From the NCBI GenBank assembly GCA_025463305.1, contig JAOBWK010000100.1, forward strand, positions 1-52,658: DNA of 52,658 nucleotides, read 5' to 3'. Source of the DNA: Ilumatobacteraceae bacterium (GTDB lineage: Bacteria; Actinomycetota; Acidimicrobiia; Acidimicrobiales; Ilumatobacteraceae). This document shows positions 1 through 52,658 of the stretch, in pieces. A program made the position numbers and the translations under genes. Every line of letters starts with the position of its first letter. The first letter of the stretch is position 1. Below the pieces are notes generated by a model. That model was not told the DNA's origin. It saw only the letters and a program-made list of their open reading frames with translations, and did no database searches.

Positions 1-934
1 TCTCCTGCTTGGAGATGAGCGCCTGCTTGAGCTCGGCGGCGAGCGTACGGGTGGTCTCGTCGCGGGCGACGACGGGATCCTCGCTCGAGGCGACGACCGA
101 GCGCAGATCGGGGAGCGCGAGCTCGGCGAGGTCGGCCTTGGCCGCCTCGGCACGGTCGAGCCACTCGGCGACGCGCAGCTTCGGCAGCAACTGCTCGGCC
201 ATCTGGATCAGGCCGGCTGCGGGGATCTCTTCCTTGCCCTCGGCCTTGAGGCGCGTGTTCTGCTCCTGCACGGCTTGACGGACGGCGGGGATGCCACCCT
301 GCAGGGCGCGCTCGGCGACGGCGCGCTGCTCCTCGGGCAGATCGGCGAGCACGGCCGTGCGATGGGCGCGACCGGGCTTGAGCCGCTTCGGCTTCGGGCG
401 CTGCGGCAGCTCCGGCGGCGGCGTGAAGTTCGGGCGAGGACGACGGTCGCGACCACCCGCACCAGCACCGGGGCCGGCGGCGGGGCGATCGCCGTCGCGG
501 CGAGGACGACGGTCGGCGCCGGGTGCACCCGCACGCTCGCCATCGGGACGGGGACGACGGTCGCCGTCGGGACGCGGGCGATCGCCATCGGTACGGCGCG
601 GCGGACGGTCGCGACGATCACCACGGTCGCCGCCACGATCGCTGCGGCCACGGCCGGCGAGCTGCTGGGTGACGGCCTCGAACGGCGTGGAGCTCGGCAG
701 GATCTCGAGCAGGCCCGACTTCTCGGCCTTGCCCTTGATCGGCGCCACGTTCAGCACGGTGTTGCCGTCGAGCTCGACCTCCACCTCGGCGCGCAACAGA
801 TCGCCCACCTTCGATTCCGAGGGCAGGATCGACGTCGCCAGCACACCCTTCGGCTCGCGTGCCCCGGCGGCGCGCCAGGTCCACGTGCCGTCGGGGCGCG
901 CGCTTGTCAGTTCGATCTCAATCCTGCGGGACAT
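1..934 (-). CDS. RGD-rich putative nucleic-acid-binding protein (3' end outside window)
   Basis: I do not recognise a named family. The reading frame starts with ATG at 934 and is open through the left edge (311 codons visible). Residues 1-85 form a compact, probably beta-rich domain. Residues about 93-170 are a low-complexity segment of repeated R/D/G/P motifs (for example DRRPRPDGDR), as in RGG-type RNA-binding regions. From about 185 on, the sequence becomes charged and helical. RNA or ribosome association is an inference from composition only. The start is supported by a TAGCGT box 8 nt upstream and the lack of a Shine-Dalgarno sequence. It is divergent from the carbonic-anhydrase-like gene, sharing a 68-nt intergenic region. 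Confidence 0.7.
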   Translation of the reverse strand, partial: MSRRIEIELTSARPDGTWTWRAAGAREPKGVLATSILPSESKVGDLLRAEVEVELDGNTVLNVAPIKGKAEKSGLLEILPSSTPFEAVTQQLAGRGRSDRGGDRGDRRDRPPRRTDGDRPRPDGDRRPRPDGERAGAPGADRRPRRDGDRPAAGPGAGAGGRDRRPRPNFTPPPELPQRPKPKRLKPGRAHRTAVLADLPEEQRAVAERALQGGIPAVRQAVQEQNTRLKAEGKEEIPAAGLIQMAEQLLPKLRVAEWLDRAEAAKADLAELALPDLRSVVASSEDPVVARDETTRTLAAELKQALISKQE

Positions 935-942
935 AGCTGATC

Positions 943-948
943 ACGCTA
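943..948 (-). promoter_or_regulatory. Putative -10 box of a leaderless promoter
   Basis: TAGCGT on the minus strand ends 8 nt before the ATG at 934, and there is no Shine-Dalgarno sequence. This is the spacing expected when transcription begins at or next to the start codon. Confidence 0.45.
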
Positions 949-990
949 TCCGGTGATGCCGTCGTCTCTCCACCCTCGTCGTGCGATCGC

Positions 991-996
991 TAGGTT
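991..996 (+). promoter_or_regulatory. Putative -10 box of a leaderless promoter
   Basis: TAGGTT is followed by exactly 6 nt and then the GTG at 1003. No Shine-Dalgarno sequence is present, so a leaderless transcript is likely. The box favours GTG 1003 over the in-frame GTG at 1000. Confidence 0.45.
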
Positions 997-1002
997 GATG
1001 TG

Positions 1003-1521
1003 GTGCCGATCTACGCGCTGGGCGACCAGGTTCCTGTCATCCATCCCGATGCGTTCGTCCATCCCGACGCAGTGGTGATCGGCTCGGTCTGGATCGGCGC
1101 GGAGAGCACCATCTGGCCGTGTGCCGTGCTGCGTGGCGACGACGGCGAGATCCACATCGGCGAGCGCACGTCCATCCAGGACGGCAGCGTGATCCACACG
1201 ACGCCGCCGTACCCGACGATTGTCGGCAACGGTTGCGTGATCGGCCACATCGTCCACCTCGAGGGCTGCACCATCGAGGACAACTCGCTCGTCGGCAACG
1301 GGTCCATCGTGATGCACCAGGTCGTCGTGCACACCGGCTCGGTCGTCGCCGCCAACTCCGTGCTCCTGAACGGCACCATCGTGCCAACCGGCGCGCTCGC
1401 CGTCGGCGTTCCCGCCGTCGTGAAGGAAGGCAAGGCGAAGGCGGACTACACCTCGTTCGCCGCGCAGACCTACGTCGACAAGGGACGCCGCTTCAAGGCG
1501 ACGATGCGCCGCATCGACTGA
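1003..1521 (+). CDS. Gamma-carbonic-anhydrase-family hexapeptide-repeat protein
   Basis: 172 aa, the usual size for the single-domain left-handed beta-helix proteins of the gamma-carbonic anhydrase/YrdA group. Repeated hexapeptide turns (IGSVWI, IGERTS, IGHIVH, VGNGSI) run along residues 25-135. Candidate zinc ligands are the His in SVIHTT and the two His in IGHIVHLEGC. The third ligand of classical Cam enzymes (the His before GC) is Glu here, with a His two residues earlier instead, so carbonic anhydrase activity cannot be assumed. The TGA overlaps the prmA ATG (TGATG), so the two are probably co-translated. GTG 1003 was preferred because of the TANNNT box 6 nt upstream; GTG 1000 is the alternative. 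Confidence 0.85.
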   Translation: MPIYALGDQVPVIHPDAFVHPDAVVIGSVWIGAESTIWPCAVLRGDDGEIHIGERTSIQDGSVIHTTPPYPTIVGNGCVIGHIVHLEGCTIEDNSLVGNGSIVMHQVVVHTGSVVAANSVLLNGTIVPTGALAVGVPAVVKEGKAKADYTSFAAQTYVDKGRRFKATMRRID

Positions 1522-2330
1522 TGCAGGCCGTGGTGGTCACGGTCGGACCGGCCGATGTCGAGGTCGCGTCCGACGAGCTGTGGGCGCTCGGCGTCGTCGC
1601 CGTCGAGGAGCGCAGCGTTCGCGGCAGCGTCTCCATCGAGCTCTGGACGTCGCTCGGCGACGACCTCGCCGACATCACCGACGCGCTCGCTGCGTTGCGT
1701 TGGCCATGGCGGTTCGAGACGGTCGACGAGTCGGTCAGCGAGACCTGGCGCGAGCACGCCGGCGCGGTGTGGGTGGCCGACGATCTCGTCGTGCATCCCG
1801 AATGGGTGGCAGCGCCCGAGGGCGACGGCATCGTCACGATCGCGATCGAGCCCGGCGCGACGTTCGGGCTCGGCGACCATCCCACGACAGTGCTGTCGAT
1901 GCTCGCCCTGCGCGACGAGGTCGATCCCGGCGACGCGGTGCTCGACGTCGGCTGCGGGAGCGGCGTGCTGTCGGTTGCGGCGTGCCGGTTCGGCGCGGCG
2001 CACATCGACGCCATCGACATCTCGCCAGCGGCGGTGCCCACCACCCGCCACAACGCACGGATCAACGGCGTCGAGGACCGGATCGACGTCTCGACGACGC
2101 CGTTGGCCGACATCGCCGGCACCTACCGGGTCGTCGTCGCCAACATCCTCGCGCCCGCCCTGATCGAGCTCGCCGCCGAGCTCCAGCGCGTGCTCGACCC
2201 GCATGGTTCGTTGATCATCAGCGGCATCCTCGCCGAACGGCACGATCACGTGCTGGCTGCGCTGCAGCCGTTGCGAGTCGTCGCCCGACGCGACCGCGAC
2301 GGCTGGACCGCGATCACGCTCCGGCGCTGA
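1521..2330 (+). CDS. prmA: Ribosomal protein L11 methyltransferase
   Basis: 269 aa, class I SAM-dependent methyltransferase that trimethylates ribosomal protein L11 in the cytosol. The N-terminal ~80 residues match the L11-recognition domain in size. A PrmA-typical FGLGDHPTT stretch follows at about 115-123, then the SAM-binding loop DVGCGSGVLS (142-151) and a VVANILAPAL motif (NPP-like position) near 207-216. The ATG overlaps the preceding stop by one base. The 3' end overlaps the convergent kinase gene by 17 nt. Confidence 0.92.
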   Translation: MQAVVVTVGPADVEVASDELWALGVVAVEERSVRGSVSIELWTSLGDDLADITDALAALRWPWRFETVDESVSETWREHAGAVWVADDLVVHPEWVAAPEGDGIVTIAIEPGATFGLGDHPTTVLSMLALRDEVDPGDAVLDVGCGSGVLSVAACRFGAAHIDAIDISPAAVPTTRHNARINGVEDRIDVSTTPLADIAGTYRVVVANILAPALIELAAELQRVLDPHGSLIISGILAERHDHVLAALQPLRVVARRDRDGWTAITLRR

Positions 2331-3201
2331 GCAACCGTTCGATCTCCGCCAGGTGCGGCAGCGACGGCACCGCACCCGGTCGAGTCGTGGCGAGTGCCGC
2401 CGTCGCCGCGGCGAACCGCAGCGCGTCCACCATCGACGCGCCACGCGAGAGCGAGGCGGCGAACCCACCACAGAACGCATCGCCGGCGGCCGTGGTGTCG
2501 ATCGCGTCGACGGCGAAGGCATCGACGTGGACCAACGCGCCGTCGGGGGTGTGCAGCGCCGCACCACGGGCGCCGAGTGTCACCACGACCGCAGCGGCGC
2601 CGAGGGCGAACAGCGCCTCGACGCCGCCGAGCAGCTCGACCTCGTGCTCGTTCGGGATGACGACATCGCACAGCGCCAGGGTGTCGGCCGACAGGGGAGT
2701 GGCGGGCGCGGGGTTGAGGATCGTGGTCGCTCCCGCCGCACGCGCCGCGGCCAGTGCCGCATGCACCGTGGGCACGGGCACCTCGAGCTGAGCGAGCACG
2801 ACTCGCGCTCGGGAGGACGCCGCAACGACGTCGCCGGGGTCCAGCCGGGCGTTCGCCCCGGGCACCACGATGATCGAGTTCTCCGCTTCGGCGGACACAC
2901 CGATCAGGGCCCGGCCGGTCGGCACGCCGATCAGGGCGCGAACGGCCGTGGCATCGATCTCGTCGTCGCCCATCACCTGCAGCAGCTGGCGGGCGGCATC
3001 GTCGTCGCCGACCGCTGCGGCGAAGGCTGTGCGCGCGCCGGCTCGCGATGCGGCGACCGCCTGGTTGAGGCCCTTGCCCCCGGCGTGCTCTGCGTAGCTC
3101 GATCCGAGCACCGTCTCGCCGGGCGCGGGCAGCCGCTCGGTGGTGGCGACGAGATCGAGGTTGGCGCTGCCGACGACGCAGACGTCGATGTCCGGTGTCA
3201 C
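2314..3201 (-). CDS. PfkB-family sugar kinase (ribokinase-like)
   Basis: 295 aa, ATP-dependent carbohydrate kinase of the PfkB/ribokinase family. The N-terminal substrate signature is GGKGLNQAVAASRAG (about 41-55). The C-terminal anion hole and catalytic motif DTTAAGDAFCGGF is the ribokinase variant. Ribokinase itself (ribose to ribose 5-phosphate) is the closest named match, but no ribose transporter lies nearby and other PfkB substrates remain possible. GTG 3201 was chosen over GTG 3210 because TACGGT lies exactly 7 nt upstream. It converges on prmA with a 17-nt overlap. Confidence 0.82.
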   Translation of the reverse strand: MTPDIDVCVVGSANLDLVATTERLPAPGETVLGSSYAEHAGGKGLNQAVAASRAGARTAFAAAVGDDDAARQLLQVMGDDEIDATAVRALIGVPTGRALIGVSAEAENSIIVVPGANARLDPGDVVAASSRARVVLAQLEVPVPTVHAALAAARAAGATTILNPAPATPLSADTLALCDVVIPNEHEVELLGGVEALFALGAAAVVVTLGARGAALHTPDGALVHVDAFAVDAIDTTAAGDAFCGGFAASLSRGASMVDALRFAAATAALATTRPGAVPSLPHLAEIERLLSAGA

Positions 3202-3208
3202 GCCGAGC

Positions 3209-3214
3209 ACCGTA
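3209..3214 (-). promoter_or_regulatory. Putative -10 box of a leaderless promoter
   Basis: TACGGT on the minus strand, 7 nt before the kinase GTG at 3201, with no Shine-Dalgarno sequence between. Confidence 0.45.
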
Positions 3215-3229
3215 GCGCCCGACAGTGCG

Positions 3230-3535
3230 TCAGCCGACGCCGCGGGCGCGCACGCCGATGGGCGCGATGAGCCGGAAGCCGGCGCTGTGGCGCTCGTCCT
3301 CGGACTCCCCACCCCAGAAGCCGTACTCGTGGTTGTCGCGGGCGTAGACCCGACACATCGAGTTGACTTGACAGCTCGCGCACACCGAGCGAGCCATTGC
3401 CTCACGCCGATCGCGCGCCTGTGGCCGCTCTGCGGGTGCCGGGAAGAACAGGTTCGTCAACCCCTTGCATGCTGCCTCGTTCATCCACCGATCGTCGGTG
3501 GCTTCACGGTGGAACATGATCTCAACTGCAGCCAT
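3230..3535 (-). CDS. WhiB-family iron-sulfur transcriptional regulator
   Basis: 101 aa. It has the four WhiB cysteines C23, C52, C55 and C61 in the C-x28-C-x2-C-x5-C arrangement that ligates a [4Fe-4S] cluster. The helix-turn segment YGFWGGESEDER (71-82) corresponds to the family G(I/V)WGG turn, and a basic C-terminus follows for DNA or sigma-factor contact. WhiB proteins are restricted to Actinobacteria and bind sigma-A region 4. The ATG at 3535 has a GAGGGGG Shine-Dalgarno 6 nt upstream. The frame extends further upstream, but the added residues are unlike the family. The subfamily (WhiB1-7) cannot be fixed by eye. Confidence 0.9.
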   Translation of the reverse strand: MAAVEIMFHREATDDRWMNEAACKGLTNLFFPAPAERPQARDRREAMARSVCASCQVNSMCRVYARDNHEYGFWGGESEDERHSAGFRLIAPIGVRARGVG

Positions 3536-3728
3536 GGTGCCCCCTCGACCCCAAAGTCCTCGTACCCGCAGACCCCAGCAGGCACGAGATCGATCATAAG
3601 GAGAAGCAATCGCGGAGTCAATTGCATGATGCAAGAAATTTAATGTTTCGCATTGAACTTTGGGTGAACGGCGATTCACCCGGTGAACCGAGGGTATGCG
3701 GGCGTGTCACACCAGGTCACGATGCATT
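3536..3728. promoter_or_regulatory. AT-richer intergenic region upstream of the WhiB gene
   Basis: 193 nt without a gene between the WhiB start and the aldolase stop. It is noticeably richer in A/T than its surroundings (for example the stretch around 3600-3660). It probably holds the WhiB promoter and leader. I could not define a -35/-10 pair with confidence. Confidence 0.35.
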
Positions 3729-4784
3729 TCAGCCGTTCAGGCACTGGCGCACACCGGCCGCGAACGCATCGACGTCGTCGGCCGTGGTGTCCCACGCGGT
3801 CATCCAGCGGACCTGGTTCGCAGCAGGGTTCCAGTCCCAGAAGAAGCACCACTCCTGCAGCTCGCGGATGGCCTCGGGGGGCAGGTGCGGGAACACCGCG
3901 TTCACTGCGGGCGCCGCGTCGTAGACCACACCGGGGATGTCGCGGGTGGCCTCGTACAGGCGTGTGGTCATGGTGTTCGACTGGCTCGCGAGCGTCAGCC
4001 ACAGCTCGTCGTGGAGCAGTGCGTTCAGCTGGGCAGCGACGTAGCGCATCTTCGACGGCAGCTGGGTGGTCTGCTTGCGCACGAACGGCGCGACCCGCGC
4101 GGCACGCTCGGTCAGGCACACGACGGCTTCGCCGTACATCATCCCGTTCTTCGTCGCGCCGAACGACAGCACGTCGACGCCCGCGTCGACGGTCATCGCT
4201 CGGAGGGTCGAGGCACCGCCACCCGCGGCGGCGACGGCGTTGGCCAACCGTGCACCGTCGAGGTGGAAGGCCATGCCGAGCCGATGCGCGGCCTCGCCGA
4301 TCGCGGCGATCTCGTCGATCGTGTACACGGTGCCCAGCTCGGTGCTCTGGGTGATGCTGACCACACCGGGCTGGGCGTGGTGCATGTCGCCGAGCGCGTG
4401 GGCCTGGTCCTCGATCTGCGCCGGCACGAGCTTGCCGTCGGGGCAGTCGAGGTCGATCAACTTGGCGCCGAGGATGCGCTCCGGCGCGCCCGTCTCGTCG
4501 ACGTTGATGTGTGCCCAGTTGGTGCAGATCACGGCCTGGGCCGGACCGAGCAGCGTGGCCAGACCGACGATGTTCGCGCCCGTCCCGTTCCACACGAGGA
4601 ACGTCTCCGCGCTCGGCCCGAACAGCTCGCGCATGTGCGCATTCGTGGCCGCGGTCCACGGGTCGTCGCCGTAGGCCAACGCGTGGCCGGCGTTGGCCTC
4701 GACGAGCGCGTCCATCACGCTCGGGTGCACGCCGGCGGCGTTGTCGCTGGCGAAGGCGCGGGCGGGGGCCGGCAGTGAGATCAT
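3729..4784 (-). CDS. ltaE: Low-specificity threonine/beta-hydroxy-amino-acid aldolase (PLP)
   Basis: 351 aa, fold-type I PLP enzyme that cleaves L-threonine, allo-threonine and other beta-hydroxy-alpha-amino acids to glycine and an aldehyde. The PLP Schiff-base lysine is K212 in SFGATKNGMM. The pyridine-N Asp is D176 in HLDGARL. An N-terminal SDNAAGVHP motif is typical of the beta-eliminating lyase/threonine aldolase group. The gene lies 43 nt downstream of, and on the same strand as, an asparagine-oxygenase-like hydroxylase. That suggests the true substrate may be a hydroxylated amino acid (inference). A GATACT box 6 nt before the ATG could instead give it its own leaderless transcript. Confidence 0.85.
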   Translation of the reverse strand: MISLPAPARAFASDNAAGVHPSVMDALVEANAGHALAYGDDPWTAATNAHMRELFGPSAETFLVWNGTGANIVGLATLLGPAQAVICTNWAHINVDETGAPERILGAKLIDLDCPDGKLVPAQIEDQAHALGDMHHAQPGVVSITQSTELGTVYTIDEIAAIGEAAHRLGMAFHLDGARLANAVAAAGGGASTLRAMTVDAGVDVLSFGATKNGMMYGEAVVCLTERAARVAPFVRKQTTQLPSKMRYVAAQLNALLHDELWLTLASQSNTMTTRLYEATRDIPGVVYDAAPAVNAVFPHLPPEAIRELQEWCFFWDWNPAANQVRWMTAWDTTADDVDAFAAGVRQCLNG

Positions 4785-4790
4785 CGGGCC

Positions 4791-4796
4791 AGTATC
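4791..4796 (-). promoter_or_regulatory. Putative -10 box of a leaderless promoter
   Basis: GATACT on the minus strand, 6 nt before the aldolase ATG at 4784. It implies that the aldolase may also be transcribed independently of the upstream dioxygenase gene. Confidence 0.35.
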
Positions 4797-4827
4797 GCCG
4801 CTGACGGTGCTGCCGCCCGCGGCGAGG

Positions 4828-5718
4828 TCACTCGCCGAAGACGGTGGTGATGACGCGACCAGTGCGCTCGCCGTCGCTCGCGGCGAGGTCGGTGACCACG
4901 AACGTGCGCTGCAGCCAACGGTCGGTGCCGTCGAAGCGGGCAGCGAACGGACTGCGGCCGTGGACGACCATGTCGTTGTCGATGACGAGGAGGTCGCCCG
5001 GCTCGAGCACCACCGACGAGTGGTGCGCGCTGAGCGTCTCGCCCAGCGTCTGCAGTGCCTCCTCGGCCTCCTCGTCGATGCCGACCATCAGGTCCTGGTC
5101 GAACACCATGGTCGGATCGGCGCGATCGCCGGTGAGGATCGCGATGGGCGCGCCGAGCACGTTCTCGCGACCGTGGAGGTAGCTCTCGTCGACGGCGCAT
5201 CGGAAGCGCGGCTGGAACAGGACCTCGACGATCTCGCTGTCGAGGTAGGGGAGAGCGCCTTGGATGGATGCCACGGTGGTGCGCGCCTGCGCATCGCCGC
5301 GCAGGCAGTAGAGCAGCAGGTACCGCGGGCGGTGCGGATGGAACGCGGCCTCGGTGTGGAACATCAGGTCGACGGTGGACGATGTGGAGGTCTGGCTGCT
5401 CGCCGCCGACGACACCGGCACGATGTTCTGCACGACATCGCCGCCGTGCTCTGGCTGGTAGCCGACCGGCTCGCCCAGCACTGCGGCGATCGTCAGCAGG
5501 CGCAGCTCGGTGGCATCGGACTTGTCGGTGGGCGTGGTCGGCGTGGCCGGGGTGGGCGGGAGGTCCCCGACGGGCAGGCCTTGGAGCAGCATGCAGCCCG
5601 CTGGTGGAGGGCTGTCGCGGAAGGCATCGAGGCGGGCCCGCATGCCGGCGGGCAGGCCCAGTGCCAGTTGCGTCGCGCGGGCGACGAGATCGACGTCGGA
5701 CTCACGGTTGGAAGACAT
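4828..5718 (-). CDS. TauD-superfamily Fe(II)/2-oxoglutarate dioxygenase, asparagine-oxygenase-like
   Basis: 296 aa. The iron-binding facial triad is visible as H121-x-E123 in FHTEAAFHPHRP and H253 in MVVHGRSPF. R271 (LQRTFVV) is the expected 2-oxoglutarate salt-bridge residue. The stretch around 120-142 (HTE.AFHP.R....L.CLRGD) resembles the AsnO/VioC clavaminate-synthase-like group, which hydroxylates the beta carbon of free amino acids such as Asn or Arg. The exact substrate is unknown. ATG 5718 follows TAGACT by 7 nt, supporting a leaderless start. It is divergent from an RpiR regulator and upstream of a threonine aldolase, so hydroxylation followed by aldol cleavage is plausible. Confidence 0.82.
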   Translation of the reverse strand: MSSNRESDVDLVARATQLALGLPAGMRARLDAFRDSPPPAGCMLLQGLPVGDLPPTPATPTTPTDKSDATELRLLTIAAVLGEPVGYQPEHGGDVVQNIVPVSSAASSQTSTSSTVDLMFHTEAAFHPHRPRYLLLYCLRGDAQARTTVASIQGALPYLDSEIVEVLFQPRFRCAVDESYLHGRENVLGAPIAILTGDRADPTMVFDQDLMVGIDEEAEEALQTLGETLSAHHSSVVLEPGDLLVIDNDMVVHGRSPFAARFDGTDRWLQRTFVVTDLAASDGERTGRVITTVFGE

Positions 5719-5725
5719 GTTCCAA

Positions 5726-5731
5726 AGTCTA
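5726..5731 (-). promoter_or_regulatory. Putative -10 box of a leaderless promoter
   Basis: TAGACT on the minus strand, 7 nt upstream of the dioxygenase ATG at 5718. It shares the 80-nt divergent region with the RpiR promoter. Confidence 0.45.
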
Positions 5732-5784
5732 TCTGAGTCGGAATGCACGCGCCATCGCTTTCGAACGTCCGGAGGCGGCTCCGC

Positions 5785-5790
5785 TACGGT
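5785..5790 (+). promoter_or_regulatory. Putative -10 box of a leaderless promoter
   Basis: TACGGT lies 8 nt before the RpiR-family ATG at 5799. No Shine-Dalgarno sequence is present. Confidence 0.4.
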
Positions 5791-5798
5791 GTTGCGCC

Positions 5799-6641
5799 AT
5801 GGAGGTCGCGGCACGCATCACCGAGGTGGGCAGCCAGCTGACCACGGCCGAACGTCGAGTCGCCGAGATCGTCCTGACCCGCCCGGAGTTGGTTGCATTC
5901 GGAACGGTCGCGGAGCTCGCCGAGGCCGCCCAGGCCGGTGCGGCAACGGTGGTACGGCTCGCCGCCAAGCTGGACTTCGACGGGTTCACGGCGCTGCAGG
6001 CATCGGTCCAGAACGAGCTCTCCAACCAGCTCCGGCCCGCGGCCGTGCGCATCCGCGAGGCGCGCGGCGGGGTGGTGGTGCAGCGGCATCTGCAGCGCGA
6101 GCTCGACAACGTGCAGTCGACGCTGCTCGCGATCGACGAGCGAGCCGTCGGCGAGGCGACGCTCCGGCTGTGTGCGCTCGACCACTCGGTGCTCGTGCTC
6201 AGCGGCGACGCGTCCACCGGGGTGAGCCTCCAGTTCGTCGGCGACCTGCGCGCCCTGCGCCCGAACGTGGAACTGCTCACCGGCAACGAGGTCGCGGTCA
6301 GCCGACGACTCTCGCAGCTCGAGCCCGGCGACGCGGTCATCGCCATCGACCTCCGCCGCTACGACCGCTGGGTGGTCAAGACCGCCAAGGAGGCCAAGCG
6401 CAGGGGAGCGTGGCTGCTGGCGCTCACCGACAGCGCATTGTCGCCACTCGCCGGCCTGGCGGACAGCTCGATGGTGCTCAACGCCGGGGGCGTCGGCCCG
6501 TTCGACAGCCACGTCGGCACGCTCGCGCTGCTCAACGTCTTGGTCGCCGCGGCCGCTGAAGAGCTGCGCGAGCTCGCGACCGAGCGGCTCGACCACGCCG
6601 AGGCAGCGTGGAGCGCGGACGGCCAGCTCGTCGATCGCTGA
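5799..6641 (+). CDS. RpiR/MurR-family transcriptional regulator
   Basis: 280 aa. The N-terminal ~75 residues fit the HTH_6 domain (TTAERRVAEIVLTRPE, then TVAELAEAAQAGAATVVRLAAKLDFDGF in parts), including the family turn where V-R-L-A replaces the usual V-x-R-(L/F). Residues about 125-255 form a SIS-type sugar-phosphate-binding domain (VLVLSGDASTGVS; GDAVIAIDLRRYDR). Members sense phosphosugars or related metabolites and often repress a divergent gene. Here the divergent gene is the amino-acid dioxygenase, so it is the likely target. The ligand is unknown. The frame is open far upstream, but ATG 5799 is the first start compatible with the family. Confidence 0.85.
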   Translation: MEVAARITEVGSQLTTAERRVAEIVLTRPELVAFGTVAELAEAAQAGAATVVRLAAKLDFDGFTALQASVQNELSNQLRPAAVRIREARGGVVVQRHLQRELDNVQSTLLAIDERAVGEATLRLCALDHSVLVLSGDASTGVSLQFVGDLRALRPNVELLTGNEVAVSRRLSQLEPGDAVIAIDLRRYDRWVVKTAKEAKRRGAWLLALTDSALSPLAGLADSSMVLNAGGVGPFDSHVGTLALLNVLVAAAAEELRELATERLDHAEAAWSADGQLVDR

Positions 6642-6694
6642 GCGGAGTCGTGGCGAGTCGCTGACGGGTCCCTGACTCACATCGGCGGTGTCGG

Positions 6695-6700
6695 TAAGGT
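6695..6700 (+). promoter_or_regulatory. Putative leaderless promoter (-10 TAAGGT)
   Basis: TAAGGT ends 6 nt before the ATG at 6707. A -35-like CTGACT at 6672-6677 is separated from it by 17 nt. This is one of the clearest promoter candidates in the window. Confidence 0.5.
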
Positions 6701-6715
6701 TCCGTCATGACGAAA
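6700..6715. promoter_or_regulatory. Near-perfect palindrome over the zinc-finger gene start codon
   Basis: TTCCGTCATGACGAAA has an uninterrupted CGTCATGACG core, one outer mismatch pair, and the start codon in its centre. A perfect 16-bp version recurs at 7113-7128. Its position would allow a bound repressor to block transcription start and initiation. Confidence 0.4.
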
Positions 6716-7084
6716 GAGGTGCCTTCACCGATGCCCACGGGGGAGGGTCCGGCGCGGTGCCGCTGGTGCCGCCGCGTCCTCCCGCGCGCCGCACGCACCG
6801 GACGCAAGCGCGAGTTCTGTCGTCAGGCCTGCCGTCAGTGGGACTGGGTCGCCCGACAGCGCGCCCGCGAGCTCGAGCTCAGCGAGTCGGATCTCGTCGT
6901 CGCGAGGTCCGAGCTCGATGCGCTGCGTGACGATCTCTACGTGTTGGCCTGCGCCGTCGACGACGCCAAGCGCGACCTCGCCGCGCCCGGCAAGCGCACC
7001 GACCGAGAGCTGCGCGAGATCCTCGACTGGCTGTTGGACGCCGCCGCCCCGTTGCACGACCGCGAGATCGCCAGCCCGCCCTGA
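6707..7084 (+). CDS. Small zinc-ribbon protein with coiled-coil tail, actinobacterial, unknown function
   Basis: 125 aa. Cys residues C18, C21, C38 and C42 (CRWC ... EFCRQAC) make a CxxC-x16-CxxxC putative zinc site, followed by an Arg-rich CRQWDWVARQRA helix. Similar short CxxC/RxxCRRxCRQ proteins are common in Actinobacteria, but their role is not established; DNA or RNA binding is plausible. Residues about 50-115 are highly charged and probably a coiled coil. The start is fixed by a TAAGGT box and is embedded in a palindrome, suggesting autoregulation. It is a single-gene unit downstream of the RpiR gene. Confidence 0.7.
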   Translation: MTKEVPSPMPTGEGPARCRWCRRVLPRAARTGRKREFCRQACRQWDWVARQRARELELSESDLVVARSELDALRDDLYVLACAVDDAKRDLAAPGKRTDRELREILDWLLDAAAPLHDREIASPP

Positions 7085-7112
7085 CACGCCGGTGTCCGAG
7101 GTATCCGCGGAG

Positions 7113-7128
7113 TTTCGTCATGACGAAA
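7113..7128. promoter_or_regulatory. Perfect 16-bp palindrome
   Basis: TTTCGTCATGACGAAA is its own reverse complement. It repeats the start region of the zinc-finger gene (core and following GAAAGA), 413 nt downstream, but here no convincing gene follows. It is a candidate operator or a dispersed palindromic repeat. Confidence 0.45.
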
Positions 7129-7174
7129 GACGTCGCGATGTGTCGGCGCTGGGGAGTGCCCGCCGTCGATGTCC

Positions 7175-7374
7175 GACCGCGTGATGTCGCCCCGCGGACG
7201 AGATCACGCGGTCAGTCATCGAACCCACGCTGCGACGAACGGTCTGTGCGCGTCATGTCGTCCCGCAGACAACATCACGCGGTCAGTGATCGAACTCACA
7301 GCCGTCGACGAACGTCTGCCTGTGCGATGTCGTCCCGCAGACGATTTCACGCGGTCGGAACTGACGGGATCGCC
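7175..7374. repeat. Three tandem ~71-bp imperfect repeats with hairpin potential
   Basis: Units begin at 7184, 7255 and 7327 (spacing 71 and 72 nt). Each opens with ATGTCGYCCCGCRGAC, followed after 3-4 nt by TCACGCGGTC. The first two also share ATCGAACYCAC and a CGACGAACG segment; the third is truncated after about 48 nt. The first unit is flanked by a perfect 11-bp inverted repeat, GACCGCGTGAT (7175-7185) and ATCACGCGGTC (7203-7213). The 71/72-nt spacing does not keep one reading frame, so this looks non-coding. They lie in a 392-nt gene-free stretch (7085-7476). Apart from the palindrome at 7113, I see nothing else recognisable there. Confidence 0.7.
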
Positions 7375-7476
7375 CCGCTCCACGTCACGGGCAACGTCGT
7401 CGACAACGCCCATAATCATCGTTATGTCAACTCGCGTCGACGACGGCGGATGTTCCGTCACCGCTCTCTGCTCCCG

Positions 7477-7848
7477 CTACGGGAGCTGACGGTTCGCGTT
7501 GCCGCCGAGGAGACGGTCTCGATCGGCTTGCAGCTCGGCTTTGCGACGTTGACGAGCGGTGTCGCGCGTGATGCGGGTGTCGTAGCGCGGGTCGCCCTTG
7601 ACGATCACCTCGGCCTTGCCCTTGGCGGGGTTGCAGCGCACGTGGACCTGGTCCCCCACTCGGGGGGAGATGTGCAGCCACTGCTTCGACTCGCAGCGGA
7701 ACGGAGTGCCGGAGTCGGGGGTGACGTCGATCACCATGTCGTAGCAGTACATGTTGTGCCCGGCGCCCGAGCCGATCGCGACGTTGGTGTGGATCTCCTC
7801 ACACATCTGGACCGTCGCAACTCCCGCAACCTTCATCCGTCCGAACAT
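7477..7848 (-). CDS. Hypothetical protein, predicted beta-strand domain
   Basis: 123 aa, not recognised. The centre (residues about 33-88) alternates hydrophobic and polar residues and reads like a small beta barrel ([29 protein letters not shown]). The C-terminus (about 95-115) is a charged helix. No signal peptide or membrane segment is seen. ATG 7848 is chosen for its upstream GGAGG; the frame continues 44 codons further upstream, but these residues look non-coding. It is divergent from bioA across 130 nt. Confidence 0.6.
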
Positions 7849-7978
7849 CTCGCCCTCCGACCCATGGTCAGCGCAAGGTACCACCGGGGATCGCGGCGAC
7901 GGGATCGGGCGCAGTCGCTTGGAATCCCTGGCGCGGTCCGCTTGTCCGGCGGCGCTGCCCTGGGCCAAGGTGATGGCC

Positions 7979-9280
7979 ATGACCGCCGGGACCGACGACC
8001 TCGCCGCACGCGACCGGGCCGTGGTGTGGCATCCGTACGCGCCGATGCCGGGGTCGATGCCGATGGTTCCCGTGGTGTCGGCACAGGGCGCGTCGCTGAC
8101 CCTCGCCGACGGGCGGGTCGTGGTCGACGGGATGTCGTCGTGGTGGGCAGCGGTCCACGGCTACCGGCATCCCGTGCTCGACGCCGCCGTGACCCGACAG
8201 CTCGCCGACATGTCGCACGTGATGTTCGGCGGCATCACCCACGGGCCGGCGGTGGAGCTGGCCGAGCTGCTGGTCGAGATCACGCCCGCCGGACTCGACC
8301 ACGTGTTCTTCAGCGACTCCGGCTCCGTCGCCGTCGAGGTCGCGATCAAGATGGCGATCCAGTACTGGGCCGGCCGTGGTCGTCCGGCGCGCCATCGACT
8401 GCTGACCGTCCGTTCGGGCTACCACGGCGACACGTTGGCGGCGATGTCGGTCTGCGATCCGGTGACGGGGATGCACCAGATGTTCTCGGCGGTGCTCCCC
8501 CAGCAGCTCTTCGCGCCCCAGCCGTCGCCGGTGTTCGGCGCCGAGTTCGATCGATCGCACACCGCCGCGCTGGAGCAGCTACTCGACGAGCACGATGACG
8601 AGATCGCCGCCGTCATCCTCGAGCCAGTCGTCCAGGGCGCGGGCGGGATGCGGTTCTACTCCCCCGCCTACCTCGCCGCGGTCCGCTCCCTGTGCGACGC
8701 ACACGACGTGCTGCTGATCGCCGACGAGATCGCCACCGGGTTCGGGCGCACCGGCCTGCTGTTCGGCTGCGAGCACGCCGGCATCAGCCCCGACATCATG
8801 TGCGTCGGCAAGGCGATGACCGGCGGCTACCTCTCGATGGCAGCCACGCTGTGCACGCCGGAGGTGGCCGAGGCGGCGAGCAGCGCTGAGTCAGGCGCGC
8901 TGATGCACGGCCCGACGTACATGGGCAACCCGCTCGCCGCTGCGGTGTCGCTCGCCTCGATCCGCCTGCTGCTCGGACAACCGTGGCAGGCCAACGTGCA
9001 TCGCATCGAGGCGCGCCTCGTCGCCGGCCTGGAGCCCGCGCGCGGGCTCCCGAACGTCGCCGATGTGCGCGTGCTGGGAGCGATCGGTGTGGTCGAGACC
9101 GCCGAGCCGCTGCCGATGGCGGCGATGCAGGCGGTGTGCCTCGAACACGGCGTGTGGCTGCGCCCGTTCGGCCGGCTCGTCTACACGATGCCGCCGTACG
9201 TGGCCACCGATCAGGAGGTGGACCGGATCTGCGCCGCCGTCGTCGACACGGTGACGAGAGTGGCTCCCGTCAGTGCGTGA
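7979..9280 (+). CDS. bioA: Adenosylmethionine-8-amino-7-oxononanoate aminotransferase
   Basis: 433 aa, PLP class III aminotransferase that converts KAPA to DAPA using SAM as amino donor, the third of the late biotin steps. Recognisable features are VWHPYAPM at the N-terminus, [16 protein letters not shown] typical of Bio[15 protein letters not shown] with the cofactor Asp, and the Schiff-base lysine K278 in [10 protein letters not shown]. The start at 7979 has AAGG 8 nt upstream; ATG 7973 is possible. It forms a biotin cluster with the convergent bioB and the downstream bioF-bioD. Confidence 0.93.
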
Positions 9281-10248
9281 TGGGTCTCGTCCGCGACGCG
9301 GTCGGTGACGGCCAACTCGGTGTCGAGCCGGGCCAACAGATCCTGATCGTGATCGTCGCCGGGGTTCGGGGTCGTGAGCAGGCGGTCGCCGAGGAAGACA
9401 CTGCTGGCGCCGGCGTGCAGGCACAGCGCCTGCAGCTCGTCGGACATCTGTGACCGACCGGCGCTGAGGCGGACCACCGACGACGGCATCATCAGCCGCG
9501 CCGCTGCGATGGTGCGCACCAGTTCCAGCGGATCGAGCTCGGGCGTGCCGTACAGCGGCGTGCCAGGCACCTGGACGAGGAGGTTGATCGGCACGCTCTC
9601 GGGATGCGGATCGAGGTTGGCGAGCTGCACGAGCAGCCCGGCCCGATCGGTGCGCGACTCCCCCATCCCGACGATGCCGCCGGTGCACAGCTTCACCCCG
9701 GACGCGCGCACGTTGGCGAGCGTCTCCAGGCGGTCCTCGTAGACACGGGTGGTGATGACCTGGCCGTAGAACTCCGGCGAGGTGTCGAGGTTGTGGTTGT
9801 AGAAGTCGAGACCGGCATCGGCCAGCAGCTGCGACTGGTCGGAGGTCAGCATCCCGAGCGTCACGCACGTCTCCATGCCGAGCGCCCGGACCGCGTCGAC
9901 CGCGTCCGCCACCTGGCCGACCTGCCGGTCGTTGGGCGCACGCCATGCCGCCCCCATGCAGAAGCGGGTCGCTCCACTCGCCTGCGCGTTGCGCGCCGCG
10001 GCGACGATGTCGGCCGTGGCCATCAGCCGCTCGGGCTCCACGTTGGTCTCGTACCGCGCCGACTGCGGGCAGTACGCGCAGTCCTCCGGGCAGGCCCCCG
10101 TCTTGATCGACAGCAGGATCGCAGCCTCGACCACCTGCGGATCGAACGTCTGGCGGTGCACGGCCTGGGCGTCGAAGAGCAGATCGTGGAAGGGCCGGGC
10201 GATGACGGCCTCGGCCTCGGCGACGGTCCAGTCATGTCGGAGTTCCAT
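9211..10248 (-). CDS. bioB: Biotin synthase (radical SAM)
   Basis: 345 aa, inserts sulfur into dethiobiotin. The radical-SAM motif C53-x3-C57-x2-C60 lies in [14 protein letters not shown]. Further BioB signatures are [30 protein letters not shown] and the conserved Arg in VRLSAGR, which ligates the auxiliary [2Fe-2S] cluster. The ATG at 10248 matches the family N-terminus. The last ~22 residues extend past the usual end and overlap bioA by 70 nt tail to tail. It is divergent from bioF with 102 nt between starts; I saw no clear BirA/BioQ operator there. Confidence 0.94.
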
Positions 10249-10350
10249 GTCACCAGCATGGTCGACCGGTCGGGGCCAGCACGAAACATGCCGACCCCGG
10301 CTGTGCCGAAGACTTCCTGCGCGAGCGGGCGTCGTGCCATCCTGCACGCC

Positions 10351-11499
10351 ATGAACGCGCACATCGGCGGCTGGTCGGCCTGGGCCGATCGCCAACTCGA
10401 CGACATCCGCGCGGCCGGGCAGTGGCGGGCGACCCGTCGCTTCGACGCGCTCGGACCGGCGGGCGAGTTGTTCGTCGGCGGCAATGCGCTCCCGGTGATC
10501 TCCTTCGCATCGAACGACTACCTCGGCCTCTCGGCCCATCCGGCGGTGATCGCCGCGGCGCACGAGGCCATCGATCGCTGGGGAACCGGATCGACGGCGT
10601 CGCGGCTGATCGTCGGCACGCGAGCCTGCCATCACGAGCTCGAGGACGAGATCGCCGACTGGAAGGGCTGTCCGCGAGCGGTCGTCTACCCCACCGGTTA
10701 CGCCGCCAACCTCGGCGTGCTCAGCGTCGTCGGTGGTCCGGACGTGACCATCCTGAGTGACGAGCTGAACCACGCCTCGTTGATCGACGGGTGCCGGCTG
10801 AGCCGGTCGAAGGTGCACGTCTACGCACACGGTGATCTCGATCACGTGGCGTCGCTGCTGGCCGCCTCGGCCGGACCGACCGTCGTCGTGACCGACTCGG
10901 TGTTCTCGATGGACGGCGACGTCGCTGCCGTCGACGAGCTCGGTCGGGTCTGCGCCGATCACGGCGCGCTGCTCGTGCTCGACGAGGCGCACTCCGCCCT
11001 CGGCCCGCACATCAGCGGCGACATCGCCGGTGCGACGGGTGGGCTCGACCTGATTAGGGTCGGCACGCTGTCCAAGACGCTCGGCGCGTTGGGCGGATGG
11101 GTCGCCGGCTCGCAGCCGCTGATCGACCTGCTGATCAACCGGTCCCGCCCCTACATCTTCACGACGGCCCCGAGCCCGGCCGACATCGCCGCCGCGCTCG
11201 CCGCGCTGCGCGTCCTGCGCAGCGAGGAGGGCGACCGGCTCCTCGCCCGGCTGCGCACGTCGATCGATCGGCTCGCGCCACTGCATCCGTCGCCGATCAT
11301 CCCGATCGTGCTCGGCGATGAGGCACGCGCGATGCACGCATCGGCGGCGCTGCTCGAACAGGGGATCCTCGTGCCGGCGATCCGGCCACCGACGGTCCCC
11401 GTGGGGAGCTCGCGCCTGCGGATTGCGCTCTCGGCGATCCACACCGACGAGATGCTGGACCGCCTCGTCGATGAGCTCGACGCGTTGGGCCTGCGATGA
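10351..11499 (+). CDS. bioF: 8-amino-7-oxononanoate synthase
   Basis: 382 aa, PLP alpha-oxoamine synthase that condenses pimeloyl thioester with alanine to give KAPA. Visible motifs are [42 protein letters not shown] and the Schiff-base lysine K242 in [13 protein letters not shown]. It overlaps bioD by ATGA, indicating translational coupling. Confidence 0.93.
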
Positions 11500-12167
11500 G
11501 CGCGACCGAGCCACGCGACCGGCCGACGATCCTCGTCGGCATCGTCGGCGTGGGCACCGAGATCGGCAAGACGTGGACCACGGCGAAGTTGCTGCGCAGC
11601 CTGCGCGAACGTGGGATCAGCGCGGTCGCGCGCAAGCCGGCGCAGTCGTACGCCGACGTCGAGCTCGGCGTGACCGACGCCGAGGTGCTCGCCTGGGCGG
11701 GCGACGAGCAGCCGTACGACGTGTGCCCCGAGCACCGGTGGTACCGGGTACCGATGGCGCCGCCGATGGCCGCCGAACTGCTCGGCCTCGGCCGCATCGA
11801 GGCGGCCGAGCTGATCGGCGAGCTGCAGTGGCCCGCAGGAACGCACGTCGGCCTGGTCGAGACCGTCGGTGGCGTCCGCTCACCGATGACGCACGATGCG
11901 GACTCGGCCGAGTTCGTCGCGCTGCTGCGTCCCGATCGGATCCTGCTCGTCGCCGACGCCGGACTCGGCACCGTCAATGCGATCCGTCTCTCGACCGGGG
12001 TGCTCGACGCCGATCGCTGCCTCGTCTACCTCAACCGCTACGACGACTCCGATCTGCATCGTCGCAACCGGGAGTGGCTCACGACGCGCGACGGCTACAC
12101 GACCGCCATCGACGTCGACTCCATCGGTGACTGGATCCTCGGCGACACTGCACCCACGCCCACATGA
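11496..12167 (+). CDS. bioD: Dethiobiotin synthetase
   Basis: 223 aa, ATP-dependent ureido ring closure from DAPA and CO2. The P-loop [12 protein letters not shown] (17-28) replaces the usual GTDTxxGKT. RKPAQS (about 46-51) contains the conserved catalytic Lys. [12 protein letters not shown] corresponds to the family VExxGG...P loop. It overlaps bioF by 4 nt. It completes bioA/B/F/D; bioC/bioH or other pimeloyl genes are not in the window. Confidence 0.88.
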
Positions 12168-12174
12168 ACGGGCA

Positions 12175-12180
12175 TACGCT
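12175..12180 (+). promoter_or_regulatory. Putative -10 box of a leaderless promoter
   Basis: TACGCT is followed by 6 nt and the ATG at 12187, right after the bioD stop. The small Nfu-domain gene may therefore have its own leaderless transcript. Confidence 0.45.
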
Positions 12181-12186
12181 CCCGGC

Positions 12187-12444
12187 ATGGCCGCCGCATC
12201 CCCCTCCCCCACACCGAACCCCGATGCGATGAAGTTCACGCTCGACGTGAAGCTGGCGGCCACGATCAACTTCGCCAACGCGGACGCGGCTGCGGCGAAC
12301 CCGTTCGCAACCGAGGTGTTCGCCCTCGACGGCGTTGCGTCGGTGTTCGGCGTGAACGACTTCGTCACCATCACCCGCGTCGCCGGCGCCGACTGGGACC
12401 CGATCGTCGCGGGCGTGGTCGCCGCGGCAGCGGCGCACCTCTGA
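12187..12444 (+). CDS. Orphan Nfu/NifU N-terminal-domain protein
   Basis: 85 aa consisting only of the scaffold-protein Nfu N-terminal domain. The family pattern is visible: TPNPDAMKFTLDVKL near the start, a short ADAAAANPFATEVFAL helix (about 36-51), then GVASVFGVNDFVTITR and GADWDPI. The C-terminal NifU domain with its CxxC, which carries the Fe-S cluster in full-length Nfu, is absent. Such single-domain forms occur in Actinobacteria with no assigned role. It lies beside bioB, whose auxiliary cluster is consumed during catalysis, so a maintenance role is conceivable but unproven. Confidence 0.75.
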   Translation: MAAASPSPTPNPDAMKFTLDVKLAATINFANADAAAANPFATEVFALDGVASVFGVNDFVTITRVAGADWDPIVAGVVAAAAAHL

Positions 12445-12462
12445 GCCACGCGGCGAGAGCTG

Positions 12463-13962
12463 CTACAGCATCGACTGCACGCGCTCGATGGTTTCGGCCT
12501 CGGCCGGCGTCTTGTCGGGGCGGTAGCGGCGGACGCGGGCGAAGCGCAGGGCGACGCCGCCCGGGTACCGGGTGGAGCGCTGCACGCCGTCGATCGCGAT
12601 CTCGACCACCAGCTCAGGACGGATGTGCATGACGTGGCCTTCGCTGCCGATCGCCAGCGTCGGGAACGTGTCGGTCTGCCAGCGGAGCAGGTCGTCGGTC
12701 ATCCCCTTGAACGTCCTGCCGACCATCACGAACGAGCCGTCGGCACCACGCGCACCGAGGTGCAGGTTGCTCAACCATCCAGTGCGACGCCCGTGGCCCC
12801 ACTCGGCCGCGAGCACGACGAGGTCGAGCGTGTGGACCGGCTTGACCTTGCGCCACGTCGCACCGCGTCGGCCGGCTTGGTACGTCGACTCGAGCGCCTT
12901 CACCATCACGCCCTCGTGGCCCGCTGCGACGGCTGCCTCAGCGAAGCGCTCCCCCGCGTCGGCGTCGTCGGTGTCGAGCGTCGGCAGCTGCAGGTGCGGC
13001 GGGACCAGCTCGGCGAGCACGGCCTTGCGCCCCACCAGCGGCAGGTCGATCAGCGACTCACCGTCGGCCTGCAGCGCGTCGAAGAAGAACGGACGCAGGT
13101 GCGTCTCGGCGTTCATCGTGTCCTGGAACTTCAGCGGACCGCCGTCCTCGTCGAGGCCGAGCGACTCGCCGTCGAGCACGAACTGGCGCGTCGGTAGGTC
13201 GAGCGCGGCGCGCACGATCCCCGGGACGCGGGCGCTGATCTCGTGCAACGTGCGGGTGAAGACGCGCACGTCGTCGCCGTCGCGGTGCACTTGGATCCGC
13301 GCACCGTCGAGCTTCCACTCGACGCTCGACGGGCCGGTCTCGGCCAGCGCCTCGGTGACCGATGCGGCCGTGGAGGCGAGCATCGGCTGCACGCCGACGA
13401 GCGGGGTGAGACCGATCGACTCGAGGTCGTCGCCGCCGAGGGCTCGACGGGCGGCGAGCCCGAGATCGCCGAGCAGCATCGCTGCGCGGCGCACCGCCGC
13501 CAGGCTGCGCCCGCTCGCCTTGGCCACCGCGTCGGTGACGACACCGGCGTTCGCGCCCTGACGCATCTCCCCGGCGAACACACGGTGCATGAAGTGCTGC
13601 TCGTCGGCGGTGGCCGCAGCGAACAGTGCGGCCATCAACCCACCGCGCTCGCGCTGGGACCCCTCGCCCTGCACGGCGGCCAGACGGGTCAGTGCATCGT
13701 CGACGTCGAGCAGGCCGAGCGACGGCAACGGCGCCGGCGTGGCGCGCACGTCGGCGAGGCCCGAGAGCGTCGACCATCCGACACCCATCCGCCCCTGCCG
13801 TGGCGCGCCGAGCAGCAGGCCGATCGCTGTCTCGATCTCGGCGTCGTCGCGCCGGGGACCCGCGAGCCGGCCGAGCAGCTCGGCGAGGATCGCCACCTTC
13901 TCCGAGCGCTTCGGCGTCGCGGCGACGGCGCGCGATGCGGATGCCACGTCGTCGAGTTGCAT
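12463..13962 (-). CDS. ATP-dependent DNA ligase (LigB-type)
   Basis: 499 aa, close to the size of mycobacterial LigB. Residues 1-190 form the DNA-binding domain. The adenylation domain follows, with motif I lysine K217 in VEWKLDGARIQVHR, motif III FVLDGESL, and motif V VMVKALEST...WRKVKP. The OB domain follows (DLVVLAAEWGHGRR onward). It seals nicks with ATP and is an accessory to NAD-dependent LigA. ATG 13962 has GGGGGAG upstream; the frame extends further but without family similarity. It converges on the Nfu-domain gene with an 18-nt gap. Confidence 0.9.
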   Translation of the reverse strand: MQLDDVASASRAVAATPKRSEKVAILAELLGRLAGPRRDDAEIETAIGLLLGAPRQGRMGVGWSTLSGLADVRATPAPLPSLGLLDVDDALTRLAAVQGEGSQRERGGLMAALFAAATADEQHFMHRVFAGEMRQGANAGVVTDAVAKASGRSLAAVRRAAMLLGDLGLAARRALGGDDLESIGLTPLVGVQPMLASTAASVTEALAETGPSSVEWKLDGARIQVHRDGDDVRVFTRTLHEISARVPGIVRAALDLPTRQFVLDGESLGLDEDGGPLKFQDTMNAETHLRPFFFDALQADGESLIDLPLVGRKAVLAELVPPHLQLPTLDTDDADAGERFAEAAVAAGHEGVMVKALESTYQAGRRGATWRKVKPVHTLDLVVLAAEWGHGRRTGWLSNLHLGARGADGSFVMVGRTFKGMTDDLLRWQTDTFPTLAIGSEGHVMHIRPELVVEIAIDGVQRSTRYPGGVALRFARVRRYRPDKTPAEAETIERVQSML

Positions 13963-14037
13963 CACCACTCCCCCGCTGCAGGCACCGCGCCATCGTATTG
14001 ATCGCCGCCGGGACCATCGACGGACTAGACACGTGGC

Positions 14038-14916
14038 ATGCCGGACGATGCCAGCATTGCTCGCTACCTGGACCGACTCGGCGTGGAGCGCCACGCGCCG
14101 TCAGCAGTCGGGTTGTTCGCACTCCATCGGGCCCACGTCGAGCGCGTGCCGTACGAGACGATGTGGATCCCCGCCGGGCAACGGTGGGGCGTCGACCAGG
14201 AGGCGTCGTTCGACCGCATCGCCAACCATCGGCGAGGCGGCTACTGCTTCCACCTCAACGGTGCGTTCGCGCTGCTCCTGCGCTCGCTCGGCTACGACGT
14301 GACGCTCCACCGCGGTGGCGTGCACGGCCCGGACGGGCCGACGGCGGAGGCGATGGACAACCACCTCGTCCTCCTCGTCCGCAACCTCCCGTCGGAGCAC
14401 AACCCGGACGGCGCGTGGTACGTCGACGCGGGCCTCGGCGATGCGCTGTACCAACCGCTTCCGCTTCGCGCGGGCACGTTCCGGCAGGGCCCGCTCGAGT
14501 TCGCGTTCGGGCCTGTCGACGGCGAGCTCGCCGACTGGCGCTTCAGCCACGATCCGATCGGATCGTTCAGCGGGATGGCGTTCCAGAGCGCTCCCGTGAC
14601 GATCGACAACTTCGCACCGCGCCACACGATCCTGTCGACCTCGCCCGACTCCGGCTTCGTCAAGCTGTGCACCGCCCAGCGGCGCGACGCTGCCGGCGTC
14701 GACGTGATGCGTGGCCTGGTGCTCCGCCGGGTCGACGGCACCGAGCATCCCGCGATCACGCTCGACGTCGAGGCCGATTGGTTCGAGGTGCTGCGCGAAC
14801 GGTTCGACCTGCCGCTCGACGACCTCAGCGACGAGCAGCGCCGGGCACTCTGGGAACGCGTGTCGACGGCGCACCGCGCGTGGCAGGATGCCGTGTCGTC
14901 GGAGGAGGGGTCATGA
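14038..14916 (+). CDS. nat: Arylamine N-acetyltransferase
   Basis: 292 aa, acetyl-CoA-dependent N-acetylation of arylamines or hydrazines, or of native substrates. The Cys-His-Asp triad is C70 in RRGGYCFHLNG, H109 in MDNHLVLLV and D130 in WYVDAGLGD. The N-terminal YLDRLGV and VPYETM are NAT hallmarks. A TAGACA box sits 6 nt before the ATG, close to the leaderless pattern. It converges on the PAP2 gene with a 6-nt overlap. Confidence 0.9.
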   Translation: MPDDASIARYLDRLGVERHAPSAVGLFALHRAHVERVPYETMWIPAGQRWGVDQEASFDRIANHRRGGYCFHLNGAFALLLRSLGYDVTLHRGGVHGPDGPTAEAMDNHLVLLVRNLPSEHNPDGAWYVDAGLGDALYQPLPLRAGTFRQGPLEFAFGPVDGELADWRFSHDPIGSFSGMAFQSAPVTIDNFAPRHTILSTSPDSGFVKLCTAQRRDAAGVDVMRGLVLRRVDGTEHPAITLDVEADWFEVLRERFDLPLDDLSDEQRRALWERVSTAHRAWQDAVSSEEGS

Positions 14917-15798
14917 GCTGGCTGCAGATGCGTGGGCAGGAGCAACCACCCGAGCGCGGTCGGCGTCCGGCCCGGCGTCATCGGCCGGACCCGCCCGCGT
15001 GCCGTCGCGACCCTCGCGGACCCGAGCAACCGCGATCGTGACCCAGTGCTGGATCGCCCAACCGAGGGCGAGCACCATCACCGCGACGACGCCGTCGAGC
15101 CACCAGTGGTTGGCCGTGATGGTAATCGCGAGGATCGTCACCACCGGGTGAAGGATCACCAACCAGCGCCACTTGCTGGTGCTGGTGGCCACCACGGCGA
15201 CACCCACCAGGACCGACCAGGCGACGTGCAGTGACGGCATCGCGGCCAGCTCGTTGGAGACGCCGCTGCCGCCCTGCCCGTACACCGAGAGGTGGTACTT
15301 GATCGCCGCGTCGACGAAGCCGAGATCCGTGAGGAACCGGGGCGGCGCCATCGGGATGAGGGCCTGGATCGTGAGGCAACCGGCAATGGCCAAGGCGAAC
15401 GTGTTGCGCACGGCGGCGTAGCGATCGCGGTGGCGCCAGAACAGCCAGATCAGGAGTGCTCCGGCCGCCGGCACGTGCACGCCGCCGTAGTACACGTTGA
15501 GGAACTGCATGATCGGCTTGTTGTCGATGAACAGCCGCTGGAGCGCGACCTCGCTCGGCAGATGGAGATCACGCTCGAGGTTCCAGAGGTGATGGGCGTT
15601 CTCGATCGCGCCCTTGGTCTTGGTGATCGCCAGCTCGCGGATGTACTGCCACAGCCCGTAGAGCAGCATCACCACGGCGAGCTCGCGAGCGGTGACCACG
15701 GCGATGTGCACACCCCGCTGCTGGACCCGCCAGCAGGCGATGACCAGCACGATCAGCGCGGCTGCGATCTCGAAGGCGTACTCGTAGGGCAGCCACAT
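14911..15798 (-). CDS. PAP2-superfamily membrane phosphatase/inositolphosphotransferase-like protein
   Basis: 295 aa integral membrane protein with about six hydrophobic segments (near 9-22, 38-51, 97-121, 132-150, 192-204, 213-230, 236-254). The PAP2 active-site motifs are AMPSLHVAWS (187-195) and ANHWWLDGV (229-237). This layout resembles the PAP2_3 group that includes Aur1/Ipt1-type phosphotransferases and lipid phosphatases. The C-terminal ~30 residues are polar and Ala/Arg/Asp-rich. The lipid substrate is unknown. A TACCAT box 9 nt before the ATG may drive a leaderless transcript. Confidence 0.8.
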   Translation of the reverse strand: MWLPYEYAFEIAAALIVLVIACWRVQQRGVHIAVVTARELAVVMLLYGLWQYIRELAITKTKGAIENAHHLWNLERDLHLPSEVALQRLFIDNKPIMQFLNVYYGGVHVPAAGALLIWLFWRHRDRYAAVRNTFALAIAGCLTIQALIPMAPPRFLTDLGFVDAAIKYHLSVYGQGGSGVSNELAAMPSLHVAWSVLVGVAVVATSTSKWRWLVILHPVVTILAITITANHWWLDGVVAVMVLALGWAIQHWVTIAVARVREGRDGTRAGPADDAGPDADRARVVAPAHASAASS

Positions 15799-15886
15799 GC
15801 GGAGGCGATGGTACTGCCCGGCCGTTCCGTCCTGCGCTGCAGCCGGCCGTGTTCCCGACTACAGGTTCGCGGCGACAGGTTTGCGG

Positions 15887-16321
15887 CTACTCCTGCTTCG
15901 CTGCCCGATCGAGCGCCAGCGATGCGGAGTTCATGCAGTAGCGCTGCCCGCTCGGTGCCGGCCCGTCGTTGAACATATGGCCGAGGTGCCCGCCGCATGC
16001 GCGGCACACGACCTCGGTGCGGGTCATGAACATGCTCCGGTCGGCGATGAGCGCAACCGCCTCGCTGGCAACCGGATCGGTGAAGCTCGGCCAGCCGGTG
16101 CCGGACTCGAACTTGGTGTCGGCGTCGAACAGCGCGGCACCGCAACCGGCGCAGCGGTAGATGCCGTCATCGTGGCAGTCGAAGTACTCGCCGCTGAAGG
16201 CCCGCTCCGTGCCCGCCTTGCGCAGGATGGAGTACTGGGCCGGCGTCAGCTCGCGTCGCCACTGCTCGTCGCTCTTGATCACGGTCGGCTCCGGAGTGGT
16301 GTCCTGTCGGTTCCGTTTCAT
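15887..16321 (-). CDS. msrB: Peptide-methionine (R)-S-oxide reductase
   Basis: 144 aa, reduces methionine-R-sulfoxide in proteins. Structural zinc Cys pairs are C57/C60 (CAGC) and C106/C109 (CRAC). The catalytic Cys is C129 in QRYCMNSASL. The GTGWPSF and GHMFNDGP motifs match MsrB. It stands alone here, without msrA. Confidence 0.93.
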   Translation of the reverse strand: MKRNRQDTTPEPTVIKSDEQWRRELTPAQYSILRKAGTERAFSGEYFDCHDDGIYRCAGCGAALFDADTKFESGTGWPSFTDPVASEAVALIADRSMFMTRTEVVCRACGGHLGHMFNDGPAPSGQRYCMNSASLALDRAAKQE

Positions 16322-16394
16322 GGCCTACCTGTGCCCCCACGCGCTCGAGTCGTTACATCAGAGTTCGACGCCGAGCCCGCCCCGGATGACGGGA

Positions 16395-17219
16395 TCAGGC
16401 GTCGCGGCGGTCGAGCATCACCATCGCCACGATGAAGGCGACGACCACCCACGCTAGGAAGACGAGCAGGCCCTGGGTGGGCGTGAGCAGGTCGGGGTCG
16501 TAGCGCACCGAGAACATCGCCTGTCCGGCGTTGAACGGTGCGAGGCGACCGATGCGCACGTCCCACGGCTCCGGGAACGCGTTCGCGATCAGCGGCAGGA
16601 TCAGGACGATGCCGAACAGCGTCGCGATGGCGCCAGGGGTGCGGCGCACGATGGTGCCGATGGACAGCCCGAACAGGGCGACGAGCGTGAGGTACAGGCC
16701 TGCGCCGAGGACCGCGCGGAGCACGCTGGGGGCGCTGATGCTGGTGCCCAGCGAGTCGCCGTCGAGCACCGCCTGGCCGATGAAGAACGCCAGGAACACC
16801 GACGCCATCGAGACGACGAGGCCGACGGCGCCGAGCACGAGCGTCTTCGAGATCAGGAAGATCCGTCGGTTCGGGACCGCGGCGAGCGACGTGCGGATCA
16901 TGCCCGTCGTGTACTCCGAGCTCATCACCAGCACGCCGAGCACGCCGATGGCCAGCTGGGCGAGGACGACGCCGTTGAGCGAGCGCGCGGTGGGGTCGAA
17001 CAGCAGGTTGCGGATCGTGTCGCCGCGCCGCTCGCGGCGGTGCAGGTACGCCCAGCAGAACAGGGTGCCCAGCCCGATCGTGAACGCGGAGGTGAGGACC
17101 AGCGACCACACCGTCGAGCGGACGGTGCGGAGCTTGGTCCACTCGGAGACGAGCGCGGCTCGCAGCGCCGACTGCTCCGGCACGGCGGTGGCCGGGCGAT
17201 CCTCGATGGTGGCGCTCAT
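16395..17219 (-). CDS. ABC-2-type transporter permease
   Basis: 274 aa with six predicted membrane segments (near 36-55, 77-98, 118-143, 165-188, 194-212, 244-264) and the N-terminal SEWTKLRTVRSTVW typical of ABC-2 permeases of actinobacterial exporters. It overlaps the upstream ATPase by ATGA, so the pair is a translationally coupled efflux or membrane-modifying exporter. The substrate cannot be told; BcrAB-like antibiotic export is the usual guess for this group. Confidence 0.85.
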   Translation of the reverse strand: MSATIEDRPATAVPEQSALRAALVSEWTKLRTVRSTVWSLVLTSAFTIGLGTLFCWAYLHRRERRGDTIRNLLFDPTARSLNGVVLAQLAIGVLGVLVMSSEYTTGMIRTSLAAVPNRRIFLISKTLVLGAVGLVVSMASVFLAFFIGQAVLDGDSLGTSISAPSVLRAVLGAGLYLTLVALFGLSIGTIVRRTPGAIATLFGIVLILPLIANAFPEPWDVRIGRLAPFNAGQAMFSVRYDPDLLTPTQGLLVFLAWVVVAFIVAMVMLDRRDA

Positions 17220-18175
17220 GCTGCGCTCGCGTTCGCTGCGCCGAGCAGGCCGTGGTACTCGACGCTGTCGCCGGTCATCCCGAAGAACACCTCTTCGAGG
17301 GTGGCTCGCTGCTCGGTGAGCCCGTAGATGGCGATGCCGGCACCGAGCGCGAGGTCGCCGATCTGGGTGGGCGTGAGCCCGCGGACGTGCTGATCGTCGC
17401 CGGTGGTCGTCGCCGTGTTCGTGCCAGTTGACTTGCCAGTTGACTTGATGGTGGCACCTGCCTTGGTGAGCACGGCAGCGAGATCGTCGGGCCGGGCCGA
17501 ACGGACCTGCACCCAGTGCTCGCCCTGCGACGTGAACTCCTCCACGGTGGCGTCGGCGATCAACTTGCCGCGGCCGACGACGATGAGCCGGTCCGCGGTC
17601 ATCGCCATCTCGGTCATCAGGTGGCTGGAGACGAACACGGTGCGCCCCTCCGAGGCCAGCCAGCGCAGCAGGGTGCGGATCCACACGATGCCCTCGGGAT
17701 CGAGGCCGTTCACCGGCTCGTCGAACATCAGCACGGCGGGATCACCGAGCAGGGCGCCGGCGATGCCGAGGCGCTGTCCCATGCCGAGCGAGAACGTGCC
17801 GGCGCGCTTGCGGGCGACGTCGGCGAGGCCCACCTGCTCCAGCACGGTGGTGACGCGCTTGCGGCCGATGCCGTTGCTCTGGGCCAGGCACAGCAGGTGG
17901 TCGAAGGCTCGCCTTCCGCCGTGCAGCGCCTTCGCGTCGAGCAGCGCACCGACCTCGTGCAACGGGAACTTGTGCTCGCTGTACGGCTTGCCGTTGACGA
18001 GCGCGGTGCCCTTCGTCGGCGCGTCGAGGCCGAGGATCATCCGCATCGTCGTGGTCTTGCCGGCGCCGTTCGGCCCGAGGAAGCCGGTGACGCAGCCCGG
18101 GGTGATGTCGAACGAGAGATCGTCGACAGCGAGCGTGTCGCCGTACCGCTTGGTCAGACCGTTCAACTCGATCAT
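17216..18175 (-). CDS. ABC transporter ATP-binding protein (BcrA/DrrA-like)
   Basis: 319 aa. Walker A is GPNGAGKTTTMRM (34-46). The signature is FSLGMGQRLGIAGAL (BcrA-type variant of LSGGQ). Walker B is VLMFDEPVNGLDPEG, and the H-loop is in SSHLMTEM. A Ser/Thr/Gly-rich stretch around 245-265 interrupts the C-terminal part. It is coupled to the ABC-2 permease by a 4-nt overlap. The start codon at 18175 overlaps the stop of a seven-codon upstream reading frame. Confidence 0.88.
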   Translation of the reverse strand: MIELNGLTKRYGDTLAVDDLSFDITPGCVTGFLGPNGAGKTTTMRMILGLDAPTKGTALVNGKPYSEHKFPLHEVGALLDAKALHGGRRAFDHLLCLAQSNGIGRKRVTTVLEQVGLADVARKRAGTFSLGMGQRLGIAGALLGDPAVLMFDEPVNGLDPEGIVWIRTLLRWLASEGRTVFVSSHLMTEMAMTADRLIVVGRGKLIADATVEEFTSQGEHWVQVRSARPDDLAAVLTKAGATIKSTGKSTGTNTATTTGDDQHVRGLTPTQIGDLALGAGIAIYGLTEQRATLEEVFFGMTGDSVEYHGLLGAANASAA

Positions 18176-18192
18176 CTGGTCAACTCGATCAT
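18172..18192 (-). promoter_or_regulatory. Mini upstream ORF coupled to the ABC ATPase start
   Basis: ATG at 18192 begins the frame MIELTR and stops in TGA at 18172-18174, which overlaps the ATPase ATG (ATGA). Its Shine-Dalgarno GGAAGAGG lies about 6 nt upstream, whereas the real start has none of its own. The 13-nt string ATGATCGAGTTGA occurs twice, 17 nt apart, so the mini-ORF copies the first codons of the gene. Confidence 0.45.
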
Positions 18193-18304
18193 GTGCAACC
18201 TCTTCCGGGAGTTGCCGACAGTGAACACAGCGGACATGTGACCCCGGTAAGAGGTGCGAACGAAGGGGTAACACGCACGAAACCAACACCAGCGGGCGCG
18301 GTCT

Positions 18305-18310
18305 TAGAGT
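18305..18310 (+). promoter_or_regulatory. Putative -10 box of a leaderless promoter
   Basis: TAGAGT ends 7 nt before the amidohydrolase ATG at 18318, with no Shine-Dalgarno. It would drive the rightward part of the purine-like island (18318-21668). Confidence 0.5.
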
Positions 18311-18317
18311 TCGAACG

Positions 18318-19553
18318 ATGGTCACGAGCGAGCTCTCCGACACGTTCTCCAGCCCCGTCGACGCGGTCGGCGGGCCGACCACGATCCTGCGTGGCGGGCG
18401 GGTCGTGGATCCGGCGGCCGGGATCGACGCCCTGATGGACGTGGTCGTCAGCGGTGACCGCATCGTCGGGCTCGTCGCGCCGGCCGATCGCGATGCCGCA
18501 GTCGAGGCGACGGCCACGGTGATCGACGTCGCCGGCTGCCTCGTCACCCCGGGCCTGATCGACCTGCACGTGCACGTGATGCCGGGCCTCGGCGACTTCT
18601 GCGTGGAGGCCGACGAGGTGGGCGTCGGGATGGGTGTGCCCGTGCTCATCGACGGCGGCACGAGCGGGGTCGCCACGTTCGACCTCGCCCGGCGGGCGAT
18701 CATCGATCATCCGGCGACGAAGAGCAAGATCCTCGCGTTTATCGATCCGAACCAGCTCTACCTGGCGACGAAGGACTTCATCTGCCACAAGCTGGAGATC
18801 GCCAACGACGCCCGCAACATCGACGTCGATTCGCTGGCCGAGTCGCTGGAGCGCAACGCCGATGTCGTGATCGGGATGAAGGTGCGGGCCTGCTACACCG
18901 ACGACCCGACCGTGTCGCCGTTCCTCGAGGTCGCCAAGCGCGCGGCCGGCGAGCTGCCGATCATGGTCCACCTCGGCCGCTTCCCGCACACGCCGTGCAT
19001 CTCCACGCCGACGTTGCTGCAAGCGCTGCGCGGCGGCGACATCATCACCCACGCGTTCCGGGGCGGCGGCGGCACGCTCGATGCCTCCGGCGCGTTGGTG
19101 CCCGAGTTCGTGGACGCGCTCGAGCGCGGGCTGCGCCTCGACATCGGCCACTCCGGCACGGACTTCCGCTTCCGCGAGGCTCGCCGGCTGTTCGCGCACG
19201 GCGTGTTCCCGCACACGATCTCCACCGACCTGAACATCTTCAACATCGGCGGACCCGTCTTCTCGCTCGCCGAGACGATGACCAAGATCTGGGCGATGGA
19301 CGTGGACCTCGTCGACGTGATCGCGATGTGCACCAGCAACGCAGCCGCCAGCATCCGTCGCAGCGGAGAGTTCGGCACGCTCGCCCCCGGTCGCTCGGCC
19401 GAGATCAGTGTGCTGCGCATCGATGACGGCCCGGGCACGGTCTCCGACGGCTACGAGACCGTGGCCGTCGAGCGGCGCCTCTCCCCCGTCGGCTGCCTGC
19501 GCGCCGGCACCTGGTACGCACCCACGAGCCTCGGCGTCGACGTCGCGGCGTGA
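18318..19553 (+). CDS. Binuclear-metal amidohydrolase
   Basis: 411 aa, TIM-barrel amidohydrolase of the dihydroorotase/deacetylase-like group. Metal ligands are readable: H84-x-H86 in DLHVHV, the probably carboxylated lysine K188 in IGMKVRA, H218 in MVHLGR, H245 in THAFRG and the catalytic D304 in STDLN. The N-terminal [13 protein letters not shown] and C-terminal [14 protein letters not shown] form the usual small beta domain. Characterised relatives hydrolyse N-acyl amino acids or cyclic amides/ureas. It starts the rightward operon, 13 nt before the first Rieske gene, so hydrolysis of an opened heterocycle is a reasonable guess. Confidence 0.82.
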
Positions 19554-19566
19554 TGGACCGGCCGTG

Positions 19567-20628
19567 ATGGAGCCGGAGTCCGTCGAGAACGTGTCGGTCG
19601 CGATCCGGCGGAACGATCGGGCTGTCGTCGAGATGCTCGAGGCGTTCTGGCACCCGGTCTGCACGCTCGACGAGTTGGAGGTGAGCGACAACGGCGTGCT
19701 CGCCGTGCAGCTGCTGGGTCGTGAGATCGCCGTGGCCCGGCTGGCCGATGGCACCGACTCTGACATCGACGACGACGGCACCGTCGTCGCGATGGACGAC
19801 CGCTGCGTCCACCGCTCGACCCGTCTCTCGGTCGGCTGGGCCGAGGCCGACGGCGTGCGCTGCGCCTACCACGGCTGGAAGTGGGACCGCAGCGGCCGGT
19901 GCATCGACATCCCGTCGATGCCCGACGGTCCGATCCCGGGCCGAGCACGGGTGCGCGCCTACCGCACCGATGTCCGCTACGGACTGGTCTGGGTCTGCCT
20001 CGACGAGCGCTCCGACGCAGTGGTCCCGGCGTTCGTGGCCGACGGTGATCCGTCGCTGCGGATCGTGTCCGGTGTGCCCTACACCTGGCCGGTGTCGGCG
20101 CTGCGCCGGGTCGAGAACTTCGTCGACCTCGCCCACTTCGCCTGGGTGCACGTCGGCACGCTCGGCCAGCGCGACCGACCGGTGCCGCCGATCCCCGAGA
20201 TCGAGCGGATCGACGGCGAGCTGCGCTTCACCTACGACCCGCCGAAGGACTTCGACGCGAGCGGTGCGGCGATGTACGGCTGGTCGCGCTACCGGATGCC
20301 GATCCCGTGCACCGTCAGCATCGAGTTCGAACTGGCCGACGGCGCGCGTCGGGTGCTGTGGATGACGGCGTCGCCGATCGATCTGGAGACCTGTCGCTCG
20401 TTCTGGTTCATGGCCCGCAGCGACGACGTCGATGGGCCCGACGGTCCCCACGTCGAGTTCCAGCGGATCGTGCTCGCCCAGGACCATCCCGTGGTCACCA
20501 ACCAGGTCCCGCGCGCCCTGCCGCTCGATCCGGCGGACGAGCTGTCGGTGCGCACCGACAAGGTGTCCATCGAGTATCGACGTTGGCTGCGCGAGCTCGT
20601 CGACGAACACATCGGAGCCCACGCATGA
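19567..20628 (+). CDS. Rieske non-heme iron oxygenase, alpha-type subunit (copy A)
   Basis: 353 aa. The Rieske [2Fe-2S] ligands are C80/H82 (DRCVHRS) and C99/H102 (CAYHGW). The mononuclear iron site is NFVDLAHFAWVH, with bridging D187 and ligands H190 and H195. Size and the N-terminal FWHPVCTLDEL match single-component-type oxygenases of the vanillate/caffeine demethylase kind, which need a separate reductase. No reductase gene is in the window. It lies between an amidohydrolase and Rieske copy B (ATGA overlap), so the two oxygenases are coupled. O- or N-dealkylation of a heterocycle is the favoured role (inference). Confidence 0.88.
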   Translation: MEPESVENVSVAIRRNDRAVVEMLEAFWHPVCTLDELEVSDNGVLAVQLLGREIAVARLADGTDSDIDDDGTVVAMDDRCVHRSTRLSVGWAEADGVRCAYHGWKWDRSGRCIDIPSMPDGPIPGRARVRAYRTDVRYGLVWVCLDERSDAVVPAFVADGDPSLRIVSGVPYTWPVSALRRVENFVDLAHFAWVHVGTLGQRDRPVPPIPEIERIDGELRFTYDPPKDFDASGAAMYGWSRYRMPIPCTVSIEFELADGARRVLWMTASPIDLETCRSFWFMARSDDVDGPDGPHVEFQRIVLAQDHPVVTNQVPRALPLDPADELSVRTDKVSIEYRRWLRELVDEHIGAHA

Positions 20629-21668
20629 GCACAGCTGTGCCCGGGACCGTCCCACTGACCGTCACCCGCGAGCTCACCAACACCGATCCCGCGCTGCGCA
20701 GCGCGTGGCACCCGGTGGCGTTGTGCGACGAGATCACGACGGAGCCGACCCAGGTCTGGCTGCTCGGCGAGCCGTGGGTGGTCGTGCGCGCCACGCCGGG
20801 CGCGGCACCGATCGCTCTGGTCGACCGCTGCCCGCACCGCCTTGCGCCCCTCTCGGCCGGACGCGTGCTGGCCGACGGCACCCTGCAGTGCGGCTACCAC
20901 GGCTGGCGGTTCGGCGCCGACGGCGGATGCACGCTCATCCCGGCGCTCGGGGCCGGTGCGACGTTGCCGCCGCGGGCCCGCGTGCAGGCCGCTGCGGGCG
21001 TGGCCGAGGTGGCGGGCATGGTGTGGCTCGCCCCCGAGGAGCCGCGCACGGTGCTGCCCGACGTGAGCCTCGTCGACGACTCGTTCGTACTCGGTCAGCT
21101 CTCGCCGGTGTCGACACCGGGATCGGCTGGCGCGATGCTCGACAACTTCCTCGACGTCGCCCACTTCCCGTTCGTGCACGCCGGCACGTTCGCCACCGAC
21201 GAGTCGGATCAGGTCGACGAGTACGACATCACCCGCACCGACGAGGGCTTCATCGCCGTCACCGAGCACAGCTTCGCCAACCACGAGGATCCCGGCGTGG
21301 CAGCCGGTTTCCGCCCACTCGTGCAACGCCGGCGGATGACCTACACGTACACCGGTCCGTTCACCGCGACGCTGCGCCTCGACTACGTCGACGCCGGCGG
21401 CACCAACCTGATCGTCTTCGCGATCCAGCCCGAGCGCGACGGCCATTGCCGGGTCTACACGTCGATCTACCGCGACGACATCGCACCGGAGGACATGCCC
21501 GGCGCCGTCGCGTTCGAGGAGCGGGTGCTCGCCGAGGACCTCGTCATCCAACACCGGATGCCACCGTCGCTCCCCCTCGACCTCACCGCCGAGGTGCACA
21601 TCAAGGCCGACAAGGTCACCATCGAGCTCCGCCGAGTCCTCGCCGCCTTCGTCGACTCGGCGCGCTAG
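20625..21668 (+). CDS. Rieske non-heme iron oxygenase, alpha-type subunit (copy B)
   Basis: 347 aa. Rieske ligands are C69/H71 (DRCPHRL) and C89/H92 (CGYHGW). The mononuclear site is NFLDVAHFPFVH, with D177, H180 and H185. Copy B resembles the cluster-less copy C at 31744-32667 more than copy A, sharing WLLG, MVWLAPE and DVAHFPFVH-like segments and the Lys-Ala-Asp-Lys (KADK) C-terminal region. It is coupled to copy A by ATGA. Its stop overlaps by 4 nt the stop of the convergent deaminase, where the two halves of the island meet. Confidence 0.88.
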   Translation: MSTAVPGTVPLTVTRELTNTDPALRSAWHPVALCDEITTEPTQVWLLGEPWVVVRATPGAAPIALVDRCPHRLAPLSAGRVLADGTLQCGYHGWRFGADGGCTLIPALGAGATLPPRARVQAAAGVAEVAGMVWLAPEEPRTVLPDVSLVDDSFVLGQLSPVSTPGSAGAMLDNFLDVAHFPFVHAGTFATDESDQVDEYDITRTDEGFIAVTEHSFANHEDPGVAAGFRPLVQRRRMTYTYTGPFTATLRLDYVDAGGTNLIVFAIQPERDGHCRVYTSIYRDDIAPEDMPGAVAFEERVLAEDLVIQHRMPPSLPLDLTAEVHIKADKVTIELRRVLAAFVDSAR

Positions 21669-22651
21669 GCCGGCTGCGCGAGCCAGGCGTCGATGCCGGC
21701 CAACGTGTCGGCCTTGAGGTCGGCGGGGGCGCCGCCGCACTCGATCGAGCAGCGCGCGATGAACGCGAGCTGCTCGTCGGTGAGGCCGAACTCGCGGCGA
21801 CACAGCTCGTACTCGTCGAGGAGGCCAGGCCCGAACAGCAGCGGATCGTCGGCGTTGATGCTGACCTTGACGCCGGCCTCGAGCAGGCGAGGCAGCGGGT
21901 GCTCGGCGAAGCCCGGGAAGACGCTGAGCATGATGTTCGAGGTCGGGCAGACGTCGAGGCACACGCCCTGCTCGACGAGCTGCTCGACCAGGCCGTCGAC
22001 CTCGAACGAGCGCACGCCGTGCTGGATCCGGTCGGCTCCGAGCAGATCGACGGAGTCCTTCACGAACTGACCGTGCTCGAGCTCGCCGGCGTGCGGCGTG
22101 ATCAGCAGCCCGCCCGCCTTGGCCACCGCGAAGCACTCGACGAAGTCCTGGGGCGGATGCCCGACCTCGTCGTTGTGCAACCCGAAGCTGACGACGCCAC
22201 GGTCCTTCAGCGAGATCGCCAGCTCGGCGATGGTCATCGCTTCCTCCGGCGTGTCGAGCACGCGGTCGACCGGCGCCATGAACCGCACGGTGATGCCGTG
22301 GGCCGCGGCGGCCTTGTCGAACACGTCGAGCACGATGTCCCACGTCGCTTCCAGGCTGCCCCAGATCGCCGTGTACTGGCCCGCCCACAGGGCGAGCTCG
22401 AGGTACACGGCGCCATCGGCGACGCCGTCGGCACAGATCTCGTCGGCGAGCCGCTCCCAGTCGGACCGATCGCGAAGCGTCTCCATCGTGGCCTGGCACG
22501 TCGCGCTGAACGCGGTGAAGTTGCCGTAACCGCGGATGACGGGGACCTCCATGTCGTACTTCGCAGCGAGGTCGGCGAGCGTCGACGGGCGCATGCCCAG
22601 CTCGAGGTGCAGGTGCAGATGCCCCTTGGGCAGTGCCTTCAGATCACGCAT
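21665..22651 (-). CDS. Adenosine-deaminase-family protein 1
   Basis: 328 aa, metal-dependent hydrolase that removes amino groups from adenosine-like purines. Metal and catalytic residues are H13/H15 (HLHLHLEL), H187 and E190 in PHAGE, H211 in QHGVRS, and D268/D269 in SINADDP. CPTSN (235-239) is also family-typical. The fifth His-rich turn at the N-terminus (GHLHLHLELGM) departs from the usual ELHxHLxG. It is the most distal gene of the leftward group, 117 nt after the flavoprotein gene. The exact substrate among adenosine, adenine or modified forms cannot be read. Confidence 0.88.
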   Translation of the reverse strand: MRDLKALPKGHLHLHLELGMRPSTLADLAAKYDMEVPVIRGYGNFTAFSATCQATMETLRDRSDWERLADEICADGVADGAVYLELALWAGQYTAIWGSLEATWDIVLDVFDKAAAAHGITVRFMAPVDRVLDTPEEAMTIAELAISLKDRGVVSFGLHNDEVGHPPQDFVECFAVAKAGGLLITPHAGELEHGQFVKDSVDLLGADRIQHGVRSFEVDGLVEQLVEQGVCLDVCPTSNIMLSVFPGFAEHPLPRLLEAGVKVSINADDPLLFGPGLLDEYELCRREFGLTDEQLAFIARCSIECGGAPADLKADTLAGIDAWLAQPA

Positions 22652-22768
22652 GATGGGTGGGGTCCTTTCGAGACAACAGGGAGTAGCGACGGAGGGCTTG
22701 CCCGACGAGCGGAGCGATCCCGAGCAGCACCAAAGGTCGCCCGCGACCGGAGGTGCGTCGCGAGGAAA

Positions 22769-24022
22769 CTAGGAATAGATCCCGGGGGGTGGGTCCCATC
22801 CTGTCAGGAGGTGGTGGCCGATCTCCTCGTGCTTCCAGTCGACGGGGTCGTGCAGCGACAGGGTGCGGGCGTTGCGCCAGTACCGGTCGAAGCCGTTGCC
22901 GGCGGCCGCTCCGCGCGTGCCGAGCATCGCGTAGATCTCCGACGTCGACCGAACGGCGGCGCGGCTGGCGACGGCCTTCGCGGCGTAGATCGGCAGGGCC
23001 AGCGCGGTGCGGTCGATCTCGCCGCGCTCGAACGCATCGAGCAGCGGACCGGTCGCCATGGTCGCGTGATAGGCGGCGACCAGGTCCGATGCGAGCTCGC
23101 CGCACAGGCGGCGCACCATCGGGTCGTCGACCGCGGTGGTGGCATCTGGGACGAGCGCCACGGCGGACGGCCACGGTCGCGTCGACGACGAGGCGAACGA
23201 CATCGCGACGCGCAGCGCGCCGAGACCGATGCCGACGAGCGTCGCGGCGAAGCCGGCCTGGTACCGCACCGCGTTCTGCGGCAGCGGCGCGCGACCCGGC
23301 TCGCTCGCCCGACGGTCGGCGTCGTGCTCCACGCCCGCGAACGTGATCGTGCCGCTGTCGGTGGCGCGTTGGCCGAGCGCGTCCCAGTCGCGGCGCACGG
23401 TCATGCCAGGCGCATCGCGTGGAACGAGGCCGAGCTGGAAGCCGAGCAGCGGGTTCGTGTCGATGCCGGGCACCGTCGGGTTGAACGCCCACACGGCGAT
23501 CTCGTCGGCCTCGGCCGCTCCAGTGGTGTAGATCTTCTCGCCGTCGATCGTGAAGCCGCCGGCGCTCGGCAGCACCACCGTCTGCCACGGCGCGTCGACG
23601 GTCTTGCCGGCCTCGGCGACCGCGAGGCCGATGATGTGCTGCATCCCGACGACCCGATCGGCGAACGGCTGCCGCATCGCGTCCGGGCAGTACACCGTGA
23701 TCTCGCGCACCAGCTCGTCGTGCACCTTGAAGATCTGCGCGACGGCGCTGTCGGCCATCGCCAACCGCACCTGCACCTCCAGCGATGCAGCGTGCGATGC
23801 TCCGACGCCACCGAGCTCGGCGGGCACACCGAGCGCGAGCGCACCCGTGTCCTTCAGCGCCGCGATCGATCGCGTCGGGTACCTGCCTGCGGCGTCGTGC
23901 TCGCGGGCCAGTGGGGCGACCACCGTGTGGATGGCATGATCGACCCGGGTGAGCACGGCGAGCTCCGCGTCGGTGAGCGCCGGCGGCGGGATCGCCGCAC
24001 CGAGCAGGCGGGCCAGCGTCAC
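22769..24022 (-). CDS. Acyl-CoA-dehydrogenase-fold flavoprotein, DszC/SfnB-like
   Basis: 417 aa. The N-terminal helical domain, central beta domain (AGGFTIDGEKIYTTGA at about 145-160) and C-terminal helical bundle follow the acyl-CoA dehydrogenase fold. The residue pattern, GQRATDSGTITFAGV and the end DWKHEEIGHHLLTGWDPP, looks like the flavin-dependent monooxygenase branch (DszC, SfnB) rather than true acyl-CoA dehydrogenases. The active-site Glu of dehydrogenases is not obvious. GTG 24022 overlaps the adenine-deaminase stop as GTGA, fixing the start. Context suggests oxidation or N-/S-hydroxylation of the island's substrate (inference). Confidence 0.72.
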   Translation of the reverse strand: MTLARLLGAAIPPPALTDAELAVLTRVDHAIHTVVAPLAREHDAAGRYPTRSIAALKDTGALALGVPAELGGVGASHAASLEVQVRLAMADSAVAQIFKVHDELVREITVYCPDAMRQPFADRVVGMQHIIGLAVAEAGKTVDAPWQTVVLPSAGGFTIDGEKIYTTGAAEADEIAVWAFNPTVPGIDTNPLLGFQLGLVPRDAPGMTVRRDWDALGQRATDSGTITFAGVEHDADRRASEPGRAPLPQNAVRYQAGFAATLVGIGLGALRVAMSFASSSTRPWPSAVALVPDATTAVDDPMVRRLCGELASDLVAAYHATMATGPLLDAFERGEIDRTALALPIYAAKAVASRAAVRSTSEIYAMLGTRGAAAGNGFDRYWRNARTLSLHDPVDWKHEEIGHHLLTGWDPPPGIYS

Positions 24023-25875
24023 GACCCACCGGCCTGGGCAACGCTGGCCGGATCGAACAGCCGGTGCACATCGTGGGCGTGCGTGGGACAGCGGCAGCAG
24101 ACCTGGCCGGGCAGAGCGGTCAGCACCACATCCACGAACGACTGCGAGGCCACGTCGATCAGACCCTTCTCGGTGAGGCCGAGGTCGGGCACGCCCGCCA
24201 GGCCGATGAACGCCATGATCATGAACGGCGCCTGGATCGTGCAGCCCAATGCTGCTGCCGCAGCGTTGACCGCGACGGACTGGTCGCGCACGATCTCCCA
24301 TGGCTCGTCGCTCATGATCCCGGCGATCGGCAGCGGGCACGTCGCGAGCACCTCGCCGTCGGCGACGGCGACGTAACCGCCACCGATCCCGGCGGCGGCG
24401 AGGGCGGCGTGGGCGATGTCGGCGTCGGTGGTGCCGACGATCACCAGGTTCTGGTTCTCGCAGTTGGTCGTGGCCGCGATCGCGCCGCGGCGCATGCCGA
24501 AGCCGCGCACGAAGCCCATCCCGATCGCCGTCGTGGCGTGGTGCCGATCGACGATCGCCACCTTCAGCACATCGCGGTCGGTGTCCGGCGCGACGACGCC
24601 GTCGGCGACCGCGAGCTCGGCGTGGAAGGCGCGCTTGAAGTAGCCGTCGTACATCTCGACCGCCTGCACCCAGGCCGTGTCGCCCTCGGCGGTGACCGCG
24701 AACGACGAGGCGCCGAGGCCCTCGGCGAGGTGCATCGTGCCCCGGCTCCAGTCGGGCATCGTGTCGGTGTTGGCGAACCTCGGCTCGCCGTGCTCGGCCA
24801 CGACTGCTCCGCCGACCACCACCATCGTCGGGCTGGGATCGGCGAGGTCCTCGACGAGCATCAGGTCGGCGAGCCGGCTCGGCGTGATCGAGCCGAGCAG
24901 GTGGTCGAGGCGGAAGTGGGTGGCGGCGTTGAGCGTGGCCATCCGGATCGCCATCACGGGATCGACCCCGGCGCGGATCGCCTGGCGGACGTGGTGGTCG
25001 ATGTGGCCCTGCTCGGCGAGGTCCTCGACGTGCTTGTCGTCGGCACAGAAGCAGATGTGGTGCATGCCCATCCCGAGCGCGTCGAGGTCGGCGAACACCG
25101 CCGGGCAGTTGTCGTTCATGCTCCCGGACATCACCGTGATCGCCATGCCGAGCCGCAACCGCTCGAGCACCTCGTCAGTGTTGAACGCGTTGTGGTCGTC
25201 GCCGACACCGCCGGCGATGTAGGCCCACAGTGGCTCCTCCGACAGTCGCGCGGTGTGGCCGGTGATCCGCTTGCCGGCGGCGAGCGCCGTCCATTGCTTG
25301 ATCGCGGAGTCGAGCGAGAGGTTGAACGGGTTGCCCTCGCCGAGCGTGACGGCATTGGCCCGCCCCATCCGCTCGAGCGTCTCCGCGCTCGTCACCACCG
25401 CTCCCCCGAGCTCCTTGTCCGGCAGCCGGGGCACCTCCGGCGAGATCTGCTGGAGGATCCGCAGCGGCGTGCCGGTGGTAGCGACGAGGTCCATGCCCGG
25501 TGCGCCGAGCACGTTGGCGATGCAGTTGGGATCCGCGAGCAGCGTGGTGGTGCCCTTCGGGACGATGACCCGGGCGAGCTCGCCGGGCGTGAGCATCGTG
25601 TACTCGATGTGGATGTGGGTGTCGATGAACGTCGGGATCACGAACAGACCGGTGGCGTCGATGATCTCCGGTGCGTCGAAGCGGCCGACGGGTGTCACCG
25701 CGGCGATGTGCGATCCGGCGATGACGACGTCGCGCAGCAGCACCTCACCCGTGTGCAACGCGACGACCTTGCCGCCGCGCACGATGATGTCGCCCGGCTC
25801 GGTTCCGTTGGCCACCAGGCGGAGGTGCTGCAGCTGCTCCGGTAACGGGAGCAGGTCGATCGGCAAGAAGCTCAT
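24019..25875 (-). CDS. ade: Adenine-deaminase-family protein with Cys/His-rich tail
   Basis: 618 aa (E. coli-type enzymes are about 590). The amidohydrolase core shows PTFIDTHIHIEYTM with H87/H89, and GHTARLS and CADDKHVEDL metal-site segments. The C-terminal half has the adenine-deaminase layout (TTNCENQNLVIVG, GGGYVAVADGEVLA, GLTEKGLIDV). Two departures are visible: LGEGNPFN in place of the usual LGExMN, and an extra tail CCRCPTHAHDVH near residues 595-606 that resembles a metal site. Canonical enzymes convert adenine to hypoxanthine; these changes may mean a related base. It is coupled to the flavoprotein gene by GTGA. Confidence 0.82.
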   Translation of the reverse strand: MSFLPIDLLPLPEQLQHLRLVANGTEPGDIIVRGGKVVALHTGEVLLRDVVIAGSHIAAVTPVGRFDAPEIIDATGLFVIPTFIDTHIHIEYTMLTPGELARVIVPKGTTTLLADPNCIANVLGAPGMDLVATTGTPLRILQQISPEVPRLPDKELGGAVVTSAETLERMGRANAVTLGEGNPFNLSLDSAIKQWTALAAGKRITGHTARLSEEPLWAYIAGGVGDDHNAFNTDEVLERLRLGMAITVMSGSMNDNCPAVFADLDALGMGMHHICFCADDKHVEDLAEQGHIDHHVRQAIRAGVDPVMAIRMATLNAATHFRLDHLLGSITPSRLADLMLVEDLADPSPTMVVVGGAVVAEHGEPRFANTDTMPDWSRGTMHLAEGLGASSFAVTAEGDTAWVQAVEMYDGYFKRAFHAELAVADGVVAPDTDRDVLKVAIVDRHHATTAIGMGFVRGFGMRRGAIAATTNCENQNLVIVGTTDADIAHAALAAAGIGGGYVAVADGEVLATCPLPIAGIMSDEPWEIVRDQSVAVNAAAAALGCTIQAPFMIMAFIGLAGVPDLGLTEKGLIDVASQSFVDVVLTALPGQVCCRCPTHAHDVHRLFDPASVAQAGGS

Positions 25876-25928
25876 CGGTGCATCCTCATCCGTACACGCT
25901 CATCCGTGCATCCTCATCCTGGGCAGCC
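25876..25928. repeat. Direct 14-bp repeat in the deaminase intergenic leader
   Basis: GTGCATCCTCATCC occurs at 25878-25891 and 25906-25919 (28-nt period). On the coding strand this gives GGATGAGGATGCAC twice, placing several ATGs and GGATGAGG ribosome-binding-like strings just before the adenine-deaminase start at 25875. It may tune translation or be a slippage product. Confidence 0.55.
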
Positions 25929-26888
25929 TCATGCGATCCGTCCCAACGAGAAGCAGGCATCGAGCGACGTCTTGGCGATCTCGGCCACGGTGTCGTCGTC
26001 CCAGCCGAAGGCGGTGATGCAACGCTCGTACTCGCCGACGATGTCGACGCCGAGGAAGCCGGGGTCGTCGGTGTTGATGCTCACCGCGACGCCCGCGCGC
26101 AGCAGCGCATCGATCGGGTGCACCTCGAGCGACGGGTAGATGCCGAGCGTGAGGTTCGACGACGGGCAGATGCCGAGCGGGATGCGCCGCTCGGCGAGCT
26201 CGGCCACGAGCGCGGGATCGTCGATGGCACGCACGCCGTGGTCGATCCGGTCCGCGCCGAGGAGGTCGATCGCATCGCGCACGCCCTCCGGGCCACTGGA
26301 CTCACCCGCATGCACGGTGCGATGGAGGCCCGCTGCGCCGGCACGCCGGAACGCCTCGGCGAAGCGGGGTCCCGTGCGCCCGGCCATCGCCTCGTTGCCG
26401 TCGATCGACAGCGCCACGACGCGTGGGTGGCGCAGCTCGACGAGCAGGTCGACGAGGTCCTCGGCCTCCGCGGCAGTCTGCAGGCGCAGCACGCTGACGC
26501 ACAGGCCCACCGGTGTGAGACCGTCGACCTCAGCCGCGGCGAACCCTTCGTCCATCGCATCGATCAGCCCGGCGAGGTCGTCGTGCCAGGTGTGCCAGTG
26601 AGTGGGGTTGAAGATCACGTCGGCGCAGACGATGCCGCTCGCGGCAGCCCGCACGGCGTATGCATACGCCGCGCTCGCCACCATGTCGCGCGTGCGGAGC
26701 AGCCCGCACGACCACGACAGGAACTGCAAGAAGTCGTCGAAGCTCTCGGTGGCGAAGAGCCGCTCGACCGGACGCGGCAGCGGCTCGCCGAGGCCGTGGG
26801 CCAGCAGAGCGAGCTCCGCTGCGCTGAAGCAGCCTTCGAGGTGGACGTGCACCTCGGCTTTCGCGAGGGCAGCGATGTCGACGGTCAT
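25929..26888 (-). CDS. Adenosine-deaminase-family protein 2
   Basis: 319 aa. Ligand and catalytic positions are H14/H16 (VHVHLEG), H193 and E196 in HAGES, H217 in DHGVRA and D274 in NTDDP, with CPSSN at 241-245. It is clearly divergent from the other two copies: shorter, with a FNPTHWHTWHDD segment after the second strand, so probably a different substrate range. It lies between the ABC importer permease (21-nt gap) and the adenine-deaminase gene (53-nt gap), apparently one operon with the importer. Confidence 0.88.
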   Translation of the reverse strand: MTVDIAALAKAEVHVHLEGCFSAAELALLAHGLGEPLPRPVERLFATESFDDFLQFLSWSCGLLRTRDMVASAAYAYAVRAAASGIVCADVIFNPTHWHTWHDDLAGLIDAMDEGFAAAEVDGLTPVGLCVSVLRLQTAAEAEDLVDLLVELRHPRVVALSIDGNEAMAGRTGPRFAEAFRRAGAAGLHRTVHAGESSGPEGVRDAIDLLGADRIDHGVRAIDDPALVAELAERRIPLGICPSSNLTLGIYPSLEVHPIDALLRAGVAVSINTDDPGFLGVDIVGEYERCITAFGWDDDTVAEIAKTSLDACFSLGRIA

Positions 26889-26909
26889 CGTCCGGCCAGC
26901 GACACCGGC

Positions 26910-27776
26910 TCAGTCCTCCGTCAACCGTTCAGGGTTGAACCTGGCGAGGATCGGCGTCTCGATGATGCCGACGACGGCGTAGAGGATCAGCGCCACGGAT
27001 GTCACCACGGCAACGGCCGCCCACACGCCGGTGTAGTCGAACTTCGCGGGCCGTTCGGCGAGGTAGCTGCCGATGCCCTGCTTGGTGAGCAGCCACTCGC
27101 CGAGGAGCGCGCCCACCATCGCGCCGGGCACGGCGATGCGCATCGCCGCGAACAGCGGCGGCACCGCGTAGGGCAGACGCACCTTCAGCAGCGCCGTGCG
27201 GTTGGACCCGCCGTACGCCTCGATCAGGTCGATCGACTGCTTCGGCGCCGACTCGAGGCCGAGCGAGATGTTGACCAGCGAGGGGAAGAACGTGACCAGT
27301 GCGGTGACGACCCGGACCGAGGTGATCGAGTAGCCGGACACCAGACCGATGATCGGGGTGAGCGCGATCAGCGGAACCGAGCGGAGCAGCAACGCGAACG
27401 GCATGAACGTGCGCCTGATCGTCGGCGAGAGGATGAACAGGCTCGACACGACGATGCTCGCGATGAGCCCGATCAGGTAGCCGACGAAGACGTTGCCGAG
27501 CGTGGTCTTCAGGGCCTTGAACAGGGCGGTCCGGTTGGCGTCGGACTTCGGTGCCGAGAACAGGTATGTCCAGACCTGGCTCGGCGACTTCTTGACCAGC
27601 GCGTCGATGTCGACGGTGTGCACGAAGGCGTACCAGAGCACGAACGTCGAGGCGAAGCCGATGCCGAGCAGCATGATGATGCGCCGGACGCGCTTGAGGC
27701 CAGGGTGGTTCCAGGCGGACTGCCCGGAGCCACTCGGGCTCGATTCGTTCTGCACGGTGACTGCGAGGGTGCTCAT
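26910..27776 (-). CDS. ABC importer permease, NitT/TauT (SsuC/ThiX) type
   Basis: 288 aa binding-protein-dependent permease with about six membrane segments (near 34-52, 92-116, 122-145, 150-180, 210-230, 248-270). The EAA loop is IEAYGGSNRTALLKVRLPYAVP (185-206 in part). It has a cytoplasmic N-terminus of ~30 polar residues. ATG 27776 overlaps the preceding permease stop (ATGA). It forms a heteromeric channel with the next upstream gene. Confidence 0.87.
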   Translation of the reverse strand: MSTLAVTVQNESSPSGSGQSAWNHPGLKRVRRIIMLLGIGFASTFVLWYAFVHTVDIDALVKKSPSQVWTYLFSAPKSDANRTALFKALKTTLGNVFVGYLIGLIASIVVSSLFILSPTIRRTFMPFALLLRSVPLIALTPIIGLVSGYSITSVRVVTALVTFFPSLVNISLGLESAPKQSIDLIEAYGGSNRTALLKVRLPYAVPPLFAAMRIAVPGAMVGALLGEWLLTKQGIGSYLAERPAKFDYTGVWAAVAVVTSVALILYAVVGIIETPILARFNPERLTED

Positions 27777-28606
27777 CGCCGGCTCCTTCCTGGCGCCCAG
27801 CGGGTGAAGTAGCGGGCGGAGACGGTGGTGATGAAGAACCCGACGCCGGCGAGCGCCGTGGCGAGGAAGCCGATGCCCCACGTGCGGGACACCTTGTTGG
27901 CCTGGAGGCTGGCGATCATGAAGATCCCGAGGCCGCGCTCACCACCGAAGAACTCGCCGATGATGGCGCCGAGGATCGCGGCCGGAGCGGCGATCTGCAG
28001 CCCGGCGAACGTGCTCGGCAATGCGGAGCGGATGCGCACCTTGACCAGCTGGGTGAACCGGTTGCCGCCGTACGCCTTGACGAGCTCGACGCTGTGGCGA
28101 TCGGCGGAGCGCAGACCGACGAGCACGCCGATCAACGTCGTGAAGAACACACTCAGGGCGACGAGCGCCACCTTCGGCGCATCACCCTTCAGCGAGGCTT
28201 GCAGGATGGGGCCGACGGCGACGATCGGCAGGCAGTACGTGGCCACCGCGATCTGCATCAGTGCCTTCTCGAAGAACGGCACGAGCACGAACAGCATGCC
28301 GATGAAGATCGCCAGCGCGTTGCCGATGAGGTAGCCGCGCCACGCCTCGGAGAACGTCGTGCCGATGTTGCGCGGGTAGTAGTGCCAGTCCACCTTCAGC
28401 TGGTGGATCACGCTCCACGGCTGGGGGATGCCCTTGTGGAGACCCCAGACGGTGGCGGCGAGGATCCAGAAGCCGAGCACCAGCCCGATGCCGAGCACCG
28501 TGCCGGACCACAGCGGCAGGCGGAACCGGCGCTTGGTGCCGTGCTCGGGAACGCCGTCGTCTTCGAGGTAGCCGGACTCCAGGACGAGCTCCGTGTCGGA
28601 CCTCAC
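27773..28606 (-). CDS. ABC importer permease, NitT/TauT (SsuC/ThiX) type
   Basis: 277 aa. The EAA loop is VKAYGGNRFTQLVKVRIRSA and it has about six membrane segments. It starts with GTG 10 nt after the ATPase stop and overlaps the second permease by 4 nt. Two different permeases with one ATPase and one NMT1-like binding protein fit the importer types used for pyrimidine precursors, riboflavin, nitrate and sulfonates. Here the surrounding purine deaminases suggest a nucleobase-like cargo. Confidence 0.87.
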   Translation of the reverse strand: MRSDTELVLESGYLEDDGVPEHGTKRRFRLPLWSGTVLGIGLVLGFWILAATVWGLHKGIPQPWSVIHQLKVDWHYYPRNIGTTFSEAWRGYLIGNALAIFIGMLFVLVPFFEKALMQIAVATYCLPIVAVGPILQASLKGDAPKVALVALSVFFTTLIGVLVGLRSADRHSVELVKAYGGNRFTQLVKVRIRSALPSTFAGLQIAAPAAILGAIIGEFFGGERGLGIFMIASLQANKVSRTWGIGFLATALAGVGFFITTVSARYFTRWAPGRSRR

Positions 28607-28616
28607 GGTTGCGGCC

Positions 28617-29492
28617 TCACAGATCGTCGCCGCTGGTCGGCACGCCGTCGGAGAAGAGCAGGTCGGAGAGGTGGTCCTCGAGCTCGTGGAACTCGTTGCT
28701 GCGGAGCATCTCCGGGGTGCGCGGGCGGGGCAGATCGATCGGCACGATGGCCTTGATCCGGCCCGGCCGGGGGCTCATCACCGCGACGGTGTCGGAGAGG
28801 AACACGGCCTCGGCGATGGAGTGGGTGACGAGCAGGGTCGTGGTGACGCGCTCGGTCCAGATCCGCAGCAGCTCCAGGTTGAGCCGGCGGCGCGTCATCT
28901 CGTCGAGCGCGCCGAACGGCTCGTCGAGCAGGAGCACCTGCGGCTCCACCACGAGCGCTCGAGCGATCGCGACGCGCTGACGCATGCCACCGGAGAGCTG
29001 GGCCGGGCGAGCCTTCTCGAAGCCCTCGAGGCCCACCAGGCTGATCAGGTCGGGGATGGTGTTCGGCCCGACCTTCACGCCGCTCACCTCCAGCGGTAGG
29101 CGGATGTTGCTCTCCACCGTGCGCCACGGCAGCAACGCTGCGTCCTGGAACGCGATGCCGAGGTGCCGCTTGTCGCGCAGCGCCTTCGGCTTCTCGCCGT
29201 GCACGCGCACGTCGCCCGACGTCGGGGTCTCCAGGTCGGCGATGATCCGCAGCACGGTCGACTTGCCGCAGCCCGAGGGTCCGAGCAGCGACAGGAACGA
29301 GCCCTGCGGGGTCCGCAGGTTCAGGTTGTCGAGGGCGACGACCTGCTTGCGTCCGATGGTGAACACCTTGCTCAACGCCGAGATCTGGATCCCCGCGTTG
29401 TTGCTGCTCACTGCGGACGGCGAGGCCGGGACGGCCACCTCTCCCGGATGACTTGCGTCAATCACCGTCCCGTCCTCCTCCGTCACACTCAT
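28617..29492 (-). CDS. ABC importer ATP-binding protein, NitT/TauT (SsuB) type
   Basis: 291 aa. Walker A is GPSGCGKST, the Q-loop is in [11 protein letters not shown], the signature is [15 protein letters not shown], Walker B is [13 protein letters not shown], and the H-loop is in VTHSIAEAV. An N-terminal extension of about 33 Ser/Ala/Glu-rich residues precedes the core. The start at ATG 29492 lies 8 nt after the binding-protein stop. Confidence 0.9.
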
Positions 29493-29500
29493 GTCCTGAC

Positions 29501-30739
29501 TCAGGTGGGGATGCCGAGCAGGTCGGGGTTCTCCGCGTACACCGCTTTCAGCAGTGAGAAGTCGAAGAGCGCCTCGGCCGTGATCGTCAGACCTGCCTTG
29601 CCGAGCGTCTCGATGTTCTTGGCGATCAGGTCGTCGCTCACGCTGAGGATGCCGCCGGTCTTGGCATCGTCCGTGAACACCAGCCCGAGCTCCGACTTCA
29701 CCTCGAGGGTCTGCTCGTCGGTGTCGAGGCCGAGGTCCGAGCCGTACTTCGTGGTGGTCAGCTTCGCTGCGTTGGCGGGGTCCTTGTACACGTCGCGCCA
29801 GCCCTGGATCTGGGCCTTGAGGAACGCCTTGAGCGCCTCCGGGTTGCTCGTGATGGAGTCCTTCTTGACGACGTAGGTCTCGCTCACCAGCGGGTAGCCG
29901 AAGTCGGCGAGCAGGAACGTGACCGTGTCGACCTTCTGCTCCTTGAGCAGGTTGGGCTCGTTGGTGATGAAGCTGAACCAGCAGTCGCACTCGCCGTTCA
30001 CGAGCGGCTGCGGATCGAACTGGGCGGGGAACTTGATGATCTTCGAGTCGTCGATGCCCGACGCCGCGACGAACGCATCCCACACGACCTGGTTGGCGCT
30101 CTGCAGGCCGAACTTCTTGCCGTACATGTCCTCCGGCGTCTTGATCGGGTTGCTGGCGAGCGACATGACCGCGAACGGGTTCTTCTGGTACTCGGCGCCG
30201 ATGATGATCAGGTCACCACCGGCGTTGATCGCGGCCGCCGTCACGTCGGGGGCCGAGATGCCCACGAGGGCGGTGCCGGACGAGACGTCGACCTCGGCCG
30301 CCGTTGCGGTGGGGCCGCCGGCGATCAGGTTGACGGTCGAGAAGCCGGCGGCGGTGTAGTAGCCGTTCGTGTCGGCGAGGTAGGCGCCGGCGAACTCCGA
30401 GTTCTTGATCCACGACAGGCGGAACGCCAGAGTGCCGAGATCGCTGGGGGCGATCGCGACGGTGGTGTCCGAGCCGGCCGTGCTGGCTGCCGTCGAGCCG
30501 GCGGTGCTGGCAGCCGTCGTCCCGGCCGTGGTGCCCGCGGTGCTCCCGGCGGTTGTCGCAGCAGTGGTGTCGGCGGTGCTCGCCTCCGTGGCCGCAGATG
30601 TGCTGGCCGTGGTGGGTGCAGTGGTCGTCGCCGTCTTCTTGTCCGAGCCGCACGCAGCAAGGAACGCGGCGCCGAGCACCGCTCCCCCGCTCAGCTGTGC
30701 GCCTCGCTGCAACAGGTCACGTCGGTTCATCGTGGTCAT
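29501..30739 (-). CDS. NMT1/THI5-like substrate-binding lipoprotein
   Basis: 412 aa. The N-terminus [15 protein letters not shown] has a twin-arginine-like pair, followed by a hydrophobic stretch and the lipobox LAAC (cleavage before C30). It is therefore a membrane-anchored, possibly Tat-exported binding protein. Residues about 36-95 are an almost pure Thr/Ala/Ser/Gly linker with [12 protein letters not shown] repeats. The ligand domain follows ([35 protein letters not shown]), matching NMT1-like proteins that bind HMP, riboflavin or similar. GGAGG precedes the ATG. It is the first gene of the importer operon, with a 121-nt upstream region. Confidence 0.87.
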
Positions 30740-30860
30740 GGGTCCTCCATCCCGAGGGGCGCCGGACTGCGCCCTTCACCTCGGCGAGGACGCTACGGAT
30801 CGCGCATTTCTTGCGTGTTTCCGGCGATGCGTCGGTTGGTGAACGGTGTGTGCTCCCCGC

Positions 30861-31730
30861 TCAGCGCGCTGCGTTCTTGACGAACTCGTCGTAGTGCGAG
30901 GCGCTCATCCGCTCGCCGCCGTAGAAACCGCCGCGCACGTGGCGGCGGGTGGTCTCGTCTGCCGTGGCCCGCGCCGCGGAGTGCCAGAGGTAGGCGTCGT
31001 GGAGGATGATGTCGCCCCGCTCCGCGTACACCCCGATCTCACCAGGCACCTTCTCGAACCGCAGCGGCATCGGGAACGGTGGCGGCTCGGCCGTGTGGCC
31101 AGCGGCAGCGGCCGACCCCTCCGGCACGCGTGCGCCGTTCACGTTCTCGTACGGGGCCGGCGTCGCCCACAGGTGGCTGCCGGGCACGACGCGCAGGAAC
31201 CCGTTGTCGGGCGAGGTGCCGTCGATGTGGAACGTGAAGGCCACCGACGGCCAGACCCGCAGGTTCGGGCCGCTCTGCCAGTCGGAGTGCCAGCCGATGC
31301 GGGTGTACGAGCTCTCCCGCCCCGGTCGGGCGTCCTGGTAGACGACGCCGAACCGCTCGTTCTCGTCCGCCCAGCAGTCGTCGCCGAGCAGCCCGCGCAT
31401 CAGCGCCATCAGCACGGGATGGTCGATGCAGTCCTTGACGACGGGCGACAGCCGCTCGATGTACAGCACGTAGTTGGCGAACTGGCTGGCGCGGCCGGTG
31501 TCGGCGTCGTCGACGAGGATGGTGGTGCCGTGCTTCGGGTCGAGCTCGCCGGACACGACGCGCGCCTGGGCGTCGACGCACTGCACCTCCATCGCGGCCA
31601 TCGTCGGCTCGTCGAAGATGCCGCGCAGGATCGCGAACCCGTTGGCGCGGAAGAAGGCGAGCAGTCCGTCGGGGTCGTCCGGGCCGAAGACGCCCGGTTC
31701 GAGGTGGGGCAGGGTCGAGCTGTCGGTCAT
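30861..31730 (-). CDS. Phytanoyl-CoA-dioxygenase-family Fe(II)/2-oxoglutarate oxygenase
   Basis: 289 aa. Iron ligands are H148-x-D150 (GWHSDWQSG) and H250 (LWHSAARA). The downstream Arg in TRRHVRGGFYGG is the likely 2-oxoglutarate anchor. PhyH-family enzymes hydroxylate many small molecules, including N-/O-alkyl groups and ectoine. It is the last gene of a three-gene group (deaminase 3, cluster-less Rieske protein, PhyH), starting 13 nt after the Rieske stop with GGAG 7 nt before the ATG. The substrate is unknown; hydroxylation of the same heterocycle is inferred. Confidence 0.85.
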   Translation of the reverse strand: MTDSSTLPHLEPGVFGPDDPDGLLAFFRANGFAILRGIFDEPTMAAMEVQCVDAQARVVSGELDPKHGTTILVDDADTGRASQFANYVLYIERLSPVVKDCIDHPVLMALMRGLLGDDCWADENERFGVVYQDARPGRESSYTRIGWHSDWQSGPNLRVWPSVAFTFHIDGTSPDNGFLRVVPGSHLWATPAPYENVNGARVPEGSAAAAGHTAEPPPFPMPLRFEKVPGEIGVYAERGDIILHDAYLWHSAARATADETTRRHVRGGFYGGERMSASHYDEFVKNAAR

Positions 31731-31743
31731 CGGTGTGCTCCGT

Positions 31744-32667
31744 TCACGCGGTGGTCGCGAGGGTCGGCGGGTGGGCCACGTCGTGGGTGCTGGCGAGGTC
31801 GGCCATCAGCCGGCGCCACGCGACGCTGAGCCGATCAGCCTTGGTGTGCACCTCGCGCGTCAGATCGAGCTCGAGATGCATCGCGGTGTAGCGCTCGAGG
31901 ATGTTCAGGTCCTCCTGCAGGATCGCGTCCTCGTCGGCGACGCACCTCGCCATCGCCGCCGCGTCGTCGCCGAGGTCGTTGCGGGCCATGACCTTGTAGA
32001 CGCGGGTGCTGCCGGCGGTCTCCGGCTGGCAGGAGTACATGATGGTGAACAGCCCGTCGGTCATCGGGAACCGGAGCTCGAGCGACGCGTTGCAGGCCGC
32101 GTAGCCGACCTTGGTGACCTCGTGCGGCTGCACGAGCGGATGCTCGCCCGTGGCGACGAGGGGGTCGTCGTGATTCTGGTACGGCGCCGTGAACGCCGAG
32201 CGAACCAGCCAGTCCTCGCGCACGATCTCGTCGCTGTTCACCTCGAACGCGTCCTCCACACCGAACGACGCAGGGTGGACGAACGGGAAGTGGGCCGCGT
32301 CCATGAAGTTGTCGATCAGCTGCACCGCGCTGACGGGTGTGCGCACGGTGGCGCACGTCGCGGTGAGGAACCCAGCCTCGTGCCATCCCGGCAGCGGGGG
32401 CAGCGGCGCGTTCGGCGTCTCCGGCGCGATCCAGACCAGGCCGAGGTGCTCGACCACGGCGGCGGCCGGATGCTGACCGTCCGCCGGCGTCGCGGTCAGC
32501 TCGCCAGCGTCGCGGCGGAGGTCCCAGCGACGGCCGAGCAGCCAGATCGGCGTGCCATCGGCACCATCCGCACCGCCCGTTGCGTCGACCTCGTCACCGT
32601 GGGCCACGGCGAACCACGCCGCGCCCAGCTCGGGCGAGGTGTTGTGCAGCACCGGCATCGTGCGCAT
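31744..32667 (-). CDS. Rieske-oxygenase-like protein lacking the Rieske cluster region (copy C)
   Basis: 307 aa. The catalytic domain is intact: NFMDAAHFPFVH gives D123, H126 and H131, and the C-terminal KADRLSVAWRRL matches copy B. The N-terminus also aligns with copy B (PIWLLGRRW, then GLVWIAPE), but between them copy B has about 88 residues carrying CxH and CxxH, while copy C has only about 37 and no Cys/His pair. The deletion is in frame, about 51 residues, with no stop, so a folded cluster-less protein is likely. It may work with another cluster donor or have a non-oxygenase role. Start 32667 is 2 nt after the deaminase 3 stop; ATG 32658 is possible. Confidence 0.82.
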   Translation of the reverse strand: MRTMPVLHNTSPELGAAWFAVAHGDEVDATGGADGADGTPIWLLGRRWDLRRDAGELTATPADGQHPAAAVVEHLGLVWIAPETPNAPLPPLPGWHEAGFLTATCATVRTPVSAVQLIDNFMDAAHFPFVHPASFGVEDAFEVNSDEIVREDWLVRSAFTAPYQNHDDPLVATGEHPLVQPHEVTKVGYAACNASLELRFPMTDGLFTIMYSCQPETAGSTRVYKVMARNDLGDDAAAMARCVADEDAILQEDLNILERYTAMHLELDLTREVHTKADRLSVAWRRLMADLASTHDVAHPPTLATTA

Positions 32668-32669
32668 CG

Positions 32670-33722
32670 TCAGCTCGCGTCGCGCAGCGTCATCGACACC
32701 TCGTCGATCATCCCGTGCATGCGCTGCTTCTCGTCCTCGCTGGCCCACGTCGCGGTGACACCGTCGTGGGCGATCTGCACCATCGTCTCGACCGAGTAAC
32801 CGTAGGTGTTGGCGACGTTCGTGTACTCGGCACCGAGCGAGAGCCCCACCAGCGCGGGATCGTCGGTGTTCAAGGTGGCGAGCAGGCCCGCCTCGCGCAT
32901 CGTCGGGAACGCGTGCTGGCCGAGCGACGGGCACTTGTCGGGGTTGATGATCACGTTCGCCGAGGGGCACACGGTGAGCGGGATCTGCTCGTCGACGAGC
33001 CGGGCGAGCAGGTCGCGATCGTCGAGCACGGAGATGCCGTGGTCGATCCGCTCGCAGTCCAGCACGTCGAGCGCGAGGCCGATCGCGCTCGCCGGGGAGT
33101 CCTCGCCCTGGTGGGCCGTACGGTGCAGGCCTGCAGCCTTGGCCATCGTGTACGCGCCGGCAAAGGCGCACGGATCGACACCCCGCTCCGTGGAGTCCAT
33201 GCCGATGCCGATGATCCGTTCGCTGCCGTGCGCCGCCCGCCGGCGCAGCTCGATCAGCATCTCCATCTGCTCGTCCGCCACGGCCCCACCGAAGTCGCGG
33301 TCGATGTCGTAGATCATCCGCGTGACCGATCCGGTCTCGCGCTCGCCGGCGGAGAGCCCGTCGTCGATGCCGGCGACGATGTCGGCCAGCGACATGCCGT
33401 TGCGCAGGTGACGGGCGGGCGTGAAGAACACCTCGCGGTACACGACACCGTTCGAGGCCGCCTGCAGCACGCTCTCGTACGAGAGCATCGCCCAGTCCTC
33501 ACGGGTCTGCAGCACCGATTGCACGAACCAGAAGACATCGAGGAACCCGGTCAGGTTCGCGTACCGGTACATCTCCTCGAGCGGCGCCGGCTGGCTGACA
33601 CCGTTCTTGCGGGCCAACTCGGCGAGCGTGTCGGCCAGCATCGTGCCCTCGAGGTGGACGTGGAGCTCAACCTTGGGCAGACGAGTGAGCGTGTCGCGCA
33701 GCGAGGTGGGCACAACCGACAC
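32670..33722 (-). CDS. Adenosine-deaminase-family protein 3
   Basis: 350 aa. Ligand and catalytic positions are H21/H23 (ELHVHLEG), H204 and E207 in AHQGED (Gln replaces the common Ala of HAGE), H228 in DHGISV and D287 in NTDDP. CPSAN replaces CPTSN, and MDSTERG replaces the usual DLAGxE. It is closer in length to true adenosine deaminases than copies 1 and 2. GTG 33722 has GGAAG about 7 nt upstream. It is the first gene of the group with Rieske copy C and PhyH. The region 33723-33840 upstream is the probable promoter; I see no clear boxes. Confidence 0.86.
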   Translation of the reverse strand: MSVVPTSLRDTLTRLPKVELHVHLEGTMLADTLAELARKNGVSQPAPLEEMYRYANLTGFLDVFWFVQSVLQTREDWAMLSYESVLQAASNGVVYREVFFTPARHLRNGMSLADIVAGIDDGLSAGERETGSVTRMIYDIDRDFGGAVADEQMEMLIELRRRAAHGSERIIGIGMDSTERGVDPCAFAGAYTMAKAAGLHRTAHQGEDSPASAIGLALDVLDCERIDHGISVLDDRDLLARLVDEQIPLTVCPSANVIINPDKCPSLGQHAFPTMREAGLLATLNTDDPALVGLSLGAEYTNVANTYGYSVETMVQIAHDGVTATWASEDEKQRMHGMIDEVSMTLRDAS

Positions 33723-33840
33723 ATTGTTCTTCCGATGTTTCGCCGACGTGAACGGACGAGCACGGAATGATGAGCACAGTGTGTCCGACGTCGCAGTCCA
33801 TCAGCAGCGCTGTTGGACCCGTGTCGGCGAGCGCGACCGG

Positions 33841-34344
33841 TTACTGGGCGCCGACCTGTTGGGCGTAGTCGACGCCGCAGCTCTGGTCGAGGCCGAGCAC
33901 CTGCATGAAGCGCCCGAACGCGATGTACTTGCCGATGACCAGCGTCAGCTCGACGATGTCGGCCGGCGAGAAGTGCTCGCCGAGGCGGGCGATGAAGGCG
34001 TCGTCGATGTTCGCCGAATCGCGGCTGAAGCGGTCCGCGTACTCGATCGCGACGGCCTCCTTCTCGGTGAACGCCGTGCTGGTCCTGAACGACTCGACCT
34101 CGTTCAGCAGCTCCTCGGTGATGCCGGCCGCCTGCGCCGCCGGTGTGCGCCAGGCCAGGCAGACCGTGCAGGCGTTGATCTGGGCGACGCGCATCCGCAC
34201 CAGCTCGTGCACCCGCGGGTCGATCGGGCTCGCGGCCACCGCCGCGTCCATGCCGCCGACCGCCTTGGCGAGCTCCGGTCGGATCAGCGACAGCGCGTTG
34301 ACGATCTCGAGGGTGCTGGTGTCGGGGAGCGCGATGCGGGCCAT
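33841..34344 (-). CDS. Carboxymuconolactone-decarboxylase/AhpD-family protein
   Basis: 167 aa, all-helical CMD fold. The redox-type CxxC is C59/C62 in INACTVCLAW. The proton-relay His that follows the CxxC in AhpD is missing, so peroxidase activity is doubtful. Members act as decarboxylases, redox partners or unknown oxidoreductases. The start is supported by TAGCAT 6 nt upstream. It is on the same strand as the deaminase 3 group but separated from it by 118 nt. Confidence 0.82.
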   Translation of the reverse strand: MARIALPDTSTLEIVNALSLIRPELAKAVGGMDAAVAASPIDPRVHELVRMRVAQINACTVCLAWRTPAAQAAGITEELLNEVESFRTSTAFTEKEAVAIEYADRFSRDSANIDDAFIARLGEHFSPADIVELTLVIGKYIAFGRFMQVLGLDQSCGVDYAQQVGAQ

Positions 34345-34350
34345 GTGGTG

Positions 34351-34356
34351 ATGCTA
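34351..34356 (-). promoter_or_regulatory. Putative -10 box of a leaderless promoter
   Basis: TAGCAT on the minus strand, 6 nt upstream of the ATG at 34344; no Shine-Dalgarno sequence. Confidence 0.45.
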
Positions 34357-34407
34357 GGCCCACCGCGGCAAACCATCGGGACACGGAGACGCACGATCAA
34401 CGCGTGC

Positions 34408-34413
34408 CAGACT
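34408..34413 (+). promoter_or_regulatory. Possible -10 box (CAGACT) of a leaderless promoter
   Basis: CAGACT lies 6 nt before the ATG at 34420 within GCCAGACTC. The same nine bases precede another start at 39103, also with a 6-nt gap. It is a weaker match to TANNNT than the other boxes. Confidence 0.3.
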
Positions 34414-34419
34414 CATCCG

Positions 34420-36000
34420 ATGGGGACAGGGGTGAGCAGGCGCGACCTACTGCGTTGGTCGGCGCTCGGTGGGGGTGTTGCGCCGATTGCTGCGTTCGTC
34501 GCCGCCTGCAGTGCGCAGGGCGCCGATGGCGGCACTGCGACGACCACGCGGTTGACGACCTCGACCATGAGCTCACCGACGACGATCCGGTCCACGGCGA
34601 CCATCACTCCCCCGTCGACGACCAGCACGTCGCTCGCACCGACACCGACCACGCTCGCGGTCGATCCGTCGCGGCCGTGGTGGATGCAGGGCAACTACGC
34701 GCCGGTGGCGGACGAGATCACGTCGACCGCGTTGGTGGTGACGGGGGCGATCCCGCCGGAGCTGACCGGGCTGTACGTGCGCAACGGCTCGAACCCGTCG
34801 TCGGGCGCTTCGCCGCACTGGTTCTTCGGCGACGGCATGGTGCACGGCGTGCGCCTGGAGCGCGGCGTGGCGACCCTCTACGGCAACCGCTACGTGAACA
34901 CGACGATGTACCAGGCCCACGCCGGGTTCGGGCAGGGGCCACCCGGTGGTGCGTCGAACCAGTCGAACGTGTCGTGCATCTGGCACGGCGGCAAGCTGTT
35001 GACGAGTGGCGAGGTCGGGTTGCCGTACGAGCTCGACCCGGACGACCTCTCCACCGTCGGACCGTACGACTTCGGCGGCCGGCTGACGACGGCGTTCACC
35101 GCCCATCCGAAGATCGATCCGGCGACGGGTCGCCTGCACAGCTTCGGCTACGGGTTCACACCGCCGTACCTCACGTACCACATCACCGAAGCCGACGGCA
35201 CGCTGGTGCACAGCGAGGTCGTCGACGTGCCACGCAGCACGATGATGCACGACTTCGCGATCACCGCCACCGACGCCGTGTTCTGGGACCTCCCGGTCAC
35301 GTTCGACCTCGACGCGGCGATCGCGTACATCGCCGATCCGTCGAAGGGCGCGTTCCCGTACCGGTGGTCGCCGGAGGACGGAGCCAGGGTCGGGGTGATG
35401 CCGCTCGCGGGCGGCGCCGCCTCCATCCAGTGGTTCGACCTCGAGCCCTGCTACGTGTTCCACGGGGTCAACGCGTTCCGGCGCGGCGACGAGGTGGTGG
35501 CCGACGTCTGCCGGCTGTCGTCGATGTTCGCGCCGGGCGACTTCCTCGGCGGCGAGGCATCGCATCGGCGCTGGACGTTCAACACGGCCTCCGGCGCCGT
35601 CAGCGACGACGTGCTCGCCGTCGACGACCCCGGCGATCTGCCGAGCCGAGACCCACGCCGGATGGGACGCGAGCACACCTACGGCTACCTCGTCGGCACG
35701 CGAGAGAACCCGCACACGGTGGAGTTCGGCGGGTTGATCAAGCACGACTACCGCGACAACAGCCGCCAGTTCTGGGATCCGGGGCCGACCCGCCACGCCG
35801 GCGAGTGGCTGTTCGTCCCCGGTGGATCCGACCCCGCCGACGACGCCGGCCACCTGCTCGGCTACGTCCACGACGAGGCGACGGACGTCACCGAACTGGT
35901 GATCATCGACGCCACCGCGGTGACCGCCGGACCGGTGGCGACCGTCGCGCTCCCCCGGCGGGTGCCCTACGGGTTCCACGCAGCCTGGATCCCGGCATGA
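34420..36000 (+). CDS. Exported carotenoid-oxygenase (RPE65)-family lipoprotein
   Basis: 526 aa. The four iron-binding His of the RPE65/carotenoid cleavage family are readable: H229 (TAHPKIDP), H277 (MMHDFAIT), H348 (VFHGVNAF) and H520 (YGFHAAWIP). The N-terminus SRRDLLRWSALGGG has a twin-arginine pair, and VAAC makes a lipobox near residue 31. A Thr/Ser/Pro-rich linker follows (about 38-80), as in the binding protein at 29501. The enzyme therefore appears to work outside the membrane, unlike most bacterial family members. Possible substrates are apocarotenoids, stilbenes or lignin-like phenols. Confidence 0.88.
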   Translation: MGTGVSRRDLLRWSALGGGVAPIAAFVAACSAQGADGGTATTTRLTTSTMSSPTTIRSTATITPPSTTSTSLAPTPTTLAVDPSRPWWMQGNYAPVADEITSTALVVTGAIPPELTGLYVRNGSNPSSGASPHWFFGDGMVHGVRLERGVATLYGNRYVNTTMYQAHAGFGQGPPGGASNQSNVSCIWHGGKLLTSGEVGLPYELDPDDLSTVGPYDFGGRLTTAFTAHPKIDPATGRLHSFGYGFTPPYLTYHITEADGTLVHSEVVDVPRSTMMHDFAITATDAVFWDLPVTFDLDAAIAYIADPSKGAFPYRWSPEDGARVGVMPLAGGAASIQWFDLEPCYVFHGVNAFRRGDEVVADVCRLSSMFAPGDFLGGEASHRRWTFNTASGAVSDDVLAVDDPGDLPSRDPRRMGREHTYGYLVGTRENPHTVEFGGLIKHDYRDNSRQFWDPGPTRHAGEWLFVPGGSDPADDAGHLLGYVHDEATDVTELVIIDATAVTAGPVATVALPRRVPYGFHAAWIPA

Positions 36001-36049
36001 CAACTGCCCGTGTCGCGGCTGCCGGCGTGACAGCTGCAAGGCTGGCGGG

Positions 36050-36823
36050 ATGAGCGACCCGTTGTGGTTCACCTCGTCCGACGGACTGCGGATCGCGTAC
36101 GACGATCACGGCACGGACTCGTCACGGCCGCCGGTGGTGCTGCACCACGGCTTCGCTGCCAACTCGTTCCTCAACTGGGTCGCACCGAAGGTGGTCGACG
36201 CGTTGGTCACGTCGGGCCGCCGGGTGGTCACCATCGATGCACGCGGGCACGGTCGCTCCGACCACCCGCACGATCCCGCCTTCTACGGCGAGGCGAAGAT
36301 GGCCGGCGACGTCTCGACGCTGGTCGACGTGCTGGGGGTCGACGAGTTCGATCTCGTCGGCTACTCGATGGGCGCCATCGTGTCGCTGGTCGTCGGCAGC
36401 AGCGATCCACGGGTGCATCGCCTGGTCATCGGCGGTGTCGGCGCCGGCGTCGTCGAGCGGGGTGGTGTCGACACTCGAGCGATCGCCCCCGAGGTGCTGC
36501 GGCAGGCGCTCCTTGCCGATGATCCGGCCACCATCACCGACCGGTCGGCGGCAGGTTTTCGGGCCTTCGCCGACGCCACCGGGGCCGACCGGTTCGCGCT
36601 CGCCGCGCAGGCTGCGCGCGTGCACACCGGATCGATCCCGCTCGACCGCATCACCGCACCGACCCTCGTGCTCGTCGGGCGCGACGATCCGCTGGCCGTG
36701 CGTCCAAAGGTGCTCGCCGATGCCATCGACGGCGCGCGGTTGATCGTCATCGACGGCGATCACCTCGGTGCGGTCGGCCAGCCGGCCTTCGCCCCCGCCA
36801 TCGTCGACTTCGTGAACGGCTGA
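36050..36823 (+). CDS. Alpha/beta-hydrolase-fold protein
   Basis: 257 aa. The oxyanion loop is LHHGFAAN, the nucleophile elbow is GYSMG with S106, the acid is in LVGRDDPL, and the catalytic His is in DGDHLGA. The size and lid pattern fit small esterases or C-C/haloalkane-like hydrolases; the substrate is not predictable. Its stop overlaps the next ATG (TGATG), coupling it to the SDR gene. Confidence 0.85.
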   Translation: MSDPLWFTSSDGLRIAYDDHGTDSSRPPVVLHHGFAANSFLNWVAPKVVDALVTSGRRVVTIDARGHGRSDHPHDPAFYGEAKMAGDVSTLVDVLGVDEFDLVGYSMGAIVSLVVGSSDPRVHRLVIGGVGAGVVERGGVDTRAIAPEVLRQALLADDPATITDRSAAGFRAFADATGADRFALAAQAARVHTGSIPLDRITAPTLVLVGRDDPLAVRPKVLADAIDGARLIVIDGDHLGAVGQPAFAPAIVDFVNG

Positions 36824-37599
36824 TGGCGGTGCCTGCTCGCCCCGCGCTGCGTACCGCGCTGGTGCTCGGCGGCAACAGCGACATCGCCTGGGCCACCGTC
36901 ACCCGTCTCGCCGCCGACGGGCTGCAGCGGGTGGTGCTCGCCGTGCGCGATCCCGCGGCCACCGAGCACCGTCTCGCCGCCGAGCCGTTCCCGGCGACGG
37001 TCACCGAGGTGACCATCGAGCCCTGGGATGCACTCGAAGCGACGGGGCACCGAGCCCTCGTCGACAGCGCGGCGGACACGTTGGGTGGGATCGACCTCGT
37101 GCTGTGCGCCGTCGGCAGCCTCGGTCACGGCGCTGGCATCACCGCTTCGGCCGAGTCGGCGGCCGCGCTGTTCGCCTCGAACTTCAGCGGCCCGGCGACC
37201 GCGCTCACCGAGGTCGCCCAGCACCTCGTGCGTCGCGGGTTCGGCACGATCGTGGTGGTGTCGTCGGTGGCCGGCCTGCGCGCCCGCCGCTCGAACTACC
37301 TCTACGGATCGGCGAAGGCCGGGCTCGACGCGTTCACCCAGGGCCTGGCCGACTCGGTGGCGAGCGACGGTGTGCACGTCCACCTCATCCGCCCCGGGTT
37401 CGTGACGAGCAAGATGACCACTGGGTTGCGGCCCGCGCCGTTCGCGACGACCACGGCCGCCGTGGCCGATGCGATCGCGGCCGCGGTCGCCGACGACCGG
37501 AGCCGCATCGTGCACGTGCCGGGCGTGATCGGCCCGCTGTTCGTCGCGATGCGCGCCCTCCCCCGACCGCTGTGGCGGCGTGTGGCCGGCGATCGCTGA
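36823..37599 (+). CDS. Short-chain dehydrogenase, DprE2-like
   Basis: 258 aa. The NAD(P) loop is VLGGNSDIAWATVTRL (14-29), and the active site is SS...Y-x-x-x-K in NYLYGSAKAGLDA. The C-terminal VIGPLFVAMRALPRPLWRRV is characteristic of decaprenylphosphoryl-2-ketoribose reductase (DprE2), which makes DPA, the arabinose donor of arabinogalactan, together with DprE1. No DprE1 oxidase is present here, so another keto-reduction is possible. It is coupled to the hydrolase by a one-base overlap. Confidence 0.78.
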   Translation: MAVPARPALRTALVLGGNSDIAWATVTRLAADGLQRVVLAVRDPAATEHRLAAEPFPATVTEVTIEPWDALEATGHRALVDSAADTLGGIDLVLCAVGSLGHGAGITASAESAAALFASNFSGPATALTEVAQHLVRRGFGTIVVVSSVAGLRARRSNYLYGSAKAGLDAFTQGLADSVASDGVHVHLIRPGFVTSKMTTGLRPAPFATTTAAVADAIAAAVADDRSRIVHVPGVIGPLFVAMRALPRPLWRRVAGDR

Positions 37600-37652
37600 C
37601 GGACCACCGTCTCACGCATCGAGAAGATGTCGTCAAGATCCCCCTTGAGTCC

Positions 37653-37877
37653 ATGGAGCCGCGTGCCGATGGAGTTGACGTGCATGGAGCCTCGCCGTTG
37701 AACCTGCTCGAGATCACCGTCGCCGTGATGCTGGCCTACGGCGCCATCGCCTGGCGGTTGGTCATCGTGCCGGCGCAGCGCCGTCATGCCGACGCCCAGC
37801 AGCGCCTGCAGCCCGCCCGCGTGCAGCCGGCGCCGCGAGCCCAGCTCCGGCTCGTCGTCGACAACAGCCGGCGCTGA
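37653..37877 (+). CDS. Small single-pass membrane protein
   Basis: 74 aa, unrecognised. One membrane segment, about residues 18-39 (LLEITVAVMLAYGAIAWRLVIV), is followed by a basic, Gln/Arg/Pro-rich tail that should lie in the cytosol. An internal GTG at 37680 with GGAG 5 nt upstream could be the true start (65 aa). It is preceded by 53 nt after the SDR stop. Confidence 0.45.
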   Translation: MEPRADGVDVHGASPLNLLEITVAVMLAYGAIAWRLVIVPAQRRHADAQQRLQPARVQPAPRAQLRLVVDNSRR

Positions 37878-37884
37878 CCCGCCG

Positions 37885-37908
37885 GCCCGTCAGCCCGTCA
37901 GCGCGTCA
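37885..37908. repeat. Three tandem 8-bp repeats between convergent genes
   Basis: GCCCGTCA, GCCCGTCA and GCGCGTCA sit back to back. The last includes the beta-lactamase-family stop codon. GCCCG at 37893 can pair with CGGGC at 37911-37915, giving a weak hairpin between the convergent genes. Confidence 0.4.
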
Positions 37909-39015
37909 GTCGGGCGTGCCGCACGCTCCGGCCGCGCTGGCGATCGACGACGTGCGCCGCGCCTCGCGGATCAGGTGCTCGTCGAGCCCATTGGTGCAGT
38001 AGCCCACGCTGAGCCCGGTGACCGGATCGCCGAACGCGATCTGACCCTTCGCACCGTTGTGCCCCACCGCGAGCGGCGAGACCGTGCGGCCCATGCCCCG
38101 CAGGTGCGAGTTGCCATCGGCGCCGGCCTGCACGAGCCCGAGCGTGCGGTTGGCCGGCAGACCCGTGAGCCGGTCGGGCAGACGGTTGCGGACGTGGCTG
38201 GTGGCGTCGTCGAGCACGTCCTGATCCCACATCGCACCCGGGTTGTGCAGGATCGCCTGGTAGTACAGGGCGAGGTCGGCGGCGCGCATCACACCCCCAC
38301 CGCCCGGGATGCCGACGCGCTGGACTGCGGGATCGTTGAACCCGAGCAGCGCCGCGGTGGTGACCTCGCCGAGGTCGACCGAGCGGACGCCGAGCACGGC
38401 CTCGAGCTCGTCCGCGGTGGCGGGCTCGCCGACCGCCACCAGCTCGGCAGCCACGTGCGGGACGTCGCCGAGGACCCGCTCGAGCCCGGCCGGCCCCGTG
38501 ACGCGCTGCTCGACCACGTCGCGGTAGTCGCTGCCCGTCACCCGCTCGATGACCTCGGCCAGCACCCAGTGCGCGGCGGTCGGGTGGTACTCGAAGGTGG
38601 ATCCGGGCGCCCAGTTCAGCCGCCACTTCGCGAACGCCCTGGTGCGCCCCGCGCTCGTGTCGCCGTCGATCGGTGACAGCGGTGCGCTCGGGAACCCGGA
38701 TGTGTGCAGCATCACCTGCTCGAGCGTGATCACCTCCTTGCCGTTGGAGCCGAACTCGGGGATGTACTCGACGACGTGCTTGGACACGTCGATCAGGCCA
38801 TCGCCGATCAGCGCCCACACCGCGCCGGCGACGAACGCCTTGGTGGCCGAGTAGACGACGTAGCGGGTGTCGTTCGTGGCATCGCCGAACGTCTCGAACG
38901 CGACCAGCTCGCCATCGTGGGCCACCGCGACCTGCGCCGACGGGAGCAGGCCGGCGTCGACCTCGCGACGGGCGCGCTGGAGCAAGGTGGCCACTGCAGA
39001 ACGATCGATCCCCAT
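37906..39015 (-). CDS. Serine beta-lactamase-family hydrolase (class C/esterase VIII-like)
   Basis: 369 aa. The nucleophile motif is S56-A-T-K59 (YSATKAF). The Tyr motif is in FEYHPTAAHWVL, and the third motif is HNGAKG. There is no signal peptide, so a cytoplasmic esterase or peptidase is likelier than an antibiotic-resistance enzyme. ATG 39015 follows GGAAGGGGG with good spacing; the frame extends upstream without similarity. Confidence 0.85.
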   Translation of the reverse strand: MGIDRSAVATLLQRARREVDAGLLPSAQVAVAHDGELVAFETFGDATNDTRYVVYSATKAFVAGAVWALIGDGLIDVSKHVVEYIPEFGSNGKEVITLEQVMLHTSGFPSAPLSPIDGDTSAGRTRAFAKWRLNWAPGSTFEYHPTAAHWVLAEVIERVTGSDYRDVVEQRVTGPAGLERVLGDVPHVAAELVAVGEPATADELEAVLGVRSVDLGEVTTAALLGFNDPAVQRVGIPGGGGVMRAADLALYYQAILHNPGAMWDQDVLDDATSHVRNRLPDRLTGLPANRTLGLVQAGADGNSHLRGMGRTVSPLAVGHNGAKGQIAFGDPVTGLSVGYCTNGLDEHLIREARRTSSIASAAGACGTPD

Positions 39016-39090
39016 GCCGATCCCCCTTCCATGAGAGTGCCCCATGTCTAGTCGCCCCGGTCGGCTCGCGTGACGTCGTCGGTGCGCTGC

Positions 39091-39096
39091 CAGACT
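39091..39096 (+). promoter_or_regulatory. Possible -10 box (CAGACT) of a leaderless promoter
   Basis: CAGACT, 6 nt before GTG 39103, in the same GCCAGACTC context as the box at 34408. Confidence 0.3.
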
Positions 39097-39102
39097 CGGG
39101 CG

Positions 39103-39894
39103 GTGATCCTCGATGTGCAGTTCAACTCGGCCACCACGCCCTGGGCGGAGATGCGCGACGCCGTGCTGGCAGCGGAGTCTGCGGGCTACGGGGTGGCCTG
39201 GGTGGTCGACCACCTCGCCGGACAGGTGATGGGCGGCGACTCGATGCTCGAGGCGTGCACGCTCACCGGCGCGCTCGCCGCGGTCACCGACACGATCGGT
39301 GTCGGCACGCTCGTTGCCAACGTGTGGAACCGCCCGACCGGCGTGCTCGCCGCTGCGGCGGCGACCGCGCAGCAGATCGCCGGTGGTCGCTTCTGGCTGG
39401 GCATCGGCGCCGGCGCGTCACCGCAGTCGCCGTACGGCGCCGAGCACGCCGCGCTCGGCATCGAGCTCAGCCCCGACCTCGCGATCCGCCATGCCCGCCT
39501 GGTGGAGTTCCTCGACGTCGCCGAGACGATGTGGGTCACCGGCGAGATCGGCGGCGTGGTCGGCTTTCCGCGGCCGCCGCAGCGGATCCCGATCGTGGTC
39601 GGCGCGAACAGCGTCGCCCTCGCCCGCCTCGCCGCCACCGTCCACGACGGACGGGTCGACGGCATCAACGTGCGCTCCAACCATCCCCGTCTGGAAGAGA
39701 TCGTCGACGCGGCACGGACGGCCCGACCGTCCGACCGCGCGCCGCTCGTCGTCACGACGTGGGCGCGCACCAGCCCGGAGATCCGCGATGCCGACTCGGG
39801 AGTGCGCCGGCGGTTCGAGCGGATGGGCGTCGACCGGTTGATCGTCGTCCAGTTCGACCGGGTCGACCTGTCGCTGATCGGTTCGGTGGCGTGA
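39103..39894 (+). CDS. Luciferase-like (LLM class) flavin/F420-dependent oxidoreductase
   Basis: 263 aa, TIM-barrel LLM fold. VVDHLAGQ (after strand 2), the TDTIGVGTLVAN strand, and GRFWLGIGAGA are family markers. Short members without the large insertion often use F420 in Actinobacteria; the cofactor cannot be proved by eye. GTG 39103 was chosen over GTG 39070 because the family starts at VILDVQF. It converges on the FKBP gene with 18 nt between stops. Confidence 0.8.
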   Translation: MILDVQFNSATTPWAEMRDAVLAAESAGYGVAWVVDHLAGQVMGGDSMLEACTLTGALAAVTDTIGVGTLVANVWNRPTGVLAAAAATAQQIAGGRFWLGIGAGASPQSPYGAEHAALGIELSPDLAIRHARLVEFLDVAETMWVTGEIGGVVGFPRPPQRIPIVVGANSVALARLAATVHDGRVDGINVRSNHPRLEEIVDAARTARPSDRAPLVVTTWARTSPEIRDADSGVRRRFERMGVDRLIVVQFDRVDLSLIGSVA

Positions 39895-39896
39895 CG

Positions 39897-39912
39897 CCCG
39901 TCGCGTGACGGG
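39897..39912. terminator. Hairpin between convergent genes
   Basis: CCCGTC and GACGGG form a 6-bp stem with loop GCGT. It fills the 18 nt between the LLM and FKBP stops. There is no U-tract, so it is an intrinsic-like bidirectional terminator at best. Confidence 0.4.
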
Positions 39913-40290
39913 TCAGCGCGCGCCGAGCAGATCGACGACGAACACGAGCGTCTCGTGCGGCTTGATGACGCCACCGGCGCCCTGTGCGCCGTAACCGAGG
40001 TGCGGCGGGATGGTGAGCCGGCGGCGACCGCCGAGCTTCATCCCGGCGACGCCCTGGTCCCAGCCGCCGATGACCTGGCCCGCGCCGAGGCGGAACTGGA
40101 ACGAGTCGTTGCGGTCCCAGCTGGAGTCGAACTGCTTGCCGGTGCTCCACGCCACGCCGACGTAGTGCACGTCGACGGCCATGCCGCGGGCGGCCTCGTG
40201 GCCGTCGCCGACGATGAGGTCCTCGATCACCAGATCGGTGGGCGCGTCGCCCTCGGGAATGGTCACCTCTGGCTTGGTCGCATCAGTCAT
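39913..40290 (-). CDS. FKBP-type peptidyl-prolyl isomerase
   Basis: 125 aa, single FKBP domain. VDVHYVGVAWSTGKQFDSSW, VIGGWDQGVAGMKLGGRRRL and IPPHLGYGAQG are the canonical strands and active-site loop. It has no signal peptide, so it is cytosolic. It overlaps the thioesterase gene by ATGA. Confidence 0.92.
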   Translation of the reverse strand: MTDATKPEVTIPEGDAPTDLVIEDLIVGDGHEAARGMAVDVHYVGVAWSTGKQFDSSWDRNDSFQFRLGAGQVIGGWDQGVAGMKLGGRRRLTIPPHLGYGAQGAGGVIKPHETLVFVVDLLGAR

Positions 40291-40736
40291 TGCGCCGAGG
40301 CTATCGGCGCGACGTACGTTCCCTGGGCCGCCGCCACGGGCTTCGCCGGGTCGTCCGTCCAGGCGATCACGGTGCCGATCAGCGAGCGACGGCCGGCGTG
40401 GTGCAGCTCGGCGCGGGCCCGGATGACGGCACCGCGCGCCGGGCGCAGGAAGCGGATCGACATCTCGCTCGTCAGCACCATCGGCACGATGCCCATCACC
40501 GTGAAGCACGCGTAGTACAGCGCGGCATCGCACATCGCGAACACCGTCGGGCCGCTGATGATGCCGCCGGGACGGAGGTTGACCGTGCTCGTGTTCTGAC
40601 GGGCGATGGCCCAGCGGTCGCCGACGGCTTCGCAGCGGTTCGCGCTGCCGCCGACGAACTCGGCATCGAGGAACGCGTTGATCTGCTCGGGGGTGACACC
40701 GCTCGCGGGAACGTCGGTCTGGGGCACGTCGCTCAC
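40287..40736 (-). CDS. PaaI-like hot-dog-fold thioesterase
   Basis: 149 aa. RPGGIISGPTVFAMCDAALYYACF is the hot-dog helix region, with the catalytic Asp in MCDAAL, and SEMSIRFLRPARG follows. It hydrolyses an acyl-CoA of unknown type. GTG 40736 is preferred because TACGTT lies exactly 7 nt upstream; an in-frame TTG at 40745 would overlap that box. It is divergent from the PLP-lyase gene with only 23 nt between start codons. Confidence 0.82.
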   Translation of the reverse strand: MSDVPQTDVPASGVTPEQINAFLDAEFVGGSANRCEAVGDRWAIARQNTSTVNLRPGGIISGPTVFAMCDAALYYACFTVMGIVPMVLTSEMSIRFLRPARGAVIRARAELHHAGRRSLIGTVIAWTDDPAKPVAAAQGTYVAPIASAQ

Positions 40737-40743
40737 GATGGTC

Positions 40744-40753
40744 AACGTAGTGT
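40744..40753. promoter_or_regulatory. Two back-to-back leaderless -10 boxes
   Basis: TACGTT on the minus strand (40744-40749) lies 7 nt before GTG 40736. TAGTGT on the plus strand (40748-40753) lies 6 nt before ATG 40760. The boxes share two bases. Neither gene has a Shine-Dalgarno sequence, so each promoter's upstream part must lie within the opposite gene. Confidence 0.5.
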
Positions 40754-40759
40754 CGGCCC

Positions 40760-42007
40760 ATGGCGCTGCGCACCACCGGTCTGTCCCCCGACGAGGCCAT
40801 GTCGGCTCTCGAGGCGATGAAGGGCCACGATGTCCGCTGGCGCGAGGGTCGGGCCTTCACGCTGACGTACCACGGAGGCGACGAGGTGGTCGCGCTGGCC
40901 GAGCGCGCCTACCGGCTGTTCAGCGGCGAGAACGCGCTGAACGTGGAGGCGTTCCCCAGCCTGCGCACGATCCAGGCCGAGGTGGTCGACGTCGCCCTCG
41001 GCTGGCTCGGCGGGCCACCGGGTGCGGCGGGTTTCATGACGTCGGGCGGCACCGAGAGCATCCTGCTGTCGGTGCTCGGCGCCCGCGAGCGCGGCCGCAC
41101 CGAGCGCGGCGTCACGACGCCCAACATCGTCCTGCCCACCAGTGCGCACGCGGCGTTCGAGAAGGCCTGCCACTACTTCGATGTCGAGAGCCGCCGCATC
41201 CCGGTGCTCGCCGACTGGCGGGCCGATCCCGATGCGATGGCCGCCGCGATCGACGACGACACGGTGCTGGTGGTCGCGTCGGCGCCGCAGTACCCGCAGG
41301 GCGTCATCGACCCCGTCGCCGCCATCGCCGCGATCGCCGCCGACCGTGGCGTCGGGTGCCACGTCGACGCCTGCATGGGCGGCGTGATCCTCCCCTACCT
41401 GGCCCGGCTCGGCCATCCGATCCCACCGTGGAACTTCGCCGTCGACGGCGTCACCAGCATGTCCGTGGACCTGCACAAGTTCGGCTACACGGCCAAGGGT
41501 GCGTCGGTCATCGCCTACCGCACCAAGGCGCTGCGCAGCCACCAGACGTACGTCACCGACAACTGGCTCGGCGGCCTGTACGGCTCGTCGGGCATCCTCG
41601 GCACCAAGTCCGGCGGCTCGATGGGTGCGGCCTGGGCGGTGATCAACCACCTCGGCGACGAGGGCTACCTGCGCCTCGCCGAGTCCTCGCGCCGCGCCGC
41701 CGAGGAGCTGGTGGCCGGCGTCCGCGCCCGCCCGGTGCTGGCGCTGCGTGCCGAACCCGACGCCACGCTGGTCACGTTCGGCGCCGCCGATCCGGTGTCG
41801 CTCGACATCTACGCCGTCGCCGATGCGCTGTGGGCGCGTGGCTGGTTCGTCGACAAGCAGGGCCCGCCCGCGTCGCTGCACCTCACCGTCAACGCCATCC
41901 ACGACGGCAAGATCGACGGGTTCGTCGCCGACCTCGACGCTGCGCTCGCCGCCGTCTCCGGTGCGGCGACCGCCGGCGTCGGCGGGACCTACGGCACCGT
42001 CGAGTAG
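40760..42007 (+). CDS. Sphingosine-1-phosphate-lyase-like group II PLP enzyme
   Basis: 415 aa. The PLP lysine is K240 in SVDLHKFGYTAKGASV, the pattern of sphingosine-1-phosphate lyase (DxHKxGxxxKG). GFMTSGGTESILL binds the phosphate and HVDACMGG holds the pyridine-N Asp. Relatives include glutamate and tyrosine decarboxylases, but the HKFGYxxKG form points to the lyase group. It would cleave a phosphorylated long-chain base or similar to an aldehyde and an amine. There is no sphingolipid synthesis gene nearby. Confidence 0.82.
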   Translation: MALRTTGLSPDEAMSALEAMKGHDVRWREGRAFTLTYHGGDEVVALAERAYRLFSGENALNVEAFPSLRTIQAEVVDVALGWLGGPPGAAGFMTSGGTESILLSVLGARERGRTERGVTTPNIVLPTSAHAAFEKACHYFDVESRRIPVLADWRADPDAMAAAIDDDTVLVVASAPQYPQGVIDPVAAIAAIAADRGVGCHVDACMGGVILPYLARLGHPIPPWNFAVDGVTSMSVDLHKFGYTAKGASVIAYRTKALRSHQTYVTDNWLGGLYGSSGILGTKSGGSMGAAWAVINHLGDEGYLRLAESSRRAAEELVAGVRARPVLALRAEPDATLVTFGAADPVSLDIYAVADALWARGWFVDKQGPPASLHLTVNAIHDGKIDGFVADLDAALAAVSGAATAGVGGTYGTVE

Positions 42008-42047
42008 CCCCATCACCAGCCCGGTGAGTATGCCCCAACCGCGATTT

Positions 42048-42062
42048 GAGTAGTCACTACTC
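42048..42062. promoter_or_regulatory. Perfect interrupted palindrome, candidate operator
   Basis: GAGTAGTCACTACTC is a 7-bp inverted repeat around a single base, 35 nt upstream of the ATG at 42098. TTGAGT overlaps its left edge. Its position fits an operator for the following gene. Confidence 0.4.
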
Positions 42063-42097
42063 TCGGCCGACGTCGCCGGCGCTGTCACGATCGCAGC

Positions 42098-42559
42098 ATG
42101 AAGTCGATCCAGAACCACATCGAGAACTACCGCAACACGGTGCAGGCTGCGTGGCCGCACGAGCAGATCCTGGCCGTCGGCATCTTCAGCCGCTCCGGCG
42201 CGATGAAGTCGCTCGCGATCGGCCAGATCTCGCCACTCGCCGGGATGGTGATGCGCAGCTCGTCCAAGAAGCGGGCGAACGGCCTCCCCCAGAACGTCGT
42301 GATGGGCATCACCCAGACTCGCCTGCTCACGTTCCAGTACAAGCCGCGTGGCACCTCGATCCGGCTGAAGAAGATGGTGGCCGAGTGGCCGTGGCAGGCC
42401 GTGCGGGTCGAGGCCGGCACCGGCAGGCAGGAGCGCCAGCTGTACTTCCACCTCGCCGACGGTTCCACGGTGCAGCTCGAGAACCTGCGCAGCTTCGGCC
42501 AGTACTCCCACCTCAACGATCCGTTCTACGCTGCTCTCGGCCTCGCGATCCCCGGCTGA
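42098..42559 (+). CDS. Uncharacterised protein, possible PH-like fold
   Basis: 153 aa, not recognised. After a short helical start (IQNHIENYRNTVQ) it has alternating strands (NVVMGITQTRLLTFQYKPRG; WPWQAVRVEAG; RQLYFHLADGSTVQLENL) that read like a bacterial PH-like barrel. There is no signal peptide or membrane segment. No Shine-Dalgarno is evident. It sits alone between the PLP lyase and kbl. Confidence 0.6.
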   Translation: MKSIQNHIENYRNTVQAAWPHEQILAVGIFSRSGAMKSLAIGQISPLAGMVMRSSSKKRANGLPQNVVMGITQTRLLTFQYKPRGTSIRLKKMVAEWPWQAVRVEAGTGRQERQLYFHLADGSTVQLENLRSFGQYSHLNDPFYAALGLAIPG

Positions 42560-42641
42560 TCCGTCGCCTGGCGCACGCCGCCGCGGTAATGTCAGCACGA
42601 TCGTGCCGGGAATTGGCGAACTGATCTGAACGGAGCGGCCC

Positions 42642-43840
42642 ATGGACCGGGAACCAGCGAGCACCGCGATCACCCAACGCCTCGACGCGTCGCTCGCCGA
42701 GCTGCGCACCGGTGGGCTGTTCAAGCGCGAGCGGGTGCTCGCCGGTCCCCAGGGTGCCCACGTGCTCGCCGACGGCAGGGAGCTGATCAACCTCTGCGCC
42801 AACAACTACCTCGGCCTCGCCAGCCACCCAGACATCGTCGCGGCCGCGCACGCCGCGGTCGATCGCTACGGGTACGGCATGGCGTCGGTCCGCTTCATCT
42901 GCGGCACCCAGACACCCCACCGCGAGCTCGAGGCGCGGTTGAGCGAGTTCCTCGGGATGGAGGACACGATCCTGTTCCCGTCGTGCTTCGACGCCAACGG
43001 CGGCTTGTTCGAGACCCTGCTCGACGAGCACGATGCGGTGATCTCCGACTCGCTGAACCACGCGAGCATCATCGACGGCATCCGGCTCTGCAAGGCCACC
43101 AGGTACCGCTACGAGAACAGCGACATGGCCGATCTCGAGCGTTGCCTGCAGGAGTCCTCCACCGCACGAACCCGCCTGATCGCCACCGACGGCGTGTTCT
43201 CGATGGACGGCACCATCGCCGACCTCGCCACGATCTGCGATCTGGCCGAGCGCTACGACGCGCTGGTGATGGTCGACGACTCGCACGCCACGGGCTTCAT
43301 GGGTGCCGGCGGGCGCGGCACCCACGAGCACCGCGACGTGATGGGCCGCGTCGACATCCTCACCGGCACGTTGGGCAAGGCGCTCGGCGGTGCGAGCGGT
43401 GGATACGTCGCCGCGAGCGCCAGCGTTGTCGCCTGGCTGCGCCAACGCGCCAGGCCGTACCTGTTCTCGAACAGCGTGCCCCCGATCGTCGCCGCGGTCA
43501 GCCTGCGCGTGCTCGACCTGATCACTGCCGACCCGTCACTGCGCGACACCGTGCACGCGAACGCCCGTCACTTCCGCAGCGGCATGACCGCCGCCGGGTT
43601 CACGATGCCGGCCGGCGAGCACCCGATCATCCCGGTGATGCTCGGCGACGCGGCGCTCGCCACCGAGATGGCCGATCGCCTGCTCGACCACGGGATCTAC
43701 GTGATCGGCTTCTCCTACCCGGTCGTCCCGATGGGCAAGGCCCGGATCCGCTCCCAGATGTCGGCGGCGCTGACGACCGCCGACCTCGATCAGGCGATCG
43801 AGGCGTTCACCGTCGTCGGACACGAGACCGGGGTGCTGGC

Positions 43841-43844
<4 letters not shown>
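42642..43844 (+). CDS. kbl: Glycine C-acetyltransferase (2-amino-3-ketobutyrate CoA ligase)
   Basis: 400 aa, PLP alpha-oxoamine synthase that splits 2-amino-3-oxobutyrate with CoA into glycine and acetyl-CoA. Motifs are [27 protein letters not shown] (Kbl-specific, versus BioF), [24 protein letters not shown] and the Schiff-base K246 in [17 protein letters not shown] 7 nt before the ATG. It overlaps tdh by ATGA, giving the threonine dehydrogenase pathway. Confidence 0.95.
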
Positions 43845-44872
<1,028 letters not shown>

Positions 44873-44894
44873 ACCGGTGTGGTACACCCTGCGG

Positions 44895-46055
44895 ATGGCT
44901 CCGCTCCGGTTCGGCATCTTCCTCCCGCCCATGCATCGCACGGGCACCAACCCCACGCTCAACCTGCACCGCGACCTGGAGCTGATGGAGCACCTCGACC
45001 GCCTCGGCTACCACGAGGCGTGGATCGGCGAGCACCACTCCGCGGGCACCGAGCTGATCGCCAGCCCGGAGGTGTTCATCGCCGCGGCCGCCGAGCGCAC
45101 CAAGCACATCAAGCTCGGCACCGGCGTGAGCTCGCTGCCGTACCACCATCCGTTCATGCTCGCCGACCGGATCGTGATGCTCGATCACCTCACCAAGGGC
45201 CGGATGATGTTCGGTGCGGGACCCGGCCAGCTGACGAGCGACGCGGCGATGTTGGGCATCGACCCGATGGTGCAGCGCCCGCGTCTCGAGCAGGCCTTCG
45301 ACGTGATGATGCGCCTGTTCCGCGGCGAGACCGTCACCGAGCACACCGACTGGTTCGTGTGCAACGAGGCCGTGCTGCAGATGAAGCCGTACAGCGACTT
45401 CGACATCATCGTCGCCTCGTCGGTGTCGCCTGCCGGGTCGAAGCTGGCCGGCCGCTACGGCACCGGGTTGCTGTCGATCGCCGCCACCGAGCCGGCCGCG
45501 TTCCAGGTGATGGACTACAACTACACCGTCTGGCAGGAAGAGGCCGAGCGCCACGGCCACCAGGCGCCCCGCGAGAAGTGGCGGGTGATGGGGCCGATGC
45601 ACATCGCCGAGACGGTGGAGCAGGCCAAGGCGAACTGCCGCTACGGCCTGCAGTTCGTGTTCGACTACATCGCCTCGGTGGTGCCGACCGGCGACCCCAA
45701 CGGCCCCCAGCCACCGACGGACTACGACGAGTTCGTCGACTACCTCAACGAGAGCGGCCGGGCCGTCATCGGCACGCCGGAGATGGCCATCGAGCAACTC
45801 GAGCGGTTGCAGGACAAGACCGGCGGCTTCGGCTGCTACCTGTTCCTCGGCGCCGACCTCGCCGACTTCGGCGCGACGAAGGACAGCTACGCACTGTTCG
45901 CCGACCAGGTGATGCCGCACTTCACCGGTCAGGCTGCCCCGGTGCAGGCGAGCTACGACCGGATGCACGCCGGCGGCACGCGTTGGGTCGACTCGACCCT
46001 CAGCGCACAGCTCACCGCGATCGCGGACTACGAGGCCGAGCGCGCCCGTCGCTGA
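44895..46055 (+). CDS. Luciferase-like (LLM class) flavin-dependent oxidoreductase
   Basis: 386 aa, bacterial-luciferase-like fold with the long insertion of FMN monooxygenases (AWIGEHHSAG, KLGTGVSSLPYHHPFMLADR, GRMMFGAGPGQLTSDA). The substrate is unknown. It follows tdh by 22 nt but may have its own leaderless promoter (TACACC 6 nt before the ATG). A frame extension to 44877 adds residues unlike the family. Confidence 0.85.
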   Translation: MAPLRFGIFLPPMHRTGTNPTLNLHRDLELMEHLDRLGYHEAWIGEHHSAGTELIASPEVFIAAAAERTKHIKLGTGVSSLPYHHPFMLADRIVMLDHLTKGRMMFGAGPGQLTSDAAMLGIDPMVQRPRLEQAFDVMMRLFRGETVTEHTDWFVCNEAVLQMKPYSDFDIIVASSVSPAGSKLAGRYGTGLLSIAATEPAAFQVMDYNYTVWQEEAERHGHQAPREKWRVMGPMHIAETVEQAKANCRYGLQFVFDYIASVVPTGDPNGPQPPTDYDEFVDYLNESGRAVIGTPEMAIEQLERLQDKTGGFGCYLFLGADLADFGATKDSYALFADQVMPHFTGQAAPVQASYDRMHAGGTRWVDSTLSAQLTAIADYEAERARR

Positions 46056-46056
46056 A

Positions 46057-46077
46057 GTCCGAGCATGATGTTCGGAC
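46057..46077 (+). terminator. Hairpin after the luciferase-like gene
   Basis: GTCCGA (46057-46062) and TCGGAC (46072-46077) form a 6-bp stem with a 9-nt loop directly after the stop at 46055. There is no strong U-tract. It probably separates this gene from the riboswitch transcript. Confidence 0.35.
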
Positions 46078-46162
46078 GCTGAGTTTCGGCAATCGTCCGG
46101 CAGGCGGGAAACGCCGCTGCGGCCCGTCATCGCTGGATACAGTCGGCGTTGCCGCAACACCG

Positions 46163-46342
46163 ACGCGGGAGAGATCCGTTCGACAACGATGTCGAACGGA
46201 CGCCGAAGGAGCAACCACCCCGGAACCTCTCAGGCATCCAGGACCGCGTCGGCAGGCAACGCTGGAAAGCAGGTGCGTGCACCTCACCGACGGGGAAAGC
46301 CGGATCATGTCGGTCCGGTGAAGCTCTCAGGTTCCGTGACAG
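46163..46342 (+). promoter_or_regulatory. Tandem glycine riboswitch
   Basis: Two glycine-aptamer cores follow each other. Aptamer 1: GCGGGAGAG (46165), GCCGAAGGAGCAA (46202) and CTCTCAGGCA (46227) with AGGAC after it. Aptamer 2: GCTGGAAAGC (46261), ACCGACGGGGAAAGCC (46286) and GAAGCTCTCAGGT (46320). The CCGAAGGAGCAA and CTCTCAGG strings are the conserved glycine-binding elements. It sits immediately before gcvP, so it is expected to switch on the glycine cleavage enzyme when glycine is abundant. The region 46078-46160 upstream should contain its promoter; GGATAC near 46135 is a possible -10. Confidence 0.93.
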
Positions 46343-46359
46343 CGGGGGTGCCACCCCCG
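46343..46359 (+). promoter_or_regulatory. Expression-platform hairpin of the glycine riboswitch
   Basis: CGGGGGT and ACCCCCG pair with loop GCC (7-bp stem), just after aptamer 2 and 9 nt before the CGGAG ribosome-binding site. There is no U-tract, so control of translation initiation, or Rho access, is likelier than intrinsic termination. Confidence 0.5.
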
Positions 46360-46378
46360 ACGCGCCCCGGAGCCGAAC

Positions 46379-49273
46379 ATGACCCCCAGCAGCAACAGCA
46401 GCAGCACCAACCGCAGCACCCTGACCGAGCTGATCGAGCGCGACGAGTTCGTCCGCCGCCACGTCGGGCCGGACGACGCCGATCGGCAGCGGATGCTCGA
46501 CGTGCTCGGGTTGGGCTCGGTCGACGAGCTGCTCGACGCCACCGTCCCGGCGTCGATCCGGATGTCCGAGCGGCTCGGCCTCGACGAGTCCGTCACGGTC
46601 ACAGAGGCGCTCGCCGAGCTGCGCGGCATCGCCGAGCAGAACGTGATCGCCACGAGCCTGATCGGGATGGGCTACCACGGCACCATCACCCCGCCGGTCG
46701 TGCTGCGCAACGTGCTCGAGAACCCGGCCTGGTACACCGCGTACACGCCGTACCAGCCCGAGATCAGCCAGGGCCGGCTGGAGGCGCTGCTCAACTTCCA
46801 GACGATGGTGGCCGACCTCACCGGGTTCGCGCTGGCCAACGCCTCGCTGCTCGACGAAGCCACGGCGGCCGCAGAGGCGATGACGATGATCCGCCGGTTG
46901 AGCAAGCACGCCGGCACGTCGTTCTTCGTCCACGCCGACACCCATCCGCAGACCATCGCCGTGCTCACCACCCGGGCCCGCCCGATCGGCATCGAGATCG
47001 TCGTCGGCGACACGGCAGCGTTCGACGCGACGTCGTGCTTCGGTGCGCTCGTGTCGTGGCCGGGCTCGAGCGGCGAACTGCACGACCACACCACCATCAC
47101 CGAAGCCGCCCATGCGGCCGGCGGGCTGGTGGCCGCGACCACCGACCTCCTGGCGTGCGTGCTCGTCACCCCGCCGGGGCGCGCCGGCATCGACATCGCC
47201 GTCGGGCTGGCCCAGCGGTTCGGCGTGCCGATGGGCTTCGGTGGCCCGCACGCCGCGTTCATCGCCACGCAGGAGTCCCACGCCCGCGCCCTGCCGGGTC
47301 GGCTCGTCGGTGTCAGCACCGACACGGTCGGGCGGCCGGCGCTGCGGCTCGCGCTGCAGACGCGCGAGCAGCACATCCGCCGTGAGAAGGCGACGTCGAA
47401 CATCTGCACCGCGCAGGTCCTGCTCGCCAACATCGCCGGTCTCTACGCCGCCTGGCACGGGCCGGACGGCCTCCAGCGCATCGCCGAGCGCGTGCACCGG
47501 CTGACGTCGATCGCGGTCGCCGGGCTGCGCAGCGGCGGTGTCGACGTGCGCAACACCACCTGGTTCGACACCGTGCAGTGCACCGTCGACGACGCCTCGG
47601 CGGTGGTCGCCCGGGCCCGTGCCGAGGGCGTCGGGCTTCGTTCGGTCGACGCCACGACGATCGGCTTCAGCCTCGACGAGACCTCCACCGTCGCCACCGT
47701 GGAGCTGCTCTGGAAGATCATGGACTGCGCGGTGGCGATCGATGCGTTCACGGCCGACGCCGACGAGTCGCTCGTCGAGGGCATCCCGGCCAGCGTCCGA
47801 CGTGACGGGGAGATCCTCCCCCAGCAGGTGTTCCGCCGCTACCACTCCGAGCACGAGATGCTCCGCTACCTGCGCCGGCTCGCCGACAAGGACCTCGCCC
47901 TGGACCGGACGATGATCCCGCTCGGGTCGTGCACGATGAAGCTCAACGCCACCGCGGAGATGATCCCCATCACCTGGCCGGAGTTCGCGAACATCCACCC
48001 CGCCGCCGATGCGTCGGAGACCATCGGTTACCGCACGATGATCAGCCAGCTCGAGGACATGCTCGTCGCCATCACCGGCTACGACACGGTCAGCCTCCAG
48101 CCCAACGCCGGCAGCCAGGGCGAGTTCGCCGGCCTGCTCGCGATCCGCCGCTTCCACGACTCGCGTGGCGACACCCAACGCACCGTGTGCCTGATCCCGT
48201 CGAGCGCGCACGGCACGAACGCCGCCAGCGCGGTGATGGCCGGGATGAGCGTCGTCGTCGTCGCGTGCGACGATCTCGGCAACGTCGACATGGCCGATCT
48301 GCGTCGCCGCGCCGAGGCCGCCGGCGACCGGCTCGCGGCCGTGATGGTGACGTACCCGTCGACCCACGGCGTGTTCGAGGAGAGCATCCGCGAGCTGTGC
48401 GCCGTCGTCCACGAGCTCGGCGGCCAGGTCTACGTCGACGGCGCCAACCTCAACGCGTTGGTCGGCCTCGCCCAGCCCGGCCGCTTCGGCGCCGACGTCA
48501 GCCACCTGAACCTGCACAAGACGTTCTGCATCCCCCACGGCGGCGGCGGGCCCGGCGTCGGGCCGGTCGCGGTCCGTGCCCACCTCGCCCCGTTCCTTCC
48601 CGGCGATCCGCTCACCGACGTCGACAGCGGCGCGGTCGCCGCGGCGCCGTTCGGTTCGGCCAGCATCCTGCCGATCTCGTGGATGTACATCCGCCTGATG
48701 GGCGCCGAGGGCCTCCGCCACGCCACGGCGGCGGCCATCCTCAGCGCCAACTACATCTCCCGTCGGCTCGAGCACGCGTTCCCGACGCTGTACCGGGGCG
48801 ATCATGGCTTCGTCGGCCACGAGTGCATCCTCGACCTCCGCGGCATCACCAAGGAGACCGGCGTGACGGTGGACGATGTCGCCAAGCGGCTGATGGATCA
48901 CGGCTTTCATGCCCCGACGATGAGCTTCCCGGTGACGGGCACCTTGATGGTGGAGCCCACCGAGAGCGAGACGCTGCACGAGATCGACCGGTTCTGCGAT
49001 GCGATGCTCTCGATCCGGGCCGAGATCGACCGCGTGGCCAGCGGTGAGTGGGCGATCGCCGACAGCCCGCTGCGCAACGCGCCGCACACCGCCGAGGACC
49101 TCCTCGGCGACTGGGACCGCCCGTACAGCCGCGAGGTCGGTGCCTATCCCCTGCCGGGCGTGCGTGCCTCGAAGTACTTCCCTCCCGTGTCGCGCATCGA
49201 CGCGGCCTACGGCGACCGCAACCTGATCTGCTCGTGCGAGCCGCTGGAGGCCTACGCCGACGCCGTGTCGTGA
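46379..49273 (+). CDS. gcvP: Glycine dehydrogenase (decarboxylating), P-protein
   Basis: 964 aa, full-length single-chain P-protein (the two halves are fused). It decarboxylates glycine and passes the aminomethyl group to the lipoyl H-protein. Early markers are [17 protein letters not shown] and [20 protein letters not shown]. The Schiff-base lysine is K714 in [18 protein letters not shown]. Late markers include [18 protein letters not shown] lies just before the ATG. It is controlled by the tandem glycine riboswitch and lies downstream of kbl-tdh. Confidence 0.96.
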
Positions 49274-49285
49274 TCGAGCCTGGTC

Positions 49286-49291
49286 TACCGT
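49286..49291 (+). promoter_or_regulatory. Putative -10 box of a leaderless promoter
   Basis: TACCGT, then 6 nt, then ATG 49298; no Shine-Dalgarno sequence. Confidence 0.45.
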
Positions 49292-49297
49292 GACGCG

Positions 49298-49921
49298 ATG
49301 AGCGATGCGAACCCTTCGGGCAACGGCCTGCCCGGCCTCGGCGATCTGCTGGCGATGTTCGGCGGCTCGAACCCGCTCGCATCCATCGGCAAGACCATCG
49401 AGCAGTTCAAGCGCGGCGTGAACGACTTCCTCGTCGCCGTTGAGAACTTCAACGCGACGATGCAGACGATGAACAACGTCGCCAACCGCGTCAGCGCACT
49501 GCTCGACGAGGTCGAGGAACCGGCCCGGGTGCTGCTGCCGCAGTTGACCCGCAGCATCAAGACCGCCGACGCGATGATCAACCAGATCAGCGGGCCGATC
49601 GAGCGCGTGGCTCCCGGCATCTCCCGCCTGGCCGACACACTCGGCTCCACCGCGTTCACGACGATGCCCGCCGAGCTCGGCAACTTCGTCGACACCCTCG
49701 GCGACGTCGCCCGCCGCCTGCAGCCGCTCGCCCAGATGGCCGAGAACGCCGGCAGCCTGTTCGGACTGCGGAACCCGTTCGCGAGCGCCACGAAGCCGCC
49801 GGCTCCACCCGCCCCGGTCGTCGCTCCGGCACCCCTGGCGAAGACCCCGACCGCCAAGAGACCAGCCGCGAAGAAGGCCGCGCCGGCGAAGAAGCAGGCG
49901 CCGGCGAAGAAGAGCCGGTAG
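49298..49921 (+). CDS. Phasin-like helical protein with Lys/Ala/Pro tail
   Basis: 207 aa, not assigned to a named family. Residues about 25-150 form long amphipathic helices (KTIEQFKRGVNDFLVAVENFNATMQTMNNVANRV, in part), as in phasins or coiled-coil scaffold proteins. The last ~40 residues are Ala/Pro/Lys-rich with AAKKAAPAKKQAPAKK-type repeats, like histone-H1-type tails that bind DNA or RNA. It has its own likely leaderless promoter. Its TAG stop abuts the gcvT stop as TAGCTA with no spacer. Confidence 0.65.
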   Translation: MSDANPSGNGLPGLGDLLAMFGGSNPLASIGKTIEQFKRGVNDFLVAVENFNATMQTMNNVANRVSALLDEVEEPARVLLPQLTRSIKTADAMINQISGPIERVAPGISRLADTLGSTAFTTMPAELGNFVDTLGDVARRLQPLAQMAENAGSLFGLRNPFASATKPPAPPAPVVAPAPLAKTPTAKRPAAKKAAPAKKQAPAKKSR

Positions 49922-50983
49922 CTACTTCTGCTTGGCCACGAACGGGGTGGCGACGACGGTGCCGGCGAGCAGCGCGCCACGCACGTCGATCGACACAGCG
50001 GTGCCGATCTCGGTCTTCGGCGGCAGGAAGGCGAGGCCGATCCCGTGTTCGAGCACGGGCGAGAAGTTGCCACTGGTCAGCGTGCCGACCACCTCACCGT
50101 CGATGAGCACCGCACAGCCCTCGCGCGGCGGGCGTCGTCCGTCGGTGGCGATGCCGGCGAGCAGCCGGTCCACACCGCGAGCCTGCTCGACCTCGAGTGC
50201 GGCCCGTCCGCGGAAGTCGCCCTTGGTCCACGCCACGACCCAGCCGAGGTGGGCCTGGAGCGGCGTGATGCCGGGCCCGAGCTCGTGGCCGTGCAGCGGG
50301 AGCGCGGCCTCGAGCCGCAGCGTGTCGCGCGCACCGAGGCCGGCGGGCGTGATGCCCGCGCCGAGGATGGCCTGCCACAGCGCCGGCGCGGTGTCGACCG
50401 GGACAGCGATCTCGACGCCGTCCTCGCCCGTGTAGCCGGTGCCGGCGACGACGCAGGGCCCGCCCTGCCAGTCGAGCCGGGCGACGCGGAACCGTCCGAG
50501 CGCCGCCGCCTCGGGGAACACCGTGGCGAGGCGTTGGCGGGCCTGCGGGCCCTGCACAGCGAGGATGGCCCGGCCGTGAGTGGTCTCCTGCCCACCGATC
50601 GCGTGCAGCACGCGGTCGGTGTTGGAGGCGTTCGGCATGACGTCGAACGTCTCCTCGTCGAGCCACCAGACGATGATGTCGTCGAGGACCGAGCCGTCGT
50701 CCTCGTCGAGGAGGTGGGTGTACTGCGCCCGCCCCGGAGCGACCTTGTGGAGATCGTTGGTGAAGGCCCACTGCAGCCGCTCCAGCGCGTCGGGACCGGT
50801 GACCTGCACAGTGCCGAGATGGGAGACGTCGAACACGACGGCGCCGTTGCGGCAGGCCAGGTGCTCGTCGATGGTGCCGGTCGGGTACGACAGCGGCATG
50901 TCCCAGCCACCGAACGGCACCATCTTGGCGCCGAGTGCCCGGTGCTCCGCGTCGAGTGGCGAGACGAAGCTGATGTCCTCCAC
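49922..50983 (-). CDS. gcvT: Aminomethyltransferase, glycine cleavage T-protein
   Basis: 353 aa, transfers the methylene group from lipoyl H-protein to tetrahydrofolate, releasing ammonia. Family markers are HRALGAKMVPFGGWDMPLSYP, FDVSHLGTVQVTGPDA, TGYTGEDGVEI and the catalytic Asp region GLGARDTLRLEA. GTG 50983 is 2 nt after the MerR stop, so the two are co-transcribed. It is convergent with the gcvP side. Confidence 0.94.
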   Translation of the reverse strand: MEDISFVSPLDAEHRALGAKMVPFGGWDMPLSYPTGTIDEHLACRNGAVVFDVSHLGTVQVTGPDALERLQWAFTNDLHKVAPGRAQYTHLLDEDDGSVLDDIIVWWLDEETFDVMPNASNTDRVLHAIGGQETTHGRAILAVQGPQARQRLATVFPEAAALGRFRVARLDWQGGPCVVAGTGYTGEDGVEIAVPVDTAPALWQAILGAGITPAGLGARDTLRLEAALPLHGHELGPGITPLQAHLGWVVAWTKGDFRGRAALEVEQARGVDRLLAGIATDGRRPPREGCAVLIDGEVVGTLTSGNFSPVLEHGIGLAFLPPKTEIGTAVSIDVRGALLAGTVVATPFVAKQK

Positions 50984-50985
50984 GC

Positions 50986-51441
50986 TCAGACCGCGGCGGA
51001 GACGGTTGCCGGCGGCTGCACCAGCGCGGCCGACAGCGTGTCGAGCTGCAGATCGACCTCGGCCTTCACTGCGGCGACGGCGAGCACGTTGAGCACGCCC
51101 TGGCCCTTCTTGACCACGTCGATCCACTGATCGCCCTCGCACAGCACGACCGAGCTCCCGCTGATGACGATGTGCGCCGAGGCGATGTCGGTCTCCATGT
51201 GCTCGCGCAGGTAGCTGAACACCTCGCGGACGGCCTCGAGCTTGATGCCGGCGTCGAGCAGGTTCTTGATGACCCGCAGCTCGAGCAGGTCGCGGTAGGA
51301 GTACTCCCGGCGGCTGCCGCTGCCGGCGGCATCGCCGAGCGAGGGTCGGACCAGGCCGGTGCGCGTCCAGTAGTCGAGCTGGCGGTAGGTGATCCCGACG
51401 ATGCTCGCCGTCTTCGTCCCGCTGAAACCTGCATCACTCAT
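50986..51441 (-). CDS. MerR-family transcriptional regulator (Rv1830-like)
   Basis: 151 aa. The N-terminal winged HTH is TASIVGITYRQLDYWTRTGLVRPS (in part, residues 11-34), followed by REYSYRDLLELRVIKNLLDAGI. The C-terminal part is a helix-strand region without metal-binding Cys, so it is not a metal sensor. In mycobacteria the equivalent gene lies between a DUF151 nuclease gene and gcvP. GGAGG precedes the ATG. A palindrome sits 30 nt upstream, suggesting autoregulation. Confidence 0.87.
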   Translation of the reverse strand: MSDAGFSGTKTASIVGITYRQLDYWTRTGLVRPSLGDAAGSGSRREYSYRDLLELRVIKNLLDAGIKLEAVREVFSYLREHMETDIASAHIVISGSSVVLCEGDQWIDVVKKGQGVLNVLAVAAVKAEVDLQLDTLSAALVQPPATVSAAV

Positions 51442-51470
51442 TGACTGCCTCCGTACCCACCGATGACACC

Positions 51471-51484
51471 GGCGTAGTTACGCC
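51471..51484. promoter_or_regulatory. Inverted repeat, candidate MerR operator
   Basis: GGCGTA-GT-TACGCC is a perfect 6-bp inverted repeat with a 2-nt centre, 29 nt upstream of the MerR start codon. MerR-family proteins commonly bind such dyads in their own promoter. Confidence 0.45.
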
Positions 51485-51531
51485 CGTGTGAGGGATGCCA
51501 CCGTACGCGACGCAGCGCGCGCCGTCAACGG

Positions 51532-52035
51532 TCAGCTGGAGAAATCGTCGGGGTTGATGCTGTCGATGAAGTCGCGGAACTCGTCGAGGATCGCGTCTTC
51601 CTCGGCATCGTCGTCGAGCACGGCCGCCGTGGCAGCGTCCTGGCCCACCGCGTCGAGCAGGGTGTCGGTGGCGAAGATGTCGGCACCGACGCGCACCGCC
51701 AGGGCGAGCGCATCCGACGGACGGCTGGACACCGTTCGCACGCCCGTCGGTGTGCTGAGCGACAGCTCGGCGTAGTACGTGTGCTCGCGGATCTCGGTGA
51801 TCAGCACCCGCTGCAGGGTGACACCGAGCGCAGCCAGCACGTCGATGAACAGATCGTGCGTCAGCGGCCGGGGCGACACGACGCCTTCGAGCGCGAAGTG
51901 GATGGCCGTGGCCTCGGCGGTGCCGATCATGATCGGCAGCACACGCTGGCGACCGGACTGCTCGCGCAGGACGAGCACCGGCGTGTTGTCGGGCACTTCG
52001 ACCCGAACACCCACCAGCTCCATCGCGACGTCCAC
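51532..52035 (-). CDS. Bifunctional nuclease-family protein (DUF151/BFN)
   Basis: 167 aa. VRVEVPDNTPVLVLREQ, LPIMIGTAEATAIHFALEG, PRPLTHDLFIDVLAALG and SRPSDALALAVRVGADIF are the DUF151 core. The C-terminal acidic stretch (DDDAEEDAILDEF) resembles the UVR-like end seen in some members. Plant homologues have DNase/RNase activity; the bacterial role is unclear. GTG 52035 is chosen because TACCAT lies 6 nt upstream; ATG 52023 is the alternative. It is Rv1829-like in order and neighbours. Confidence 0.87.
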   Translation of the reverse strand: MDVAMELVGVRVEVPDNTPVLVLREQSGRQRVLPIMIGTAEATAIHFALEGVVSPRPLTHDLFIDVLAALGVTLQRVLITEIREHTYYAELSLSTPTGVRTVSSRPSDALALAVRVGADIFATDTLLDAVGQDAATAAVLDDDAEEDAILDEFRDFIDSINPDDFSS

Positions 52036-52041
52036 GTGGTG

Positions 52042-52047
52042 ATGGTA
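52042..52047 (-). promoter_or_regulatory. Putative -10 box of a leaderless promoter
   Basis: TACCAT on the minus strand, 6 nt before GTG 52035. Confidence 0.4.
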
Positions 52048-52053
52048 CCCAAC

Positions 52054-52096
52054 GCGCCGCGACGAGTGTGAGCCGCACTCGCGTTTTTCTCGGCGC
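52054..52096. other. Nested hairpin with T-run between MerR/FtsR-like and nuclease genes
   Basis: CGAGTG (52063-52068) pairs with CACTCG (52076-52081) and is followed by CGTTTTT on the plus strand. GCGCCG (52054) and CGGCGC (52091) can form an outer stem. As an intrinsic terminator it would act on rightward transcription, yet both flanking genes run leftward. Confidence 0.35.
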
Positions 52097-52133
52097 TCCG
52101 GTCGCCGCGACGGCAACCGGCTGAACTGCTGGT

Positions 52134-52658
52134 TCAGGCGCCGTCGAAGTGGTGGCGCAGGGCCGAATCGACGAGTGCCGCGCGCAGCGCGCCGCCGAGG
52201 TCGGCGAGCTCGGTGAGGGTGTCGAGCGCCGCCTGTCGCGACTGGGGGTTGCGCTGGCGCAGCAGCGGCATGATCCGCTGCTCGAACAGCGCCGCTTCGC
52301 GGTCGGCGGCCTGGCGCCAGGTGCGCAGGTGCCGGGCGTCGATGCCGTTGGCGAGGAACTTCGCGGCCACCACAGCGACGGCGACCGCGTCGGGCGAGAA
52401 GGTGACGTCGCGGCCCGAACCGCGCCCGGTGACGAGGCCGAAGGATTCGAGCTCGGCCAGCTGCTCGAGCGTGATGCCGGCCGCAGCGCACACCTCGTCG
52501 CGGTCGAAGGGCATGCCGTCGGTGCCGCCCACCGCGGTGCGCGGCGTGGGCTTCGGGGCCACCGTGAGGGTCGGGGTCGGGGTCGGGGCCGGCGACGGCT
52601 CGGCGACGACCGGAGTCGGGACGGGCTCGGCGGCTGCAGGCGTCGGGGCGGCCGGCTC
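52134..52658 (-). CDS. ftsR: MerR-superfamily regulator, FtsR/Rv1828-like (5' end outside window)
   Basis: At least 174 codons; the frame is open to the right edge, so the N-terminal HTH is not seen. The visible start is a Pro/Ala/Thr/Val-rich linker of about 35 residues (repeated P-T-P). The second domain follows: FDRDEVCAAAGITLEQLAELESFGLV, then DAVAVAVVAAKFLANGIDARHLRTW and QRIMPLLRQRNPQSR. In layout and neighbours it corresponds to mycobacterial Rv1828/FtsR, a regulator linked to cell division. The gene symbol is by synteny and domain only. Confidence 0.72.
   Translation of the reverse strand, partial: EPAAPTPAAAEPVPTPVVAEPSPAPTPTPTLTVAPKPTPRTAVGGTDGMPFDRDEVCAAAGITLEQLAELESFGLVTGRGSGRDVTFSPDAVAVAVVAAKFLANGIDARHLRTWRQAADREAALFEQRIMPLLRQRNPQSRQAALDTLTELADLGGALRAALVDSALRHHFDGA

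Follow-up and report, generated by a model that had tools for sequence, protein, structure and literature searches.

Fifteen open reading frames lie between positions 18318 and 34344 of the analysed window (the whole stretch of DNA, 52,658 nucleotides); all are open frames with family matches in profile searches of their translations, and the codon bias of most fits a GC-rich genome. Twelve genes run head to tail on the minus strand from 34344 down to 21665, and the last of these, ADA1, stands tail to tail with the three plus-strand genes, which encode an amidohydrolase (AHS) and the Rieske oxygenases RO1 and RO2. Starts were refined from the translations for RO1, RO2, the SfnB-like protein, permease B, the ATPase and the Rieske-type protein ROx. 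AHS (18318–19553, plus strand) is of the PRK09237 'amidohydrolase/deacetylase' type (NCBIfam NF006689, 369 bits, cut-off 371). The gene inventory of the original prediction, comprising three adenosine-deaminase-family (ADA) genes, an adenine-deaminase-like gene, two intact Rieske oxygenases and one without cluster, a flavoprotein, a PhyH-family 2-oxoglutarate/Fe(II) dioxygenase (30861–31730, minus strand; PF05721), an amidohydrolase and an ABC importer, is present. A gene for a carboxymuconolactone-decarboxylase/AhpD-like protein (33841–34344, minus strand; PF02627), which forms the upstream end of the island, can be added to that list; it occupies the same place in locus L001 with 77% identity and is found in 1 of 76 importer loci.

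Xanthine dehydrogenase (XDH), urate and allantoin genes had been reported as lacking from the window, which agrees with our searches: no member of these families was detected among 40 window ORFs searched in Pfam (the SfnB-like frame left out), and XDH was not found by tblastn of 30 reference proteins, which included XDH subunits and no urate or allantoin proteins.

Importer and deaminases

The importer consists of a substrate-binding lipoprotein of the NMT1/THI5 type (SBP; 29501–30739; PF09084, 127.5 bits, cut-off 20.5), an ATPase (28617–29492; PF00005, 111 bits) and the permeases A (27773–28606) and B (26910–27776), both PF00528 and, like the rest of the importer, on the minus strand. Both the sequence profile and the structure model of SBP are nearest to formylaminopyrimidine (FAMP)- and thiamin-binding proteins, with TauA and SsuA ranking lower. 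SBP thus has fold and family in common with ThiY-type NMT1/THI5 binding proteins, but identity to them is about 20%, and SBP sits in a purine gene context.

The three ADA proteins, all encoded on the minus strand, exceed the TIGR01430 cut-off of 216.55 bits (ADA1, 21665–22651, 251.9 bits; ADA2, 25929–26888, 230.4 bits; ADA3, 32670–33722, 264.5 bits) and match PF00962 with 247.9, 230.8 and 239.5 bits, respectively. Each carries the motif HxHLE, whereas five of five housekeeping ADAs carry HxHLD (HDHLD), the motif of nucleoside-specific members of the family. HxHLE is not island-specific, being found also in seven of the eight non-island, non-housekeeping ADAs compared. The nearest solved relatives of ADA1–3 are 3ou8 and 3rys (the latter closest to ADA3, 196.9 bits), which have HxHLE/HxHIE motifs; these PDB entries are labelled adenosine deaminase, and we take them to be the adenine deaminases Pa0148 and AAur1117. 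By motif, the island ADAs therefore look like free-base deaminases. The adenine-deaminase-like amidohydrolase (ADE; 24019–25875, minus strand) bears out its proposed family by resemblance, with 3nqb 'Adenine deaminase 2' as the closest solved structure, but it falls short of the TIGR01178 cut-off (394.5 of 472.5 bits) and its motifs are altered (DPNCIAN and HIEYTM), DPHE being replaced by DPNC.

Gene neighbourhood of the importer

In 14 genomes, purine genes stand beside the importer at 14 of 14 loci, compared with 2 of 26 other NMT1 loci in the same genomes (P-value = 5e-9, Fisher test), and Rieske oxygenases at 12 of 14 loci, compared with 0 of 26 (P-value = 1.6e-8, Fisher test); the control of arbitrary 20 kb regions gave 0 of 14. 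Among all 76 importer loci found, 46 have purine genes and 30 have none of the purine families sought; 20 of these 30 also lack a Rieske gene, and the purine-less loci include eight from Actinoplanes/Paractinoplanes with the importer alone. Across 198 genomes of the class, importer and ADA1 each occur in nine, eight of them in common, and in eight of the nine importer-bearing genomes RO2 is no more than about 12 kb away from the importer. ADA1 is near the importer in other genomes too. Importer, ADA and Rieske genes thus co-occur and co-locate elsewhere, the point on which the predicted gene set had been staked.

Relatives' importers have XDH, 8-oxoguanine deaminase (593.6 bits, cut-off 532), nucleoside hydrolase and urease as neighbours, and because of these genes a purine as the class of the island substrate is supported. 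In Streptomyces, too, this importer type has a Rieske oxygenase as a neighbour, and the two such oxygenases placed in the tree group with HpxD, which likewise favours a purine. Furthermore, AHS has relatives adjoining the importer at 8 of the 76 loci, and relatives of PhyH occur at 23 of them. A relative of AHS with 54.5% identity lies in a Frankia locus with XDH and OHCU decarboxylase. In L001, the closest genome, PhyH, ROx, ADA2, ADE and the SfnB-like gene are absent from the corresponding place, and these five are therefore not essential to the core. With these data, an actinobacterial importer family with relatives named for the transport of nitrate, sulfonate and bicarbonate acquires a substrate class that can be tested, and becomes linked to NdmA/B-type oxygenases as well as to three paralogous deaminases.

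Intact Rieske oxygenases and the candidate purine route

RO1 (19567–20628, plus strand) matches the NdmA/NdmB chains 6icp, 6ick and 6icl in the PDB with 271, 267 and 235 bits, the next match being SxtDIOX with 110. Its placement inside the NdmA+NdmB clade was rejected: NdmA and NdmB group first in the tree, with RO1 as their sister (support 95). RO1 has the NdmB-type selectivity pair Q/L (N/F in NdmA), as do 119 of 120 RO1 homologues, the remaining one having Q/I. The QL swap alters NdmA selectivity, and the PDB holds an entry titled 'NdmA QL mutant'. The RO1 homologue of the L001 relative (81% identity) is named ndmA in NCBI. Given this kinship, N-methyl removal by RO1 is plausible. RO2 (20625–21668, plus strand; VanA_C and Rieske domains) has HpxD as its best match among nine ndm/hpx reference proteins (31.6%); at that identity, and with a separate clade in the tree, next to the ROx type, its membership of the HpxD group was rejected.

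We consider it probable that the island serves an acidimicrobial actinobacterium for importing purine bases, most likely ones with N-methyl and/or amino substituents, and for the first steps of their catabolism; an N-methylated or amino-purine base is our best guess for the substrate itself. The base would be taken up by the NMT1-type lipoprotein, two permeases and ATPase. RO1 may then remove N-methyl groups oxidatively, as its clade and NdmB-like residues suggest, and ADA1–3 with the ADE-like protein would take exocyclic amino groups off the free bases to give oxopurines, while RO2/ROx and PhyH might oxidise further positions or substituents. The product would pass to urate/allantoin degradation, with the genes for it lying outside the island. 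Such is the arrangement in the closest relative, G001, where one contig carries a gene for OHCU decarboxylase together with an allantoate-amidohydrolase-like one (386 bits, cut-off 399). Of the substituted adenine-like compound originally proposed, the purine class is backed by the relatives' importer neighbours, but 'N-alkylated adenine-like' is conjectural and plain aminopurines also fit; the ring opening that formed part of the same proposal is likewise conjectural for the island enzymes.

Ordinary purine assimilation is a rather unlikely alternative, in which adenine, guanine or hypoxanthine would be imported and deaminated to hypoxanthine/xanthine, and HpxD-like Rieske ring hydroxylation would replace the molybdenum enzyme XDH, with no dealkylation. 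It is consistent with the best reference match of RO2, with the Streptomyces loci where the same importer type adjoins a Rieske oxygenase (two of which group with HpxD, support 100), and with G001 and the complete genome G006, which have no XDH above the model cut-off but do have OHCU decarboxylase; G006 also has an HpxO-like gene (485.8 bits, cut-off 500), PuuE (433.7 bits, cut-off 424.6) and a Rieske gene nearby. However, RO1 is about 42% identical to NdmA/NdmB and 32.5% to HpxD, several extra enzymes would be left without a role, and 11 of 14 relatives have an XDH that exceeds the cut-off, so that the Rieske genes cannot be seen as mere stand-ins for XDH. The Hpx route (HpxD Rieske hydroxylase, HpxO urate hydroxylase) resembles the proposal for the island in using Rieske enzymes in purine breakdown, and G001 and G006 likewise combine urate-route genes with the lack of XDH above cut-off, but the HpxD clade contains none of the island's Rieske proteins, and the window has no match to the reductases that neighbour the annotated hpxD and the oxygenase of Streptomyces.

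Another N-heterocycle, such as a thiamin-type pyrimidine, a pterin or a cytokinin, is an improbable substrate: relatives of SBP bind formylaminopyrimidine and thiamin, and amidohydrolases are described as including cytokinin and N6-methyladenine deaminases (PMC13054789), but the purine genes accumulating beside the importer and the nearness of RO1 to methylxanthine demethylases argue against it. The earlier suggestion of scavenging sulfur from 5'-methylthioadenosine or another sulfur nucleoside, which drew on the SfnB/DszC-like flavin monooxygenase (22769–24022, minus strand, GTG start) and an SsuABC-like importer and accords with weak permease matches to sulfonate, nitrate and taurine models, is the most improbable, as the flavoprotein, for all its likeness, scores far below both model cut-offs (SfnB TIGR04022, 211.7 of 430.9 bits; DszC, 166 of 850 bits) and its gene occurs in just 1 of 76 importer loci (it is present in L002), the SBP model is nearest ThiY/Thi5-type folds, and the ADAs look free-base type.

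The preferred purine module also has described counterparts. In the caffeine N-demethylation system NdmABCDE of Pseudomonas putida, RO1 finds its sister proteins, but no NdmD-like partner was found: the window showed no NdmD-like reductase fusion, as NdmD matches there are confined to the Rieske portions of RO1 and RO2, and in 10 relatives NdmD gave partial matches only (the Rieske part or, once, the reductase part). Two ndm-type plasmid clusters have a nucleobase:cation symporter, whereas the island has deaminases and an ABC importer. In Proteobacteria, NMT1-type proteins have been tied to purine oxidation, together with deaminases and either Rieske or 2-oxoglutarate oxygenases, through the NMT1-motif (xanthine) riboswitch, reported only from that group (PMC7373994); these gene sets show the same combination as the island. 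The claim that no described pathway joins such genes must therefore be tempered in view of the NMT1/Rieske/deaminase link, NdmABCDE and HpxD; the available portion of that report mentions neither three ADA paralogues nor a cluster-less oxygenase. An Rfam search of the window at the gathering threshold detected a tandem glycine riboswitch only, and no NMT1-motif riboswitch.

The cluster-less oxygenase

ROx (31744–32667, minus strand) has a VanA_C domain and no Rieske match in Pfam, in keeping with its first description as cluster-less. The [2Fe-2S]-binding subdomain has been cleanly excised, with flanks retained and the frame open, and the structure model is confident (pLDDT 91.7). The letters of the NxxDxxHxxxxH iron motif are present in nine of nine full-length cluster-less proteins, and the third-ligand Asp is kept in all six of these that were checked. 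NdmC indicates that such proteins can be active without a cluster of their own (PMC4408171), and it was the sole precedent for a cluster-less Rieske oxygenase found in the literature. In NdmA/NdmB, electrons reach the iron from the neighbouring subunit's cluster (PMC10380055); therefore, a partner's Rieske cluster could serve ROx, the best candidate being RO2.

ROx is probably still an enzyme, since its iron site retains the ligands as well as the aspartate that lies between these. We regard it as unlikely that it is dead or merely structural, the product of a decaying gene: the electron-entry cluster is missing, the relative L045 looks frame-disrupted and the trait is rare (at E 1e-45, ROx-like proteins are matched in four of 395 class genomes, all with the cluster motif kept), but the conserved iron site, the clean excision, the confident fold and the active precedent of NdmC speak for function. 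For an enzymatic ROx, a more specific version, to which we give a low probability, combines a dedicated route for methylated aminopurines (e.g., bases from RNA turnover or DNA repair) with ROx as a split subunit in an RO2 oligomer, fed by the RO2 cluster. Should ROx prove active with no cluster of its own, the division of Rieske oxygenases into one subunit for catalysis and another for electron entry would be easier than so far known, and a natural mixed complex would be at hand for testing inter-subunit electron transfer.

ROx and the NdmC-type protein of L135 are alike in the missing [2Fe-2S] motif and the retained iron site, but ROx lies outside the NdmC clade: in the tree it groups with RO2-type proteins, with NdmC far off on a long branch. 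Common descent of ROx and NdmC was thus rejected in favour of separate origins. A single origin of the cluster losses within the ROx family was likewise rejected, the loss having occurred several times; such repeated excision, if true, would represent further origins of cluster-less Rieske oxygenases beyond NdmC, here without an NdmD-type partner.

Gene content of the island and of related loci

The island is a real and conserved purine module; its kind is known, the combination of its parts is new, and one of its proteins is a surprise. Its 15 genes, assigned to families by Pfam and NCBIfam, are tightly packed with short gaps from 18318 to 34344, and GC content, taken every 2 kb along the window, is uniform at 0.67-0.72. 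Pairwise identity is 30-35% among the adenosine-deaminase-family proteins ADA1-3, and 25-38% among the two intact Rieske oxygenases, RO1 and RO2, and the Rieske-type protein ROx (31744-32667, reverse strand), which indicates that both trios are old paralogues and not fresh duplications.

The substrate-binding lipoprotein (SBP; 29501-30739, reverse strand) of the NMT1-type ABC importer has its nearest genome relative in Acidimicrobiales bacterium RYN_39 (locus L001, 82-85% identity); among named database relatives, an Ilumatobacteraceae bacterium shows 68%. On this basis, the window very probably stems from an acidimicrobial actinobacterium. L001 keeps the order CMD (carboxymuconolactone-decarboxylase/AhpD-like), ADA3, importer, ADA1, RO2, RO1 and AHS (amidohydrolase) at 77-90% identity, without PhyH, ROx, ADA2, the adenine-deaminase-like ADE and the SfnB-like flavoprotein at this place. 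Another locus, L002, carries PhyH, ADA2, ADE, SfnB and a ROx relative with an intact cluster, and there is no RO2 or ADA3 in the locus. Comparison of these contents reveals that the importer, two ADAs, RO1, RO2, AHS and CMD are common to the window and L001; PhyH, ROx, ADA2, ADE and SfnB are variable extras, gained or lost between loci. No described cluster with the island's gene set was found in the open-access literature of one library.

A tRNA-Ser(CGA) called by ARAGORN (31664-31758, forward strand), overlapping the start of PhyH on the opposite strand, is probably false, with no Rfam match at the gathering threshold, and at the same threshold no NMT1-motif riboswitch was detected in the window. 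Elsewhere, an ordinary tandem glycine riboswitch (46156-46348, forward strand) closely precedes the gene for a glycine cleavage P-protein (46379-49273). Biotin-cluster-like genes (class III aminotransferase, class I/II aminotransferase and AAA_26) occupy 7751-12167 on the forward strand; in the middle ORF (631 aa), either the N-terminal 297 residues have no Pfam match or the start lies later.

Purine genes around the importer

To locate importers elsewhere, 36 of the 120 listed SBPs were aligned and the genome collection was scanned, which yielded 76 importer loci. Their content was read from BLAST best matches to 30 reference proteins (15 from the window and 15 annotated neighbour proteins), after matches with query coverage below 40% were dropped. 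Rieske oxygenases, a class that here takes in HpxD-type (purine Rieske hydroxylase) proteins, occurred in 38 of the 76 loci, xanthine dehydrogenase (XDH) subunits in 26, PhyH in 23, urease in 21, ADA in 17, 8-oxoguanine deaminase in 16 and nucleoside hydrolase in 5. ADE-type proteins were counted in 19, including a Frankia type in which, for the protein scanned, adenine-deaminase models match the C-terminal part only. At least one purine family was present in 46 loci, a Rieske gene only in 10, and neither in 20.

Two controls were analyzed: every remaining NMT1 match at E 1e-15 in 14 genomes, 26 in total, and 14 arbitrary 20 kb regions. Purine genes were found at 2/26 and 0/14 of these (both hits XDH-type) and Rieske genes at 0/26 and 0/14, whereas the importer loci of the same genomes had purine genes in 14/14, ADA in 13/14 and Rieske genes in 12/14, a contrast that is inflated because 12 of the 14 genomes were hand-picked from the 76 loci, mostly for already visible richness.

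No hand-picking entered a draw of 198 genomes from the class. The conservation of the gene set in relatives, to which the original prediction of a purine island looked, was borne out here: importer, ADA and Rieske genes occur together elsewhere, and of nine genomes with the importer (E 1e-60) and nine with strong ADA1, eight are common to both, seven of them with the two genes within about 8 kb. The ADA1 threshold (E 1e-80) was set after seeing a gap between 9e-85 and 5e-54, and 30 of the 198 genomes match out to the 1e-40 limit of the search. Strong RO2 was present in 22 genomes (E 1e-65, likewise set after seeing a gap; 27 match out to the search's 1e-50 limit), and in eight of the nine genomes with the importer the two are no more than about 12 kb apart. 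Six of the nine had been met earlier in the analysis (G004, G005, G006, G008, G012 and G154, which carries the contig of L007). Among the three newly met, G120 has both ADA1 and RO2 near the importer, G198 RO2 only, and G201 neither at the thresholds used; around the G201 importer (L094) there are weaker ADA, ADE, PhyH and nucleoside-hydrolase matches.

In Frankia, urease and xanthine dehydrogenase adjoin the importer, the latter scoring 1039 bits with the PucD model against a cut-off of 784. Acidimicrobial loci have genes for 8-oxoguanine deaminase (above cut-off) and TRZ/ATZ-type hydrolases, and nucleoside-hydrolase-type genes; in several Streptomyces loci the importer is accompanied by TauD, a reductase and a Rieske oxygenase. 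Judged from these neighbour genes, the ligand class of the importer is purine-like, in line with a proteobacterial NMT1-motif study (PMC7373994). Sulfur nucleosides such as MTA, raised earlier in view of the SfnB-like protein, are unlikely given the NCBIfam scores, the 76-locus counts, the ADA motifs and the SBP model comparison.

The two Streptomyces Rieske proteins included in the tree grouped with an annotated HpxD (support 100). At about 6200-12600 in L022, L049 and similar loci of Streptomyces, an HpxD-type Rieske gene, a reductase and the NMT1 importer stand in one block, with TauD in L022; the L022/L049 block is a candidate molybdenum-free purine oxidation cluster. Additionally, the purine genes of L005, L010, L046, L076 and L086 have nearby a flavin monooxygenase of the luciferase type (75-85% to the L005 protein), and those of L005, L010 and L086 a second amidohydrolase as well; the limits applied gave no match to the monooxygenase in the window.

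Probable demethylation and deamination

The best solved relatives of RO1 are, by a wide margin, the methylxanthine N-demethylases NdmA/NdmB, to which RO1 is sister in the tree, and its two best plasmid matches belong to ndm-type clusters, one from P. putida and one from Paraburkholderia caffeinilytica. By homology, RO1 is the island protein nearest to a characterised enzyme. At the two selectivity sites, taken from the alterations in PDB structures titled 'NdmA QL mutant', RO1 has Q and L, as in NdmB-type plasmid proteins; 119 of 120 homologues are Q/L and one is Q/I. N-demethylation by the island is thus predicted as likely. A full-length match to an NdmD-like reductase was found neither in the window nor in 10 relatives. 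In RO2 and ROx the two selectivity sites are E and L, and an aminopurine might pair, through an N-H or its amino group, with this Glu. An RO2-like oxygenase (45-53%) persists in small Acidimicrobiia genomes of 1.6-2.2 Mb (L077, L079-L085), with no matches to the importer SBP or deaminases nearby.

The ADAs were compared in five relatives. Each has one ADA of 339-351 bits outside the island, termed housekeeping, besides others that score 220-263 bits, of which some are island genes. All five housekeeping proteins carry HDHLD. HxH.E was found in ADA1-3, in all 26 importer-adjacent ADA ORFs (>120 bits, 16 loci) and in the closest solved relatives 3ou8 and 3rys (6n9m has HRHLD). The motif is not confined to the island, since of eight further non-island ADAs seven carry it, as HxHLE or HxHVE; the eighth has HLHLD. 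Presumably the Asp of HxHLD contacts ribose. We take 3ou8 to be Pa0148, which reportedly deaminates adenine, according to the title of Goble et al. from 2011, cited in PMC6281700. In the window ADE the motifs are DPNCIAN and HIEYTM, an alteration shared with the L002 ADE; ADEs of five other loci have DPHE(L/I)AN and ESSM or ESSK, and 14 Frankia-type rows have no such motif. Because of these altered motifs, the ADE substrate may be other than adenine.

For later steps, XDH exceeded the model cut-off in 11 of 14 relatives and did not do so in G001, G006 and G012, of which G001 is weak evidence for absence because its completeness is not stated. Uricase was found in 1/14 and OHCU decarboxylase in 4/14 (G001, G006, G011 and G198), in G001 on the same contig as an allantoate-amidohydrolase-like gene. 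In the complete genome of Aquihabitans sp. G128 (G006), an HpxO-like protein just below cut-off, PuuE above cut-off and a Rieske protein with 34% identity to both RO1 and HpxD are encoded close by.

The cluster-less oxygenase ROx

All four cluster ligands were present in 107 of 122 rows (the 120 listed homologues, window protein included, plus RO1 and RO2) and incomplete in 15. Six short fragments (P0133, P0140, P0153, P0157, P0233 and P0236) were set aside by length; nine full-length cluster-less proteins remain, which rejects a truncated-contig artefact. In the alignment the cluster region is cleanly excised, while both the N-terminal strands and the post-excision segment are kept, and the inter-anchor span is 27-34 residues in six cluster-less proteins versus 80 in the one measurable intact protein. 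The iron-motif letters N, D, H, H are present in 9/9 full-length cluster-less proteins, and ROx shares the third-ligand Asp with all five cluster-less relatives examined.

Trees were built from the part downstream of the cluster region, with rows lacking an iron-motif pattern match excluded, RO1 among them; the first kept P0233, and the second omitted P0233, P0204, L045 and RO2 and retained only two locus rows. Cluster-less rows required six changes on the first tree, and five without P0204, P0233 and L045. A single origin was rejected on the second tree (p-AU 6e-58, lnL difference 205); the window ROx and P0124-P0126 may, by these sequences, share one origin (p 0.47). The trait is rare in genomes: ROx-like matches (E 1e-45) were obtained in 4 of 395 class genomes, each with its cluster motif intact. 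Carriage on viral or plasmid DNA was rejected: a search of the viral collection limited to close relatives gave no matching stretch, and plasmid records gave five distant matches, none with 80% coverage. The Aquihabitans ROx-like gene (L045, about 16782-17867) has an N-terminal half apparently out of frame in a complete genome, which seems to be a frameshift or a sequencing error.

The predicted ROx model is confident (pLDDT 91.7, pTM 0.89) and matches the folds of SxtT/GxtA and NdmB/NdmA. NdmC, described as a cluster-less Rieske oxygenase (PMC4408171), was the only precedent found in our literature search; it is phylogenetically separate from ROx. According to a further study (PMC10380055), the distance from the cluster to the neighbouring subunit's iron in NdmA/NdmB is 12.1 Angstrom, compared with 44.7 within the monomer, and NdmA and NdmB tend toward mixed hexamers. 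By analogy with these distances and hexamers, a mixed RO2/ROx oligomer would be reasonable; the RO2-type and ROx-type clades are adjacent in the tree (support 95).
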